The notes beneath the pieces are model-generated. The model was not told the origin of the DNA, made no database searches, and worked only from the letters and a program-made list of their open reading frames with translations. Position numbers and translations under genes: made by a program. From Lepidostoma basale (taxonomy: Eukaryota > Arthropoda > Insecta > Trichoptera > Lepidostomatidae), in contig JAHDVF020000513.1 of NCBI GenBank assembly GCA_022606425.2, forward strand, positions 124,001 to 188,000: a stretch of DNA of 64,000 bases. Reading direction: 5' to 3'. This document shows positions 1-64,000 of this stretch, in pieces. Every line of letters begins with the position of its first letter. The first letter of the stretch is position 1.

Positions 1-660
1 CGCTAAACAGTGGCGCGCGTACTCCCTTCTATTAGAGTTTTGGAAAACTCGAGTAGAAATCGATTTCAGGAATGGATAAAAGAGTACTTAAGTCATTTGA
101 GTCAATATGAAAGGGTGTTGACTCATGTTCAGTAATAACATGAAGCTCAATAAAAGTAGGATTATATGCATATTTTATTAAATAATTATTATGTTTTACA
201 TGATATTTTGACATTTCTTAAATTTAGATTTTTTTTTTTTTACTTAAAATAATAATAAAAAAGGCAAAACTGGACACGCCTGCATATATCTTTCAAAGAC
301 ATACTAATTAAATGTATTTTCATATCTCACCTCAGACTGGATGCGTCAACTCGTTCATTCCTCGCGCGTTTATAAATAAAATATAGTCGCCTAGTATGTA
401 CGAAAAAAACTTTTAAATGAACTTAATGCCTATATAGTAATATTCTTATACTATTTTATAAATTCAATTAAATAACCAATCAAACCAGATATCTTAAGAG
501 AAAAGAAAAAACTAGTAGTTACTTATGTGAATATTTATTTCACATTTCCTGCCTGAAACTCAGAATGTACGATCAATGCGACCTTTTAATATTGACATAT
601 GTTATGTAGCAGAAATGCTTACACTACATCAACTGCAAAGAAGTCCCGTGTAGCACAAAG
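1..660. other. No gene recognised
   Basis: AT-rich intron-like sequence. Short frames here lack codon structure or a recognisable domain, and I see no splice-bounded exon. Confidence 0.6.
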
Positions 661-665
661 AGAAC

Positions 666-985
666 ATGAGAAGATTGGGTAGCAGAGACGCTGAGGACAA
701 GCGAATAATATCAGGAAAGACTCTTCGTGATAGGGTGAGATATACTGCTATCCGCGAAATCTGCAAGGTGGAAGATATTATCAGATGGAGCAGACAACAC
801 AGAAGACACTGGGATGCGCACGTGCAGAAGATGGATCCCTCCAGAATACCGTGAGTATCAGATTCCTGTTGGCTACCGTCCCCCCGAAAGACCACCAAAG
901 AGATGGAAGAATAGCTGGGAATCAACTTCCCAAGAGAGGCCAGCCTGACTATAGGAATAGACCAAAGATCTAAAGAGAGAAAAAG
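666..985 (+). mobile_element. LINE C-terminal fragment, broken
   Basis: Reading across at least one frameshift near 790-850, the plus strand encodes a LINE tail with a DRVR...IREICKVEDI...RW stretch and then GHVQ-like and WEST-like motifs. It is the same family as 48486-48890 and 51790-52230. It is a 5'-truncated, dead copy. Confidence 0.7.
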
Positions 986-1029
986 AAAGAGACATGCTGC
1001 ATGTTAAACTTTTAAACCATTATCCGGTT

Positions 1030-1275
1030 TCTTATCGAAGCACAGATACGTAGAAAGTCAAGAGTAACGTATGTCGTCGAAATGGTCATTAGCGAAACAT
1101 GACGCCAGAATAAGATGCCAAATACGGACTAAAAGGGTAGTGGAATGGTACCTTGTGAAGATAGAAGAAATAGAGATAGACTGCCACACCATGGTCTGAT
1201 GATGTATGGAGGTGTATCGGGCAAGCCTATGTCCACCAGTGGACGGAATCAGCTGTATAAGAATAATAAGTCCAA
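1030..1275 (+). mobile_element. RTE-like LINE 3' fragment
   Basis: Remnant of the C-terminal tail typical of RTE-type elements, seen as degenerate RW-S/P-DDV and AYVHQW pieces. It is similar in kind to 47320-47465 and the minus-strand copy at 3270-3500. Frames are broken. Confidence 0.5.
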
Positions 1276-1750
1276 GAATTCATCAAGCCAGAATTAAAAA
1301 TACCTAAAATAAAATAAACCCTTTTACCACTTAGTATAAACCACATTAATTTGAATAAGTCGGGCCAACTAGTTTTACTCTGTAGCGAGCTTCCTTAGGG
1401 CTATATACAAACTCTTTTTTGTAAATAACACTTTCATTCTTCACTCCATCATACATAGATCTTCAACACATTCGTCTAATAAATCACATTTTTTTGCATT
1501 TATTCTACTTTCATCCTTCTTTTTGGATGTACAGGCTTCGAAATATTTGAAATCCATATTAAAATATATATTTTTCATTCTGTCGCCTGCATCCAACCGT
1601 TCAGATCATTCATACTTATGTCCATATATAGAATAAACAACCACGAGAATATTGCGTAGTACCATTTGACACCTTTGTTGATATTAAACCAATTCATATA
1701 TAGTATATTTGAAGGCAGTTTAGAATAATTAAATTGTTAACACTTTTTCC

Positions 1751-1989
1751 TTAGATTTTAACGAAGTCTCCGCTGGCAGTTTTAAGGTATTTCGGCGGCG
1801 GATGGTTGTGTCCATCCTTGAAGCTGTGCAGCATATGCTCCAGGGTAATGGCCGTGGCTTTACAGCCATACTTCAACTTGGAGCAGCACGTCCACCAACT
1901 TTTCCCGAAGGCATTTCCGCTTCGCAAGTTGTATGTGTAGCTGTTAATCATCAGAAGTTTCTTTCCCTTCCGAGACGGGACATATTTCA
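1751..1989 (-). CDS. mod(mdg4): FLYWCH-type alternative terminal exon (most 3' in window)
   Basis: Acceptor CAG at 1992-1990, then a 79-residue open frame ending in TAA. The FLYWCH core runs from about residue 12 (LLMINSYTY) through WW 32-33, zinc ligands C35 and C43, and H61-x-H63. It ends PPPKYLKTASGDFVKI, the tail shared by most exons of the array. The G-x-x-G-K segment before WW and the K-x-C-K-A-T-A block fit the family well. There is no conserved ATG, which fits a spliced exon. The neighbours are a LINE fragment 3' of it and a TIR repeat 5' of it. Confidence 0.85.
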
Positions 1990-2094
1990 CTGAAACGAAA
2001 TAAATTTTAAATCAGCAAATATAAAATACACCAAATTACGATAATGTTAATTGTGATCATGATAACTTTTCATATTCATAAATCAATATTTAAG

Positions 2095-2235
2095 AAGCAG
2101 CCACAAATCTAGGGCGTATCTTCAACAGCGTCACAACTAACCTGCCTTCGATAATGCTAGTGCGGATAGCAGTCAAACTGCTGAACATGATCACATTGGA
2201 GTCTATATTTTCTTCCATATTCACCATTACTTGCG
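2095..2235 (+). mobile_element. Jockey-like LINE fragment
   Basis: Matches the 3' region of the copy at 12470-12975 (TNLP...MP..RAVKLLN-like coding, then a short segment near the 3' end). The match is interrupted by the TIR repeat at 2236-2795 and resumes at about 2850, so the repeat probably inserted into the LINE. Confidence 0.6.
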
Positions 2236-2795
2236 GATTCATAATTGAACAATATTTTTACAACATTTTTGAATGTATACAAATACTTGTAGACGAATAC
2301 TGGATTTTACCCATTGCGGGTTATCATTTTTAAGGATTAATTGTATCTCAATAGAGACGAAAATGCAACTTGGAAACAGAATATGGAGGTCGAGGCGTTT
2401 ACAGGAGTTATGACCTGTCATTGGTTGGGTTAAGCGCACGCTTTATGTAATACAACATTCCCCATTCCGACCTTCTTACGACCCCCACGTCTGCCAATTT
2501 TTTGGAAGATGTATATACTCGTATGCTACAATGTCGCACCACGCTTTATATTTTTTTTAGTTCAATCTACACTAGCGCCATCTATTAAAATTGGATTAAG
2601 CATTAAGCAGAAGATCTTATTAACGCAATGTGAAAGGCTACCGCCATTTACATACATTGCAAGATAACGCCTGGAGATGTCTCTCCAATTTTTAGGCTTT
2701 TAACTTGGACCAGTTTTTTTACAACATTTTTGAATGTATACAAATACTTGTAGACGAATAATGAAATTTTACCCATTGCGGGTTATCATTTTTTA
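2236..2795. repeat. TIR/MITE-like repeat family A, copy 1
   Basis: Carries the family's diagnostic blocks: a segment near 'cccattgcgggttatca', then 'tctcaatagagacgaa', 'tgacctgtcattggttgggt' and 'actagcgccatctatta'. The 'cccattgcgggttatca' module occurs twice here (about 2300 and 2772) as direct repeats flanking the body. Other copies lie at 15221, 19690, 20870, 27205, 53180 and 60490. Confidence 0.75.
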
Positions 2796-2849
2796 ATTTT
2801 TTTTTAAATTTTTTACTTTGTAACACAGCACTTTATTTAAAATACAATC

Positions 2850-2990
2850 GGGATACAGAAGGACATCGACGTCTTTCATATTAATGAAAGTACGTTCAGA
2901 AGACAAATACTCTTGACTTTAGAGAGTATCTTGTCATCCTAATGTCGAACCATCTCTCATGCGTTCCTAGTATTATATTATATTGTATAC
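2850..2990 (+). mobile_element. Jockey-like LINE 3' end
   Basis: Continuation of the fragment at 2095: the ES-TFRRQIL-like coding end and the stop, followed by the 3' untranslated segment seen at 12890-12930 and 16130-16160. Confidence 0.6.
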
Positions 2991-3175
2991 TAGCTGACCC
3001 GGCAACGCTTCGCTATTGCTAAATTCGAGTACATAAATAAACCCAATATATATTCAAAAAATACAATGAATTATAAACTTGAATACATATTACTAATGTA
3101 ATAGAAAAACAATTTTTTGAATATTTTATATGAAATTTAATGATCAAATAAACAATATTATATCACATTTGCAGA
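2991..3175. repeat. Unassigned interspersed repeat with 'tagctgacccggcaacg' start
   Basis: Begins with a motif that resembles the start of a widespread invertebrate interspersed repeat. The rest is AT-rich and non-coding. Class not determined. Confidence 0.4.
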
Positions 3176-3179
3176 AAAC

Positions 3180-3500
3180 ATTCATTATGTTAAAGAAACA
3201 AAACTCTTGATTTTGTTGTCCATGAAATTCACATCAGAGCCAATAAAGTAAGTTTCTACGATCGTGATTTCGGCACTGCGAGTCCGCTGGCGTGGAGCCT
3301 CCCTTCCCGACTTCCACAACTGTATCCCTCGCCGCTTTGCGCCATTGACCTCCTGCCACTCGTTTAATGTCATCAGACCATCTTGCTTGTGATCTGCCAG
3401 AATTTGTGTAGCTGTTTCTCTTTCGCCACTCCAGGCTAGAAGATCTTATAACCCGTTGTCCTTGCTTTATGACCGATCCCATTCCATTTAAACATTAGTC
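3180..3500 (-). mobile_element. Chimeric LINE fragment: RTE-like tail joined to CR1-like segment
   Basis: The minus strand encodes an RTE-type tail (RSQARWSDDIKRVAGGQW) ending near 3270. The adjoining stretch matches the CR1-like 'ataaagtaagtttctacgat' segment, also seen inverted at 4740-4850 and in the copy at 6813-7688. The junction suggests template switching or nested insertion. Confidence 0.65.
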
Positions 3501-3644
3501 GCTGCATCGGCAACTTTGGTCCGATCTTTCATTCATCAATGTTGAGCCCTGGAATTAAAAAAAAAAAAATTGAATTGCCATAAGGCGGACACTATAAAAG
3601 GCAGTTCATGCTATATGCATAATAATAATAATAATAATTAGGCT

Positions 3645-3850
3645 AATTTGTCTAATTAACTAACTAACTAACTAACCATTACGCCGTCTCCCCGAAAGTG
3701 TAAGCAGAGAGAATGGACTGTCACACTTTTACTGATGCGGCACTCCATCCTTCTCTTTTCGCCCCGCGGGAGGCGCGGTGTGATGGGTTGCGAATCTCAT
3801 CGCCACCAATAGGCATCTCCCGCACACACTTCGATCGTCCAACACCCACA
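3645..3850 (-). mobile_element. (GTTA)n-tailed LINE 3' end plus a second repeated segment
   Basis: On the minus strand the coding end (YP..ETA-like) and the stop are followed by a GTTA microsatellite tail. The adjacent 3731-3850 segment recurs at 41395-41510, where it is again beside this LINE's tail. Confidence 0.65.
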
Positions 3851-4129
3851 AAATAAATCTAAAACAAATAATATAAAATACAATGATATAAAATAAAATA
3901 ACAAAATAAAAATAATTTAACACAAAATGTTATTTTTAGACGGTGCACATATTGTCTATTTAATTTATAATATGTTCCACGTATCCACTGTTTTTAATTT
4001 AGCACATAATGTAATAACACATAATGTTTTTTTCAATGTTGCACATGTTGACATGGACGATCCGGACTTTTGTGTTTATTTAATTTATGTTACACGTATC
4101 CACCATTTTTTAAATTATCTGTAATAAGG

Positions 4130-4710
4130 CACTTAACCAGCAAGAACTTAAAAATAATATTGAAGAAATTATTCAAATTGTCATTGGAACAAATGAAAAA
4201 ATTATTTGTACACCTGTCAAAATTCTTTATAAAAACGATAAAACTAATAAAACCTTTTAATCTGATTAATTTGTCAAATTAATTAAATTAATCAGATTTT
4301 AAAGGTTGGTCATGTTAGAAGTCGGAGGAATCGACATGCGTGTATGACTCGTATGAATGTGGAGGAAGCTAGACAGGTTTGCCAGGATAGAGTAGTGTTA
4401 TGTTGAAGAAATTATTCAAATTGTCATTGGAACAAATGAAAAATTTATTTGTACACCTGTCAAAATTCTTTATAAAAACGATAAAACTGATAAAACCTTT
4501 TAGTCTGATTAATTTGATTAATTTGTCAAATTAATTAAATTAATCAGATTTTAAAGGTTGGTCATGTTAGAAGTCAGAGGAATCGACATGCGTGTATGAC
4601 TCGTATGAATGTGGAGGAAGCTAGAGAGGTTTGCCAGGATAGAGTAGTGTTATGGTCCATTCTCTCTGCCTACCCCTGTGGGGAAACGGCGTGATGGTTT
4701 GTTTGTTTGT
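4130..4710 (+). repeat. Tandem duplication containing a (GTTT)n-tailed LINE 3' end
   Basis: About 245 bp at 4156-4402 is repeated at 4403-4655 with few changes. The unit holds the last codons of a LINE (V-G-H-V-R-S, CMTR..NVEEA-like). The second unit runs on into the element's real end, with a 'tggtttgtttgttt' tail. The same family is at 37915-38100 and, inverted, at 54240-54600. Confidence 0.8.
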
Positions 4711-4739
4711 TTAATTTGTATAATCGCCGTTTTCGTGAA

Positions 4740-4850
4740 TAGCTCACCTCAACAGCGAAATCACGATCGTAGAAACTTACTTTATTGGCTCTGATGTGAT
4801 TTTCATGGACAACAAAATCAAGAGTTTTGTTTCTCTAAACATATGAATGT
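4740..4850 (+). mobile_element. CR1-like LINE scrap
   Basis: Inverted match to 3180-3270, sharing the 'gatcgtagaaacttacttta' block. It is too short to be functional. Confidence 0.5.
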
Positions 4851-5232
4851 TTTGTGCAAATGTGATATTGTGTAATGTAAAAATGAGCCGGTTCTCATTC
4901 GCCACTCCAGAGTACATCTAATTCACTGATCATCCGTTGTTTGATTGATCTAATTCCATTTTAACGAAGTTATTTTGCACGCTGCATCGGTAATTTTCGT
5001 CCCATCTCTGATCCGTTATTTTATTTTCCTAGAAATAAACGGAAAAAGTCATAAGAATTGTGTCATTCATTCATATTGTAATTCATATTGTATATCATTA
5101 GAACTTTCTTACCGTTGCTGTGGTAATGTAACAATTTCCCTGACCAAAGTATGCGTATAAAGAAAACAGCAAAATAGAATAAACTGAAAATATATTTATG
5201 AATTAGAAATATAAATATTATATTATACTTAC

Positions 5233-5310
5233 GGAAGCAAGTTTCTTCATATTCTTGTAGAGCTTCGACGTCCAATATTTTATATTTTCGCTATCATCCT
5301 TTGAAATAAC
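5233..5310 (-). CDS. Candidate internal coding exon, function unknown
   Basis: On the minus strand a strong acceptor (TTGCTTTCAG) at 5320-5311 is followed by exactly 78 bases open in one frame. Translation gives 26 residues, VISKDDSENIKYWT then SKLYKNMKKLAS. It ends at a consensus donor (C|GTAAGT) at 5232-5227. The charged, Lys-rich peptide with YW and LY is not from a family I recognise. In the phase used by the terminal exons the frame is closed by TGA, so it would not be one of the array's alternative tails. It could be an internal exon of a nested gene or an upstream exon of the host gene. Two good splice sites around an open frame could occur by chance in 64 kb. Confidence 0.45.
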
Positions 5311-6030
5311 CTGAAAGCAATTTAATTATCATTGAATATTTTTAATCCCAGAAACTTCATAACCTAAAAGTACCGAAACTTCATACCTACAAAATATTAC
5401 GACGTACAAAGAGATTGACAGTTCAGAGACCACGTGACCAATCGAACGGCTAGAACTCTAGAAAACGAATATCATTAAGTAATCACCGTCGAACGTAAGA
5501 GAAACGAATAAGTTTCAGCCACACGAAAAAATAAAATTTCGTTCATAACCTCAAAATGACGCGTAAAAATTATACTCGCCAAAATTAAGAAGTATAATTA
5601 CCTGTCTGCATTAGTGTACATTAAAATATGGCCAATAAAATAGACTGTACCAATTAAACAACCAATTATTTTAGTACGTAATAAGTAAAACGTATTAAGT
5701 ATTATACATCCCAAAGTAAAACGCAATATATTGGACTGTCAGAAAGCAAAACACATTGTTGCCACTACACAAAATTACATGGAGACTGAATTCTCTCCAG
5801 ACCGTGTCAAACGAATATAGACTCAAAAGATTGATACTCAGGTGATACGAACATTAAGGTCTATATTCGTTTGCACTACGAAAATTTTCAATTAATTGAT
5901 TAATTTATAAAGTTAATTAGAGCTCGATTAATAACGAAAATATGCCTATGACGACCGCTAAATTCCACTTAGTCCATTCCCCAAGATACAGAAGGATCTG
6001 ATGAGGAATCACCGAGAAAGAAGGAGACAC
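5311..6030. other. No gene; small foldback near 5807-5867
   Basis: Non-coding. The block 'caaacgaatatagact' at 5807 reappears inverted as 'ggtctatattcgtttg' ending near 5867, a short MITE-like foldback. The rest is AT-rich and featureless. Confidence 0.5.
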
Positions 6031-6034
6031 ACAC

Positions 6035-6165
6035 AACCCAGATTGTGTTTTATTTATATGTAGATATTATATTTTACCTGACTCAATAGATGCTTAAGAC
6101 TTTAAAATTATTTGTAATGTCTGTTGAGATAATAAACTGACTTGATTTGATTCATTTGTGTAGTT
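6035..6165 (+). mobile_element. Jockey-like LINE 3' tail
   Basis: Matches the 3' untranslated end also seen at 16180-16260 (shared 'tttgtaatgtctgttgagat' and 'aataaactgacttgatttga'). Confidence 0.6.
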
Positions 6166-6636
6166 AAATATTATATAATATCTACAAAATAAATATTTAA
6201 ACAATTTTTTCATGAATGTGGTCAGTTTGCCAAAGAGTTTAGTATTACGGAGTTTAGTTTCAGATTTTCTATCACCTTTTGATTTATAATAGAATATATT
6301 ATTTTCTTACATCAAGATAGTAACAAAAAAAATATAAGTAATATATAGTAGTCGCGGTGTGGAAAGACGGGAGATGTCCTGCCTGAGAAACACCAGAGAG
6401 TGAACCTCAATCCAGAGAGTTCCACAGTATGTTTCACTGTTATTCCTGTAAAGGGCTAGGTTATGTTAAGATTACTCTGTTTTATATTATTTTAATCGAT
6501 TTAACTTTGATCAAGAATCCAGTTATACGCCTCTTGTGCCTTCTAAACGATGAGTGTATTGTAGTAATAAGGAGTGTATTGTTGTTCAAGGAAAAAATCC
6601 TTTGAAGGAATGGTTCAAAAAAATCTTTAACTTGGT

Positions 6637-7810
6637 TTTTCGATACTTAAATATGATATAAACGGTTGCTTACTCGGGTTTAATTATTGGAACTCAATAT
6701 GAATGACAACTTATGTTATTTAAAACGTTTTATTGAGAAAATTGTATATTACATAGTCATTATTAGAAAAGGCTTAAAAATAAAAATAAAATAAAAGTAA
6801 AAAAGGCACAATTTATTTATTTATTTATTATTATTATGATGATTTGTATTTTAAGCGCGCCGTTTTGTAAAATCAATTACTCCAAAGGCGCACTAGGAAA
6901 TGACTGACCGAACAGTGCAGTCTTCAGATGTTTCTTAAATTTAACGTCACTATCCTCATACTTAATACTAACATGGAGGCTATTCCACGCCAACGGACCC
7001 GCAACGCTGAAAGCACGATCATAGAAACATGCTTTATTGGCTCTGACTGGAATCGCTATGTTGTTTGCACTTGTTTCTACTGATCGGAGTGAACGTTGCC
7101 TTTCCGTTGGCATGGGTGTCACGCAGAGGTCCGATATACGAGTATACGCTGGCGCTCTCTGGTGTCGAGCCTTAAACACTGTCAAACACAATTTATATTT
7201 TACTCGCTCTCGGATTTTAAGCCAATGAAGGTCCTTCAGGAGCGGCGTGATATGACAGTATTTTTGTTGCCCCATAATCAATCGGGCAGCAGCATTAAAT
7301 ACGCTTTGTATTCTGCTTAATTGATTATTTGGCAATCCAACGTACATTCCATTACAATAATCTAACCGTGACACTACAAAAGAATTTACGAGGGTCCTAG
7401 CTTCACCAACAGGTAAACATCTCCGTATGTGCTTTAGCTGTCTCAGTTGGAAGAAACCAGACTTAACAAGCCCTGATATGTGCGTATTGTAAGACAGATT
7501 GCCATCTAAATGAACACCTAGAAACTATAAACTCTTTGAAGGAGATATTTCTATCCGTCCTATTTTCAAAGGGTCAGAATCTAGAAGATGTTGTCGCCGA
7601 GGAGAGGCCACCCACATGAGTTCTGTTTTTGTGGGATTTATTTTAAGTTTATTCTCGGCCATCCATTCTGAAACTCGGTCAATACATCGCACAATATGTG
7701 TTACATAGAAAAATAGGTATGGTTTAATTTCTAAACGTATTGTACAACCAATTCTAGTTCTTAACTAACTATTTAGTAATGAAAATATTTAATGATATGC
7801 GCGTTTCAAC
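6637..7810. repeat. Interspersed repeat split by a CR1-like LINE
   Basis: 6637-6812 plus 7690-7810 together match one uninterrupted copy at 9338-9640. The intervening 6813-7688 is a LINE insertion. The sequence GCACAAT occurs on both sides (6806-6812 and 7689-7695) as a 7-bp target site duplication. Confidence 0.85.
6813..7688 (-). mobile_element. 5'-truncated CR1-like LINE (RT C-terminal part)
   Basis: The minus strand encodes the end of a reverse transcriptase and the C-terminal tail: LDYCN, GLP, RIQSVFNAAARLI, HWLKIRERVKYK and AGPLAWNSL, ending at 6877. Upstream to about 7680 the same reading continues across at least one stop (PTKTELMWV-like). The tail is a TTTATTTATT-type microsatellite. 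The element is 5'-truncated and inactive, and its target duplication and empty site are preserved. Confidence 0.85.
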
Positions 7811-7989
7811 TATAATATATTTCAGTTAACCCTAGAGAGATAACCTTATTTTGCGGTACTGAAAAGATAAACTGGCGCCTGAGAGGGGCACAATATTTAA
7901 AACCTATTTATTCAACAAATTAAAATAATTAGATATTTTTTATAACCTAAATAAATTGTTATATTATTAATAAGTAAATAACACAAGTC

Positions 7990-8240
7990 GCTAGGCGCAA
8001 GTGGCAGTGGATCGGTCACACTCTGAGACGGAACCCAGCCTGCATCGCTCAGGGCGCACTAGACTGGTCCCCTATGGGGGGAAAGAGAAAGCGAGGCAGA
8101 CCTAGAGCCACCTGGAGAAGAACCCTGCAGGACGAGGTTAAGGCAGCAGGCCTCACTTGGGACGATGTTAAGCATCAGGCATGCGATAGAGTCGGGTGGA
8201 GAAGATTCCTTGAGGCCCTATGCACCACGGAGGTGTGACA
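7990..8240 (+). mobile_element. LINE C-terminal fragment with open tail
   Basis: About 80 codons remain open (R-R-K-W-Q-W-I-G-H-T-L-R-R ... GRPRATWRRTL ... GWRRFLEALCTTEV) to a TGA at 8235. The ending is shared with the inverted copy at 50055-50340. It is a typical LINE endonuclease/RT tail with no host function implied. Confidence 0.75.
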
Positions 8241-8470
8241 GGACAAAAAGAAGAAGAAGAGAAGAAATAACACACAATGTTTTTTTTTTTTTTAAGAAAA
8301 ATATGTAGGATATTATAAAGCCTTTACAAAAAGTAACAAAAATCAACAGTCTTCTGTATTTAGGTAAAAATTTAAAAAACAGGTAACATTTATAGTATTT
8401 TATCTTACAAACTAATTAATTATGAGATAATCAGTCTCAAAAACCATGAAATAACAGAAAAACAATGTTT

Positions 8471-8754
8471 TTATAAACAATTGTTGCAAACATCATTTTT
8501 GTGCTCTCCACACACTGTTTTTTCACATTTTATGCACGTCATCTTAGACATTCTTTTCTTTTTTGTGGTACACAAGCCACAATAACGTCGAACTTTAGCC
8601 GGAAGTTCCTCTTCAGAGCCTTCAGAAACCTCTCGATCGTTTTGTGGCAGGATGTTCTTAATATTTTCACGCAAACGTCTTGATAAAGTACGGATTTCTA
8701 ATCTAGATCTCATCCAATGTGTAGATAGTTCAGTGCTTATGGTGTTAAACGATC
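8471..8754 (-). CDS. piggyBac-type cysteine-rich zinc domain, alternative terminal exon
   Basis: Acceptor TTTTTAG, then GA completes the first codon; 94 residues to the stop. The C-terminal half carries C59-x2-C62, C74-x2-C77, C82-x2-H85 and C90-x2-C93, with RRYCGLC, TCIKC and VCGEH. That is the cross-brace cysteine-rich domain closing piggyBac transposases of the Trichoplusia ni type, and the exon stops one residue after the last cysteine, as those proteins do. Residues 1-55 also read like the charged linker before that domain. No DDD catalytic region lies upstream, so this is a captured tail, not a transposon gene. An exon of a wholly lost piggyBac copy is possible. Confidence 0.75.
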
Positions 8755-8889
8755 CTAAAAACAATTAAAATTAAAAAATAACAACAACCTACTTTTATAT
8801 TATATATACCGTGCATAAGTAAAAAGTAACAAAAACATAATCACAATGAAATGCATAAAAGTTACACAAAAGATAAACTATTTTTAGTG

Positions 8890-9235
8890 AGCTTTTTAAG
8901 GAAACTGAGCTGAATGGTTCCGCTCAGCAAAGTGAGCTGACCTTCTTAATAATTAATGGTTCACCATTGAGTCGTTTGTTAAAAATGACACGAGGTAAAA
9001 AAAAAGGGTTGCCGCTGATATTTTTCAAAGTTGGAAAATTGGGGGACGGAAATCGTTGACGACTTTTTTTTTTAGCTCTTTGACTAAAAATTTATCCCGG
9101 TGACTTTTTAGATTTTTTAATCAGAAATTCATTTCTAACAAACGACTCAAAATGGTGAACCATGAATTATTAAAAAGAGTCCAGCTCACTTTGCTGAGCG
9201 GAATCGTTGTTCGGCTCGGATCCCTTAAGTGATTC
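8890..9235. repeat. Foldback (inverted-repeat) element, copy 1
   Basis: About 85-bp arms: 'ttccgctcagcaaagtgagc' near 8918 pairs with its complement near 9183-9205, and 'atggttcaccat' blocks pair inside. It is non-coding and related to 9945-10240. Confidence 0.75.
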
Positions 9236-9337
9236 ATTTTGTCCATCCCTAAGCGGGGTTGACCGACGACTGAGTTGGCTTGGCAACACAAGCTTGCACG
9301 CGCGTCGGTTAGAAAAAGACAGCGATATATTTGTTCC

Positions 9338-9645
9338 GGTTTTTCGATACTTAAATATGGATATAAACGATTGCTTACTTGGGGTTTATTATTGGAACTA
9401 AAAATGAATAACCACTTATGTTATTTTAAACGTTTTATTAAAAAAAATTATAATACATAGTAATTATTAGAAAAGGCTTAAAAATAAAAATAAAATAAAA
9501 ACAAAAAAGGCACAATATGTGTTACATAGAAAAATAGATACAGTTTAATTTCTAAACGTATTGTACAACCAATTTTTGTTCCTAACTAACTATTTAGTAA
9601 TGAAAATATTTAAAGACATGCGCGTTTCAACTATTTAATAATAAC
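9338..9645. repeat. Uninterrupted copy of the repeat split at 6637-7810
   Basis: Serves as the empty-site reference for the LINE insertion: here 'aaaaggcacaatatgtgtta' is continuous. Confidence 0.8.
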
Positions 9646-9835
9646 TATTACTTATATTTCAATTAAGGTTATAACTTTTTCTGTGTTATCAGATATCGTA
9701 AGTTTTTTCTCTTTGATTGAACATGTTAAACAAGTTTTTTACGAGATATTTTCTAACTAAATCAATCTTCAACAAAATCTAACACTTAACTAGTTTAATG
9801 TTGTTTTTTTAAATACTGTTTTGATCAAATATTTT

Positions 9836-9960
9836 TTCATGAGTCCCTAACGGGGGCGGTACCACCCCCAGTGGTCGCTGGAGCTTTACATGGGGGCGGT
9901 AGCGCATTCAGAGGTAAATTGGGAGCGTTGTGACAGTCATACTAGGGATGGGCAAAATGA
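9836..9960. repeat. Non-autonomous repeat with 'gggggcggtaccacccccag'
   Basis: A GC-rich segment, twice carrying GGGGGCGGTA. It resembles the terminal parts of the element at 46650-46935. Probably a hAT-related non-autonomous fragment, weakly supported. Confidence 0.35.
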
Positions 9961-10240
9961 ATCACTTAAGGGATCTGATCTAATCTGATCGACTCAAAAT
10001 GGTGAACCCGTGAATTATAAAAAAAAAGAGTCGGCTAACTTTGCTGATCGGAACCGTTCAGCTCAGATCCCTTAAAGAGCTCACAAAAGAGTCGACTCTT
10101 TTGCGATGATTTACGATTCACCCAGCGGATCATTGAGCTGCCGCTCTTTTTTTTATGAACCATCGCTCACTCGCTCACCAAAGTGAGTCGACTCTTTGAT
10201 TTAACTCGAGAGCGGATCGCACAACCCTAAGTCATACCTT
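9945..10240. repeat. Foldback element, copy 2
   Basis: Starts 'agggatgggcaaaatgaatc' and contains GAGTCGACTC palindromes and alternating GAGTC/GACTC blocks, like 8890-9235. Confidence 0.65.
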
Positions 10241-10544
10241 GGCGTACGTAACTATTCAAGAAATTAGAAGATCCAGAAAAGGTTGGGAACTTATAATTTA
10301 AATAATTACAACATTTTAGAAATCTTAGAAGAAAAAAACACAAAAAAACAACTAGTGAGACTACATCAAGCAACCTTTTACTTTCCTGGCGAAAGCTCTA
10401 ACCACTTAACTATTTCATTTGAAACTAGTTGAGTAAATATTCCAATGCATACATTGTTTCATTATTTGATTGTCTATTTACTGGGTGTTTTTTTTTCGTT
10501 AAATTCACTAGTATTATTAAAAGAAGGGTTGGGGTAATAATAAA

Positions 10545-10970
10545 TTTATAAAGTGATTGGTGCACTTAAAATTGTCATCGTAACAAAGTCTAAAAAAGCT
10601 AAGATGGTGCACATAGGTCATGTATAGAACATTATGTATATACATTTGAGGCATGGATCTGAACTGAAAGTAGAACAACTGCAGTAGAAATAAGATCTCT
10701 TAGAGAAAAATGTAGTAAAACTGTATATGATAGAGATAAAATGATAATTAAGATGGTTTGGACACTTGGATAGAATGCTAAAGAAAGTACCATACATGTC
10801 GTATATGTTAACGATGTAAACGAAACTAGAAATAGAGGAAGACGATAAAAACGGGGCACGATCAAATTAATAAAATATGGCGTGCATGACACGATACGTA
10901 AATGTTGACAAAGCGAGAGCAGTGTGTCAGGAAATAACAATGTGGCGGTACATAATTTTTACCTACTTCT
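10545..10970 (+). mobile_element. Degraded (GTTA)n-type LINE fragment
   Basis: Nucleotide match to 24839-25351 (AVEIRSLR, RWFGHL, YVNDVNETRNRGR pieces) with several frameshifts and stops. Confidence 0.7.
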
Positions 10971-11303
10971 TGGGGGAGACGGTATTAGGAATTATTATTT
11001 TTTTAAATTCAAATTCAAATGTCGGGTGGTGATAGACTGCTTAGCTCCTGATCCAGGGGACCTGGACACTACCAGATTCCTTTTTCATAATAATGTACTA
11101 TTTTCTGCTCATATTGAAGATTGAACAAAAATTAATGTTTGTAGAAAAATAAACCAGTACCAAAAAAAACATTGATTTAAATCCTTGGTGTTAGTCTTAA
11201 AAAAACGATTTTTTTATTAAAACAATTAAATAGTATTAAACTTATAGATAAAAAATAATAAAACACTTTATATTTAACCACGGTATAGTTATTATAATAT
11301 TGA

Positions 11304-11800
<497 letters not shown>

Positions 11801-11994
11801 ATGTGTAGGTTAGCCATAGGATAATAATATTTATTAATATTTATACCTTGTTTCGTCAAAGTATTTGTCCTGATGAAGTAAAGGACTTGGATCTTCTGCC
11901 ATCCAGATATTAAGCTCTAATGGCTATTCCTCCTGCATCTCTCGGAAATGTGATTTGGTGATTGTTTTATATATTATTACAGTACTTCCTTTTT

Positions 11995-12110
11995 TTATAC
12001 CAGACCAAATACAGCGTGACAATCACACTATCATTGCTGGGTATCGAACCCGAGGGTTTCGGTATGGCAGTCAGAGCTCTTACCACTCTCCCACGAAGGT
12101 CATCATAGTT
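11995..12110 (-). mobile_element. tRNA-derived SINE fragment
   Basis: Minus-strand copy of the SINE described at 29735. The A-box-like and B-box segments are still recognisable but mutated. Confidence 0.7.
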
Positions 12111-12220
12111 AGCATATTATGAAATGAAAAAAAAAATCCCTTTCGTTATAAGGATCAAAGTAATAGCAACATAATCTAGAGTACCATAGTTTTTAACAGA
12201 ATACCATCAGTATGGGTAAT

Positions 12221-12432
12221 TTATGAGTATTTATTCCTTCCATGGTTATGCTGCTCGTTCACGTACACGATGGTGTCGTCGATGGTGTGGATTTTAGCCT
12301 TGCAGCCACGACTGTTGTGGGTGGAGCATTTCCAACGTGTCTTATTAGTCGCCAGGTGAGTTATGTGCTTTCCGTAAGTAAAATGGCCGTATTTAATTAA
12401 CTTGGAACCGCATCGCCCGGGAATATATACAG
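12221..12432 (-). CDS. mod(mdg4): FLYWCH-type alternative terminal exon, short form without usual tail
   Basis: Acceptor TTTCAG, then CT + 69 codons + TAA, giving 70 residues with no usable ATG, so start-codon ORF callers miss it. It begins AVYIPGRCGSK. The core has HFTYG (17-21), a single W34 instead of WW, C36, C44 and H62-x-H64. Translation stops six residues after the last His, so the usual K-Y-x-x-T-x-x-G tail is missing. The reading frame is clean, which argues for function, but the lost tryptophan and short tail may mean specialised or decaying function. Confidence 0.75.
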
Positions 12433-12469
12433 CTGAAATGAATTAGAGAGGTTTTTGATGAATGAATTA

Positions 12470-12975
12470 GAGAATCATGTTAGAGAGGGTTCAGAAAAGA
12501 TTTCTGAGATATCTCTACATGAGGGAGTTTGGTAACTATCCGTGGCTTTATCCCACTGCATTCCTCTTGGGCATGCTGGGGACCAATAGTTTACAGATAA
12601 GAAGGGATGGGTGCACACTTACCCATTTCTTCAGACTTATCAGGGGATTCTTTGAGAATTCCGTCATCTTGGAGGCTATCCATCTTTATGTTCCGGATGG
12701 TTATCTTCGACAGCGTCAGCACAGACTGTTTTATCTCCCAACATGCAGAACCAACCTGCCTCTGGTAATGCCAGTGGGGAGAGCAATCAAACTGCTGAAC
12801 ATTATCGCTTCGGAGATCGATGTCTTTCATATTCGTGAAAGTACGTTCAGAAGACAAATACTCTCGACTTTGGAGAGTATCTTGTATTCCTAATGTCGAA
12901 CCATCTCTCATGCGTTCCTGGTATTATATATTTATTATGTTTTACCTGTTCTCAATAGATGCCTTAAACTATTAG
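12470..12975 (+). mobile_element. Jockey-like LINE 3' fragment
   Basis: A 138-codon open frame (12477-12893) starting LERVQKRFLRYLY and ending FRRQILSTLESILYS is the end of a Jockey-type reverse transcriptase ORF. It is 5'-truncated, with the 3' untranslated tail following. The family recurs at 2095, 2850, 6035, 16010, 49255 and, inverted, at 60905-61380. Confidence 0.8.
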
Positions 12976-13204
12976 GTGTATAACTTTGCTTCCGCCATTT
13001 TGCAATAGATGGCAGTAGCGGTAAGTGGTAATTGGAATAAATAGATCTTAGATGTCATACAATAAGCTTAAGTATTTGTAAACATAACGCCATCGAAATA
13101 TTAGTCGATTTGTGTCTGCATCATAAAGTTATTCCCGATTAAACATGTCAGCTTACGAGCCAAATTCTTGTCATTTGCGGGAGGTTTTAATTTAATGCTT
13201 TAAT
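12971..13204 (+). repeat. mariner 5' terminal region
   Basis: 'ttaggtgtataactttgctt' is the likely 5' terminal repeat, about 230 bp before the transposase start. A second copy of the first 100 bp is at 11701. No inverted match is seen just after 14185, so the 3' end is missing or diverged. Confidence 0.55.
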
Positions 13205-14185
13205 ATGAAGAAATCTGCGGCTGAGGCTCATCGAATGCTCTCAAATACCTATGGTGAGGCCGCTATTAGTGAAAGAGCGTGCAGAGAGTGGTTTCAACGC
13301 TTCAAGAACGGTGATTTTAACGTCGAAGACCAGCATGGCGGTGGAAGAGAGAAGGTTTTCGAAGATGCAGAATTGGAGGCATTACTTGAACAAGACTCGT
13401 GTCAAACGCAACAAGAATTGGCAGGATCATTGGGAGTGACGCAACCAGCCATTTCAAAACGCCTGAAAGTCATGGGAATGATTCAGAAACAAGGAAATTG
13501 GGTGCCGTACGAGTTGAAGCCGAGAGATGTTGAACGGCGTTTGTGTGTTTGTGAACAGCTGCTTGCAAGGCAAAGACGGAAGGGATTTCTGCATCGCATT
13601 GTGACTGGGGACGAGAAATGGGTTCATTACGATAATCCCAAGCGCAGAAAATCATGGGGATATCCCGGCCATGCTTCCACGTCGACGGCCAAACCGAATA
13701 TTCACGGTTCCAAGGTTATGCTCAGTATTTGGTGGGACCAGCTCGGCGTAGTGTATTATGAGTTGTTAAAACCGACTGAAACAATCACAGGCGATCGTTA
13801 TCGAACGCAATTAATGCGTTTGAGCCGAGCATTGAAAGACAAACGGCCGCAATACAACGAGAGACATGATAAAGTGATTTTACAGCATGACAATGCTCGA
13901 CCCCATGTTGCGAAAGTGGTCAAGACATACTTGGAAACTTTGAAATGGGAAGTCCTACCCCACCCGCCGTATTCTCCAGACGTTGCTCCCTCGGACTATC
14001 ACTTGTTTCGATCAATGGCACACGGCCTAGCTGACCAGCACTTCCGGTCTTATGAAGAAGTAAAAAATTGGATCGATTCGTGGATCGCTTCAAAAGATGA
14101 CCAGTTTTTTCAACGCGGGATTCGTATGCTGCCCGAAAGATGGGAGAAAGTAGTGGCCAGCGATGGACAATACTTTGAATCATAA
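13205..14185 (+). CDS. mariner (DD34D) transposase, uninterrupted
   Basis: 326-codon open frame without stops or frameshifts. The N-terminal half holds the paired helix-turn-helix region (SERACREWFQRF about 22-33; TQQELAGSLGVTQPAIS about 68-84), followed by WVPYELKP. The catalytic triad is present: TGDEKW, HDNARPH, and the last Asp of YSPDVAPSDYHLF, with 34 residues between the second and third Asp, the hallmark of mariner. The length fits the usual 330-350 residues, slightly short at the N-terminus. It lies in an intron of the array on the opposite strand. The copy looks young, but the absent 3' terminal repeat suggests it may not move. Confidence 0.93.
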   Translation: MKKSAAEAHRMLSNTYGEAAISERACREWFQRFKNGDFNVEDQHGGGREKVFEDAELEALLEQDSCQTQQELAGSLGVTQPAISKRLKVMGMIQKQGNWVPYELKPRDVERRLCVCEQLLARQRRKGFLHRIVTGDEKWVHYDNPKRRKSWGYPGHASTSTAKPNIHGSKVMLSIWWDQLGVVYYELLKPTETITGDRYRTQLMRLSRALKDKRPQYNERHDKVILQHDNARPHVAKVVKTYLETLKWEVLPHPPYSPDVAPSDYHLFRSMAHGLADQHFRSYEEVKNWIDSWIASKDDQFFQRGIRMLPERWEKVVASDGQYFES

Positions 14186-14359
14186 ATTTTTTATTTATTT
14201 TTATTTTTATTTACTAATAAATAATAAGTGCCATATATACATAATTCATAATTTATTATATTACCCTGATGAAACTTGGGTCCAAGCAAAACTTGTTGGC
14301 TTCAATATTATATTAACTATGGTTACCGTGGTTAAATATGAGGTGTTATATTTTTTTTA

Positions 14360-14590
14360 TAATTTTATATTCCAGAAGGTAGAACATCACGAATTTCCAG
14401 ATGGGTGCCTCGCGAAAAGAGACCAAGAGGCAGACCGAGGAAAATATGGGCGGATTGCGTGAAACAAGACTGGGAGAAAATGGAAGGAGCTGGGGAATGG
14501 AGAGAGATAGTCAGAGACAGAAGTCAGTGGAGGACCATTGTGGAAGAGGCCAAGTCCCACACCGGGATGTAGCGCCGAGAAATGAATGAT
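14360..14590 (+). mobile_element. LINE C-terminal fragment
   Basis: Frame 14403-14573 reads VPREKRPRGRPRKIW, ADCVKQDW, then DRSQWRTIVEEAKSHTGM and a stop, a typical LINE ORF2 end. The rest is lost. Confidence 0.75.
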
Positions 14591-14744
14591 TTTTTTATTT
14601 CCCTGATATACCTTGGTTCCAAGCAAAACTAGTTGGCATCAATTATAATAACCATACCGTGGTTAAAAAGTGTTTAATTATTTTATATATAGTTTAAAAT
14701 ATCTCACCACAAAGTGAGTGCTTCATATGAAGATTTAAAGAGTA

Positions 14745-14989
14745 TTATGTTAATTTGATGTAATCTCCCTTCAACGTTTTGAAGTAATATGGCGGTGGAT
14801 GGTTGTGGATTTCGTTAACTTTTAGAAGAGTATTGACGTTGGTGACGGCTGAGGCGGGGCACTGGTACTTGCCCATGGAGGAACAGCGCCACCAACCTTT
14901 CCCGTTGCGAATCCTGGTGGCCAAACAGTACGTGAACCTGTTGACCATCAACAAGCTCTTCTTTCCTCTCAACGATGGAATGAAAGACA
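14745..14989 (-). CDS. mod(mdg4): FLYWCH-type alternative terminal exon
   Basis: Acceptor TTTGCAG, then TG completes a codon; starts VSFIPSLRGKK. The core is SLLMVNRFTY (12-21), NGKGWWRC (29-36), C36, C44 and H62-x-H64, followed by PPPYYFKTLKGDYIKLT and the stop. All ligands are intact. The fourth position after C44 keeps the A-S-A-V-T block. Acceptor, core and tail all match the array consensus, making this one of the most canonical exons. Confidence 0.87.
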
Positions 14990-15220
14990 CTGCAAAGAAA
15001 ATGAAAAAAAAAAACAGTAATATCTATGTTATACAATATACTCAAACATGAAGAATAATATGCTCAAAATACGAAAGAAACTCCGAGTATGTTTGCAAGC
15101 GGAAGCAAACATTGTATTGTAAAACATCATATTTTCATCCACTTGCAAACTGGCATCTGTTATTTATACCTTTATTTTGTAGCTACTACTAATGATTGGG
15201 AAAACAGTGAGTTACATATT

Positions 15221-15547
15221 AAGGATTTTAGTATCTCAATAGAGACGAAGATGTAAATTGTTTTTGGAAACAGAATATGGTGGTCGAGGCGTTTACAGGA
15301 CTTATGACCTGTCATTGGTTGGGTTAAGCGATCGCTTTATGTAATACAACATTCCCCATTTCTCCCTTCTTACGACCACCACGTCTGACAACTTTTTGAA
15401 AGATGTGTATATGCTACTTTGTTGAGAAACACTTCACATTTTTTTGTTCAATCTACACTAGCGCCATCTGTTAAGATATTCTCGACCACCATATTCTGTT
15501 TCCAAAAACAATTTACATCTTCGTGTCTATTGAGATACTAAAATCCT
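15221..15547. repeat. TIR/MITE family A, symmetrical copy
   Basis: Clear terminal inverted repeats about 65 bp long: 'gtatctcaatagagacgaag' near 15231 and its complement near 15520-15540, plus a paired 'aacagaatatggtggtcga' block. This copy shows the family is a palindrome-ended element of about 330 bp. The 'cccgcaatgggtaaaatcca' module follows at 15560. Confidence 0.85.
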
Positions 15548-15639
15548 TAAAATGATTAACCCGCAATGGGTAAAATCCAGTATTTGTCTACAAGTATTAT
15601 ATTTGTATACATTCAAAAACAAAACAGTGAGTTACACAT

Positions 15640-15815
15640 TATTATTCTTCTTAGTGCAGGCCTTGTGGACTGTTTCTTAAGATGAATTGGCCTCCTGTGA
15701 GGTCGACTTCCAGCTGTCGATGGTCTGCCCGGAGGTCGTCTACCTTGGGGTTGGCCGTGTAACACAATGTGGAGTCTGAGTGGATCCATTCTCCTTACAT
15801 GCGCATACCAGTATC
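15640..15815 (-). mobile_element. LINE C-terminal fragment
   Basis: The minus strand reads YWYAHVRRMDPLRL, then GRRPPGRPS, matching the RMD..R-type tail of 666-985 in a diverged form. Confidence 0.6.
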
Positions 15816-15824
15816 TTGTATTTT

Positions 15825-16005
15825 GCCTTCCCCACCTAACACCCTTGGGATACATTCTCCGCAACGAGAAATACGGTCTGTTGCATCTCATTATAAAAGG
15901 GGAGATTGAGGATAGACGCGGTGTGGAAAGACCCAGATGTCCTGGATGGAAAACATCAGAGAGTGGACCGGAATTCGGAAGGTGTGGAGTTGTTTCGGCA
16001 AGCAC
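15825..16005 (+). mobile_element. LINE C-terminal fragment
   Basis: Reads GYILRNEKYGLLHLIIKGEIEDRRGV, the same block as 29635-29725 and, more diverged, 39890-39980. It is fused directly to Jockey-like sequence at 16010. Confidence 0.6.
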
Positions 16006-16262
16006 AGGAGAAATAGTCTGCAGTAGTCTGCTGAACGCGGTCTCCTCGGAGATCGACGTCTTTCATGTTAGTGAAAGTACGTTCAGAAGGCAAATACTCT
16101 TAATTCTGGAGAGTATCCTGTCTTCCTAATGTTGAACCATCTCTTATGCGTTTCTGGTAGTATACTATATTTAATATATTATTTTACCTGTTCTCAATAG
16201 ATGCCTTAAAAATAAAATTTGTAATGTCTGTTGATGAAATAAACTGATTTGATTTGATTTGA
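16006..16262 (+). mobile_element. Jockey-like LINE 3' end
   Basis: Coding end (SEIDVFHVSESTFRRQIL) with a stop at 16127-16129, then the full 3' untranslated tail to 'ttgatttgatttga'. Confidence 0.7.
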
Positions 16263-16489
16263 ATAGTATTACGCCAGAGTGATAGCCGACATCGGGACGA
16301 GCTGACATGGCACTTTGAGAAGAAGAAGATTAAATCACTTACTAACGATCACAATATATATTTCTTTAATGATGTCATTTTGTGCATTTATTCTTCACTT
16401 AAGTTTCAATCATAGAGATTTGTTTGCAACAAAGTGTAGTTTTGTTGGTTCTTGGGGTGTCACTTAGACCTGTAATGTGTAGTTTTCCA

Positions 16490-16935
16490 TTGATTTCCAT
16501 ATTTTTGTATACAACAGGTTATTTGAACCCAATTACTGTTTACATTTTTTCAGCTATTGTTATATGAACCACATTCCACATGTTTGTATACAACAGGCTA
16601 ATTGAACCCAATTACTGTATACATTATTTCAGCTATTGTTATATGAATCACATTGCACATGTTTGTATACAACAGGTTATTTGAACCCAATTACTGTTTA
16701 CATTTTTTCGTCTATTGTTATATGAACCCCATTCCACATGTTTGTATACAACAGGCTAATTGAACCCAATTACTGTATACAATTTTTCAGCTATTGTTAT
16801 ATGAACTACATTGCACATGTTTGTATACAACAGGTTATTTGAACCCAATTACTGTATACATTTTTCAGCTATAGTTATGTAAACCACATTCCACATGTTT
16901 ATATACAACAGGTTATTTGAACATATAACTTTATA
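16490..16935. repeat. Minisatellite, about 78-bp unit, 5-6 copies
   Basis: Each unit contains 'gtatacaacaggttatttga', 'acccaattactgt' and 'agctattgttatatga'. Units alternate between 'ggttatttg' and 'ggctaattg' variants, so a two-unit block was copied. A lone unit lies inverted at 29925-29975. Confidence 0.9.
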
Positions 16936-16974
16936 CAATTTTAGTAGGCATCTAGTCTACCACCATTTTAATAA

Positions 16975-17092
16975 TCACGTAAATTTTACCAGATCAAAGA
17001 CAGCGTGATTTATTTTACTACAGTGTCATCACCAAGACCTTCGGTGTGGCAATCATAGCTGTTGCCACTCTGTCACGATGGTCGTCATGTGC
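16975..17092 (-). mobile_element. tRNA-derived SINE fragment
   Basis: Diverged minus-strand copy beginning at 'accagatcaaagacagcgtg'. It directly follows the minisatellite, the same association as at 29735-29975. Confidence 0.65.
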
Positions 17093-17439
17093 CAATAATA
17101 TAGAGATAAAAAAACATGATATTTGCATTTACCAGATTTATTAATCGAATAAAAACGTCAGTAATACATAAAGTATGAAATAAAATTAAAATTATAGAAT
17201 ACACTCGTAGCGAAAGAGAATGGTACTGAGATGAATTCGTTCGCAAAAATAATGCTAAATCGTATAATCTGAGAAAAAAATAATCTATATAAATAAAAGC
17301 CAAAGTGTGTTATTGTGCTTAAACTTTACAGCATTTTTTTTAGATAATCCATTGTTTTGGCGGAAACACTTTGATATTTCAATATTAATAACTGTTTAAA
17401 AAAATAAAAAAATAATAAAAAACTTTGTTATAAATATCT

Positions 17440-17520
17440 CAATTGATTATATTTTCTCGCGCCAGCTGTTCCGTTAACCGATGATAGCATCGTCAGGTCC
17501 TAAAATCAACTCTATTGTTT
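17440..17520. repeat. Repeat family E fragment
   Basis: Contains 'ccgatgatagcatcgtcagg', related to segments at 43250-43330 and 58105-58270 that share a short foldback around 'cagctgtt' and ATG/CAT palindromes. Confidence 0.4.
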
Positions 17521-17715
17521 TTTTAATATCAAAACGGTACTTATAAAATACGCCTCGTATTAATGTTGTTGATTGATATTTCTCGGTAGAAATTCATTGA
17601 AAAGATGAAAATATAAAATTCCTTTATAAAATGTATTTAGTTTAATTTCACTTGATTTTATGGCTTCGACTGGTTTCAGTGGTTCGCTGCCATTTTTTTT
17701 GTAACAGGTTAGAAA

Positions 17716-17915
17716 AAATGGCGATAGATTAGCTACATATTTCATGACATGTAATTTGTAGCCAATTTGTCGCCATTTTATTGTCACATGAATTCTACAC
17801 CAGACCAAAGATAGTGTGACAATCACACTACCATCGCCGGAAATCGAACCCGGGACCTTATGTGTGGCAGTAATAGCTCTTGCGACTCTTACACGAATGT
17901 CGTATTCTCATCTTA
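17716..17915 (-). mobile_element. tRNA-derived SINE
   Basis: Minus-strand copy holding the B-box (GGTTCGATTTCC-like on that strand), the 'tgtgattgtcacactatctt' body and the 'aaaatggcgacaaattgg' 3' region. Confidence 0.75.
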
Positions 17916-18222
17916 TGGTGGTCCTGACAACAAGATTAAATCGAATGAAATTAAACTAAATATATATTATTAGGGATTTCGGAATAAATGAAAATATTAT
18001 CATTATTTTAATGACATTATTATTTTCCAAAATGCCACAGAATTACACCCAAAAAGTCAATTTTTTTTATGGCGTATCGTCCGAAAGGATCATTGGTCCC
18101 TTTTTCTTTAAAAATGAAACCGTTGTCGCAGTTACCTGCTTAATGTAAAAACATGGTTTGAGGGTGCCAACTTTTCGAAACCATTCATCCACGGAACCCC
18201 TGCGCACACTGACAGACTAAGT

Positions 18223-18394
18223 TAGGGTACGGCCACACCGGAGTGCCTGGGTCAGAGGCTAGGTGGCCACCAGGCGAACTAACATATGATGTACTATGGG
18301 ACCGGCCACACTATAGGGTTCGCGTCACAAGGCGTGATCACAAACGAATTGTGTCTTGACGCCTACCCAGGCACTCTGGTGTGGCCATACCCCT
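18223..18394. repeat. MITE with long terminal inverted repeats
   Basis: The 5' end 'ttagggtacggccacaccgg' followed by 'agtgcctgggt' is matched, inverted, by 'acccaggcactctggtgtgg' followed by 'ccatacccctaac'. About 170 bp in all, non-coding. Class not determined. Confidence 0.9.
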
Positions 18395-18523
18395 AACAGT
18401 TTGTCCAATTTCTCAGTTATCGAACACTATAAAGTTGCGCCACCCTGTAGTTTTAAATTGAAATACTTAATCAGAAGCACCGTCACAGAAAGATGGGATT
18501 ACTGCAATACCCGATGCTTAATT

Positions 18524-18756
18524 TTATATTTTTACGAAATCTCCACCCGCCGTTGTATAGAACTTCTGCGGGTGATGATTGTGACCCTCCGTGTAACTGA
18601 TCAACTTGCCGTGTTTGGTGATAGCTTTGGACTTACACTTGTATTTTGTCTTCGAAGAGCACTGCCACCACCCCCTCTCGTTTTTCATTCTTGTGGATAA
18701 ACCGTATATGTACCCGTCTATCATAAGCAGTTTTCCATTCGCAGATACACAAGCAA
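18524..18756 (-). CDS. mod(mdg4): FLYWCH-type alternative terminal exon
   Basis: Acceptor AATTACAG, then TT; starts VACVSANGKLLMIDGY. The core is LLMIDGYIY (10-18), RGWWQC (28-33), C33, C41 and H59-x-H61, ending HPQKFYTTAGGDFVKI. The N-terminus lacks the I-P-S motif and resembles 29098 (x-V-S-x-N-G-K), as does the Q in the H-x-P-Q tail. It belongs with 23376 and 29098 as a subgroup. Confidence 0.85.
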
Positions 18757-18759
18757 CTG

Positions 18760-19455
18760 TAATTAAATATTTAAATTAAACGTTAACAATGTTCGATTAA
18801 AAACACGTGCCACCCTTTTTAAAAACAGAGAACCAAACATTTATTCAATTTAGAGCGGAGTTTAGAGCACAGAGTTTCAAAAGGTCTGCGTGCTGCTGCT
18901 TCTCAGAAGACGTTCTGAAATCCAATCTCCTGTCCAAAAACAATAAGCTACTTATTTTTTTGTTTAGTTTGCGAGTGGGATGAATGAAAGTCACATATAG
19001 TAAACGTCAGTATTTATTGTAAATGCAGTATACACAATGTTAATTTGAGTTAACGCGGTTTTAGACGTGCGTGCACGTGGACGTCCGAGGCCAAAGTGGG
19101 CGCATAACAGCAGCATAATAGCCTATGTTGTAATGCAGATGACAGTATACATAATATTTATCAATGCGCAGGCGTAACTTGTCGAGAGGCATGGGATTGG
19201 TATTCTCACAAATCTACCGGTTTGAGAATATGTTTCTAAGAGTAATCCTGGGGCCCAGATGAAATGTTGCAGCAGGAACTTGAAGGCATAGTAACAATCA
19301 AGAGATTCGCAAAATGACACAGCAGCCACTTAAATTAAGACCCGGTCGCCTAGAATCGACTGAAATTCCAGAGCAATTCTAGACCCTGTACGCGTCAATA
19401 GCCGGAGTAAGATATCCAGAAGGCCTAGATAGTGTGTAATGCGTAACGTTAATGT
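18760..19455. other. No gene recognised
   Basis: Intron-like. The 68-codon minus-strand frame at 19123-19329 has no recognisable motif, no acceptor in phase and no Cys/His module, so I do not call it. Confidence 0.5.
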
Positions 19456-19461
19456 TTTAGC

Positions 19462-19626
19462 ACAAATTTCGGCGACCGGGCCTTTGCTGTAGCTGGCCCC
19501 TCGGCCTGGAACGGTCTCCCTGCAGACTTAAAGTGCATTGAAAACCCGTCAGAGTTTAGATCGAGGCTCAAAATGCACCTGTTCAAACTGTCCTATCCTG
19601 GTGCAAATGTTGATCGACTGCGTTAG
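19462..19626 (+). mobile_element. CR1-like LINE C-terminal fragment
   Basis: Frame with FGDRAFAVAGPSAWNGLP and LKCIENPSEFRSRLK, then a stop at 19624-19626. Same tail type as 6877 and 26179. Confidence 0.8.
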
Positions 19627-19689
19627 GTGCAGCCGCCATACTAAAATGTTTTTTTTTTTAACAAAAAAGTTTGTAATCATTCTGGTCAA

Positions 19690-20096
19690 TTCTTTGGCAT
19701 ATAGATAGGAGTGATATCTCCAGGCGGCTTCTAAACAATGCGCTAATGGCGATAGCCTTCACATTGTGTTAATAAAGTAGTTTGCTAAATGCTAAAAATT
19801 AATCTCCATAGATGCCGTTAGTGTGTGGATTATATAGATTAATCTTAAAAAATTAACATATGTAATCAAATCTACATAGATGGCGTATGTGAAGATAAGC
19901 ATAGATTTGTAACATATATACAACCTCCAAAAATTTGTCTTACGTGGTCATAAAGAAATAGGTGGAATGGGGATTGTTGTAATTACATAAAGCGTGCGCT
20001 TAACCCAACCAATGACAGGTCATAAGTCCTGTAAACACCTTAATCAACCATATTCAGTTTTCAGTTTGCATCTTCGTCTCTATTGAGATACAATAA
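19690..20096. repeat. TIR/MITE family A, inverted copy
   Basis: Reverse orientation of the block order seen at 20870-21320 ('aacccaaccaatgacaggtc', 'cttcgtctctattgagatac'). Confidence 0.75.
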
Positions 20097-20099
20097 GAA

Positions 20100-20250
20100 A
20101 TATATATCTTTAACAAAATGTTAATTTTGACAAAATGTTTATTTTTAGCAAAAATGTTAATTTTTCACAAAATGTTCATTTAAATTTTTTTTTATATTTT
20201 TTAACAAAATGTTTATTCTGAACCAAAATGTTTATTTTCAACTAGTTCAT
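20100..20250. repeat. Short tandem repeat of 'acaaaatgtttattttt' units
   Basis: Six to seven degenerate 17-25 bp units with the core AAAATGTTNATTTT. Confidence 0.7.
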
Positions 20251-20504
20251 AAAATGGAGCTACAGCGCCCTTGAAATGATTAATTCATAAAAATGGCGCT
20301 ATACAAATCATCGAATTTATTATTATATTTTTATTATTATTTAGCTGATCTGACGAAGCTATGCGAAAGGGATTGCTGGGCGTAAAAGGCGTAGGACGGA
20401 GGAGCTTGGAATATCATCATTAAGGAGGCTTAATATTAAGTTGGTTAAAATAAATACAAACACAATTGTTTAGTAAAGTTTATTTCTTTTTTTGAAAACA
20501 TTTT

Positions 20505-20645
20505 ATGAGGCCCGCCACACACCCGAAACTGTTTTAGAACATAGCGGCGTCTTTTCGTCAGTTTCGCTCTTGCACATTCTATATATTTATGAATGGAACA
20601 AAGCAAAAGGGACCCCAGGCCACACTTAATCTACAGACTCTAAAA
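20505..20645. repeat. Interspersed repeat family B fragment
   Basis: Shares block order with 59490-59650 ('gaagctgtt', 'cgtcagcttcact', 'ggacccagaccacatttaa'-like). Class unknown. Confidence 0.5.
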
Positions 20646-20865
20646 ATAATACTCTTATATAACTCACACTGTTACAAAGATACAAAAGACACAAAAAATA
20701 CACTCAACAAGAAAAAAATATATAAAAGCATAAATATGTAATCGATAAAAACAGGTTAACAAGACTGTACAGGTTAACACAGCTTCTTTAAAATACTTTG
20801 CCGAGTATCGGACAAGAATAAAAGTCTTAAAATAAATATTTTCAAAAATCAATATTTATTTTCAA

Positions 20866-21325
20866 CATTTTCAATGTATACAAAAACTTGTAGACGAATA
20901 CTGGATTTTACCCATTGCGGGTTATCATTTTTAAGGATTAATTCTATCTCAATAGAGATGAAGATGCAAATTGGAAACAGAATATGGTGTTCGAGGCGTT
21001 TACAGGACTTATGACCTGTCATTGGTTGGGTTAAGCGCACGCTTTATGTAATACAACATCCCCATTCCGCCCTTCTTACGACCACCACGTCTGACAATTT
21101 TTTGGAAGATGTATATATGCTACAATATTGCACTACACTTCACATTTTTAAGTTTAATCTACACTAGCGCCATCTATTAAGATTGGATTAAGCACTAAGC
21201 AGAAGATCTTTATTAACACAATGTGAAAGGCTACCACCATTAATATTACATTGCTAGATAAAGCCTGGAGATGTCTCTCAAATTTTTATGCTATTTTAAC
21301 TTGGACCAGTTTTATTTTTATCTGT
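20866..21325. repeat. TIR/MITE family A, long copy
   Basis: Near full-length match to 2250-2715, including the 'agcattaagcagaagatctt' and 'gcctggagatgtctctc' 3' blocks. Confidence 0.8.
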
Positions 21326-21463
21326 ACATAAGTATATCGGAAATTAATGCTCTCACTCATAGCAGACCTTTCGATTTTTAAATTTGACAAATTTATTGTT
21401 ATTTCTAATATTCCCACTGTAAAAAGTATTTCGAAAAAGAAATATTAATTTCTACTATAAAAG

Positions 21464-21735
21464 GCGGGCCAGACTGTGACAAACATCGGTTTCCAACCAA
21501 CGAGCCAGACTATCTATCTCATTCTACGCCGGGTAAAATAATGCGAGGAAGAGAGATAAACGTACCATGTTTGTTGAATAGTTTGAAAGGATAACCGTAT
21601 GCAGAAACATCCGCGGTTTAACTAAAACCGACGTTTTTACTACGTCTAGAACATGGTTTAAGTTTGAGTAATAACATTCTGTATACAAATTTTGGTTTCA
21701 AACCAGCTTGTTTATCACAGTGTGGCCCGCCTTTA
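21464..21735. repeat. MITE with 'aaaggcgggccacactgtga' termini
   Basis: 5' 'aaaggcgggccagactgtga' pairs with the 3' complement 'tcacagtgtggcccgccttt'. Internal 'aacc' palindromes; about 270 bp. Similar in style to 57505-57745. Confidence 0.85.
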
Positions 21736-22092
21736 AGTGAGCTTGTTTCAATATATTTATTTCACTCATAACCCGGCGTTAAATGTGTAAATTATTCAAT
21801 AAACATACTACGAAACCAGGTATGTTCTTATTCACGAAATTATTGTTCGCAGAGGAATATTTCCGAATACTAGTATATAGATAGTAAATAGATTTGATCT
21901 CATGAGTAATGCAGAATTGTGATTCAAATAAGTATTTTAAAACAATTGAGAGCTGATCCTTACAAAGATAACTAATAAGTAACGAGGTGCACAGTATTAT
22001 ATCAAAAAAGTCAATAATGAATTTTTGATCCCTATTTGGTGTTAAACATTAAGGTTATAACTGTGCAAAGATGCTATGTGATTAAATCATAA

Positions 22093-22352
22093 TATCGCAC
22101 GCTTAATAGAACACTGGCTTAACATAAAAAAGCAAGTTTAGCTCAATCTGACATGAGTCAGTGTTTTAACGAAAACAGTCGAAAAACACGTACAAATGGA
22201 CAGCGTTAACATTGTGAACGATTATCGTACTACGAATGGATAGCGTTAACATTGTGAAAAATAGATGGATGGCGTTAACACAAGCCTCTGTCTAATGGTA
22301 ACTCAATTGTGACCTAAACCATAATCGGTCAGTTTACATTAAGCGTGCGATA
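22093..22352. repeat. MITE with perfect 15-bp terminal inverted repeats
   Basis: 'tatcgcacgcttaat' at 22093-22107 and its exact complement at 22338-22352. The interior carries three 'atagcgttaacattgtgaa'-like repeats (22200-22280). Confidence 0.7.
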
Positions 22353-22915
22353 TAATCAGGAAAAACCCGAATATCATCCAGAAAGAGTACGATAATATGT
22401 TGAACACAAGAGAGCGAGAGAGGAATACTTATATATTTTATTCGAAAGTAATTCGAAATGCACACAATGCGAATGCCCGAGAATGTTTCTGGATTTAAAA
22501 AAAAATCTGAGTATTGTTGTGAGAGTAGTGTAGAAAACAAAAGAACAATTTGGTGTTGTAAATTGTGAACATTTTAACGTGTGTGAGGGAAAAAAAAGAT
22601 TTATGTAAAAAGTCAAAACTTATTAATGATTACAGTTGAATACTGTGTGTAATTTTTTTAAAGGGAAGAAAATCTTTATTTCACGGGTTCCAACTAGTAA
22701 TACAGCTTAGTCCAAACTTCACCCTAAATATGTCACCAGTGGTGACACGTGACACTTATGACAAACAGTTTTTCTCTATCTTCTTATGTTTAAAGCACTT
22801 GGCACCTTTGCATAACCATTCTTCACTACATTGCTTATACTACTTAAAAAATAAACGATATATCCCCGCTGTCGTCCCTACAACTAAAAAGAAAGTATTT
22901 ACAATTTTTTAGAAA
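22353..22915. other. No gene recognised
   Basis: Low-complexity AT-rich sequence; the frames on both strands lack motifs or splice boundaries. Confidence 0.5.
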
Positions 22916-23345
22916 TTAACTAATTAACTAACCATAATGCCGTTTCCCCGGAGGGGTAGGCAGAGGTTGGACCGCCTTGCTGCTCTTTCCTGACATACCT
23001 CTCGAGTTTCCTCTTCATTCATACATCGTAACATGCCAAACTTAAGTATTTGATAAATTTGGTCACGCCATGCTTTGCTTCGTCTTCCCCGGCTTCTCTT
23101 TCCACTCACACTGTTTGCACACAACATTTTAAACATTCTTTTCTCGTCCATTCGTCCCATATGTGCAAACCATCTCAGGGAACCTTTTTTTAATTTTGTT
23201 TATGATAATTATCATCTGCCTTACATTTCTTCCTTATTCCGTCGTTCGGAATTCGCACATTCTTCTCAGTGATCTAATTTCTACGGCATTTATCATACTT
23301 TCATCATTTTTTGCTCCAAGCTTCACTTTCATACATAAAGGTTGG
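22915..23345 (-). mobile_element. (GTTA)n-tailed LINE 3' end, decayed
   Basis: The minus strand holds RSLRRMCEF at the 5' side and GRMDEKRMFKMLCANSV, GKRSRGRRSKAWRDQ and NEEETREVC, then the usual 3' end and a 'ttagttaattag' tail. One frameshift. Confidence 0.75.
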
Positions 23346-23375
23346 CAATAGAACTTCTTTATGTAAGTTTTTTTT

Positions 23376-23611
23376 TTAATTCTTAACATAGGCTCCACAA
23401 TCATTTTTAATATATCGTTGTGGTGGGTGATGGTGGGATTCCGATTGGTTAACCAATACGTCATTGACGGTAACGGCTTTGGCTGAACACCTATGTTTTC
23501 CATAGTTGAAGCATCGCCACCATGCTTTTCCATTCCGGTATTTTGTTTTTAAACTGTAGGGGTATTCATTATATATGAGCAGCTGCTTTCCACCCGATAT
23601 TATAAATGAAG
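23376..23611 (-). CDS. mod(mdg4): FLYWCH-type alternative terminal exon with no start codon
   Basis: Acceptor GACTTTCAG, then CT + codons, 78 residues to TAA. Starts ASFIISGGKQLLIYNEY. Core: YPYSLKTKYRNGKAWWRC, C34, C42, and H60-x-H62 within SESHHHPPQ, ending DCGAYVKN. No in-frame ATG precedes the core, so start-based prediction misses it and reports a meaningless overlapping frame instead. It is most like 29098: YPY, WWxCF, AKAVTxN, NQxESHxHxPQ. The two probably arose by exon duplication, now separated by 5.5 kb and two piggyBac-type exons. Confidence 0.85.
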
Positions 23612-23679
23612 CTGAAAGTCAATGAAACATGTAAGTGCTCTTACTATGAATAAAAGTTCTAATTAACAATAATATCGAC

Positions 23680-23800
23680 GGCCTAAGTGGCAGAGTGGCA
23701 AGAGCTACGACTGCCTCATCGAAGGTCCCGGGTTTAATTTCCGGCGATGGCACTAATTATCACATTGTCTATATCTTCATAAGATAATCAAATGATTTTA
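23680..23800 (+). mobile_element. tRNA-derived SINE fragment
   Basis: Head portion only: an A-box-like segment (TGGCAGAGTGGCAAGAGC) and a degenerate B-box, then truncated. Confidence 0.7.
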
Positions 23801-23824
23801 TAGAAATCTCTTGATGGAAGTTCA

Positions 23825-24125
23825 TTTTAAATTATAATGAAATAAAACAACGTTTTTTAACTACTTCCACTTTTGTCTTTATTTTGACAGCGCGCAGCGA
23901 CCGGTTTTGCAATATTTTAAATATTCAGTAAATTTTACATAAATATTTGAAGATTATTAATAAATAGAATCATGTTTACCATCCTTGATCTGTATGTATA
24001 TAAAATACTAAGTTTACAATAGTGTTACCAGTCTGTCGATGCCAGCTAGCCTGGCGAAACCGGTCGCTGTCGAAATAAAGTCAAAAGTGGAAGTAGTCAA
24101 AAACATCGTTTTATTTAATTATTAG
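23825..24125. repeat. Interspersed repeat family D, complete copy
   Basis: Ends are inverted repeats of about 60 bp: 'aactacttccacttttgtct' + 'tatttTgacagcg', and their complement closing at 24125. Between them is a 'gaaaccggtcgctgtcgaaa' motif. Partial copies at 32215, 56600-57215 (interrupted) and 62590. Confidence 0.8.
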
Positions 24126-24210
24126 TTATCTTCTTAATTTGAAAAACATATTATCTTCATTAATAACGATAATCTTTGAAGATGAAATTTCTTAATTCAA
24201 AATAATAATA

Positions 24211-24282
24211 AACGCGGAAGACGCGTTGGTGGCACACAGCAACAAAAATCGTGTCATGTGCCAACAACGCGGTAGCCGCGTT
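24211..24282. repeat. Paired GC palindromes downstream of exon 24407, possible piggyBac TIR remnant
   Basis: Perfect AACGCGG-TAG-CCGCGTT at 24266-24282 and a one-mismatch partner at 24211-24227, separated by an inverted TGGCACA/TGTGCCA stem. The block begins 124 bp past the stop of the zinc exon on the minus strand and is duplicated with it at 26697-26770. Confidence 0.65.
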
Positions 24283-24406
24283 TTACTATTATAAAAGGTC
24301 ATAACTTTATTATCTTTAATAGGATTCTTATATTATAATTAGTAATTAATAACGATAATTATACTTAAATCTAAGTAAAAGACAAAAGTACAACAAAGAA
24401 ACAAAA

Positions 24407-24627
24407 TCAGGTCGATTCATGATATGACTGCTCGTGAAATTCCCTGAAGCATGGTATCAAACAGAGTCCTGGCCGTGCATGACACTGAGGACAAAAGTAA
24501 ATGACGTCTTTTCTTATTCTTTTCCTGTCCCAACAATGTTTGCATCTGCGTCTTTTCGTACTTCCTTTCTTATCTTTTGGGCAATATTCAGGTAAGTGGA
24601 AAATTTGAAGCCCTGTTTGCGTAAACA
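24407..24627 (-). CDS. piggyBac/PGBD-type zinc-ribbon alternative terminal exon, copy 1 of a pair
   Basis: Acceptor ATATTCCAG, then TG; 73 residues: VFTQTGLQIFHLPEYCPK. Ligands are C29-x2-C32, C46-x2-C49 and C56-x3-C60-F-x2-F-H65, in the order RCKHC, YFCPQC, LCLIPCFREFH. This is the C-terminal cysteine module of PGBD/Looper-like piggyBac transposases (RxCxxC..T-YxCxxC..LCxxxCFxxYH). The exon begins only about 25 residues before the first cysteine, so just the module was retained. It shares splice phase with the FLYWCH exons and is flanked by them. Confidence 0.8.
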
Positions 24628-24779
24628 CTGGAATATGAAATAAAACATTAGCTTTCTAATAATCATTAATTCTAATGAATAATTATAATGATTCCCATAT
24701 GAAAGAAAATACCAAGGATATAATTTTTAAATATAATACACTTGTAAATTTATATTCATACCACTTTATTATTTACAAC

Positions 24780-25380
24780 AACAACCGGTTTCGCTCGCGC
24801 CGGAGCTCCACAACATAATATATATAAAACATGCATGAATGAACAAAAAAGCTAGAATGGCAGTGCACAATGGTGTTCTTCTACCGACCCTTATGTATGG
24901 AAGCGAAACATGGAACTGGCAAAGGAAGGATGAAAGTAGAATAAATGCAGTAGAAATGAGATCTCTTAGACGAATGTGTGGATATTCTGTGTATGATAGA
25001 GTGTCGAATGAAAATATAAGAAGTGAATGCGGTGCGAATGATGGTGTCATGAACAAAATAATGAAAGGATCATTAAGATGGTTTGGACATATGGAAAGAA
25101 TGAATGAAGAAAGAATGGTAAAAAAATTATATGTTAACGATGTAAATGGTACCAGAAATAGAGGAAGACCAAGGAAAACGTGGCACGATCAAATAAATCA
25201 AATATTGAATGTCGGCCATGTGCGGAGTCAGAGAAATCGACGCGCGTGCATGACACGATGTATGAATGTTGAGGAAGCGAGAGAAATATGTCAGGAAAGA
25301 AAGGTGTGGCAGTCCATTCTTTCTGCCTACCCCTTCGGGGAGACGGCGTGATGGTTAGTTAGTTAGTTAGTTAGTTATAT
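24780..25380 (+). mobile_element. (GTTA)n-tailed LINE, best-preserved 3' copy
   Basis: Open frame 24839-25351 encodes the RT C-terminus and tail: PTLMYGSETWNWQRKDESR, RSLRRMCGYSV, GSLRWFGHMERM, GTRNRGRPRKTWHDQ, then SAYPFGETA and stop, followed by (TTAG)n. Reference for at least a dozen fragments in the window. 5'-truncated. Confidence 0.88.
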
Positions 25381-25790
25381 ATATAAAATGGAGGAGACAA
25401 AGAAGTGATAGAAGAAGTGTGCACAAGGTCGATAAGTATGGTAGAACGGTGATTCATGAGCATCAAATTAATATAAATTTACAAGTGTTAAATTAGACCA
25501 AGAATATTTGGAAAAAAAAAGGTTTATTTGAAATTTCACTGTAGAAGTAAGTTCATTGAAAATAATGAAAAAAAAATTAATTTAATTTTTTTTTTAAATA
25601 TTAATATTCAGTTAGTTAATTAGTTCATGGCAGAAGTTTGTTGTAAATAACGAAAATAAAAAAAGTGAAAAAATATTTAATTTAATTAAATCTTTAATTA
25701 TGTACCATATTTCCATGAGGTTATTTTGCTTTGGTATTTCGTGTCTGTGCCAGTTTTTCAACTGCATAATTATTTATTGTTGTTGAGTTC
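25381..25790. other. No gene recognised
   Basis: AT-rich, with short poly-A runs and a few 'gttagttaat' steps. Nothing coding. Confidence 0.6.
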
Positions 25791-25799
25791 TTAATAATT

Positions 25800-26015
25800 A
25801 TTTCTTAAAATCTGTATAAGAGTGTCAAATGCAAATATAAGAAATGAATGCAGTGCGAATGAACGTGTTATGAACAAAATAATCAAAAAGTAATTATGAA
25901 TGTTGAAGAAGCGAGAGAAGTATATCGGGAAAGAACAGTGTGACAGTGCATTTTTTCTGCCTACCCCTTCTGAGAGACGGCGTGATAGTTAATTTGTTAG
26001 TTAGCTAGGGAACAG
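25800..26015 (+). mobile_element. (GTTA)n-tailed LINE 3' fragment, internally deleted
   Basis: RVSNANIRNECSAN and then NVEEAREVYRER pieces are joined across a deletion, ending in 'ggcgtgatagtta'. Confidence 0.7.
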
Positions 26016-26029
26016 TTAATAATAATAAT

Positions 26030-26480
26030 AATATGCTAGCTTTTAAAGCGCCGTTTTTCTGATGTAATCACCTCAAGGGCGCATTAAGACGTGTTTTAAA
26101 TCTAAATGTGAACGCTGCATCTGATTGATATTCGCGATCGATTAGAAAGTATTTATAATAAAATAACATGTGCAAGTTTTAAATTGGGTATGAAATATGA
26201 AAAATATGGGTTTTCAGCTTAGATCTGAAGTCTGTCGGATTATTTATACATCTGAGGTGTGAAGGAAGATTGTTCCAAGCTGATGGACCGGCTACCGTAA
26301 GCGCTCGATCCTCGAAATTTGTAGTAGGGCAACGCTTTGGCTCAACTAATCTTTCTATTGCCGAGGAGTTCGCCGAGCGAAGTGTGGATTTCCTTGTATT
26401 TAGGCTGTCCGTTATACAGAGTTCGGATATGTAATTTGGAGCCATTCCATGTAGCGCTTTGAAAACTTCAAGTATTATTC
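26030..26480 (-). mobile_element. CR1-like LINE C-terminal fragment
   Basis: The minus-strand frame 26179-26445 reads MAPNYISELCI, RALTVAGPSAWNNLPSHLR and FRSKLKTHIF, a classic CR1 tail. 5'-truncated. Confidence 0.85.
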
Positions 26481-26696
26481 AAGATCATACAAAATGCCTT
26501 TAATTATTTATCCTTCGAGCGGAAAGCATGGACGAAAAAGACTCTATATAACACTTCCAATCTCGACCAATAAGATGAAGCTTACCTGGGCGCCAATGTT
26601 TTTTTTTACAATTGCATCTTAAATCGAAACAAATATTTTTATTTCCATTTATAACGATGAAATATTATGCAAGATGAACTTTTGTGATAAAAAAAA

Positions 26697-26770
26697 TAAT
26701 CGCGGGAAACGCGTTGGTGGCCCACAGCAACAAGTATCGTGTTGTATGCCAACAACGCGGCAGCCGCGTT
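26697..26770. repeat. Paired GC palindromes downstream of exon 26921
   Basis: Perfect AACGCGG-CAG-CCGCGTT at 26754-26770 with a weaker partner at about 26697-26715. Same spacing and inner stem as 24211-24282. It lies 150 bp past the exon's stop. Confidence 0.65.
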
Positions 26771-26920
26771 TTCACATTTAAAAGGTAATAATTGTAATCT
26801 TGTAAAAGGTAATCTTGAATAGGAAAAAAACACAAATGGTTTAAATATAGGCTAGATAATTTAATAAGTAATAAATAACAATTACTATAACTAAATCTAC
26901 GTCACGGACAAAACAAAAAA

Positions 26921-27141
26921 TCAAGTTGATTCGCAAAATGACTTCTCGTGAAATTCCCTGAAGCATGGTGTCAAGCAGAGTCCCGGCCGTGCATGACACT
27001 GAGGACAGAAATAAACGACAGATTTTCTTATTTTTTTTCTGTCCCAACAATGTTTACATCTGCGTCTTTTCGCATTTCCTTTGTCATCTTTTGGACAATA
27101 TTCAGGTAAGTGAAACATTTTAGGCCTTGTTTGCGTCAATA
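26921..27141 (-). CDS. piggyBac/PGBD-type zinc-ribbon alternative terminal exon, copy 2 of a pair
   Basis: Acceptor ATATTTCAG, then TA; 73 residues, the same length as 24407. VLTQTRPKMFHLPEYCPK, then RRCKHCWDRKKIRK, YFCPQCHARPGLC, CFREFHEKS. All seven ligands (C29, C32, C46, C49, C56, C60, H65) are conserved. Changes from copy 1 are conservative or outside the module (DKKGSTK vs DDKGNAK, LIP vs LTP), and no stop or frameshift has arisen, which suggests selection on both copies. The duplicated block includes at least the exon, its acceptor and the downstream palindromes. Confidence 0.82.
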
Positions 27142-27204
27142 CTGAAATATTAAGTAAAAAATTAATTCCTCAAGTCCATTGTAAATAATGAAAATAAAAA
27201 TAAA

Positions 27205-27560
27205 ATAAGGATTAATTGTATCTCAAAAGAGACGAAGATGCAAATTGGAAACAGAATATGGTGATCGAGGTGTTCACAGGACTTATGACCTATCATTGGT
27301 TGGGTTAAGCGCACGTTTTATGTAATACAACATTCCCTATTCCACCTTTCTTACGACCACCATGTCTGACAATTTTTTGGAAGTTGTATATATGCTAATA
27401 TGTAACACCAAACTTCACATGTTAGTTTCAATCTACACACTAGCGCCATCTGTGAAGATTGGATTTTAATCCTTGAATTCCTTGAATTGATAACCCGCAA
27501 TGGGTAAAATCCAGTATACTTCTAAAAGTATTTGTATACATTCAAAATGTTGTAAAAAAA
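27205..27560. repeat. TIR/MITE family A, copy
   Basis: From 'aaggattaattgtatctcaa' to the 'cccgcaatgggtaaaatcca' module; about 355 bp. Confidence 0.8.
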
Positions 27561-27849
27561 ATATGTACGAGTATATATTATATTTACGATTAGTTAGTTA
27601 GTTCGTGGTAAAAGATCGTTGTAAATAATAAAAATGAAAAAAAGTATAGTTAACCCTAAGTGAAATTTAACTAAATACTCGTATATGATATATTAAAAAA
27701 TAAAGAATATTTACTCTTTTAATGACTACGTCTTGTTTAACAACAAATCTACGAAAAAAAATACTCCTTATCTCCTGTAAATTCACTTAAATTAACGTTA
27801 CTTTGCAACCAAATGTCACAACACTGTAAAAAATTTGCCATTTGCCGTC

Positions 27850-28218
27850 AACGCGGTACCCGCGTTGTACCATTTCAATAGTATTAACTCCATTATAATG
27901 TTTAACAAACACCTTAACCGAATGACTATATTTTATTAAAAAAAAAACAATTTACAACAAAATATAAATATTAGCTAGCTAGCTTACTTGGTATATTAAC
28001 TTAAAACAAAAAATATTTGTAACCAAAATATAATGGAGGCATTCAAAAACCAATTACATATTTACACAATAGCACGATGTTTAGTGTGTGCAAGCTTACA
28101 ATAAACTGATGCTGCATATTGCCGACAAAATGCAAGCCGTATTTATTGCCACGGGACGGAATGCGGGAGACGCGTTGTCGCCATATCGCCAAAGTTACAA
28201 GAACGCGGAAGCCGCGTT
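27850..28218. repeat. Orphan AACGCGG/CCGCGTT palindromes
   Basis: Perfect palindromes at 27850-27866 (spacer TAC) and 28202-28218 (spacer AAG), plus a near-match at 28160-28176. They repeat the motif seen beside exons 24407 and 26921, but no zinc exon precedes them on the minus strand. They may be the remains of a third unit whose exon was lost. Confidence 0.6.
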
Positions 28219-28379
28219 ACCGGCAGCGAACGTGTTGAAAACCTAGTTCGTGATTTAACGAAGACTAAAATATATGTACAACCAACTGTTTTTTTGTTTA
28301 TTGATAAAATATATAAAAAATTATAAAAAATAAAAGAATATGATTGTGATAAAGTAAATAAGAACAAATTCTAAAAATA

Positions 28380-28935
28380 ATAAAATAATATCATAAATAC
28401 TAATGATAACAAAAATTAGGAAAACCTATAAAAAATAATATCATGAATGCTAATGATAATGAAAATAAGGATAAACTATGAAAAATAAAATCATTAATGA
28501 TAATGATTGTGAAAATAAGAACAAACTCTAAAAAATAATAAAATAATATCATAAATGCGAATGATAATGAAAATAAAGGCAAACTATACGAAACAATATC
28601 ATTATGCTAATGATAATGGAAATATAAAGACAAATAAAAAAAATAAAAATATCATAAATGCTAATGATAATAAAAATAAACACAAACAACAAAAAATAAT
28701 ATCATAATTCTAATGATAATGGAAATATAGAAAAACGATAAAAAAACAATAAAATTATTTTATTAATGTTTGATTATGCAAATAAGAACAAACTATATAA
28801 AATAGTATCATAAATGCTAATGATAATGAAAAAAAAGACACAACTATAAAAAATAATATCATAAATGCTATTGGTAATGAAAATAAAGACAAACAAAAAA
28901 TAAATATTGTATTATAATAAAAATAAAATGACCAG
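28380..28935. repeat. AT-rich minisatellite, about 50-60 bp units
   Basis: Roughly ten units sharing 'atcataaatgctaatgataa' and 'gaaaataaagacaaact', with variable length. Non-coding. Confidence 0.85.
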
Positions 28936-29097
28936 ATCGGCTTACCACTGGTTTGCCGTTCACATCATCTCCTTATCATCAAATTGATTTCTTTAAATCC
29001 AAAAAAGGATATCAGATTTAAAAAATACTTGTAATTAAATAAAACAAAATTGCTTACGTTTTGTATTAACAAATTATTTTTCGTAATAATTATTAAT

Positions 29098-29333
29098 TTA
29101 TATTTTAACATACTCTCCAGAGGGAGTTAAATAGAATTGTTGTGGCTCATGATAGTGACTTTCCGTTTGATTGATCAGATTTTCGTTTAAAGTGACTGCT
29201 TTTGCTTTACACTTATACTTGTTCTTGGAGAAGCACTGCCACCACACTTTGCCGTATTGGTTTTTAGAAGCCATTCCGTATGGATAGTCACCGAGCATCA
29301 GAAGTTGTTTTCCATTCGAGGATACGATTTTAA
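29098..29333 (-). CDS. mod(mdg4): FLYWCH-type alternative terminal exon
   Basis: Acceptor TTGTTTTCAG, then TT; 78 residues starting VKIVSSNGKQLLMLGDYPY. Core: QYGKVWWQCFSKNKYKC, C34, C42, H60-x-H62 (ESHYHEPQ), ending TPSGEYVKI. The frame extends two codons upstream of the splice site (FS), which has no meaning once spliced. Closest relative is 23376. F-P-Y/D-Y-P-Y replaces the usual N-G-Y-T-Y. Confidence 0.86.
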
Positions 29334-29624
29334 CTGAAAACAATAATAAATGTTATTACATTCGAACTCAATTACTACTCGTACGATCACGCAAATAGTG
29401 AGATCTCGGATGCAGCGAGGAAAGATTCATTAAAATTTTAGTTTATGATTTTCTCCATACTTATATTTATTTATTTTTATAACAAGCTAATTCTTTCTTA
29501 TTGTGTATTTTTGTTTGAATTTTAACTAATTGTGTTATGTGACCGCTCGAGATACTTCATGCCTTCATGTGATGGGTGTGTTTGTAAGCATTTAAAAATA
29601 ACTATTATCTTCCCCGTAATAACC

Positions 29625-29735
29625 AAGTTCGACTGTATATCATATTTCGGACACATTCCACGTAACGAAAAATACGGTTTGCTGCGCCTCATCACGAAAG
29701 AAAAGATTAAGGGTAGTCGCGGTGCGGGAAGACAG
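29625..29735 (+). mobile_element. LINE C-terminal scrap
   Basis: SYFGHIPRNEKYGLLRLITKEKIKG, the same block as 15840. Truncated where the SINE begins. Confidence 0.65.
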
Positions 29736-29930
29736 CAGATGACGACCTTCGTGGCAGAGTGGTAAGAGCTCTGACTTCCATACCGAAGGCCCCGGGTTCG
29801 ATTCCCGGCGATGGCAGTGTGATTGTTACACCGTCTTTGGTCTGGTGGAGAATTTACGTGACAATAAAATGGCGATAGATTGGCTACCTGTCACATGTCA
29901 TGTGAATCATCAATATAATAGCTAAAAATA
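29735..29930 (+). mobile_element. tRNA-derived SINE, best copy
   Basis: The head has an A-box (GTGGCAGAGTGGTAAGAGC) and a perfect pol III B-box (GGTTCGATTCC), then a 'gtgtgattgttacaccgtct' body and an 'aatggcgatagattggctac' 3' part. Other copies at 11995, 16975, 17716, 23680, 40590 and 50555. It is not a tRNA gene: the acceptor and anticodon stems do not fold. Confidence 0.88.
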
Positions 29931-29975
29931 ATGTGTATACAGTAATTGGGTTCAAACAACCTGTTGTATACAAGA
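29925..29975 (-). repeat. Single unit of the 16490-16935 minisatellite
   Basis: Contains, inverted, 'gtatacagtaattgggttca' and 'aacaacctgttgtatacaag'. Its position right after the SINE 3' end suggests the minisatellite grew from a SINE 3' tail. Confidence 0.8.
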
Positions 29976-30540
29976 AAAAAAAATGTCCCGACTGAGAAAC
30001 ATCAGAGAATGGATAAGAATCCAAAGGGATGATACTAGATGTCCGGTGAAACTAACGTAGCACTTTCAGAAGAATTAATAAAAAATCGTCAAGTTATTAT
30101 AACTAAGTACCCTCATGAAAATATTTAATAATAATAATTGACCAAAATCTAAATATTTTGAATTACGGATTTAGAAGAAAAAGAAGTGATATGATGATAC
30201 CTGCAAGGCGAAAGGATACTTCATATTGAAGTAGATTCTTCTGATATTTTACAGCCAGTTCAATTTCACGCACTGAATAAACCTATCAAAAAGTCTATCA
30301 ACCTATCAGTAGGTTACGGCAGTGTAATTTTTTATTATTTTAACACTCCCATATCCCACACTGACTTTATGAAACTCAACTGTTTCGTTTAATTATTGAG
30401 AATGCCTTTATTAATATTTTTAAATAATATTTTATTTCATTAAGTAATATGCTCTTTTTTACAATTTAATGTACACATATATTGTATAAACAATTTTTGG
30501 AATGCCCTTGCATACATGAAAATAAATATATATTTTTAAC
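29976..30540. other. No gene recognised
   Basis: Intron-like, with a small LINE-like scrap near 29990-30075 ('ctgagaaacatcagagaatg'). Confidence 0.5.
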
Positions 30541-30552
30541 CGCTTAATGATC

Positions 30553-30620
30553 ATGCCCGAGTAAACTCGGGCGATAATAATGTGCGAAAATTCGCGCACC
30601 CAAGATAACTCGGGCAAACC
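30553..30620. repeat. GC palindrome cluster downstream of exon 30911
   Basis: Perfect GCCCGAG-TAAA-CTCGGGC at 30555-30572, a near-palindrome 'gtgcgaaaattcgcgcac' at 30582-30599, and another CTCGGGC half at about 30610. It lies about 290-355 bp past the exon's stop. Confidence 0.65.
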
Positions 30621-30910
30621 GATTACCTGCCGAAAAGACTAATCTCGAATATACTCGTGCGAAAATAAATACGATTTATAGTGGAAGCGAGACAAAATAC
30701 AGCTGCTATGATTTTAACGTCATCATCAATCATCAAAAAAATTATGATATACCTAATGTTGTTTTTCGGACTATGCACCATAATATCAATTTTCAGTCCC
30801 ATTTCGGACCCGAAATGGCTTTTACAGAGGATATATAATTATATTCAGTAAATAAAATTCATTAATAAAAAAATATTTTTTATTTTTGAATGATTCCTGA
30901 ATGGGTTCAA

Positions 30911-31158
30911 TTATATAGAAGAATTATGAAAAATCTTGAAGCATTTCGTGACGCATAGTGGGGGTTTTGTTTCGCACACTGGACAAAAGTAGCGAGTATC
31001 GCGACGCCTATTTTCTTTCCTGCATACCCGACAATTTCTTCTAGGTCTGCTCGTCTTCCCAGTGATTGGAATGGTGTCCAAATAATGAAATTGCTCCGCG
31101 GCTTTTGGCTTGGACATCTCTTGTGTCATCAGTGGGTCTTCGCACTTTTTTACTTGAC
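30911..31158 (-). CDS. piggyBac/PGBD-type zinc-ribbon alternative terminal exon
   Basis: Acceptor TTTTCTCAAG, then GT; 82 residues: GQVKKCEDPLMTQ, then AEQFHYLDTIPITGKTSRPRRNC. Ligands C43-x2-C46, C59-x2-C62 and C69-x3-C73-F-x2-F-H78. The segment H-Y-L-D-x-I-P-x-x-G-K-x-x-x-P-R-R before the first cysteine is the peptide that precedes this module in piggyBac-like transposases, so more of the ancestral protein is kept than in 24407. Closest relative is 41809. The acceptor AAG is weaker than CAG but occurs identically in 41809. Confidence 0.8.
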
Positions 31159-31254
31159 CTTGAGAAAACAATGAAAGTTATATTGAACTCAATTAATTTA
31201 TTTTAAAATCATAAACAATACAGAAAAATCCAAAGAGTTTTTAACTAAATAATA

Positions 31255-31395
31255 AACAAACTAACCATCACAGCGTTTCCCCGGAGGGGTAATCAGAGGG
31301 GATGAACCGCTATACTGCTCTGTCCCGACAAACTTTCGAGCTTCATCTACATTCATACGTCGTAATATGCATGCTTGTCAATTTTCCATGACATG
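31255..31395 (-). mobile_element. LINE 3' tail
   Basis: 'aaaccaaccatcacagcgtt'-like end, then decayed REVC-QDRAV coding on the minus strand. Short remnant of the (GTTA)n family. Confidence 0.6.
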
Positions 31396-31407
31396 TTTCA
31401 ATCAACT

Positions 31408-31765
31408 AAAGCATTGTTCCGAAAAGCGTGTGCCGCGGCACACTGGTGTACCGTGGTCATTAGTTGGTGTGCCGCGGAAAAAAGTTTTCAACTCTCACTG
31501 CTATTGAATCGAAAAAAAAGAGAACGCCTGAGGTCGATCAATGAAGAGATGAGAGCAGCCTTATCAACGATTGCTCCAAATTTTGATCGCCTGTGCTCAG
31601 GTAAACAGGCTCACATTTCTCACTAAACATCTTTTCATATTAGATATACTGATTTTAGTAATAAATAAATATTAAATAAACATTGCTTTTTTCTTTGGTG
31701 TACCTTTAAAATTTCTTGATTTGATAGGTGTACCTTGAATACAAAAAGTTTGCGGAACACTGAAC
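31408..31765 (+). mobile_element. hAT-like remnant (ZBED-type transposase C-terminus)
   Basis: Frame to 31626 ends RERLRSINEEMRAALSTI, then APNFDRLCSGKQAHISH and a stop, the usual end of ZBED/hAT-type transposases. Termini 'ttccgaaaagcgtgtgccgc' and, inverted, 'ttgcggaacactgaac' look like the transposon ends. Internally deleted and inactive. Confidence 0.65.
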
Positions 31766-31769
31766 TAAG

Positions 31770-31870
31770 GCCTTTCTAAGGCATTATCATATTTGATAAT
31801 GCCTTAGAAGGGTGAAACATGTCGTTCCCATAAAATATAATAAAACTTTTAGAAAATAGACGTTTTAATT
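31770..31870. repeat. Repeat family C copy
   Basis: 'aggcattatcatatttgata' foldback followed by 'gtgaaacatgtcgttcccat' and 'aaaatataataaaactttta'. The family recurs at 33060, 41035, 44220, 46560, 46960, 52840 and 61630. Confidence 0.65.
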
Positions 31871-32214
31871 TGAATTAATTATCACGAGATCAATCTTATT
31901 TAACACCTTCAGACATAATCCAATTTTAGGTATTGTTTTCATTACATGTAAACTTTAGGCGTTAAAATTGTGAAATTCCATAATGACATTTTAAAAATAA
32001 AACACCGTTTTTCCCACTTAAGATTTTGTTTATTTTTTCGACGTAATTCCAAATATTACAATTTCATGCAGGTATTGAATTTTTGAATCTTCTAATCAGT
32101 TTTCAATAATTTTGGTTGTTTTTAATTTTTTCCCGTTGATGAAGGTAATAATATCTTCGGAACATGTTGTGAAAAATTAATTACATAATTAAAGTTTTAA
32201 ATAATAATTAAATA

Positions 32215-32402
32215 AAACGACATTTTTTTATAACTTCTTCCACATTTGTCTTTATTTCGACAGCGACCGGATTCCCCAGGCTCGCTGGCATCTACCGACC
32301 GGTGACCAGTCTGTCGATGCCAGCGAGCTTCGCGAAACCGGTCGCTGTCAAAATAAAGACAAAAGTTGAAGTAGTTAAAAAACATCGTTTTATTTAATTA
32401 TT
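32215..32402. repeat. Repeat family D, ends only
   Basis: Both inverted-repeat ends of the element at 23825 are joined through a shortened centre ('accggtgaccagtctgtcga'). Confidence 0.75.
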
Positions 32403-32415
32403 AAATAAAAAATAG

Positions 32416-32657
32416 TTAGTTTTTTATTTTAACAAACAATCCACAGGGTGTTTGGAAATATTTTGGCGGGTTGTGGTTGTGTCCTTCCTTGTATGAGAGC
32501 AACACATCTTCAACCGTGCGTGCTGATGCTTTACACTTCTTTCCGCTCCCGGACGAGCACTTCCACCATCCTCTGCCTTGGTTCATCTTGGTGGATAAAC
32601 AGAAAGTGTACTCGTTAATCATCAATCTTCGCCCCGATCTGGTTTCAATGAATGACA
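32416..32657 (-). CDS. mod(mdg4): FLYWCH-type alternative terminal exon
   Basis: Acceptor TTTCTACAG, then TG; 80 residues starting VSFIETRSGRRLMINEY. Core: YTFCLSTKMNQGRGWWKC, C34, C42 and H60-x-H62 (EGHNHNPPKY), ending TPCGLFVKIKN. A potential AATAAA lies about 25 bp past the stop (32394-32389, inside a repeat). Its nearest relative is the next exon upstream, 34927 (GRRLMIN, ST/ATKM, QGxGWW). Confidence 0.87.
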
Positions 32658-33059
32658 CTGTAGAAAGATAATACACATTTGAGATTTTCGTTCAATACAT
32701 TGTATATAAATAGGCTAATATACTTAAGAAATTGAAAATAACTTTGTGTACTCCACAAAATATTTAAAAAAAAATTTAAAACACGACATGTTTCGACATT
32801 TAATCTCCCAAGCTCCCATTCCTAATCAAATGCAAATTAATCATTTAATAATTTCTGTACAAAATATGTCTTTTCAAAAGTGTTTTTTTTTTCTAAATTA
32901 CAATTTTAATTTTTTTTATTTTGTTATCATCATGTATTATTATTATTTAATATTATTTATTAGTATTTACTGGAAAAAAAAAATATTATTAGTACTTATA
33001 ACAAATAGCCCAGGTTAATTTTTAAATTTGAATTATTGTTATTAATATGTATGAAAAAA

Positions 33060-33250
33060 CGATTGTTTTTAAGGAGTTTTATTACAATATTTATGTATGA
33101 CATGTTTCGCCCTTTTGAGGCATTATCAAATGATAATGCCTTAGGTGGGCGAAACATGTTACACCTAAATATTATAATAAAACACCTTGAATACATATTA
33201 ATAATTTAATATTAGTTTTTTCATACATATTAATAATTTAATATTGAGTT
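33060..33250. repeat. Repeat family C, palindromic copy
   Basis: 'tgacatgtttcgcccttttg' and its complement 'aggtgggcgaaacatgtt' flank an 'atcaaatgataatgcctt' centre. Arms extend to 'gttttattacaatattt'. Confidence 0.75.
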
Positions 33251-33394
33251 TTACATCATTGTTCAAGAAACAATAAATAAATTGAATTATTGTATCGAAA
33301 TTTAAATTCGTTTTTATATTAGTCTTTCTTTGTTTAGTTTTTATTATATTTTTAATATTTTGTGGATTAAACAAAGTTATTTTCTATTTCCTAA

Positions 33395-33620
33395 GTATAT
33401 TACCCATTAATTATGAGGGGTCTATCTGACGCTATAAATCTTAATTTACAAAATGACAGGATAATTTCAAAAGGAACGTTTTTGTCTGGTGGGCTTTCAG
33501 TGCACCTGAGATCTGTAGGTAGATTGTTCCAAGCTGAAGGGCTGGTTACCACAATGGATTGCGTTTCGGTAAGACAATTCCCCATCCTAGTAGAGTTTGT
33601 TGTTTATAGATGATGTGTCA
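33395..33620 (-). mobile_element. CR1-like LINE scrap
   Basis: SIVVTSPSAWNNLPTDLRC, then truncated. Tail end of the CR1-like family. Confidence 0.65.
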
Positions 33621-33779
33621 TGTATAGGGTCTTCGGTAATGTACAGTCGCAGTGTATTGAACTCGGCACCACCTATCAATTGTATTTTAGATACGGTTTT
33701 GAAAAATTCCAGTGATTCCTAACGTGGTCGATACTGCTACCCTGGTAGGCACAAACAGGTGTTTCTTATAATGGTATAG

Positions 33780-34075
33780 TTCTTTTCCTTATAGAATCTC
33801 GGTCTGTTCCTGTTATCAGGCTGGCCTCTTTTGGGAAGTTGACTCCCAGCTATCCCTCCATTTCTTTGGTGGTCGTCCAGGGGGACGATAGCCAACAGGA
33901 GTCTGATGCGTCACAACGTGTGGGATTCTGGAGTGATCCATCCTCTGGACGAGCATATTCCAGCGTCTTCTGCGATGTCTGTTTCATCTGACAATATCCC
34001 ACCTTGCAGCATTTGCGATGGCCGTGCTCCTCACCCTGTCTCGAAGAGTCTTAAATGCTATGTATTTATTTTAAT
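33780..34075 (-). mobile_element. LINE C-terminal fragment
   Basis: Inverted relative of 666-985. On the minus strand it reads QKTLEYARPEDGSLQN-like and GWQLPKRGQPDNRN-like stretches with frameshifts. Confidence 0.65.
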
Positions 34076-34334
34076 CGAATTTCGAATATGGGCAGAAATA
34101 TGAATATATAAAAAAACAAAAAAATATTTGCTGCACATTTTTATTTGTTTCTAAATGAAAAGTATATAAGTATTCAAATGGTTATTGATCATTTAAAATA
34201 AATTAGAAAGCATTTGAAAAAAAGAATATTTTGAAGTTATTAATTCCACACTATTATCAAGGTTGCGGTAATATCATCCAGAGTCCATAGTAATCTATTT
34301 TCGTATCTCACCTCAAGGGCGCTGTGTTCGTAAT

Positions 34335-34870
34335 TTATAGTAGTCATGGGAGCTGCATCTGATACCATCGATCAGATTTTGCTTATTTATAAAGGGGAAA
34401 CGAAAAAGAACCGTTCGGTGCCGGTTCGTTTTGTATCGCTTTCGCGTAGTATGCCTATACGAATAGTAGACCGGATACGAACCGAATTTGATATTAAATA
34501 TACGCTATTCTGTCACGTTAAGCAACTTTATCCGATTTATAGTATAATCTAAAATAGTATTGTATTATACATATGTGACTCATATCGGTCGTTTTCTTAC
34601 AGATAAAATAATTTTTTCAATTATAATATCCATATTAAACTGATTTTAGTTTTGAAAACGCTAGCGAAACTGCGAAAAACTGTCGACACACGCGAACTTA
34701 TGCGGACACGAGGCGAAATGAATTTGGTCCGCTTTCGTTCCGCGTGGTGTATGCGATGACTCATTTAAAAAAAAACGAGATATACAGAGTTTCGCTATTC
34801 GCTAGAGTTTCGTATCCGTTTCGCTTTCGCTGCAGTGTGCTCTGCTAACTCATTCTTGTGAGTTAACACG
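34335..34870. repeat. Non-autonomous DNA transposon rich in 'cgaaacg/cgtttcg'
   Basis: Near the left end: 'ccggttcgttttgtatcgct'; near the right end: 'gagtttcgtatccgtttcgc' and 'tttcgctgcagtgtgctctgc'. Multiple short inverted subrepeats, Harbinger-like in style. Boundaries approximate. Confidence 0.45.
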
Positions 34871-34926
34871 CGCCAGTCGATTCTTATGAAAGTCTAGGTA
34901 TTGTAAATACGTATTATTTTTCGTAA

Positions 34927-35162
34927 TCATATTCTGATAAAGGATCCGGAAATTGTTTTGTAGAAGTTGGGCGGATCGTGGCTATGCACGCCCTTGAAGT
35001 AAAGCAGCTCGTCTTCGTGGGTAACAGCCTTGGCCTGACACTTCCAGTGATTCCATGAGGTGCACCTCCACCAGCCCTTTCCTTGGTGCATTTTCGTGGC
35101 CAAAGTGTAAGTGTATTTGTTAATCATCAGTCTTCTTCCTTTAGACGTTTGGAGAAATAGCA
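34927..35162 (-). CDS. mod(mdg4): FLYWCH-type alternative terminal exon
   Basis: Acceptor GATTCTTCCAG, then TG; 78 residues starting VLFLQTSKGRRLMINKY. Core: YTYTLATKMHQGKGWWRC, C34, C42 (W37 and W40 in the finger loop are unusual) and H60-x-H62 (GVHSHDPPNF), ending TISGSFIRI. Together with 32416 it forms an adjacent pair with the same order of variable residues, a likely tandem duplication 2.3 kb apart. Confidence 0.87.
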
Positions 35163-35214
35163 CTGGAAGAATCAAAATTACAAACCAAGTTATAATTTAC
35201 TCTTAAAAATAAAA

Positions 35215-35415
35215 TTGTTTCAATTTATTTTTCTTCTGGTACTGTGGTTGGCGATTACTGCAGCGAAAACATCTCTGTCTTGCGTTACTTGTAACAGGTT
35301 CTCAATTCTCATCAATTCTGTCCAATCCCTTGTATTCCGCAGCCAGGACAACTGCCTTCTCCCAACTCGCCGCCATCCCTCTTATCTAGTCCGTGTTATC
35401 AGCTGAAGGAGGTGG
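35215..35415 (-). mobile_element. LINE C-terminal fragment
   Basis: Minus strand: ELGEGSCPGCGIQGI-like and LQVTQDRDVF-like remnants, homologous to 39960-40090 and 55630-55840. Confidence 0.6.
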
Positions 35416-35429
35416 TATTTCGTAGTATC

Positions 35430-36290
35430 AATTCAGTAACTAACTAACTAACCATCACGCCGTCTCCCCGAAGGGGTAGGCAGAGAGAATGGACTACCAA
35501 AATTGTTTTTCTCGACTTATTTCTATCGCTTCCTTAACATTCATAGGTACAACGTGTCATGCACGCGCGTCGATTTCTCTGACTCCTCACATGGCCGATA
35601 TTCAATATTTGATTTATTTGATAGTGCCACGTTTTCCTCGGTCTTCCTCTATTTCTGGTTCCATTTACATCGTCAACATACAATTTTTTTTACCATTCTT
35701 TCTTCATTCATTCTTTCCATATGTCCAAACCATCTTAATGATCCTTTCATTATTTTGTTCATAACACCATCATTCGCACCGCATTCACTTCTTATATTTT
35801 CATTCGACACTCTATCTTACACAGAGTATCTACACATTCGTCTAAGAGATCTCATTTCTACTGCATTTATTCTACTTCCATCCTTCTTGTACCAGTCCCA
35901 TGGTTCGCTTCCATACATAAGAGTCGGTAGAAGAACACTATTGTGCACTGTCATTCTAGCTTTTTTGGATATGTTTTTGTTTGCGATGACAACTTTAAGT
36001 TCACCGTTCACTTTGTTGCCTGCCCCAACCCTTTTTTCAATATCCCTCTCCACTCGCCCATATTTTGTATACATACTACCTAAATACACGAACTCATCTA
36101 CTTGCTCCAAATTTTCACCATTCACGCTAATGTTGCAGACTGTCATGATTTCTTATTTTTCAAAAATCATTACCTTGGACTTATTAACATTCATCATCAG
36201 ATCATTTCGCATGCATACCTCATACATACTATTCACCGGGACTTGTAATTCATGCTCGTTGTCTGCAAGTAAGACAGACTAAACTCAGTT
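35430..36290 (-). mobile_element. (GTTA)n-tailed LINE, longest copy
   Basis: About 860 bp of RT C-terminal half: minus-strand NVNKSKVMIFEK (near 36170), SVNGENLEQVDEFVYLGSMY, PTLMYGSEPW, RSLRRMCRYSV, then the RWFGHMERMNEE region and tail. One or two stops. 5'-truncated. Confidence 0.85.
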
Positions 36291-36439
36291 ATTTTTAAAT
36301 ATTCATTTGATGCATAAGCTATCGGACAAATTACTGGCAGAAAATATTAAATATTACATAGACTACTTAAACGTGTTCTTTACGGTGAGGTATTCGGTAA
36401 ACACAATAGAAATAACGTCTCAAGAATTGATTATGATCC

Positions 36440-37165
36440 CGTTCGCATTGCCCGCGAGGTGTGAAGTACGCTCCGTGATTCGTTTTTTATGTGCCAAAGG
36501 CCTTCGGAAATTCATTCTCAACTGACAGAAGTGTATGGAGAAACGTGCATGAGTGTTCAAATGGTGCGCAAGTGGTGCAAAGAATTCAAAGAAGGGCGCA
36601 CAGACCTCCATGACGAACAGCGGTCCGGACGGCCATCGGTCAGTGACGAAACGATTGCGAAAGTGGAAGCGGCAATGCTGGCAGATCGAAGACTGACGGT
36701 TCGGGAGCTTAGCAAGATGATCCCAGATGTCAGCAAGACAACTATAGACAAGATCCTAACAGAACATTTAGGTTATTCTAAGGTTTGTGCAAGGTGGGTG
36801 CACAGGATGCTTACGGAGGACCACAAACGACGCTCATTGAGAAATTCGGATGGGAGATCGTCCTACACCCACAATACAGTCCGAACTTGACCCCGAGGGA
36901 CTACCATATTTTCCCTGATTTGAAGAAACATCTCGGTGGAACGCATTTTGCAAACGAAGAGAAGAGGTTCTGAGCTACCTTCATGACTTCGAGACTTCTA
37001 CGACCAGGGAATCAAAAATATGGTGACCCGGATGAAAAAGTGCATCGAAGTCAACGGGGAATATAGAAAAATAGCTGAAAGTCCAAGCTTTCCAATGATG
37101 TATTGCTCGTTGTAAATAAAAATGGTTTTCATATTGAAAAAAAATAGGAAAACTTATTTTGCGGA
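36440..37165 (+). pseudogene. mariner transposase, internally deleted
   Basis: A clean N-terminus (EVYGETCMSVQMVRKWCKEF, GRPSVSD, helix-turn-helix to about 36790) jumps after WVHRMLTEDHKRRS to the region around the third catalytic Asp (HPQYSPNLTPRDYHIF near 36880). The first two catalytic Asp are gone. A different mariner lineage from 13205. The end 'tattttgcggacaaccctcg' near 37158-37177 may be its 3' terminal repeat. Confidence 0.85.
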
Positions 37166-37244
37166 CAACCCTCGTAATATAAGCGGAGAATGATTTTTGG
37201 ATTTGGACAATTTGTTAGAAATTCAACAAAGTATCGAATCTTAG

Positions 37245-37590
37245 GCAAGACCACATAAAATTAAAAAGGATTTAATTAGTAGGTACTAAGGAGCTGGTTT
37301 TTGTCCCAAGAACCGAGAAGTAAAGTAAGTATTCCAAATATTCCAATATGTTTTTATTGCACATGAAAGTTTGAAAAACAGCGGATGCACAAGCCGACAT
37401 TGCACTTTTTACACATCGTAATGACGACCGACTTACAACCTGGACCGGCACATCGGCGTCTCTTCCCCGTTGTGACTAAATGGTTCGTCTGATCGAACTG
37501 TACACTTGGAGGCACTCTAAAACGTTTTCTTCTCGGAGAGAATACATCTGTAAAAGATAAAGAATAAGTAATATTGATAAAACCCTACTC
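37245..37590. repeat. Duplicated block containing exon 37354
   Basis: About 340 bp from 'aagaccacataaaattaaaa' to 'aatattgataaaacccta', repeated at 38833-39182 in the same orientation with few differences. It covers the exon, its acceptor and about 110 bp of 3' flank. Confidence 0.92.
37354..37547 (-). CDS. Short piggyBac-type zinc-ribbon alternative terminal exon, copy 1
   Basis: Acceptor CTTTTACAG, then AT; 64 residues starting DVFSPRRKRFRVPPSVQ. Ligands C33-x4-C38, C46-x2-C49 and C54-x2-C57-F-x2-F-H62 (RRRCAGPGC, MCKKC, LCIRCFSNFH). The C-x4-C and C-x2-C-F spacings differ from the other PGBD-like exons, so this is a separate lineage of the same fold. The CFxxFH end followed at once by the stop still matches piggyBac-type tails. 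The basic N-terminal stretch may help DNA binding. Other small zinc ribbons cannot be excluded. Confidence 0.7.
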
Positions 37591-37614
37591 CCTGGCCCTG
37601 ATATTCATGTGCAA

Positions 37615-38100
37615 TAAGCCCTGGTGTCTAGTATGTATGAGGTAAGCAAGCAATACGATTTGATGATGAATGTGAAAAAGTCCAAGGTTATGATTTTCGA
37701 AAAAGAAGGAAGCATAACAGTCTGCAACATTAGTGTAAACGGTGAAAATCTGGAACAAGTGGATTTTGAATATTTAGGAAGTATGTTTACAAAGACGAAC
37801 GACGAAGACGGAACGCATGGATGGAGAAAGAATGGTTAAGAAAGTATACATTAATGATGTAAACGGGGTACAGAGTCGAAGCTGACCGAGGAAAACATGG
37901 CATGACCAAATTAATAAAATTTTAAAGGTTGGTCATGTTAGAAGTCGGAGGAATCGACGTGCGTGTATGACTCGTTGTATGAATGTGGAGGAAGCTAGAG
38001 AGGTTTGCCAGAATAGAGTAGTGTGGCGGACCATTCTCTCTGCCTACCCCTGCGGGGAAACGGGGTGATGGTTTGTTTGTTTGTTTTTGTTTATGTTTAC
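37615..38100 (+). mobile_element. (GTTT)n-tailed LINE fragment, internally deleted
   Basis: MNVKKSKVMIFEKEGSITVC and GENLEQVDFEYLGSMF, then a jump near 37795 to the GRNGxERMVKK-like and NVEEAREVC tail, ending with 'gatggtttgtttg' at 38090. Deletion derivative. Confidence 0.8.
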
Positions 38101-38395
38101 AAAGGATAGGAGGGTGGAGAAGGATATTGAAAGAAGGGTTGCGGCAGGCAACAGGGTAAATGGTGCACTTAAAACTGTCATCGCAAACAAAAGCATATCC
38201 AAAAAAGCTAAGATGGCAGTGTATAATGGTGTTCTTGTGCCCACCCTTTTGTATCGAAGTGAAGCATGGAACTGGCAAAAGAAGGATGAAAGTAGAATAA
38301 ATGCAGTAGAAATGAGATCTCTAAGACGAATGTGTGACAAATCTGTATATCGCACCGTGAGTGTAAAACCAAGATAAGTGCTAATATAAATTTTA
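38097..38395 (+). mobile_element. LINE RT fragment joined to the previous tail
   Basis: Frame 38081-38377 reads GALKTVIANKSISKKAKMAVYNG and PTLLYRSEAWNW, ending at RRMCDKSVY, then stops. Confidence 0.75.
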
Positions 38396-38453
38396 AAGAT
38401 ATGGGAGTTTAAAGACTTCATATTGCTAGGAAAAGCTGTTTTTTTTTAAATAA

Positions 38454-38504
38454 ACCAATGATTTTCGGTTTATAGTAATATACCTATAAACCGCAAATCA
38501 TTGG
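38454..38504. repeat. Near-perfect hairpin inside a LINE fragment
   Basis: 21-bp arms ('ccaatgattttcggtttata' + g) with one mismatch around an 8-nt AT loop. It sits between two LINE pieces. Confidence 0.85.
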
Positions 38505-38805
38505 TTAAAGGGTCAATAAGATGGTTTGGGTACATGGAAAGAATGAGTGAAAACAGAATGGTAAAGAATGTATATGTAAACGGCATGAACGAAGCTAGAA
38601 ATAGAGGAAGGTCGAGGAAAACGTGGCACGATCAAATCAATCAAATATTGAATGTCGATCACCTGAGGAGTCTGAGAAATCGACGTGTGTGCATGACGTA
38701 GAATGTAGAGGAAGCGAGAGACGTATGTCAGGACAGAACAGTGTGTCGTTCATTCTTTCTGCCTACGCCTCCGGGGAGACGGCGTGATGGTTAGTTAGTT
38801 TAGTT
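38505..38805 (+). mobile_element. (GTTA)n-tailed LINE 3' end
   Basis: RWFGYMERMSENRMVKNVY, NEARNRGRSRKTWHDQ, then the 3' end with 'ggttagttagtttagttagt'. Confidence 0.8.
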
Positions 38806-38832
38806 AGTTCAACATAGTAATTAAAAATAGTC

Positions 38833-39182
38833 ATTACAAGACCACATTAAATTAAAAAGGATTTAATTAGTAGATACTAAGGAGCTGGTTTTTGTCCCAA
38901 GAACCGAGAAGTAAAGTAAGTATTCCAAATATTCCAATATATTTTTATTCCACATGAAAGTTTGAAAAACAGCGGATGCACAAGCCTACATTGCACTTTT
39001 GGCACATCGTAATGACGATCGACTTACAACCTGGTGCGGCACATCGGCGTCTCTTCCCCGTTGTGACTAAATGGTTCGTCTGATCGAACTGTACACTTGG
39101 AGGCACTCTAAAACGTTTTCTTCTCGGAGAGAATACATCTGTAAAATATAAAGAATAAGTAATATTGATAAAACCCTATACC
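38833..39182. repeat. Second copy of the 37245 block
   Basis: Duplicate in direct orientation. The two copies are separated by LINE insertions. Confidence 0.92.
38945..39138 (-). CDS. Short piggyBac-type zinc-ribbon alternative terminal exon, copy 2
   Basis: Same 64-residue frame, acceptor and phase as 37354. The N-terminal 34 residues are identical. Differences are CAAPGC for CAGPGC, KSIV for KSVV, MCQKC for MCKKC, and the final residue E for Q. All ligands are retained (C33, C38, C46, C49, C54, C57, H62). The few changes sit mostly in the presumed DNA-contacting finger, which fits diversification after a recent duplication; this is inference from four substitutions only. Confidence 0.72.
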
Positions 39183-39189
39183 ATTGATT

Positions 39190-39695
39190 TACAACCTTTT
39201 CTTTACCACTGCCTCCTTTCTTCTTCTTCTTCAGCTTATCGCCGTCCACTCTTGGACGAAAGGCTCCTCCATGTCCCATGTTGATCTTTCCTGCGCAGTC
39301 TGCATCCATAGCACCCCAGCGTATCGTTTCAGGTCACCCCTCCACCTCATTTGTGGTCTTGCTACTCTTCTTCTCGTGTCTCTCGGTCTCCAATTCAGCA
39401 GTATTTTGGTCCATCTTTCGTCTGCAGTTCTAGCGACATGCTCTGCCCATTTCCATTTTAAACTCGTCACCCGGTGGATCACGTCTGTGACTCTTGTTTT
39501 ATCCCTCACCGATTCGTTCCTGACCCTATCCCTAAGGACGGGCCCAGCATGGCTCTCCCCATCGCTCGCTGCATGACTCTTAGTCTCTCTGCACTGTGCT
39601 TTGTCAGAGTGGCAGTTTCAAGACCATATATACTTACTGGCAGAACACAAGCTTCATATACTTTCCTCTTCAAGTTGATAGGTGTTTTTTTTATT
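39190..39695 (-). mobile_element. RTE-like LINE C-terminal fragment
   Basis: The minus-strand frame 39231-39509 reads TDVIHRVTSLKWKWAEHVAR, then RRVARPQMRWRGDLKRY and EEPFVQEWT. Upstream to 39690 the RT thumb region is broken. A well-preserved RTE-type tail. Confidence 0.85.
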
Positions 39696-39799
39696 TTTTA
39701 ATACGTATCCTTTACAATATTAAAATTTCCAATGAACACATTGCTATTAATAGAATAGTGATACCAAATATTCAAATATGATTATACATTTTCTATGTC

Positions 39800-40110
39800 T
39801 ATAATATTCAGGGTCAGTAAAGCAGACGTACTACAGAGATCCAGAGCCAATAGAGAGATGTTGTCGAGTGTGAAAATTAGAAAGATCTCATATTTGGGCC
39901 ATGTGCTAAGGGGAGAAAAATACCACCTCCTTCGACTAATATTAATAGGTAATGTGGAGGGACGTCGGGGAGTTGGTAGAAGGCATCTGTCCTGGCTGCG
40001 GAGCATTAAATATTGGACAGGAATTACAAGACTTCAGAACCTGTTCCAAGTGGCGCAGAACAGAGATGCCTTTGCTGCAGTGATCGCCAACGTTGGGGGG
40101 ACCTGACACG
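39800..40110 (+). mobile_element. LINE C-terminal fragment
   Basis: Open frame 39795-40106: KISYLGHVLRGEKYHLLRLI, GRRGVGRRHLSWLR, AAVIANVGGT. Same tail family as 35215 and 55630 (inverted). Confidence 0.8.
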
Positions 40111-40199
40111 ACACCGAAAGAATTTGTCTAAAATATTTGTAATAAAAAAGCTGATGTCAAATGATCAGAAATGTTTAAATTTAAATAGTTTATTGAATT

Positions 40200-40590
40200 G
40201 TTAGCTAACTAACTAACTAACCATCACGTTGTCTCCGAAGGGGTAGACAGGAAGATCGGACTGCCACACATTTCTTTCCTGACATACTTCTCTCGCTTCC
40301 TCAACATTCATATGTTGTGTCTTGCATGCGCATCAATTTCTCCGATTCATCACGTGGCCGACATTCAATATTTGATTTATTTGATCGTGCCACGTTTTCC
40401 TCGGACTTCCTCTATTCCTAGTTCCATTTACATCGAGAACATATACTTTTTAACCATTCTTTCTTCAATCGTTCTTTCCATGTGTCCAAACCATCTTAAT
40501 GATTTTTTTCATTATTCACTTCTTGTAGTTTCATTCAACAAAGATTTTCCGCACATTCGTCCAAGAGATCTGATCTTCATCGCCATTTTA
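40200..40590 (-). mobile_element. (GTTA)n-tailed LINE 3' end
   Basis: Starts with the tail 'taactaactaactaaccatc' and then minus-strand coding back to the GKS-R..RPRG region. Frames broken. Confidence 0.78.
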
Positions 40591-40720
40591 TAGTAACGTG
40601 AATTCTACACCAAACCAAAGAGAATGTGACAATCACACTGCCATCGCCGGGAATCGAATCCGGGTTCTTCGATGTGCCCGTCATAGCACTTACCACTCGA
40701 CCACGAAGGTCGTCGATATG
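40590..40720 (-). mobile_element. tRNA-derived SINE
   Basis: Minus-strand copy with B-box 'ggttcgattcc' read as its complement 'gggaatcgaatcc' near 40652, and the head to 40715. Confidence 0.8.
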
Positions 40721-40734
40721 CTACAATAAGCATA

Positions 40735-40885
40735 TGCTATTGGAAAGCAAAGGTAGATTCTACAAAACGTGCTTTGGGCCCATAATGATTTGCGTAATGA
40801 AAGCAAGAGCAGACACTTTCAGAACTAAACATCTAAGAACAGCAGAAATGAAAACATTGCGACCTATTGTGGGTAAAATGTATTT
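40735..40885 (+). mobile_element. LINE fragment
   Basis: LLESKGRFYKTCFGPIMIC and FRTKHLRTAEMKTLRPIVG, homologous to 51805-51950. Confidence 0.7.
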
Positions 40886-41034
40886 TATCCAAATTTTATT
40901 ATTGCCAAACATGAAATAAAACTACAATTAACAATTATGTATTTATTTTTCTAACATTTTTAAAAGTAATTTATAATGATTAAAACGAGTGAAAACATCT
41001 GTTTTCTAGAAGTTTTATAGTATTTTATGGGAAG

Positions 41035-41160
41035 GATATGTACGAGTATCGCCTTGCTGAGGTGTTATTAAACCATAGCAAGGCGAAACTTGTCATTCCC
41101 ATAAAATATGATAAAACTTTAAGAAACAGACGATTTTTACATCATTTTTCAAGATGCAAT
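41035..41160. repeat. Repeat family C copy
   Basis: 'agcaaggcgaaacttgtcat' centre with 'aaaatatgataaaacttt'. Confidence 0.6.
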
Positions 41161-41344
41161 TCATAATGCTTATTTGATTTTTTTTAAACGTATATATTCA
41201 AATACGAGTATATTGAAATACAAAGATATTATTAAACCCGCGTGTTTAAGCCTTTCAATCCCAGCAATCAATGGTTAAAATGAGCTATATATCCCAAACA
41301 TTTTTTTTTTAAAAAAAACGACAGTAATTTATACTATATATAAT

Positions 41345-41510
41345 ATATATTTTTAGCTAACCGTCATGACGTCTACCCGAAGGGTGAGGCAGTAAAAATG
41401 GACCGCCACACTTAAAACATGCGACACTCCATCCTTCACTTTTCGCTCCAGCGGGAGACGCGGTGTTATGGGTTGCGAACCTCATCGCCACCAATAGACA
41501 TCAGTAAATA
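41345..41510 (-). mobile_element. LINE 3' tail plus adjoining repeat
   Basis: Same pairing of LINE end and 'gcgacactccatccttcact' segment as at 3645-3850. Confidence 0.6.
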
Positions 41511-41703
41511 TATATTGTACAATAGTTTTAATATTTTGTTATGAATATCTACATAATAAACATTGTAACAAAGCAATTTTATTTAAATTCATTCAAAAAT
41601 AGTGGTAATGAAGTACAATTAACGTGAAGTTGCCTTTGCCTCGTCTTTTAACTATGAGTGTATTCATAAAATAATAAAATCATAATAACTTCTATGAAAC
41701 AAT

Positions 41704-41722
41704 GGGGTCAATTGGCGACCCC
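41704..41722. repeat. Palindrome GGGGTC-7-GACCCC downstream of exon 41809
   Basis: Perfect 6-bp arms with an AATTGGC spacer, 86 bp past the exon stop. Followed by more G/C-rich halves (41750-41780). Confidence 0.55.
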
Positions 41723-41808
41723 TTGGGATTTGTGCATGTACCAGTTGGGGGCTGACGTTTGGCCCGTTGAAATTTAAATGGTTAAAGAACAAATAACATG
41801 ATTATTAA

Positions 41809-42050
41809 TTAAGCCGAAGCATTATGAAAGAACTTAAAGCACCCTGTGACGCACAGTGCGGGTTTGGTTTCGCAAACTGGACAAAAATAGCGGCTTAGAC
41901 GACGCATCTTTTTCGTCTTAATGCAGACCCGGCATGATCTTCTAGGCTTGTTTGTCTTCCCCGAGGGCGGAATGGGGTCCAAGTAATGAAATTTTTTGGC
42001 ATTTTGCAGTTCGCTTTTATCGTTCAGCGGATCTTCGTTCTTAAAACATC
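41809..42050 (-). CDS. piggyBac/PGBD-type zinc-ribbon alternative terminal exon
   Basis: Acceptor TTTACTCAAG, then GA; 80 residues: GCFKNEDPLNDKSELQ, then AKKFHYLDPIPPSGKTNKPRRSC. Ligands C40-x2-C43, C57-x2-C60 and C67-x3-C71-F-x2-F-H76. The minus-strand frame upstream of the acceptor is open for 19 more codons and looks hydrophobic, but this is intron with a pyrimidine tract, not a signal peptide. It pairs with 30911 by the AAG acceptor, E-D-P-L start and KPRRxCRVC. 11 kb separates the pair, so the duplication or double capture is old. Confidence 0.8.
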
Positions 42051-42109
42051 CTTGAGTAAATGATAAAATAAAAAATGTTATTACAAAAAAACATAATATA
42101 TTTTTCATA

Positions 42110-43240
42110 TATGTATTATACGAGTATTAGAATATATCTAAAAAATAATAAAACTGATATTAATGCAGAAATAATTTTTGTTAACATACCTATGTAATTC
42201 TTTCTATTCGCCATACTTTGTGTTATAGATGTTTCCTTTTCTTTTTTATATACTTTGTATACAACACTAACATTTAAAATAAAAAATTGATATCAGACAT
42301 GTTTTGGACAACCCGGGCCTTCCTCAGTGATATTATAAAGATATTTAAAATATTATAAAATTGTTTATAAATATGATCAGTTTTAACAGATGTTATTAAG
42401 ATTTATTTTGGAACGTTTATGCTTTTGTTATAACAAACATTATGAATAAATTAAAAATTTTAAATAATAATTTTAAGTTTTTATTGGGGTTCAGGTAATT
42501 ACTTACAACTAAGGAAATAAATCAAAGATTGGACTTGACGTTAAATTTATTTGATTATTTATAATATTTTCTTTATTTATGATTGCTTTTTTCATTTCTA
42601 AAATTTCGAGATTGTTCAATGTTATATTTCAATTATTAACATGCAAAATTTCAACACAATTATCTTTATTAAATAAATTATCTATTTCAATGAGGGGGTG
42701 TGCAAATTCAGAAAAATTATTAATAGAGAGACATCTTATGTGCTCTTTTATTCTTAATTTAAAATGATGCCTTGTTTTACTTATTTAAAAAAAATTAGCA
42801 ATCATTACATTTCAGTTTATAAATCCCCGATTGAAAAAATTTATCTTCTTTGGCTTTATAATCTTTTATTAATTTAACTAAATTATTGTTTGTATAAAAC
42901 GCGGGTCTTATTAATGTATAAAAATCAACACCATTGATTATTATTTATACTATTATTCATGGGAGCTGGAAAATACAAGATTACTTTAGTAAATTTATTT
43001 TTATTTTTCTATTTAAAATATTATCAATTAAATTATTATTGTAACCATTATTATTAGCTATATTTTTAATTGTATTTAGTTCATTATTATAATTTTCTAA
43101 AAAAAGTGGTGTATTAATTAAGCGGGTCAACGTGGAATGGAAAGCTGAATGTTATATGAGATAGGATTGTTGGAAGTGTTGTGGATAATATTGTATAACT
43201 GTTAATTCAAAAACTTTGTTTTATATCACAAATTGTATTT
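42110..43240. other. No gene recognised
   Basis: AT-rich intron-like DNA; a weak family C scrap near 42290-42340. No splice-bounded exon found. Confidence 0.55.
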
Positions 43241-43244
43241 ATTT

Positions 43245-43345
43245 TACTTTAAGACAGCTGTTTCATCAACCAATGTTGACATCATCAGGTGTTACAAAAA
43301 TATATATCATAGTGTTTCGGCCAAAACAATGGACTATTGAATAAT
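43245..43345. repeat. Repeat family E fragment
   Basis: 'agacagctgtttcatcaacc' then 'atgttgacatcatcaggtgt' and 'tcggccaaaacaatggacta', as at 58105-58270. Confidence 0.55.
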
Positions 43346-43549
43346 ATTGTCTTTAACGTAGGTTTTCGATAAATATTGAAATTGATTTTATTAATAATCC
43401 ACTTTTTTTATTATTAATAATTATTTTATTCTTTTATATGAAATAATAATCAGAATAACTCCAAAAAGTGATATTGATGCCTTTAAAAAAGCTTAGAACC
43501 AACTATGCAACTTAACATCTGCCATATAGCTAGAAATTTTCTATCAAAT

Positions 43550-43645
43550 ATTATAGTACCGATAGTAATGATCGTCTGTCTTCAATAATTGGATAATCAT
43601 ATCCAATTATTGAAGACAGACGATCATTACTATCGGTACTATAAT
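43550..43645. repeat. Perfect 46-bp inverted repeat (hairpin, 4-nt loop)
   Basis: Left arm 43550-43595 and right arm 43600-43645 are exact reverse complements with loop ATCA. No mismatch in 46 bp. Could be transcribed as a perfect dsRNA hairpin, or may be a very young foldback or an assembly artefact. The bases just outside (T/C) do not pair. Confidence 0.97.
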
Positions 43646-43729
43646 CATAAAACACGTTGTAAAAACACAACACTTTATTTAATTTATCAAATAAAAAGTA
43701 CATACAAAAATAAAAAATATAAGAAAAAA

Positions 43730-44105
43730 TATAAGAAGGGAATGCGGTGCGAAAGATGGTGTCATGAACAAAATAATGAAAGGACAGGACAGGAACTCAT
43801 CATTAAGATGGTTTGGACATATGGAAAGAATGAATGAAGAAAGAATGGTAAAAAAAGTATATGTTAATGATGTGAATGGAACCAGAAATAGAAGAAGACC
43901 GAGGAAAACGTAGCACGATCAAATAAATCAAATATTGAATGTCGGCAATGTGAGGAGTCAGAGAAATCGACGCACGTGCATGACACGATGTATGCATGTT
44001 GAGGAAGCGAGAGAAATATGTCAGGAAAGAAAAGTGTGGCAGTACATTCTTTCTGCCTACCCCTTCGGGGAGACGGCGTGATGGTTAGTTAGTTAGTTAG
44101 TTTTT
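43730..44105 (+). mobile_element. (GTTA)n-tailed LINE 3' end
   Basis: Matches 25025-25370 closely (SLRWFGHMERMNEERMVKK, then a stop-containing tail, 'atggttagttagttagttag'). Confidence 0.85.
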
Positions 44106-44214
44106 ACAAGAAGAAAATTAAACTGAATATGCATTTTTGCCGTAATGTTATTCGGTTAATTATTTGTAACAAGACATCTTCTATTTTTCTAATCAATTCT
44201 TAAATATGACTCTC

Positions 44215-44370
44215 CCTCTACTTTTGATAATGCCTTAGCAAGACGAAATATGTCATTCTTATAAAACATAACGAAATTCTAGAAAAAAACCTCTTCATCT
44301 ATTTAAATGATTAATTATGAAGTTTTACATCATTGCTCAAGAAATAATAAATTTCTATTAATAACTTTGA
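44215..44370. repeat. Repeat family C copy
   Basis: 'gataatgccttagcaagacg' + 'aaatatgtcattc', then the 'aagttttacatcattgctca' 3' block. Confidence 0.6.
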
Positions 44371-45985
44371 AAACTCCCTTCTATGAACAATTCATTGGTG
44401 TAAATAGTTCAAAACAGTAAAATTTCGAATAGGCTGTCCGGCATAAGGAGAATATTTGTAATAGTATGAGTAACACTTCCTATATTACACAACTTGTGTT
44501 ATGGTATTGGTTACAGAAAGCTATCTGATTGGTTCCCAAGAGAATATACTTCCCAAGTGTCCCAAGTGTTCATTAAGGTTCCCAAGTGTCAGTTTGCCAC
44601 CAAACGTGAGACAGAGAGTACGTCACACATAGGGGTATTTCTGCTAATAAGGCGGTCAAAATTATATTCTTTGTATATTCATTTGAAATCATTTATATAT
44701 TATATTTAAATTGGTGGTAGATTTAACATTTGGTGAACAAATTTTATAGAAAAGTATAATATGACATAAGAGTAATTTATTGTGAGAACATACCTTATAC
44801 GTTTCGAAAAAATAAAAAATCAGTGGACTCAATATGATGACGAATTCCATCCTTCTTCACCAGAGCTCTATTCAGTTGTTTCATGAACAAATTCCTCCGC
44901 AGACAACTCAAAAAATTCATTTATCTTGAAATAATGTGGTTTAACAATAGTATGATTCATTGACCTTAAACACATTGATTTTACGGGAACTTGCGGCCAA
45001 CTTTGATGCATTTAATAAGTGCAAACGCTATATTTTCAGTTACAAACGATAAAACCACGAGGACACACCCTGAAGTACAACAATAACCTTTTTGAATACA
45101 AAAAACAAAGATTTACAAAAATAATGAACATAACTTTCAATCTATAATACTAAAATATATTTAATTACCAATATATTAAATAATATTATACTTGTCAGTA
45201 TATTTGTACGCTTACCTGTCAAAACCGAATCCACTACAAAAAATTCCCAAACGAACTCCAAAATTAAAATAATCACTGATTTTTCAAGAATTCCTTAAAG
45301 AGATACGAACACTTAGAACGACAGTCTAATTCAAACAGACACACTCCACCCCACGCTTTGTATTGGATGACGGAAAGGATTGCTCATTGTTTGGTGTCTA
45401 TTCAACATTTCAAAAAAACAGTTTTTTTTATTATCGAAATACCCCTTAATGCGTCGTAGCGTTCCTTAAATACTCGGCGATTAGAATAACACTACCACGT
45501 CTTTTTCAATTTCTCTTTATTTTTATGATTATCACAAGACCCTGTATGCATCAAGACCGACAAGCCTAATAGTTACTTTTCTGACTGATCTGGTTGGGCG
45601 ATACGGACTGCTGAGAGCAAAAAGCCCAGGATCAAAGAGCTTGGAAGAAAATCATCAAGGAGACTAAAACTCTTAAAGAGTTGTATGGTGAGTAAGATTA
45701 TTACAATTTAAGCTGACAGCGTTTTTATTTAAAAAAAAAAACGCGTGCGTTTATTTCAATGTTTTAATATCAAAAGTTATCGAAATAATTTTTACCTTTC
45801 AATTCATTTAAAAAAAAACAGCGTCTAGTTATTGTAAACGCACTGTCATACACAGTATTGCAAAATCCTCCCTAGACCGGACGGAATCTAACCTAGATTT
45901 TGTATCGAGCCCTCGATACGTACCTATTTATTAAATAAAATAATAACAATGTATGTAACAAAGTGTGGTATATATCATGAACACT
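44371..45985. other. No gene called; possible decayed protein-like stretch on the minus strand near 44830-45110
   Basis: About 34 codons (minus strand, around 45100-44995) read CCTSGCVLVVL...IKVGRKFP before a stop, and a further piece contains NEFFELSAEEF. A C-x-x-x-x-C start and F-P are loosely THAP-like, but no complete module can be read. A LINE-like scrap lies at about 45540-45690. Confidence 0.3.
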
Positions 45986-45990
45986 AAAAA

Positions 45991-46265
45991 TTATAAGTTG
46001 GTTAAATCAGTAGTTGACAACGGCATACTTCTTTTCAATAAGTGTTTTCCGTTAGTTGTGATGTTAAACTCAGGCTTTTCGTGGTTGTGTTCCTGCTTGC
46101 ACCACAGCAGATCATCTCCCATCGTCGTGGCGCTGGCCCGGCACCTGGTGATCCTCTTGAACGAGCAGCACCACCATATCCTTACGCTCGACTTGCGGAT
46201 AATAGTAAATGTAAACCCGTCCACCGACAATATGTGACTCCCTCTTCGGGAAAGGATGTATGTGA
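45991..46265 (-). CDS. mod(mdg4): FLYWCH-type alternative terminal exon with extended C-terminus
   Basis: Acceptor ACACTTTCAG, then TC; 91 residues starting VTYILSRRGSHILSVDGF. Core: FTFTIIRKSSVRIWWCC, C34 (preceded by C33), C42 and H60-x-H62 (QEHNHEKPEF). After N-G-K it departs from the array consensus: HLLKRSMPLSTTDLTNL instead of the short F-V-K-I end. Extra C56 (LLWCKQEHNH) is shared in position with 48908, 54614 and 60163, so these 5' exons form a subfamily. The frame continues upstream into the intron for 25 codons without meaning. Confidence 0.84.
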
Positions 46266-46359
46266 CTGAAAGTGTTAATAAAAAGGTTTGAATATCATCA
46301 ATTTTTTTTAATGTTTCTTGAACAATGGTGTAAAACTCCATATTAAATAATTAATATAC

Positions 46360-46485
46360 TTAGGAAATTGAAAAAAACTTTGTTTAATCCACTACAGTCG
46401 AAATTGAAAATAACTTTGTTTAATCCACTACAGTGGATTAAGCAAAGTTATTTTCAATTTCCTGAGTATATTTCTATGGAATTCC
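46360..46485. repeat. Palindrome in family C
   Basis: 'ggaaattgaaaataactttg' blocks (two direct, one inverted) around 'ccactacagtgg'. Confidence 0.7.
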
Positions 46486-46554
46486 AAAGTGTTAATGCCT
46501 TAGCGTTTAATAAGTTAAATAATTAATATGAATGAAAATATCTGTCTTCTAGGA

Positions 46555-47070
46555 GGTTTATTATATTATATTTTAGATGGAATGACATTTTTCACCTTGT
46601 AGGGCATTATGAAATGACATTTGATAATGGCTTATTCCATCTAAAGCCTGGGTTCTCAAAGTGGGCGATAACGCCCCCTTGTGGGCGTTTGAGACTTTCA
46701 GGAGAGCAGTAGAAGACCCAGAAAAAATAGAGAGCGTGGGCTGATAAAAAAATATAGTCTAAAAAGACAAAAAAAAACACGCCAATCACTTAGATATTAA
46801 TAAAGCAAATTAAACTTAAATATTGGTTTATTTTGTTATTGTATGTATTGTAATTTAATATTTGATATTTCGAATAACTTTTATGGGAGGGGGGCGTTGA
46901 ACGTTTATTTTTCTTGTAAAGGGGGCGGTGGCCCAGAAAAATTAGATAGAGATTAAACTTTAGATAGAGATTTATAATAAAACTCCTAGAAGACAGACGT
47001 TTTCATTCATATTAATCATTCAAATTATTCATTGTTTCTTGAATAGTGATGTAATATTCCCTATTCAATT
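46555..47070. repeat. Nested repeats: family C halves around a 'tctcaaagtgggcg' element
   Basis: Family C sequence is broken at about 46645 by a segment beginning 'gcctgggttctcaaagtggg' and ending 'gggggcggtggcccagaaaa', hAT-style termini. It resumes near 46970 ('ataaaactcctagaagacag'). Confidence 0.55.
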
Positions 47071-47319
47071 ATTAATATGGACAGGTGTCTTTGTTATTTG
47101 AAAAAAGAGACGAAACATTTCACTCCCATAAAATAAAAATAAAACTTCTAGAACAATGATGGCTGTGGTTTTAGTTTTGTAAAACTCCATTATAAATTAT
47201 AATGTAAACGCGATTGTTTTATCGGTTTTAAACAGATTTTATTTATTTATATGTTATATAAAAATATAAATTCTTGTTACAAATTTGTTTCGCCATACGA
47301 GGGCATTCTCAAACTTGTT

Positions 47320-47465
47320 TGCATTTACACTACCAGATGGAGCGATGATATTGTGCGGACGTAGGGAAGGACCTGGAGAACACTGGCGAGAGACCAAGAA
47401 AAATGGCGTAGGGGTGAGGCTTACGTCCAGCAGTGGTTGGAGACAAGCTGACGAAGATAAAAAAA
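47320..47465 (+). mobile_element. RTE-like LINE tail
   Basis: Contains WSDDI-, TWR-LARDQEKW- and AYVQQWLE-like pieces split by frameshift. Confidence 0.65.
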
Positions 47466-47719
47466 ATTCCATGTAAAACCAATAAAAGAATCGCGTTTAA
47501 ACTTCTAGAAAACTAACGTTTTCATCAATATTAAATCTTTAACCTGAAATCGTTCTCTTGATAATTGCTTCGTAATGCTATTAAAATATGTATAGATAAA
47601 TAAAATCAAAATTGGAAGAAATATGTTTTTAATTAATAATAGTCCAAATATGTGAAAGATAAAATTTTACAATACATAAAACCAATACATGAAACAAACA
47701 TAAGCTAGTAATTAATAAC

Positions 47720-47945
47720 TAAATAACCGTCACCCCGTCTCTCCGAAGGGGTAGGCAGAATGAATGGACTGCCACGCGTTTCTTTCCTGACATACTTCTC
47801 TCGATTTTTCAACATTCATACATCGTGTCATGCACGCACGTCTATTTCTCCGACTCCTCACATAACTGACATTCAATATTTGATTATTTGATCGTGCCGC
47901 GTTTTCCTCGGTCTTCCCCTATTTCTAGTTCCATTAACATAAAGG
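47720..47945 (-). mobile_element. (GTTA)n-type LINE 3' end
   Basis: 'aaccgtcaccccgtctctcc' end with minus-strand coding to the GTRNRG region, head-to-head with the next entry. Confidence 0.75.
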
Positions 47946-48135
47946 TTATAGAAAGTACCTATATGTTAACGATGTATATGGAACAAGAAATAGAGAAAGC
48001 CCGAGGAAACGTGGTAGGTCAAATCAATCAAATATTAAATGTCGGCCACGTAAGGAGTCTGTGAAACAAACAATGTGGCGGTCCATCCTTTCTGCCTACC
48101 CCTTCGGGGAAACGGTATGATGGTTAGTTAGTCTT
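47946..48135 (+). mobile_element. LINE 3' fragment, opposite orientation
   Basis: YVNDVYGTRNRE, then NVGHVRS and 'ggtatgatggttagttagtc'. Forms an inverted pair with 47720-47945. Confidence 0.75.
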
Positions 48136-48184
48136 AGCAAATAGAGATTGGACGAATGACGAATTTAGTGTGTTAAACTAAATT

Positions 48185-48412
48185 TACCCGGATGAGGGAA
48201 GACAACTCCAACAAAAATTCTCCAGAGAAGGCAAGAGGAAGCCACTCTGGATATCATCACCCAAGTCATCACTATGGAGAGGAATCAAGCAATGGCCCCG
48301 AGTCCTGGGCGATCCTTGAATGGGTCAAGAATGGGCCAGGGACAGAGACGCCTACTCCCAAGTGATAATGAACGTCGTGGGACCGGACACGACACCAGAA
48401 GAAGAAGATACA
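48185..48412 (+). mobile_element. LINE C-terminal scrap
   Basis: Ends with WARDRDAYSQVIMNVVGPDTT-like coding, similar to the VIANVGGT end at 40090. Confidence 0.5.
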
Positions 48413-48485
48413 TTAATGTGCATTGCATTTCATCCTTATTTCTTCATTAGGTGAAACCAGAATTCCATTATGTACTGCCATATTT

Positions 48486-48890
48486 GATGTACTTAACTTA
48501 TAACTTTTATGCGTAAGACCAATAATAACATATGGCGTCGAAGCAAGGGCAGCTACAGTAAGGATCAAACAAGTTTTGAGGACTTCCGAAATGAAGACAC
48601 TGAGGACAATAGCAGGCATCACACAGAGAGATCGCGTGAGGAACACCAGCATAAGAGAGATCTGTGAGGTTGAGGATATTAAAAGATGGAGCAGACAGCG
48701 AAAAAGGGACTGGTACGGTCATGTTCAAAGAATGGACACCACCAGACTCCCCTATATTGCATTGCATAATCAGCCTCAAGGGACTCGTCCTCGTGGAAGA
48801 CTTCCTAAAAGATGGAAGGACAGCTGGGAATCTACCTCACAGGAGGAGCAACACTCTGGAGAACAGACCACATAGGTCTACAATAAGAGA
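48486..48890 (+). mobile_element. LINE C-terminal fragment
   Basis: Frame 48576-48875: MRTSEMKTLRTIAGITQRDR, RRWS-like RQRKRDWYGHVQRMDTTRL, then PRGRLPKRWKDSW. Family as 666 and 51790. Confidence 0.8.
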
Positions 48891-48907
48891 GAGAAATAAC
48901 TAATAAC

Positions 48908-49143
48908 TTATTTAATTCTAATATAATTCCCCTGCGCGGAGACGAAGTACTTGGGCTTGTTGTGATTATGGCACTCCTTGCACTTTATAACCTGCTGCCC
49001 CTTGGTGATGGCGCTGGACTTACACCTGGTCTTCTTGGACGAGCAGACCCACCACATCTTGTCTTCGATTTTGCGGCAAGTGAAATAAGTGTAACCATTC
49101 ACCATCAAAAGGTTCGTCCCTTTCTGCGATGGAATAAACAATG
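48908..49143 (-). CDS. mod(mdg4): FLYWCH-type alternative terminal exon
   Basis: Acceptor GTGTTTTCAG, then CA; 78 residues starting ALFIPSQKGTNLLMVNGY. Core: YTYFTCRKIEDKMWWVC, C34, C41 (C-x6-C, one shorter than the 3' exons) and H59-x-H61 (ECHNHNKPKY), ending SAQGNYIRIK. Additional cysteines C55 and C58 precede the histidines. All canonical positions are filled. The stop lies 18 bp past the end of a plus-strand LINE fragment, so the exon is closely hemmed in by repeats but intact. Confidence 0.88.
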
Positions 49144-49254
49144 CTGAAAACACATAATATTATAAGCGGTCGCAGCTAAACATTTATGTTGGAATTCTTC
49201 AATTGTTTATTTAGAATTCACGCCCCCCCCCCCTCCCCTTAACTCACGGCATTT

Positions 49255-49720
49255 ATTTTAGGACTGCTCGGGACCAACTCACTGCAGTTTCGAAGAGATG
49301 GGCATCTCATAACCCATTTCTTAAGATTAATCAGGGGATATTTTGATAACTCAGCCGTGCTGGAGGGTGTTGGTCTTTTTGTCCCTGATAGATATCTCCG
49401 ACACAGTGGCGGTACTCCCATAGAAGCCCAGAAGCCCGCTTGCGTAAGAAATTTTGAATCATAATCTCTTCTGGCTTACAGAGGTTCAGCTCTTGTGGCT
49501 ATTCATCTTACGTCTAATGGGAACATTGTTGGAAGGTGATTTGGTGGGTTGTTGGTTTATGCGGGGGCATGATTACTTAGTTTTGGGGGCTTCTAGGCTT
49601 CTATGGGAGTACCGCCACTACTCCGACAGCGACACCACAGATTATTTTCACCAGAATCAATCTGCCTTTGGTGACACCGATGGGAAGAGCAATAGTGACA
49701 GGTTCCACCAAGCATCGTTT
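49255..49720 (+). mobile_element. Jockey-like LINE fragment interrupted by a hAT MITE
   Basis: LGTNSLQFRRDGHLITHF, then SAVLEGVGLFVPDRYLR up to 49403. The match to 12570-12770 resumes at 49621-49700. Confidence 0.8.
49404..49620. repeat. hAT-type MITE with 8-bp target duplication
   Basis: 217 bp; ends CAGTGGCGGTACTCCCATAG and its complement. Flanked by CTCCGACA at 49396-49403 and again at 49621-49628. Eight-base duplication and CAGTGGCGG ends are hAT hallmarks. Confidence 0.95.
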
Positions 49721-50054
49721 TTATTTAATTATCACTGATAAAAAGTAAAAAAAAAAAAAACGCGGAAAAAGTATGAAAATGTTTAATTATCATTTTCATT
49801 AATTTTGCAGACACACATTAAAAAAAACAATAATACAAAATTTGTTTGTTTCAACCACTGACTATTTTTACTGGCAATTGGTTTCTAATCGCCGATAGAC
49901 AATTAACCACACTCATAAAATCGTTACCCACGTGCTTGCAATATTTGGTAAGTATAAATAATACGATTTTGGGGTAATTGGACAGCTCTTCCTTAATTTC
50001 AGCAGTTGGAACCGGACATCATCTTTCTCGTGTGATCAATTTTCTAATACCGCT

Positions 50055-50465
50055 TCTTCTTCTTTTTTGTCCTGTCACACCTCCGTGGTGAATAGGGTCT
50101 TAAAGAACCTTCTCCACCCGACTCTATCGCATGTCTGATGCCCAACATCACCCCAAGTGAGACCTGCTGCTTTAACCTCATCCTGCAGGGCTCTTATCCA
50201 GGTGGCTCTAGGTCTGCCTCGCTTCCTTTTTCCCCCCCATAGGGGACCAGTCTAGTGCACCCTGAGCGATGCAGGCTGGGTTCCGTCTCAGAGTGTGACT
50301 GATCCACTGCCATTTGAGTCTAGCGATTTGTTGACTCCGGAGGGTTAGGCAGAGAAGATGTATCGCCAAATCGCTTATCCTGACATACATCTCAAGCTTC
50401 CTCTATATTCATACATCGTAACACGCACGCTCATCGATTTTTCGTACTTCGAATGTGGCTGCTTT
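50055..50465 (-). mobile_element. LINE C-terminal fragment and a second LINE tail
   Basis: 50055-50330 is the inverted relative of 7990-8240. From about 50336 a (GTTA)n-type LINE end follows ('gttaggcagagaagatgtat', minus-strand EARDVCQDKR-like). Confidence 0.7.
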
Positions 50466-50549
50466 TAAGTAATTTATAGTAAGAAGATTTTTTTTATTGA
50501 ATAGCTCTTTACATTATTACAGCGCGAGTCAAATCGATTTACAAGGTAT

Positions 50550-50740
50550 AACTATTTAAATTGATTCTCATGACATGTGATAAGTAGCCGATCGATCGCC
50601 ATTTTATGGTTAAGAGAATTCTACACCAAACCAAAGACAGTGTGACAATCACACAATCAACGCCGGGAATCGAACTCGGGACATTTAAAGTGGAAGTCAT
50701 AACTGTTGCCACTCTGCCATTAAGGTCATCAAGTTCGATA
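50550..50740 (-). mobile_element. tRNA-derived SINE
   Basis: Full-length-looking minus-strand copy with B-box complement 'gggaatcgaact' near 50662. Confidence 0.78.
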
Positions 50741-50849
50741 AACAACTAGATCGATAACACCTCCTGTATCTATTTCAAGAAAAAATGTATAGTTACCAAG
50801 CCTTAATGCAAGATTTTAACAGGAATTTATTTTACTGTAAGCCCCTTGA

Positions 50850-51140
50850 GGTTCTCATCAGAGTTGAAGAGAGTAGGCACGTGTCGAACCCATAACGGAG
50901 AGGCGCGCAAGATGGATTGGTCATGTGTTGCGACACGAATGTTTCCTGCATAATGTGTTGGAGAGAATGGTCGAGGGATCGATTGGCAAAGGACGACCCC
51001 GCCAAGAGTACCTAGACCAGATTTGCCGAGATATGGGCTGCACCACTTATGCGGAGTTGAAGAGAGTTGCCGAGGACCGAGCGGAGTGGAAGAGGAGATG
51101 CGTCGCCTTGCTGCAGACCAATCATTAGATTGAGACCGGA
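50850..51140 (+). mobile_element. LINE C-terminal fragment
   Basis: ARWIGHVLRHECFLHNVLER, GKGRPRQEYLDQIC, then EDRAEWKRRCVALLQ and stop. Ends 25 bp before the CENP-B-type exon's stop on the other strand. Confidence 0.8.
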
Positions 51141-51164
51141 GAAGAAGTGAGCCCCTTCTGCATA

Positions 51165-51661
51165 TTAAATTACAGCCCCACCACGTATATGAATATCTGC
51201 TCTCTTTTTAAAATTACGAAACCAGCCACTACTTGCCTTAAAATCAATCAAACCATCACTACTGTTCCCCGCTATTTCTCGCTGTAGTTCTTGGTAAATT
51301 AGCTTGGCTTTTTCACAAACTATAGATTCTGAAATGCTAGCACCAGCCATTTGCTTTTCAGTTATCCATACTAATAACAGTTTTTCCATATCGTCATACA
51401 TTGGCGATCTATTAGCGGCAAGAATCGTCACACCTTTTGCGACTTCAGCTGATTTGATGGCGACTTTCTTTTTTAGAATGCTGGCTATAGTAGATTTAGG
51501 TATATCAAATTCCCTTGCCAAACTGCTGAGGCGTGTGCCACTTTCAAACTTGGCTATAATTATCTTTTTTAATTCAATACTGGTTCTCACCGCTTTTCGT
51601 TTTTGTTTATTTTCATCAACGCACTTCTTACAATCCACGTGGATGAATTTGGTCATACTTT
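51165..51661 (-). CDS. CENP-B/Tigger-type double helix-turn-helix, candidate alternative terminal exon
   Basis: On the minus strand a good acceptor (TTTTACTGTTCCAG) is followed by AA, which completes a codon in the phase of the array, and 165 residues to TAA. Residues about 27-68 form the first helix-turn-helix (SIELKKIIIAKFESGT, LAREFDIPKSTIASILKKK). About 85-157 form the CENP-B-type second one (ASSGWFRNFKKRADIH at its end). These are the two DNA-binding units of pogo/Tigger transposases and CENP-B. The protein stops about nine residues later, before any catalytic domain. The frame is clean, unlike nearby transposon debris. Alternative: a truncated Tigger copy that has not yet decayed. Confidence 0.62.
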
Positions 51662-51789
51662 CTGGAACAGTAAAAGGACGAAGTTAAAAATAAGACGACT
51701 ATGTACATTAATAAAAATAACAATAACACAAAAGTTAATCTTAAGTTTTTTTAGCATCAATTATATCCGGATGCAAGAGCGACACTATT

Positions 51790-52235
51790 TGGGATAATAA
51801 GCATATGCTAGTGGAAAGCAAAGTTAAGATTTATAAAACATGCACCAGGCCCATAATGATTTATAAAATGGAAGTAAGAGCAGACACTGTCAGGACCAAA
51901 CATCTCTTAACAATTACAGAAATGAAAATATTGTGACCTATCGTGGGTAGAACCCTTTTAGATAGGATACCCAACGAAGAGATTCGCAGATCTCACAAAA
52001 TTGATGACATGGAGAGATGGAATAGGCAAAGAAGGTGATTCTGGGGGGACCACATCGATAGGATGGATCCAGCGAGGATTCCTTAGATCGTGTTGAACGA
52101 GACTCAAGGAGGTCGTCGACCACCAAATACATGGAGAAAAAGCTGGTCGTCTTCATAACAGGAAGAAATTTGATATCATTTATACAAAGATTGCGAAATC
52201 TACAATAAGGGAAAGAAGTAGAATAAGTTTTTTTT
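51790..52235 (+). mobile_element. LINE C-terminal fragment
   Basis: MLVESKVKIYKTCTRPIM, then RTKHLLTITEMK, MERWNRQRR and DRMDPARIP with two stops. Family as 48486. Confidence 0.8.
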
Positions 52236-52449
52236 AATAAGCAACAAAGGCATTAGAGATACCTTCACTAAAATTTAATCCATTAAGAAGTGACTTAATT
52301 TAAATATTAATAATAATTTAAGGACTGACAATTTTGATCTGTAAAGGAAGAAAAGAGAAAAAATCAGTAAAATAACAAACATAAATGATGGCTATCAAAA
52401 AGTCACCATGTTCACAAGAGTCTCACAATTCAATTCAAAGTCAAGGATA

Positions 52450-52635
52450 TAATGTAATTATCTTTCTTCTTTGATGGGGGATTTGGTCTCCTCTATAACA
52501 GTACCCCATTGGCTCCTGTCCCTACCTTTTCTTTCAGTTCTCCAAATGTGTTAAATTTCCTTCAATCCTTTTTGACGCAGTCTGTCCTTTGGTCTGCCTA
52601 TTGGTGTCTTTTTACGCGGCACCCATCTAAACTAA
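52450..52635 (-). mobile_element. LINE tail
   Basis: Minus strand: RWVPRKKTPIGRPKDRLRQK, comparable to VPREKRPRGRPRKIW at 14403. Confidence 0.6.
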
Positions 52636-52834
52636 AATAATAATAATTATAATAACAAATTGGATCGTTAGCCTTAGGTGAATAGTATCAAAGGTACTCT
52701 AGAAAATGCTCCACGTTAAACCATAATAATACTATACGAGTATATCCAGTAAGAGGACTGCGCCTGACGCAGTCAACAGAAAAAAATTGTTGGAAGATTA
52801 TTCTAGCCTGTGAGGGCGGGATTGATGACACACT

Positions 52835-52925
52835 TTAATAATACCCTAGCAGGATGAAAAATGTCTCTCTCATAGAACTTATAGAAAATATTCATTTTAA
52901 TTAATATTAAATAATAGCAAATAAA
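52835..52925. repeat. Repeat family C scrap
   Basis: 'taataccctagcaggatgaa' + 'aaatgtctctctcat'. Low similarity. Confidence 0.4.
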
Positions 52926-53179
52926 TTGTAGAGAAGAGTAGATATGTTTGAGTTCGAAATATAATAATAATTTTAAGGTTATTAAAGTGGTTTGTATACT
53001 TTTATTCAAGTGAATGGTGTTACCTACATTATTTAATGTAATGGAATTGTTAGATTCATTCTAAATAAAACAAACTTAGAATTTGCTTGATATTTATTTA
53101 AAAAAATGCATGCACATACTTTAAATTAAAAAAAATATGGATAAAAAAATATAATTCAAAAACATCATGAATACTAATT

Positions 53180-53460
53180 TTATAAAGAATTAATTGTATC
53201 TCAATACAGACGAATATGTAAATTATTTGGAAACAGAAAATGGTAGTCGAGGCGTTTCTAGGAGTTATGACCTCATTGGTTGGGTTAAGCGATCGCTTTA
53301 CGTAATACGATATTCCCCATTCCGCCCTTCTTACGAACACCAAATCTGACAATTATTTTTGAAAGGTGTATATATGCTACCATGTTGAGAAACATTTCAC
53401 ATATTTTACACAGTACTTGTATACAAGTATTTGTATACATTAAAAAAACTAATTTATATT
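53180..53460. repeat. TIR/MITE family A, partial copy
   Basis: 'aattgtatctcaatacagac' to 'gtatacaagtatttgtatac'. The 3' part is lost. Confidence 0.7.
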
Positions 53461-54235
53461 TAAAAAAAAGTAATAACCAAAAATGTATGCATCGCAGTTT
53501 AAACCACAGTCTGAAACTTTCTGTCTCATGTGATAGGTTGGGCGAATATCAAACACAATCAAAACCTCTTAAACTTAAACAAATCTACAAAATACGTTAT
53601 ACGAGTATATAAATTAAATTTTACAACATTCCACAGTAGCGGTATTTTATAAAGTTAATTATGTAGTGAGATATTATAAAGTACTTACAAAGAATTACAC
53701 AAAATAATAAATAATAAAATATTCGAAGATTAAAATATATTAACTATATTTTTTGGTTTGTTTATTGAGTATAGCTACGATTGTGTGGCTTAACACTCCC
53801 TTTAAGGTACATTCTTTAAGGCATTAATATAAGGCAAAGCCACAAGTTAAATTATTGTAATCAGAATTTTGTTAATAATTGAAGGCTGGTTATAACAAAG
53901 GGTTGAGTGGTTTTAACATAAAACAAATAAAAAGAAAAAAAAACTGTTCATTGTAACATGTGTCATGAAGCACGAGTGGCATCTTTAGGGTGAAATTAGA
54001 ACTTCACTGTATTATTAGATCACTTTATACCTTTACTCAGTTATTGACCCTTATTTTTAATCCATATAACCCAATTGGGTTTTTAAAAAAATAAAACAAA
54101 TAAAAAAAAATTAAAAACACCAATTGAGATCAAAAATTCATTTTTTTTATTTTTTACTACTTGGTACCTTTATAATGATCAGCTCTCAATTTATTATAAT
54201 ATGTTTGAAATCTGGTATAATTTATTATAACAATT
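53461..54235. other. No gene recognised
   Basis: AT-rich with A/T homopolymers; no exon-like frame bounded by splice sites. Confidence 0.6.
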
Positions 54236-54239
54236 ACAG

Positions 54240-54600
54240 TTTATTTATAAACAAACACAAACAAACCATCACGCCGTTTCCCCGCAGGGGTAGGCAAAGA
54301 GAATGAACCGCCACACTGCTCTATCCTGGCAAACCTCTCTAGCTTCCTCCGCATTCATACAACGAGTCATACACGCACGTCGATTCCTCCAACTTCAAAC
54401 ATGGCCAACCTTTAAAATTTGATTAATTTGGTCATGCCATGTTTTCCTCGGTCTGCCTCGACTCCGTACCCCATTTACATCATTAACGTATACTTTCTTA
54501 ACCATTCTTTCTCCATCCATGCGTTCCATATGCCCGAACAAACGCAGCGATCCTTTCATAATTTTGTTCATAATACCTTTTTCCGTTCTAGATTCCTCAA
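54240..54600 (-). mobile_element. (GTTT)n-tailed LINE 3' end
   Basis: Tail 'aaacaaacacaaacaaacca', then minus-strand NVEEARE-, GTESRQTEENMA-like and MERMDGERMVKK pieces. Ends 14 bp before exon 54614's stop. Confidence 0.8.
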
Positions 54601-54613
54601 TATTTATATTTTT

Positions 54614-54828
54614 TTAAACTTTCTTAAAGTAAATTCCCGGTTTGTGGTTATGTTTCCCTTGACATTTTATCAGCTTGTCTCCCTGAGTGGTAGCTCGGGC
54701 CCTGCACTTGGACTTAGATGTGCAGCTCCACCAAGTCCAGTTGAAGCTGTGTTGGGTGTTGCGGCTGCTGTAGTAAGTATAGCCATTCACCGTCATTAAA
54801 TTGTTTCTCCGGTACGGGTTAAAAAATA
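54614..54828 (-). CDS. mod(mdg4): FLYWCH-type alternative terminal exon
   Basis: Acceptor is a T-rich tract ending TTTTTTTTTTAG, then TA; 71 residues starting VFFNPYRRNNLMTVNGY. Core: YTYYSSRNTQHSFNWTWWSC, C36, C42 (C-x5-C, the shortest spacing in the array) and H60-x-H62 (GKHNHKPGIY), ending FKKV without the T-x-x-G element. C56 (LIKCQGKHNH) is shared with 60163. The R-R-N-N start also matches 60163, so the two are sister exons. Confidence 0.86.
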
Positions 54829-54974
54829 CTAAAAAAAAAATTAATCGTATTAGCATCATTCAAATAATATTGTAAAACGAAAATAATTGAAATATCCAAA
54901 TGATCCGAAGAATAATATATATATTTTTTTATATTATAGCGACATCGAAATGGTGAATATTCTCAAGGTGTTTA

Positions 54975-55376
54975 CTTAAGGTCCATTTACACTGGACAGT
55001 CATGAGCCGATACCGACAGGTCACGCGTTTGCGTTGAGCAAATAATAGTTTTGTTTGTTTGATGGTGTCTAGTTACTTTTAATTAATGCCGATTCCGTTC
55101 ATATTATATTAAATAATCGCCTTCTCCACGGCGAATTTATATGGTAGTAAAAACGGTAATCTGTAAAAAAGAATTATACTGTAGGAAACACATCCTGAAA
55201 AATATTGATCATTTTTATAAAGTGTCAATTTTATGTAGGTAGGTGCTTTCTTCGGCAACCCCGATGGCGATTTTATTATAGCATTTGAGATAAATGAGTC
55301 AGTGAGATTCAAGGCTATTTTTATCGTGACGTGTCGGTATCGGCTGATGACTGTCCAGGGTAAATGGACCTTTACT
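54975..55376. repeat. MITE with long inverted ends
   Basis: 'aggtccatttacactggaca' + 'gtcatgagccgatacc' at the left is matched inverted by 'ggtatcggctgatgactgtc' + 'cagggtaaatggacct' at the right. TTACTTA is present on both sides. About 390 bp. Confidence 0.9.
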
Positions 55377-55377
55377 T

Positions 55378-55630
55378 ATGCAGACGATATCGTCCACTGC
55401 TGGACATGGGCCTACGCTATACTTCTCCACATATTCCTTTCTTGTGCCTTCTGCATCCAGTCACAAGCAATTTTTCAAATGTCATCAGACCATTGTAGGG
55501 GTGTTCTTCTGCTTCTTCTGTCTTCACGAGGTCTCCACTCCTTTGCACTTCTGGTCCATCTTTAGTCTACCATTCTGGCAACACGTCCCTCAAATGACCA
55601 TTTGAGCTAAGCCACCCTTTCGACGACATC
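55378..55630 (-). mobile_element. RTE-like LINE tail
   Basis: Minus strand carries degraded RTE tail: W-x-SNGHL-like, SGDLVKTEEAEEHPYN-like and the YRRPMSS-like end. Confidence 0.6.
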
Positions 55631-55845
55631 CAATAATACAAACCTTCTACGAAGTATTCCTTATTCAGTCCTTAAACGATCACTGCAGCGAAGCATCCTT
55701 GTCCTGCGCTTGTTGGAACAGGTTCTTAACTCTCATTCCTGGCCCTTATATTCCACGAGCCAGGACAACTGCCTTCTACCAACTCCCAGCTGTCCTTCAA
55801 TTTTGCCCATGATTATTAGCTGAAGGGGTGGTATTTTGTCTCCTT
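55631..55845 (-). mobile_element. LINE C-terminal fragment
   Basis: Inverted relative of 39900-40090 (minus-strand KIEGQLGVGRRQLSWL). Confidence 0.7.
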
Positions 55846-56164
55846 TTTTTATATTTATTATAATACACGAGATTTTTTTTTCTATTTATATTATGCGAGT
55901 GTATGAAATGATTTCGTAGTGGTATATGATTGTTAAATAACTCGAAAATATTATCAAAATCTTTATTGCATCTTATATTTCTAAGTAAACAAGGTATTAA
56001 GATTTTATTATTAGTATGTCTATGACGGGATCTTAAAAAAAACATTGTTAGTTAACATAAAAAATATATAAAATATAATGATTGAGATACATGTTTTGAT
56101 ACTTAATTTTACGTTTTGCCTTATTAGGATACTTAAATATAAAAACAATATGAATTGAAAAAAT

Positions 56165-56580
56165 AGTTGAGGAATGCCAAGAAAGCATGGCATGATCAAA
56201 TTAAGAGATAGCTATGTTTAAAGTCGGAACAACCGACAGAACAGTAGTCAGGACAGTACAGTATAGCGGTCTACCCTCGCTGGTTACTTAAAACTAACTA
56301 ACCATCATAACTACCCATCTTTTAAAGGGATAGGCTGAAAGAATGAACCGTCACACTTTTGTTTACTGACATACTTCTCTCGATTCCTCAACATTCATAC
56401 ATCGTGTCATGCACGCACGTTGATTTATCCAACTCTTCACGTGGCCGATATCTAATTATTGATTCATTTGATCGTGCCACGATTTCTTCTTTCTTCCTCT
56501 TTACCTAATTCCGTTCTCATCGTTTACATATACTTTATTTACCAATCTTTCTTTAACATTTCTATACATGTGTACAAACC
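56165..56580. mobile_element. Two decayed LINE 3' ends, head to head
   Basis: 56165-56270 is a plus-strand scrap of the RKAWHDQIK region. 56285-56575 is minus-strand, beginning 'taactaaccatcataac'. Confidence 0.6.
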
Positions 56581-56589
56581 AATATAATC

Positions 56590-57220
56590 AAATGATTTTA
56601 CTGAAATCTCTCGATGGAAGTTCATTTTAAATAATAATGAAATAAAACGATGTTTTTTTAACAACTTCCACTTTTGTCTTTATTTCGACAGCGACCCGTT
56701 TCGCCAGGCTGACCTAATTACTGTTTGCTTACTTCCCTTTGTTATAACCAATATAAACATATATGAAAAAATCCTGGAATCGATTACTGCCGAAAAATGG
56801 TTTTGTATGATTCCAGGCCTTGGCAGCTATATGGATGGGGAAAACCGAATAAGGCGATGCCAACCTTATGGACCAAGAACTATAACATATGTATATTTAA
56901 ATTCAGTAATAATAAAAACAAAAGTACCATTTTTTTAAACGTCATATATAAATATGTAAGCTATAACATTTTAAATCCATTGTATTGAATTGAATACCTG
57001 TAATACTAATATTTAAATTCAGTAAATTTTACATAAATATTTGAAGATTATTTTTGTATAGAATCACGTTTACCACACCTGATCTGTATGTATATACAGG
57101 ACTCGGTTTGCAATAGTGTCGCCAGTCTGTCGATGCCAGCGAGCCTGGCGAAACCGGTCGCTGTCGAAATAAAGGCAAAAGTTGAAGTAGTTAAAAAAAC
57201 ATCGTTTTATTTAATTATTA
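56590..57220. repeat. Repeat family D split by an insertion
   Basis: 56600-56715 and about 56995-57215 together reconstruct the 23825-24125 element. The inner 56720-56990 is foreign, unassigned sequence. Confidence 0.75.
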
Positions 57221-57504
57221 TTATTCATAATACTTTCATTCGCACTGCATTCACTTATTATATTTGCATCATAAACAGATTAAGCACACGTCTAAGATAT
57301 CTCAATTCTACTGCATTTATTCTACATTCATCCTTATTTCGTCAGTTCCGTGCTTCACTGGCTAGTTGATTAGTTTTATCATAATTAAAAATATCATGTT
57401 GGTAAAGTCCTATCAAAGCAAAGCATGACTACCACAGATCGATTTCACTACACCTAAATATATAGCTATAATGTAAAAATCATTTCCCCTTTCTCCGAAG
57501 AATT

Positions 57505-57745
57505 AAAGCTGTGCCACACTGTTTTAAACAAGCTCTCCACATCGGTCTCCACCGGCGGTTTAAAACTGTGTAGACACTTGTTTGAAACCAAAATTCGTTT
57601 GACCTTCAACAACCTTTGTGGACGGACGCGCATAGTATGCGTGTTGTAAACCGTTGTAAACACGCATTCCACATGTGGGGCTCCAAATTCCACCAAGGTC
57701 ACCCATGCGGAGAGCTTGTTTCAAACAGTGTGGCACGGCCTTTAG
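57505..57745. repeat. MITE with 'gtgccacactgttttaaaca' ends
   Basis: Left 'tgccacactgttttaaacaa' + 'gctctcc' and right complement 'ggagagcttgtttcaaacag' + 'tgtggca'. About 240 bp with inner TTGTAAAC palindromes. Confidence 0.88.
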
Positions 57746-57894
57746 GCAGGAAAGCTCGTTACTTGCAAAATGTACACGCGCGCTCCAACGGCCGATAGTC
57801 GAGTTAATAATACTAGAAACAAATGACTAGACATATCGTGTTACGTCATAACCCCCACCACTGCACTGACACCGAGCAAAATCAAAAGATCGCC

Positions 57895-58015
57895 GTCACG
57901 ACACGTAGCGACAGAATAATGTAATTCTTACCATACAAATCGTATGGAACCAATACCATTGTGGCGCGTCACGACACATTAGTATGTTTCTGTCTTAACC
58001 CTTCTTTTCATGATG
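57895..58015. repeat. Short foldback
   Basis: 'gtcacgacac' near 57895 and 57967 with inner inverted 'ataccat'/'atggaac' blocks. Weak. Confidence 0.35.
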
Positions 58016-58104
58016 TATTATTTTATTTTATCAAACACAATATTTTTGTTAACTGTTAAAATTTATAACACTGTTATGATGTCGCAATTTTTATTATACA
58101 CTTT

Positions 58105-58275
58105 GTGAGTATCGCGACAGCTGTTTCGCCAACCGATGTTGCCATCATCATGGCAAAACAGCTATCGCGGCAATCAAAATGTGAATAATAAAAATTGTGA
58201 TATCATATCAGTGTTATACATTTTAACAGTTGATAATGTTAAAGTATCATAGTGTATCAGCCAAAAAAATGGACA
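58105..58275. repeat. Repeat family E, foldback copy
   Basis: 'cgcgacagctgtttcgccaa' and, inverted, 'tggcaaaacagctatcgcgg'. Then 'atcatagtgtatcagccaaa'. Confidence 0.7.
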
Positions 58276-58499
58276 ATATTTTTAGTTTTCCATTGCATTA
58301 ACGCTTAAATAAAATATGGATTTTTTTTTAAATATTTTGTTAATTTATATATAATACCTATATCGATAAACGAGTGTTGGTAACAAATTTACAATAAAAA
58401 GCTTAATTTGATAATACTTCATTTTTATATACAACAAATAATTGACCGTATTATTAGTACTCATCTGGCAATGTAGCTATTTATTTATTTATTATTGAA

Positions 58500-58640
58500 T
58501 TGAAGACCATAGGGGCCCGATTTATGGCATTTTCCATCACTCTTTCCAGAACTTCCGGCGATATGTTTTCGAATTCTTGACGGATATTCTCTTTGAGGGC
58601 TTCAAGAGTCTGAAGCTTGTTATCTAATAACACAAAGTAT
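58500..58640 (-). pseudogene. Tc1/mariner-like transposase C-terminal fragment
   Basis: Minus strand reads KLQTLEALKENIRQEFENIS and PEVLERVMENAINRAPM, the C-terminal end typical of Tc1/IS630-like transposases. Only about 40 codons; the rest is gone. Confidence 0.55.
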
Positions 58641-58914
58641 GGCGTATATAGAAGAAATTTATTTATTTATTTGAAAAAAATGTTTTAAAACTCAAAATAA
58701 GCCCGAAAAATGGTGGTAATTGAAGCAGGTCAACCGTCAACCAAATGTCAAAGTAAAATAGATTTTTTGTAAACTAGCGTCACTAGGTATCGCTTGTGAA
58801 CCTTAATAGGCAGATGGGATTATAGAGTGTAGCGTACAATAAGAATATGAAATAAATTCAAATGTTTTGTACAAATATCAGTAGACTTTTCGGTTAGTAG
58901 CGAATTTGCTACAC

Positions 58915-59045
58915 TATGAAATGAAGGGTTGAGACAGTGTACGTGAACGATGTAGATGGTGACAAAGACATGGAAGACCGAAGAAAACATGACATGACCA
59001 AAATTTATTAAATATTAAAGGTTGGTCATGTATTTTTAAGACTAA
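58915..59045 (+). mobile_element. LINE scrap
   Basis: YVNDVDG-like, RPKKT-like and NIKGWSC-like pieces of the (GTTT)n family, with a truncated end. Confidence 0.5.
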
Positions 59046-59199
59046 AACCAAGGATCAAATCAAAGGTAATTGAATTAATTATAATCTCAATGTAAGCAGA
59101 AAATATTTCATTCTTATGAAGAAGGAATCGAATCATGTCCACATTTGAACCCATGTCGCCTAGATTAGAACCCAATCGTTCTATCCCCTAGACCAGGGG

Positions 59200-59410
59200 A
59201 AGTCAACTATAATAACTAAAGGATCTTCTTTTATCTTTAAAGTGTGTCGCGATCAACTTATTGTCATAGGTGTAACATAAGTGGAGAAGCGAAGTAACTA
59301 GGGTTCTAAATTAGTGCTTTATTTAGGATGTAGTCTATTCAGTTTCTAAGTTAGGACATCGCGAGCGATCAATCAAAATTGGCTTCGACTTATTGGCTAC
59401 CCCTGCCCTT
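59200..59410. repeat. Possible hAT-like non-autonomous element
   Basis: Left 'caggggaagtcaac' and right complement of 'ggctacccctg' are compatible short inverted ends. Weak. Confidence 0.35.
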
Positions 59411-59484
59411 GACCACTACCCGGATAACCCCCTAAAAGTGCGTCTAGCTACATTTGCAGTCAATTAAATATATGACCGAGCCAT

Positions 59485-59660
59485 AGAGGGCTCCCTCCGC
59501 TTACCCGAAGCTGTTATAGGCGCAGCGGTGCCTTTCGTCAGCTTCACTCGTGCACTCCCTAGGTCCGTCCCCCGTCCACGCGGGACTTACGTTAATAAAA
59601 AAAAAAATATTTGCAACCAAGGGGGACCCAGACCACATTTAAGCTACGCTACTCTCCCTC
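59485..59660. repeat. Interspersed repeat family B copy
   Basis: Related to 20505-20645 as described there; longer here. Confidence 0.5.
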
Positions 59661-60160
59661 GATGGCCCGCCGTACACACATAGCAATGCAACAGCAAAAG
59701 AAGATACACAATTGATAAATAAATAACATATGTTAGAGAAAGAATAAAAAAGAAATAATGCACAGCAGGAGGCACAGGAGGGAAGGAGGAGACAAAATAC
59801 TGGATGGGGGAAATAAGAAAATGTATTTAATATGCGAACACAACTTTAGATGTCTGAAGAACTTCGTGAGAGCATGGACTGATGTTTTTGCTGAGGTCGA
59901 AACTTAGCTGATCCTCAATTTTAATTATAAGTTGCAGCACATAAACTTTTTACTTTAGTTCTTACTACTAAATATATTATGATGAACTGGCACTATCTGT
60001 TTGAGCTGTAGATGTAGCCAGCCGCAATTTGAGACTTTTTTTTTTACTGTTATTGAAGCTAGTCGCACACTGGGGGTTAAAGTCGAAAGTATCGCCTTGA
60101 AGAAGCTGGTAAGGATAGAGTAGAGTGGCGGTCCATTGATGTGATTGTTTGTGTGTTAGT
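59661..60160. other. No gene; LINE scrap at about 60090-60160
   Basis: Apart from 'gaagctggtaaggatagagt' (LINE tail, plus strand) nothing is recognisable. Confidence 0.5.
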
Positions 60161-60162
60161 TT

Positions 60163-60401
60163 TTATACTTTAATATAATTTCCATCTGGCGTGATGTGGT
60201 ACTTAGGTGGTTCGTGGTTATGTCCTCCTTGGCACTTGAGCAGCTGGCCATCGATCGTGGTAGCGCTGGCCCTGCAGTCCGTCCTCTTGGATGAGCAAGT
60301 CCACCATGACCTGGCGCTTTGCTTGGAGTTGCGGATGCAGCGATATGTGAAACCATTCACCATCAGTAAATGATTATTTCTCCGAGTTGGAATTAATATT
60401 A
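60163..60401 (-). CDS. mod(mdg4): FLYWCH-type alternative terminal exon
   Basis: Acceptor ATTTTTCCAG, then TA; 79 residues starting VILIPTRRNNHLLMVNGF. Core: FTYRCIRNSKQSARSWWTC, C36, C43 and H61-x-H63 (GGHNHEPPKY), ending TPDGNYIKV. C57 lies before the histidine pair (LLKCQGGHNH). In this and its sister 54614 a basic R-R-N-N replaces the R/K-x-G-K lead of other exons. Ligands and tail intact. Confidence 0.88.
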
Positions 60402-60489
60402 CTGGAAAAATTGTTAATATTTAATGCACGTTGAAAAGGAGCGAGGGTTCATACTATACAATGTTTTAATTAATAAAAACTATTAATTA

Positions 60490-60885
60490 TGGTTATAAGG
60501 ATCAATTGTATCTCAATAGAGACGAAGATGTAAATTGTTTTCTGGGAACATAATATGGTGGATCGCTTTATGTTAACAACATTCCCCATTCCGCCCTTCT
60601 TACGACCACCACGTCTGACAAATTTTTATATGCTACAATGTTGAGGAACACTTCTCATTTTTTAGTTCAATCTGCACTAGCCCCATCCATTAATATTGAG
60701 TGTATCGCTTAACCCAACCAATGACAGGTCATAAGTCCTGTAAGCGCCTCGACCACAATATTCTTTTCCCAGAAAACAATTTATATGTTCGTCTCTATTG
60801 ATATACAATTAATCCTTATAAAAATAATTTACTCGCAATGGAAAAAATCCAGTATTTGTAAACATTCAAAATGTTTTTAATTATG
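60490..60885. repeat. TIR/MITE family A, symmetrical copy
   Basis: 'attgtatctcaatagagacg' and its complement (with small changes) at opposite ends, plus paired 'ttctgggaaca' blocks. The best long-armed copy besides 15221. Confidence 0.82.
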
Positions 60886-60904
60886 GGTTTAAGGCACCAA
60901 TTGA

Positions 60905-61385
60905 GTACAGGTAAAATAATATATAAAATGCCATGAACGCATGAGAGATGGTTCGACATAAAAAAGACAAGATGCTATCTAAAATCAAGAGTATTTGTCT
61001 TCTGAACGTATATAAAAAACGTCAATCACCGAGGAAACCGCGTTAAGCAGGATAATTGCTCTTCCCACCGGTGTGACCAGAGGCAGGTCGGTTCTGCGGC
61101 CGGTAGGTAAAATAATACATGCTGTCACTATCGGAGATATGTATCGGGGACAAAAATACCAACATTCTGCAGCGCGGCCGAGTTCTCGAAATATCCTCTG
61201 ATTAATCTAAATAAATTGGTAATGAGATGCCAATCTCTTCGAAGCTGCAGATTGTTGATCCCCAACATTCCCAAAAAGAAATGTCGTGGGATAGAGCCAC
61301 GGATAACTACCATATTCCCTTATGTAGAGATACCTCATAAAAAAAAAAGTTGAACCTTCTCCAGCATAACGGAATATTTCGCCTC
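60905..61385 (-). mobile_element. Jockey-like LINE 3' fragment
   Basis: Minus strand: RYLYIREYGSYPWLYP, then LGMLGINNLQLRRDWH and NVGIFVPDTYL, then the 3' end to 60905. Several frameshifts. Confidence 0.82.
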
Positions 61386-61629
61386 GCCTTAGGTATATCA
61401 AAAAATATAATTGAAGCTTTAAAAACACATTTATGTTAAATAAATAAAATAAAAAGTGTTATAATGAATCAAAAATTATAATTATGGGATCCCATAGTGT
61501 TGTAGCCTTGGATTTAACAAAAAATTTCAATTAAAGGGTAAAGGAAAAAACACGTATTATAATAATTCTAGAAATTTTTGTACATACAGGAACGACTATA
61601 TTGTGCCAAATGTTTTTTTTTATTCTTAC

Positions 61630-61760
61630 ATTTGAGCATGGCAAAACATATCATTCCCATAAAGCATAATAATACTTCTAGAAAAAAAATGTTTCAATCG
61701 ATATTAATAATTCTATATGTAGTATTTTATCATTATTTCAGAAATAATAAATACGCTATC
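61630..61760. repeat. Repeat family C scrap
   Basis: 'gcatggcaaaacatatcatt' + 'cccataaagcataataatac'. Confidence 0.5.
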
Positions 61761-62585
61761 ATATTTTACAATTTTTTAATGAAAAATAAAAGAAAATATA
61801 TACAATATAATCTGCAAGTTTTATAACATATTATAAATAATGACAAATTACACTTAATACTATGATGGTCTTCTCCTCAGCACAATTTACTTTCTTCATA
61901 AGGGGAGTAAAATAAACGTAAATAAAAAGAAAAATTGCTCATATACCCGTACATTTCGAAATGTAACATAAAATTAACAAATTTTTGTACAATTAATATC
62001 AATAAAATAAACAAATAGATGGTATGGTGAAATGTCATTCTTCCAAATATACTATTAAACTTATATAAATACAAAGTCATCACAACCGCTACAAAAAAAT
62101 CCACTGAAGAACTTATGCACAGAGATGAGGCTTAGAAAATTTATGATTAAAACATATGTAAAGTAAATTTCAGATGTTACGAGTAACACCAGACATGTAA
62201 GGAATACTGACAAAATCTATCGTTTGTATACAAGCATCAAACTATAATATTGTTTATATATAGGTTTCTTATGGTGGGTTCTAAGCGAACACTAATTTTG
62301 ATAACCTTTTCAGTTATAGTAAGTACTATAAAAAAATGTTGTGTATAAATGAAAACAGCGAAATATTGAAAGATTTTTGTATTCATTATCTGCAATACAA
62401 TGTATAAAAATAAAATTAGTAATCGAGTATTTACCCAAATATCGAAACCGGTTGGCAATTTGTAGTCGAAACGGGGTAAGAACTGTTAACATATTTATAC
62501 AATCAGTGTGTATAGTTGATTAATTTTTATTGAAATTATTTAAAGATAATGCACGGTGAGAAAGATTTAAATTAAGTATCGTTAA
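61761..62585. other. No gene recognised
   Basis: AT-rich. Long hydrophobic minus-strand frames (61877-62104, 62237-62458) are low-complexity and lack support. Confidence 0.5.
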
Positions 62586-62589
62586 GATA

Positions 62590-62750
62590 ATCAAACGATT
62601 TAACAGAAATCTCTTGATGGAAGTTCATTTTAAATAATAATTAAATAAAACGGTGTTTTTTATAACTACTTCCACATTTGTCTTTATTTCGACAGCGCCC
62701 GTTTTCGCTAGGCTCGCTGTCGAAATAAAGACAAATGTGAACGTAGTTAT
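62590..62750. repeat. Repeat family D, ends fused
   Basis: The two inverted ends meet at 'gctaggctcgctgtcgaaat'. Interrupted at 62750 by the next element. Confidence 0.7.
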
Positions 62751-62751
62751 A

Positions 62752-63238
62752 TAGGGTGTTTTTTTTAGAGGTTTGGTTTTTAAACTGGCTACATTGTTTC
62801 TACAGACTGTCAATTTGACAGTTGACAGTTGATTTGTAGTCAGTACGTTTTGCCATTTCACAATGAATAGACTGACGTCCTTGTAAATTTATTTTGAAAA
62901 TCATGGTTCTGTTCGCCAAACTTATCTTGCACTACGTCCATTTTACTGTCGACATAACCGTCCATCCGAGAAAGTTATTCGGAAGACCATGGATCGTTTT
63001 CGCACCACGTACACTCTAGGGGATAATTCGCATCCACAAAGACGACAATTGTCGAAAATTGGATTTCACGATTGCGCTTCATTCGAGCTAGCCGTGGCGC
63101 TCATATGTCCGAAATCATATTTAAACAATACTGGCAATAATTATCTATTAAATAAAGTCAATATCATAGATATTAACATTATTTTAATGTGTTTTTTTTT
63201 TTTTTATGTTTTGTATACCTCTAAAAAAACACCCTATA
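62752..63238 (+). mobile_element. Non-autonomous Tc1/IS630-like transposon with transposase N-terminus
   Basis: Ends 'tagggtgttttttttagagg' and, inverted, 'cctctaaaaaaacaccctat', with TA at the borders. Inside, plus-strand pieces read FVRQTYLALRPF-like, RHNRPSERVIRKTMDRF and TLGDNSHPQR, the helix-turn-helix region of an IS630/Tc1-like transposase. The catalytic part is deleted. Inserted into a family D repeat. Confidence 0.8.
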
Positions 63239-63322
63239 AATAAAAAAAAACATCGTTTTATTTAAGTATCGTTAGAAAAATAATGATCCAAATGATCATG
63301 TGCAACACTGCAAAAGTGAATT

Positions 63323-63585
63323 TTACAACTGATTAGAGTTTTGTAATGGACCCCCCACGCTAAATTTAATATCCTCGTTTATATTTCGATTCGGCAGCGG
63401 TGGGTGATTGTGCTCCTTGAAACTGAGCAGTATGCCATTGTAGGTGATTGCTGTAGACCTGCACGCGAACCGAGTTTTGGACGAGCATTTCCACCAACTC
63501 TTTCCATTGTAAACCAGAGTAGCCAGAGAATATGTATATCCGTTAATCATCAGCTTATAACCGTTCGCAGTCGGGATGTATCTTA
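63323..63585 (-). CDS. mod(mdg4): FLYWCH-type alternative terminal exon with divergent tail (most 5' in window)
   Basis: Acceptor TTTTATTTCAG, then TA; 87 residues starting VRYIPTANGYKLMINGY. Core: YTYSLATLVYNGKSWWKC, C34, C42 and H59-x-H61 (FKEHNHPPLP). After the histidines the frame departs from the array's tail: RNINEDIKFSVGGPLQN and then SNQL. A shift of frame relative to an ancestral K-Y-x-x-T-x-x-G end is possible. Upstream sequence to 64000 shows no further exon. Confidence 0.86.
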
Positions 63586-64000
63586 CTGAAATAAAAATAA
63601 TAACTTAATTATAACACAACGTTTTAGTACCGTTTTAGTACCGTGACGTTTTAAGCTTAGGAACACTCGTATATACCGCATGTTTTTAAATATTTTTTAA
63701 AAATAGGGCTAATGGATTTTATGCATTATGTTTAAAGTTTACCTATAAAATGATATATCAAGCTTAAATTGTTCAGGTTGCATTATCGAAATTTCGTATA
63801 TTTGATTTTTCTTTCTAGGTTGCCACAAGCACAAATAAATATAATTTTTAAATTTTTATAAAAAAAATTATTGAAGGCAAACATTAAAAAATCAAAGTAT
63901 GTTGTATCAGTTCTCGTCTATTATCACTTGAAATTTAATTCTTTCAAGTGATATCCTTTTGATCCTTTATATCAACCTCACCATAAATGGTAACCCTAGT
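63586..64000. other. Intron-like, no exon seen
   Basis: A short inverted repeat 'atcacttgaaatttaat'/'ctttcaagtgat' at about 63924-63954. The shared 5' exons of the gene are not here. Confidence 0.6.

Follow-up and report, generated by a model that had tools for sequence, protein, structure and literature searches.

Mod(mdg4) tails set the destination of a chromatin insulator protein. In the sections of the published reports drawn on here, the mod(mdg4) loci of Diptera and Lepidoptera contain many terminal exons, mostly of FLYWCH type, that are trans-spliced to a BTB donor; these exons lie on both strands in several species, and the monarch locus spans 550 kb (PMC4667647). The FLYWCH tails are said to be Mutator-derived (PMC10027918), and in the fly the retrotransposon HeT-A is repressed by particular variants of Mod(mdg4) (PMC9723646). 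In primates, CSB-PGBD3 provides a case in which a chromatin gene uses a piggyBac, entered via a splice acceptor, as an alternative 3′ terminal exon (PMC2268245), and the cysteine-rich domain (CRD) of piggyBac is described as binding, as a dimer, a 19-bp palindromic repeat of the transposon end (PMC7351741). Among the papers listed by full-text literature searches, piggyBac CRD tails in mod(mdg4) are mentioned in no title or abstract opening.

We analyzed a window of 64,000 nt from Lepidostoma basale (assembly GCA_022606425.2, contig JAHDVF020000513.1, positions 124,001-188,000 of the forward strand), which belongs to a 483-kb contig (C1122) of which 339,283 bases were examined. An Rfam scan gave a single match, of a tRNA family, and one phage tblastn match was put down to chance. 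All 12 FLYWCH exons scanned in the window pass PF04500 and are interspersed with CRD exons (Table 1). The 339 kb contain 69 FLYWCH-like open frames, the contig has 36 FLYWCH Pfam matches among those scored, and together with C1306 and C211 it accounts for 139 of the 150 scored matches (355 candidates genome-wide). When six joined FLYWCH exons were compared with the protein collection, none of 2028 candidates reached E 1e-5, and the assignment to mod(mdg4) therefore rests on architecture, without a named homologue. Our proposal is that the window forms part of a mod(mdg4)-like locus of very large size, where one of many terminal exons, most of them encoding FLYWCH zinc fingers, would be joined to a shared BTB part. 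In this insect a second class of exon encodes the C-terminal cysteine-rich DNA-binding domain of piggyBac-like transposases, free of any detected catalytic core, and these domains were probably captured recurrently and serve as alternative 3′ exons of the locus.

Table 1. Terminal exons and transposon end located in the window (window coordinates)
Feature	Position	Strand	Remarks
Piggybac-type 3′ terminal repeat with TTAA	7826..7845	+	~0.64 kb past stop of 8471 exon
CRD-type terminal exon	8471..8754	-	acceptor AG ends 8755; stop 8471-8473; matches 6x67 residues 508-593
CRD-type terminal exon	24407..24627	-	PF13842 30.9 bits; phase 1 acceptor
CRD-type terminal exon, paralogue of 24407	26921..27141	-	PF13842 32.6 bits
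CRD-type terminal exon, close to 41809	30911..31158	-	PF13842 31.7 bits
Divergent, putative CRD-type terminal exon, near-identical to 38945	37354..37547	-	
Divergent, putative CRD-type terminal exon, near-identical to 37354	38945..39138	-	
CRD-type terminal exon	41809..42050	-	PF13842 33.8 bits
FLYWCH terminal exon, open frame	1751..2011	-	PF04500 48.4 bits
FLYWCH terminal exon, open frame	14745..15023	-	PF04500 36.3 bits
FLYWCH terminal exon, open frame	18524..18775	-	PF04500 47.1 bits
FLYWCH terminal exon, open frame	23376..23618	-	PF04500 45.9 bits
FLYWCH terminal exon, open frame	29098..29352	-	PF04500 40.7 bits
FLYWCH terminal exon, open frame	32416..32691	-	PF04500 35.4 bits
FLYWCH terminal exon, open frame	34927..35196	-	PF04500 43.9 bits
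FLYWCH terminal exon, open frame	45991..46350	-	PF04500 42.8 bits
FLYWCH terminal exon, open frame	48908..49159	-	PF04500 54.1 bits
FLYWCH terminal exon, open frame	54614..54859	-	PF04500 32.1 bits
FLYWCH terminal exon, open frame	60163..60420	-	PF04500 41.7 bits
FLYWCH terminal exon, open frame	63323..63604	-	PF04500 42.9 bits

The preliminary description had recognized seven piggyBac-type exons that lie on the same strand as the FLYWCH exons, agree with them in phase and terminal position, and have no transposase catalytic part, and this picture is borne out. All seven are present on the minus strand, each with a stop codon and an AG acceptor, the stops coinciding with the starts that had been given for them, and every acceptor leaves 2 nt that complete a codon, i.e., phase 1, in common with the FLYWCH exons. 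Their piggyBac identity is supported by direct matches in five cases and, more weakly, via profile only in two (37354 and 38945). The profile search that had been put forward as a check, with the piggyBac C-terminal zinc model PF13842 (zf-Tnp_2; cut-off 24 bits), came out positive for four of the seven and negative for 8471, 37354 and 38945. Exon 41809, whose boundary at 42050 follows from its acceptor and the number of codons, weakly matches the piggyBat transposase 9c0f (E 0.01), and as sole query against proteins it returned zero candidates. Exon 8471, which has no PF13842 match in the Pfam scan, aligns without gaps to PDB entry 6x67_C (Transposase; phmmer E 3.5e-17), also matches the piggyBac transposase 5lme (phmmer E 1.3e-5), and is 82% identical to a 599-aa transposase. 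We take 6x67 to be the protein studied in PMC7351741, and its residue letters agree with those named in the part of that report used here. One of the three DNA-recognition residues named there is kept in 8471; the other two differ, as they do in its transposon relative P0001.

Across the contig, at least 16 exon-like cysteine-rich tails group with at least three transposase lineages, and three groups of tails join different transposase sets in the clustering, with support of 90 to 100. Of eight tails of the contig scanned outside the window, six pass PF13842 (27397, 30175, 86426, 468493, 221232 and 79079) and two (246491 and 107550) do not. Identity to PF13843-carrying proteins is 66-67% for 27397/30175 and 58-68% for 468493. 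Genome-wide, scoring of 150 out of 400 candidates listed 126 PF13842 matches; the contig carries 8 of them where 0.08 would be expected, an enrichment that counts duplicates, which are not independent. Three further candidates, picked by eye (85286, 210397 and 466733), do not pass Pfam and score E 0.35, 0.15 and 0.032, respectively, with a leave-out profile, against a best reversed frame at E 0.14; a good phase-1 acceptor was not found for 210397, and the best acceptor of 466733 is phase 0. As to the catalytic part, tblastn with 11 transposase queries (some partial) gave no significant core match in the 339,283 bases (best core-side match, E 0.17), these queries matching the contig significantly only through their last ~125 residues, and PF13843 (DDE_Tnp_1_7) does not occur on C1122 or C211 among the matches listed (116 of 617 candidates scored).

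Such pieces could also be dead piggyBac relics, that is, truncated transposon 3′ ends lying unspliced in introns of the array, a reading that we consider improbable. The genome is indeed rich in piggyBac (118 PF13843 matches listed), and three pieces on the contig (92487, 118092 and 224880), which we excluded as tails, look like decayed or repeated copies; at 468493, the similarity to transposase starts upstream of the acceptor, as in a less trimmed insertion. Exon 8471 itself may be the relic of a truncated insertion because a piggyBac-type 3′ end with TTAA, which we liken to the canonical piggyBac end, follows about 0.64 kb after its stop; no matching 5′ end was found within 10 kb upstream. 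Yet relics do not readily account for at least 16 CRD pieces with zero significant catalytic matches, nor for an acceptor phase that is mostly common to the tails: when acceptors are ranked by a home-made score, a phase-1 AG comes out on top in 63 of the 69 FLYWCH-like open frames in the 339 kb and in 13 of the 15 that are CRD-like, and at 79079 the top-scoring AG is phase 0 and the second-best phase 1. The low dN/dS between similar tails also argues against relics, with values of 0.15-0.39 in six pairs, 8471 not among them, all below 0.4 (e.g., 0.35 for 24407/26921 and 0.26 for 30911/41809) and with Fisher p <0.05 in five of the six; for 37354/38945 the test is non-significant (p 0.21). Tails 246491 and 468493, which form one of the five significant pairs and are joined in the tree at a support of only 66, may be separate captures, and their low dN/dS may therefore reflect selection on transposons.

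A different concern is the BTB donor. No BTB exon was found within the window, and none of 69 BTB matches lies on C1122. This would fit a reading in which the CRD exons terminate small genes of their own, or other fusions of host and transposase sequence, instead of a BTB gene, as would a 239-aa open frame on C694 (L002), acidic in one part and ending in a CRD, a possible CRD fusion elsewhere. No joined BTB-CRD protein was returned by a search that reaches only close relatives, in which all nine protein matches carry PF13843. Against separate genes, however, stand the acceptor phase and position that CRD and FLYWCH exons have in common on both strands of the contig and the proximity of BTB, CRD and FLYWCH profile matches on two other contigs. 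On C211, which is not joined to C1122 in the assembly, a BTB match (1127847-1128128, plus strand) lies ~9 kb from a FLYWCH match at 1137314(-), and a CRD match at 1141936(-) is flanked by FLYWCH matches at 1140301(-) and 1144501(-); C565 shows the order BTB 652743(-) and 650964(-), CRD 644363(-), FLYWCH 630792(-). We regard separate genes as about as improbable as relics, and infer that splice junctions connect the CRD exons to a BTB partner.

Exons 37354 and 38945, which sit in a duplicated 342-bp stretch of 96.8% identity, are divergent: neither passes a Pfam cut-off, and both give weak scores with IBR and B-box models. A leave-out profile built excluding 37354, 38945, 107550 and 119500 recovers the pair at E 0.002 (best reversed-frame match, 0.14), and hhalign relates the 37354 group to the other tails with 89% probability (pairwise E 2.3e-6), so that profile comparison weakly suggests CRD identity. 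Profile A2 matched the PDB at chance level only, and the AlphaFold model of 37354, with a mean pLDDT of 37, was disregarded. That the tails are ancient zinc-ribbon or RING-like domains merely resembling piggyBac CRDs would suit this PF13842-negative pair, but is contradicted for 8471, 27397/30175 and 468493 by their identity to PF13843 proteins, and is very improbable.

Returning to captured domains as alternative 3′ exons, CRDs would have been acquired several times from different piggyBac lineages, set behind a phase-1 splice acceptor, partly duplicated, and retained under purifying selection. Splicing to a CRD exon would yield a protein that multimerizes via BTB, and the CRD would aim it at transposon-end repeats, or at host sites derived from them, thereby bringing insulator or repressor partners to those sites. 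If tails are recruited repeatedly from transposons, the array would be a natural source of new sequence-specific chromatin proteins, with a truncated insertion plus a phase-1 acceptor as a simple recruitment route, and it would allow one to ask directly whether transposase domains, once captured, are retained for defence. CRD tails could direct a chromatin protein to piggyBac elements themselves. More speculatively, and in our judgment unlikely, the locus might be a heritable library of anti-transposon tails, to which each invading piggyBac lineage donates its end-binding domain: a truncated copy of a new lineage would land in the array and become a new BTB tail, which would find the transposon ends of the donor lineage and insulate or silence them. 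The array would then preserve a history of earlier piggyBac invasions.

Compared with known systems, the locus resembles mod(mdg4) loci in its array of alternative terminal exons, mainly FLYWCH, over hundreds of kilobases, and differs from those of Diptera and Lepidoptera in having far more FLYWCH exons (150 scored of 355 candidates); it also has a piggyBac-CRD exon class, and the sections of PMC4667647 used here do not state what mod(mdg4) tails without FLYWCH contain. Unlike piggyBac transposase (6x67 and 5lme), the tails have no detected catalytic core, and a tail would therefore bind without cutting. Whereas CSB-PGBD3, as presented in the part of PMC2268245 used here, involves a transposase in one gene, here the CRD alone occurs many times, from several lineages and within an exon array. 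FLYWCH tails, as introduced above from PMC10027918, and CRD tails are alike in that a transposase-derived zinc-binding domain serves as the tail, but the CRD tails come from another superfamily, were captured repeatedly, and include one piece that keeps a piggyBac-type end.

The minus strand of the window carries 12 FLYWCH exons above the PF04500 cut-off, a partial thirteenth and seven cysteine-rich exons, the latter named here by their window coordinates (8471, 24407, 26921, 30911, 37354, 38945 and 41809). The preliminary description had placed these seven beside the FLYWCH exons on one strand, in one phase and in clean frames, and this arrangement is directly established: all seven begin at an AG acceptor and remain open through to the stop, and the two bases after each AG complete a codon, so that their introns are phase 1. 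The array extends beyond the window: profiles built from the window exons found 69 FLYWCH-like open frames in 339,283 bases of the same contig (C1122, of which the window is 124001-188000), and the AG ranked first on a home-made acceptor score gives phase 1 in 63 of these and in 13 of 15 frames resembling the C-terminal cysteine-rich DNA-binding domain (CRD) of piggyBac-like transposases (scored without 8471 and with the relic-like 92487 and 224880). At least 16 CRD tails on C1122 are exon-like, seven in the window and nine outside, and three more CRD pieces are relic-like. When the 769-Mb assembly (1572 contigs) was scanned with the CRD profile PF13842, C1122 held at least 8 of the 126 matches listed among the best 150 of 400 candidates scored, versus 0.08 expected, duplicates not being independent. 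Dispersed matches with profile span 4-59 also occur on several contigs (e.g., C712:1343266, C1521:1303260 and C1163:2230039), several in 97-residue open frames; this set is a possible CRD-only repeat family.

Array members, candidates and other features on C1122
Feature	Coordinates	Position	Strand
CRD tail	contig	27397	+
CRD tail	contig	30175	+
CRD tail	contig	79079	+
CRD tail	contig	86426	-
CRD tail	contig	107659	-
CRD tail	contig	119589	-
CRD tail	contig	221232	-
CRD tail	contig	246491	-
CRD tail	contig	468493	+
CRD-tail candidate, by eye only	contig	85286	-
CRD-tail candidate, by eye only	contig	210397	-
CRD-tail candidate, by eye only	contig	466733	+
FLYWCH	contig	862-76783	+
FLYWCH	contig	78324-268602	-
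FLYWCH	contig	442932	-
FLYWCH	contig	461084-482394	+
Partial FLYWCH exon	window	near 12242-12334	-
Long simple repeat, YIYIYI in several frames	window	11177-11840	
329-residue open frame, mariner-type transposase by eye	window	13196-14185	+
Open frame, HTH_Tnp_Tc5 and CENP-B_N above cut-off (pogo/Tigger-like piece)	window	51165-51683	-

The proposed piggyBac identity stood in profile or direct sequence matches for five of the seven window tails and less directly for one pair. Four of the seven window exons pass the curated PF13842 cut-off, and 8471 is identified by direct match, aligning with residues 508-593 of chain 6x67_C (E 3.5e-17) and with the piggyBac entry 5lme (E 1.3e-5), and sharing 82% identity over 89 residues with P0001, a 599-residue protein with a piggyBac catalytic domain. 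The more divergent pair 37354/38945 is reached by a leave-out profile whose training set contained neither this pair nor 107550/119500 (E 0.002; best reversed-frame match, E 0.14); the pair is related to 221232 (39.5% over 43 residues), itself just above the PF13842 cut-off (24.6 versus 24 bits).

As the preliminary description had claimed, the tails have no detectable catalytic part. With 11 transposase queries, some partial (P0001 to P0009 from a protein collection and two from loci of this genome, L003 and, incomplete, L007), significant tblastn matches in the 339,283 bases (4001-318000 and 458001-483283) were limited to the last ~125 query residues, the best core-side match having an E value of 0.17, and the catalytic profile PF13843 had no match on C1122 or C211 among those listed (best 116 of 617 candidates scored). 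The transposase similarity at 468493 reaches past the acceptor and starts ~45 residues upstream of the exon. Low dN/dS ratios were observed between paired tails (one-sided Fisher tests): 0.35 for 24407/26921 (p 0.008), 0.26 for 30911/41809 (p 5e-6), 0.39 for 37354/38945 (p 0.21), 0.15 for 27397/30175 (p 7e-8), 0.33 for 107550/119500 (p 0.03) and 0.16, with saturated dS, for 246491/468493 (p 6e-6). A tree from a short alignment, with 16 CRDs of the array and 12 further ones (eight from P0001 to P0008 and four from L001, L002, L003 and L007, no core having been found at L001 and L002), groups 8471 with P0001 to P0003 (support 100), 27397/30175 with P0004 and L007 (96 and 89) and 246491/468493 with P0005 to P0008 (90). 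Since three tail groups lie beside different transposase sets, CRDs appear to have been captured at least three times; the deeper branches do not settle more, and 246491 and 468493 are perhaps separate captures. At L002 (C694 near 564612-564755), a 239-residue open frame combines acidic motifs with an end that matches PF13842 (39.5 bits) and is possibly another host fusion with a piggyBac CRD.

On sequence grounds, the 8471 exon is derived from a 5′-truncated piggyBac insertion, because a piggyBac-type 3′ end with TTAA, resembling the canonical end, lies ~0.64 kb downstream of its stop, no comparable 5′ end turned up in the 10 kb upstream, and its acceptor lies ~14 nt before the first transposase-like codon. 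PiggyBac elements are described as able to act as 3′ exon traps (PMC2268245). PMC7351741 names three residues for recognition; 8471 keeps the tyrosine among them and differs at the other two. The related P0001 is identical to 8471 at all three, which fits a predicted recognition by 8471 of the transposon ends of its own lineage.

None of the 69 BTB matches in the genome lies on C1122. For one on C211 (1127847-1128128, plus strand), the closest FLYWCH match listed (1137314, minus strand) is ~9 kb away, and a CRD match on C211 (1141936, minus strand) is flanked by FLYWCH matches; within ~22 kb on one strand of C565 come, in this order, a pair of BTB pieces, one CRD match and one FLYWCH match. 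These arrangements are the best positional evidence for a putative BTB gene with both tail types. We infer that C211 is linked to C1122, and the two are possibly haplotypes of one locus. The predicted BTB protein with captured piggyBac CRD tails is likely correct in outline. The piggyBac CRD binds DNA as a dimer, at a 19-bp palindromic repeat of the transposon end (PMC7351741), and accounts of Mod(mdg4) describe its partner and place as set by the tail, e.g., Su(Hw) (PMC5666082) and, in another case, HeT-A repression (PMC9723646). A BTB multimer with CRD tails would attach to the ends of transposons, or to host sites that arose from such ends, and bring insulator partners there.

The array switches strand twice, first near 77 kb and then somewhere in ~450-461 kb, and in this it resembles trans-spliced loci. 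The best 150 of 355 FLYWCH candidates scored genome-wide fall on C1306 (72), C1122 (36), C211 (31), C430 (7), C1151 (2), C36 (1) and C565 (1); these matches, at least 150, exceed the 9-41 acceptor combinations that PMC4667647 gives for mod(mdg4) in six insects. Mod(mdg4)-like loci with tail exons are a known kind; what is likely new here is that such a locus has a second class of tails, captured repeatedly and taken from transposases.
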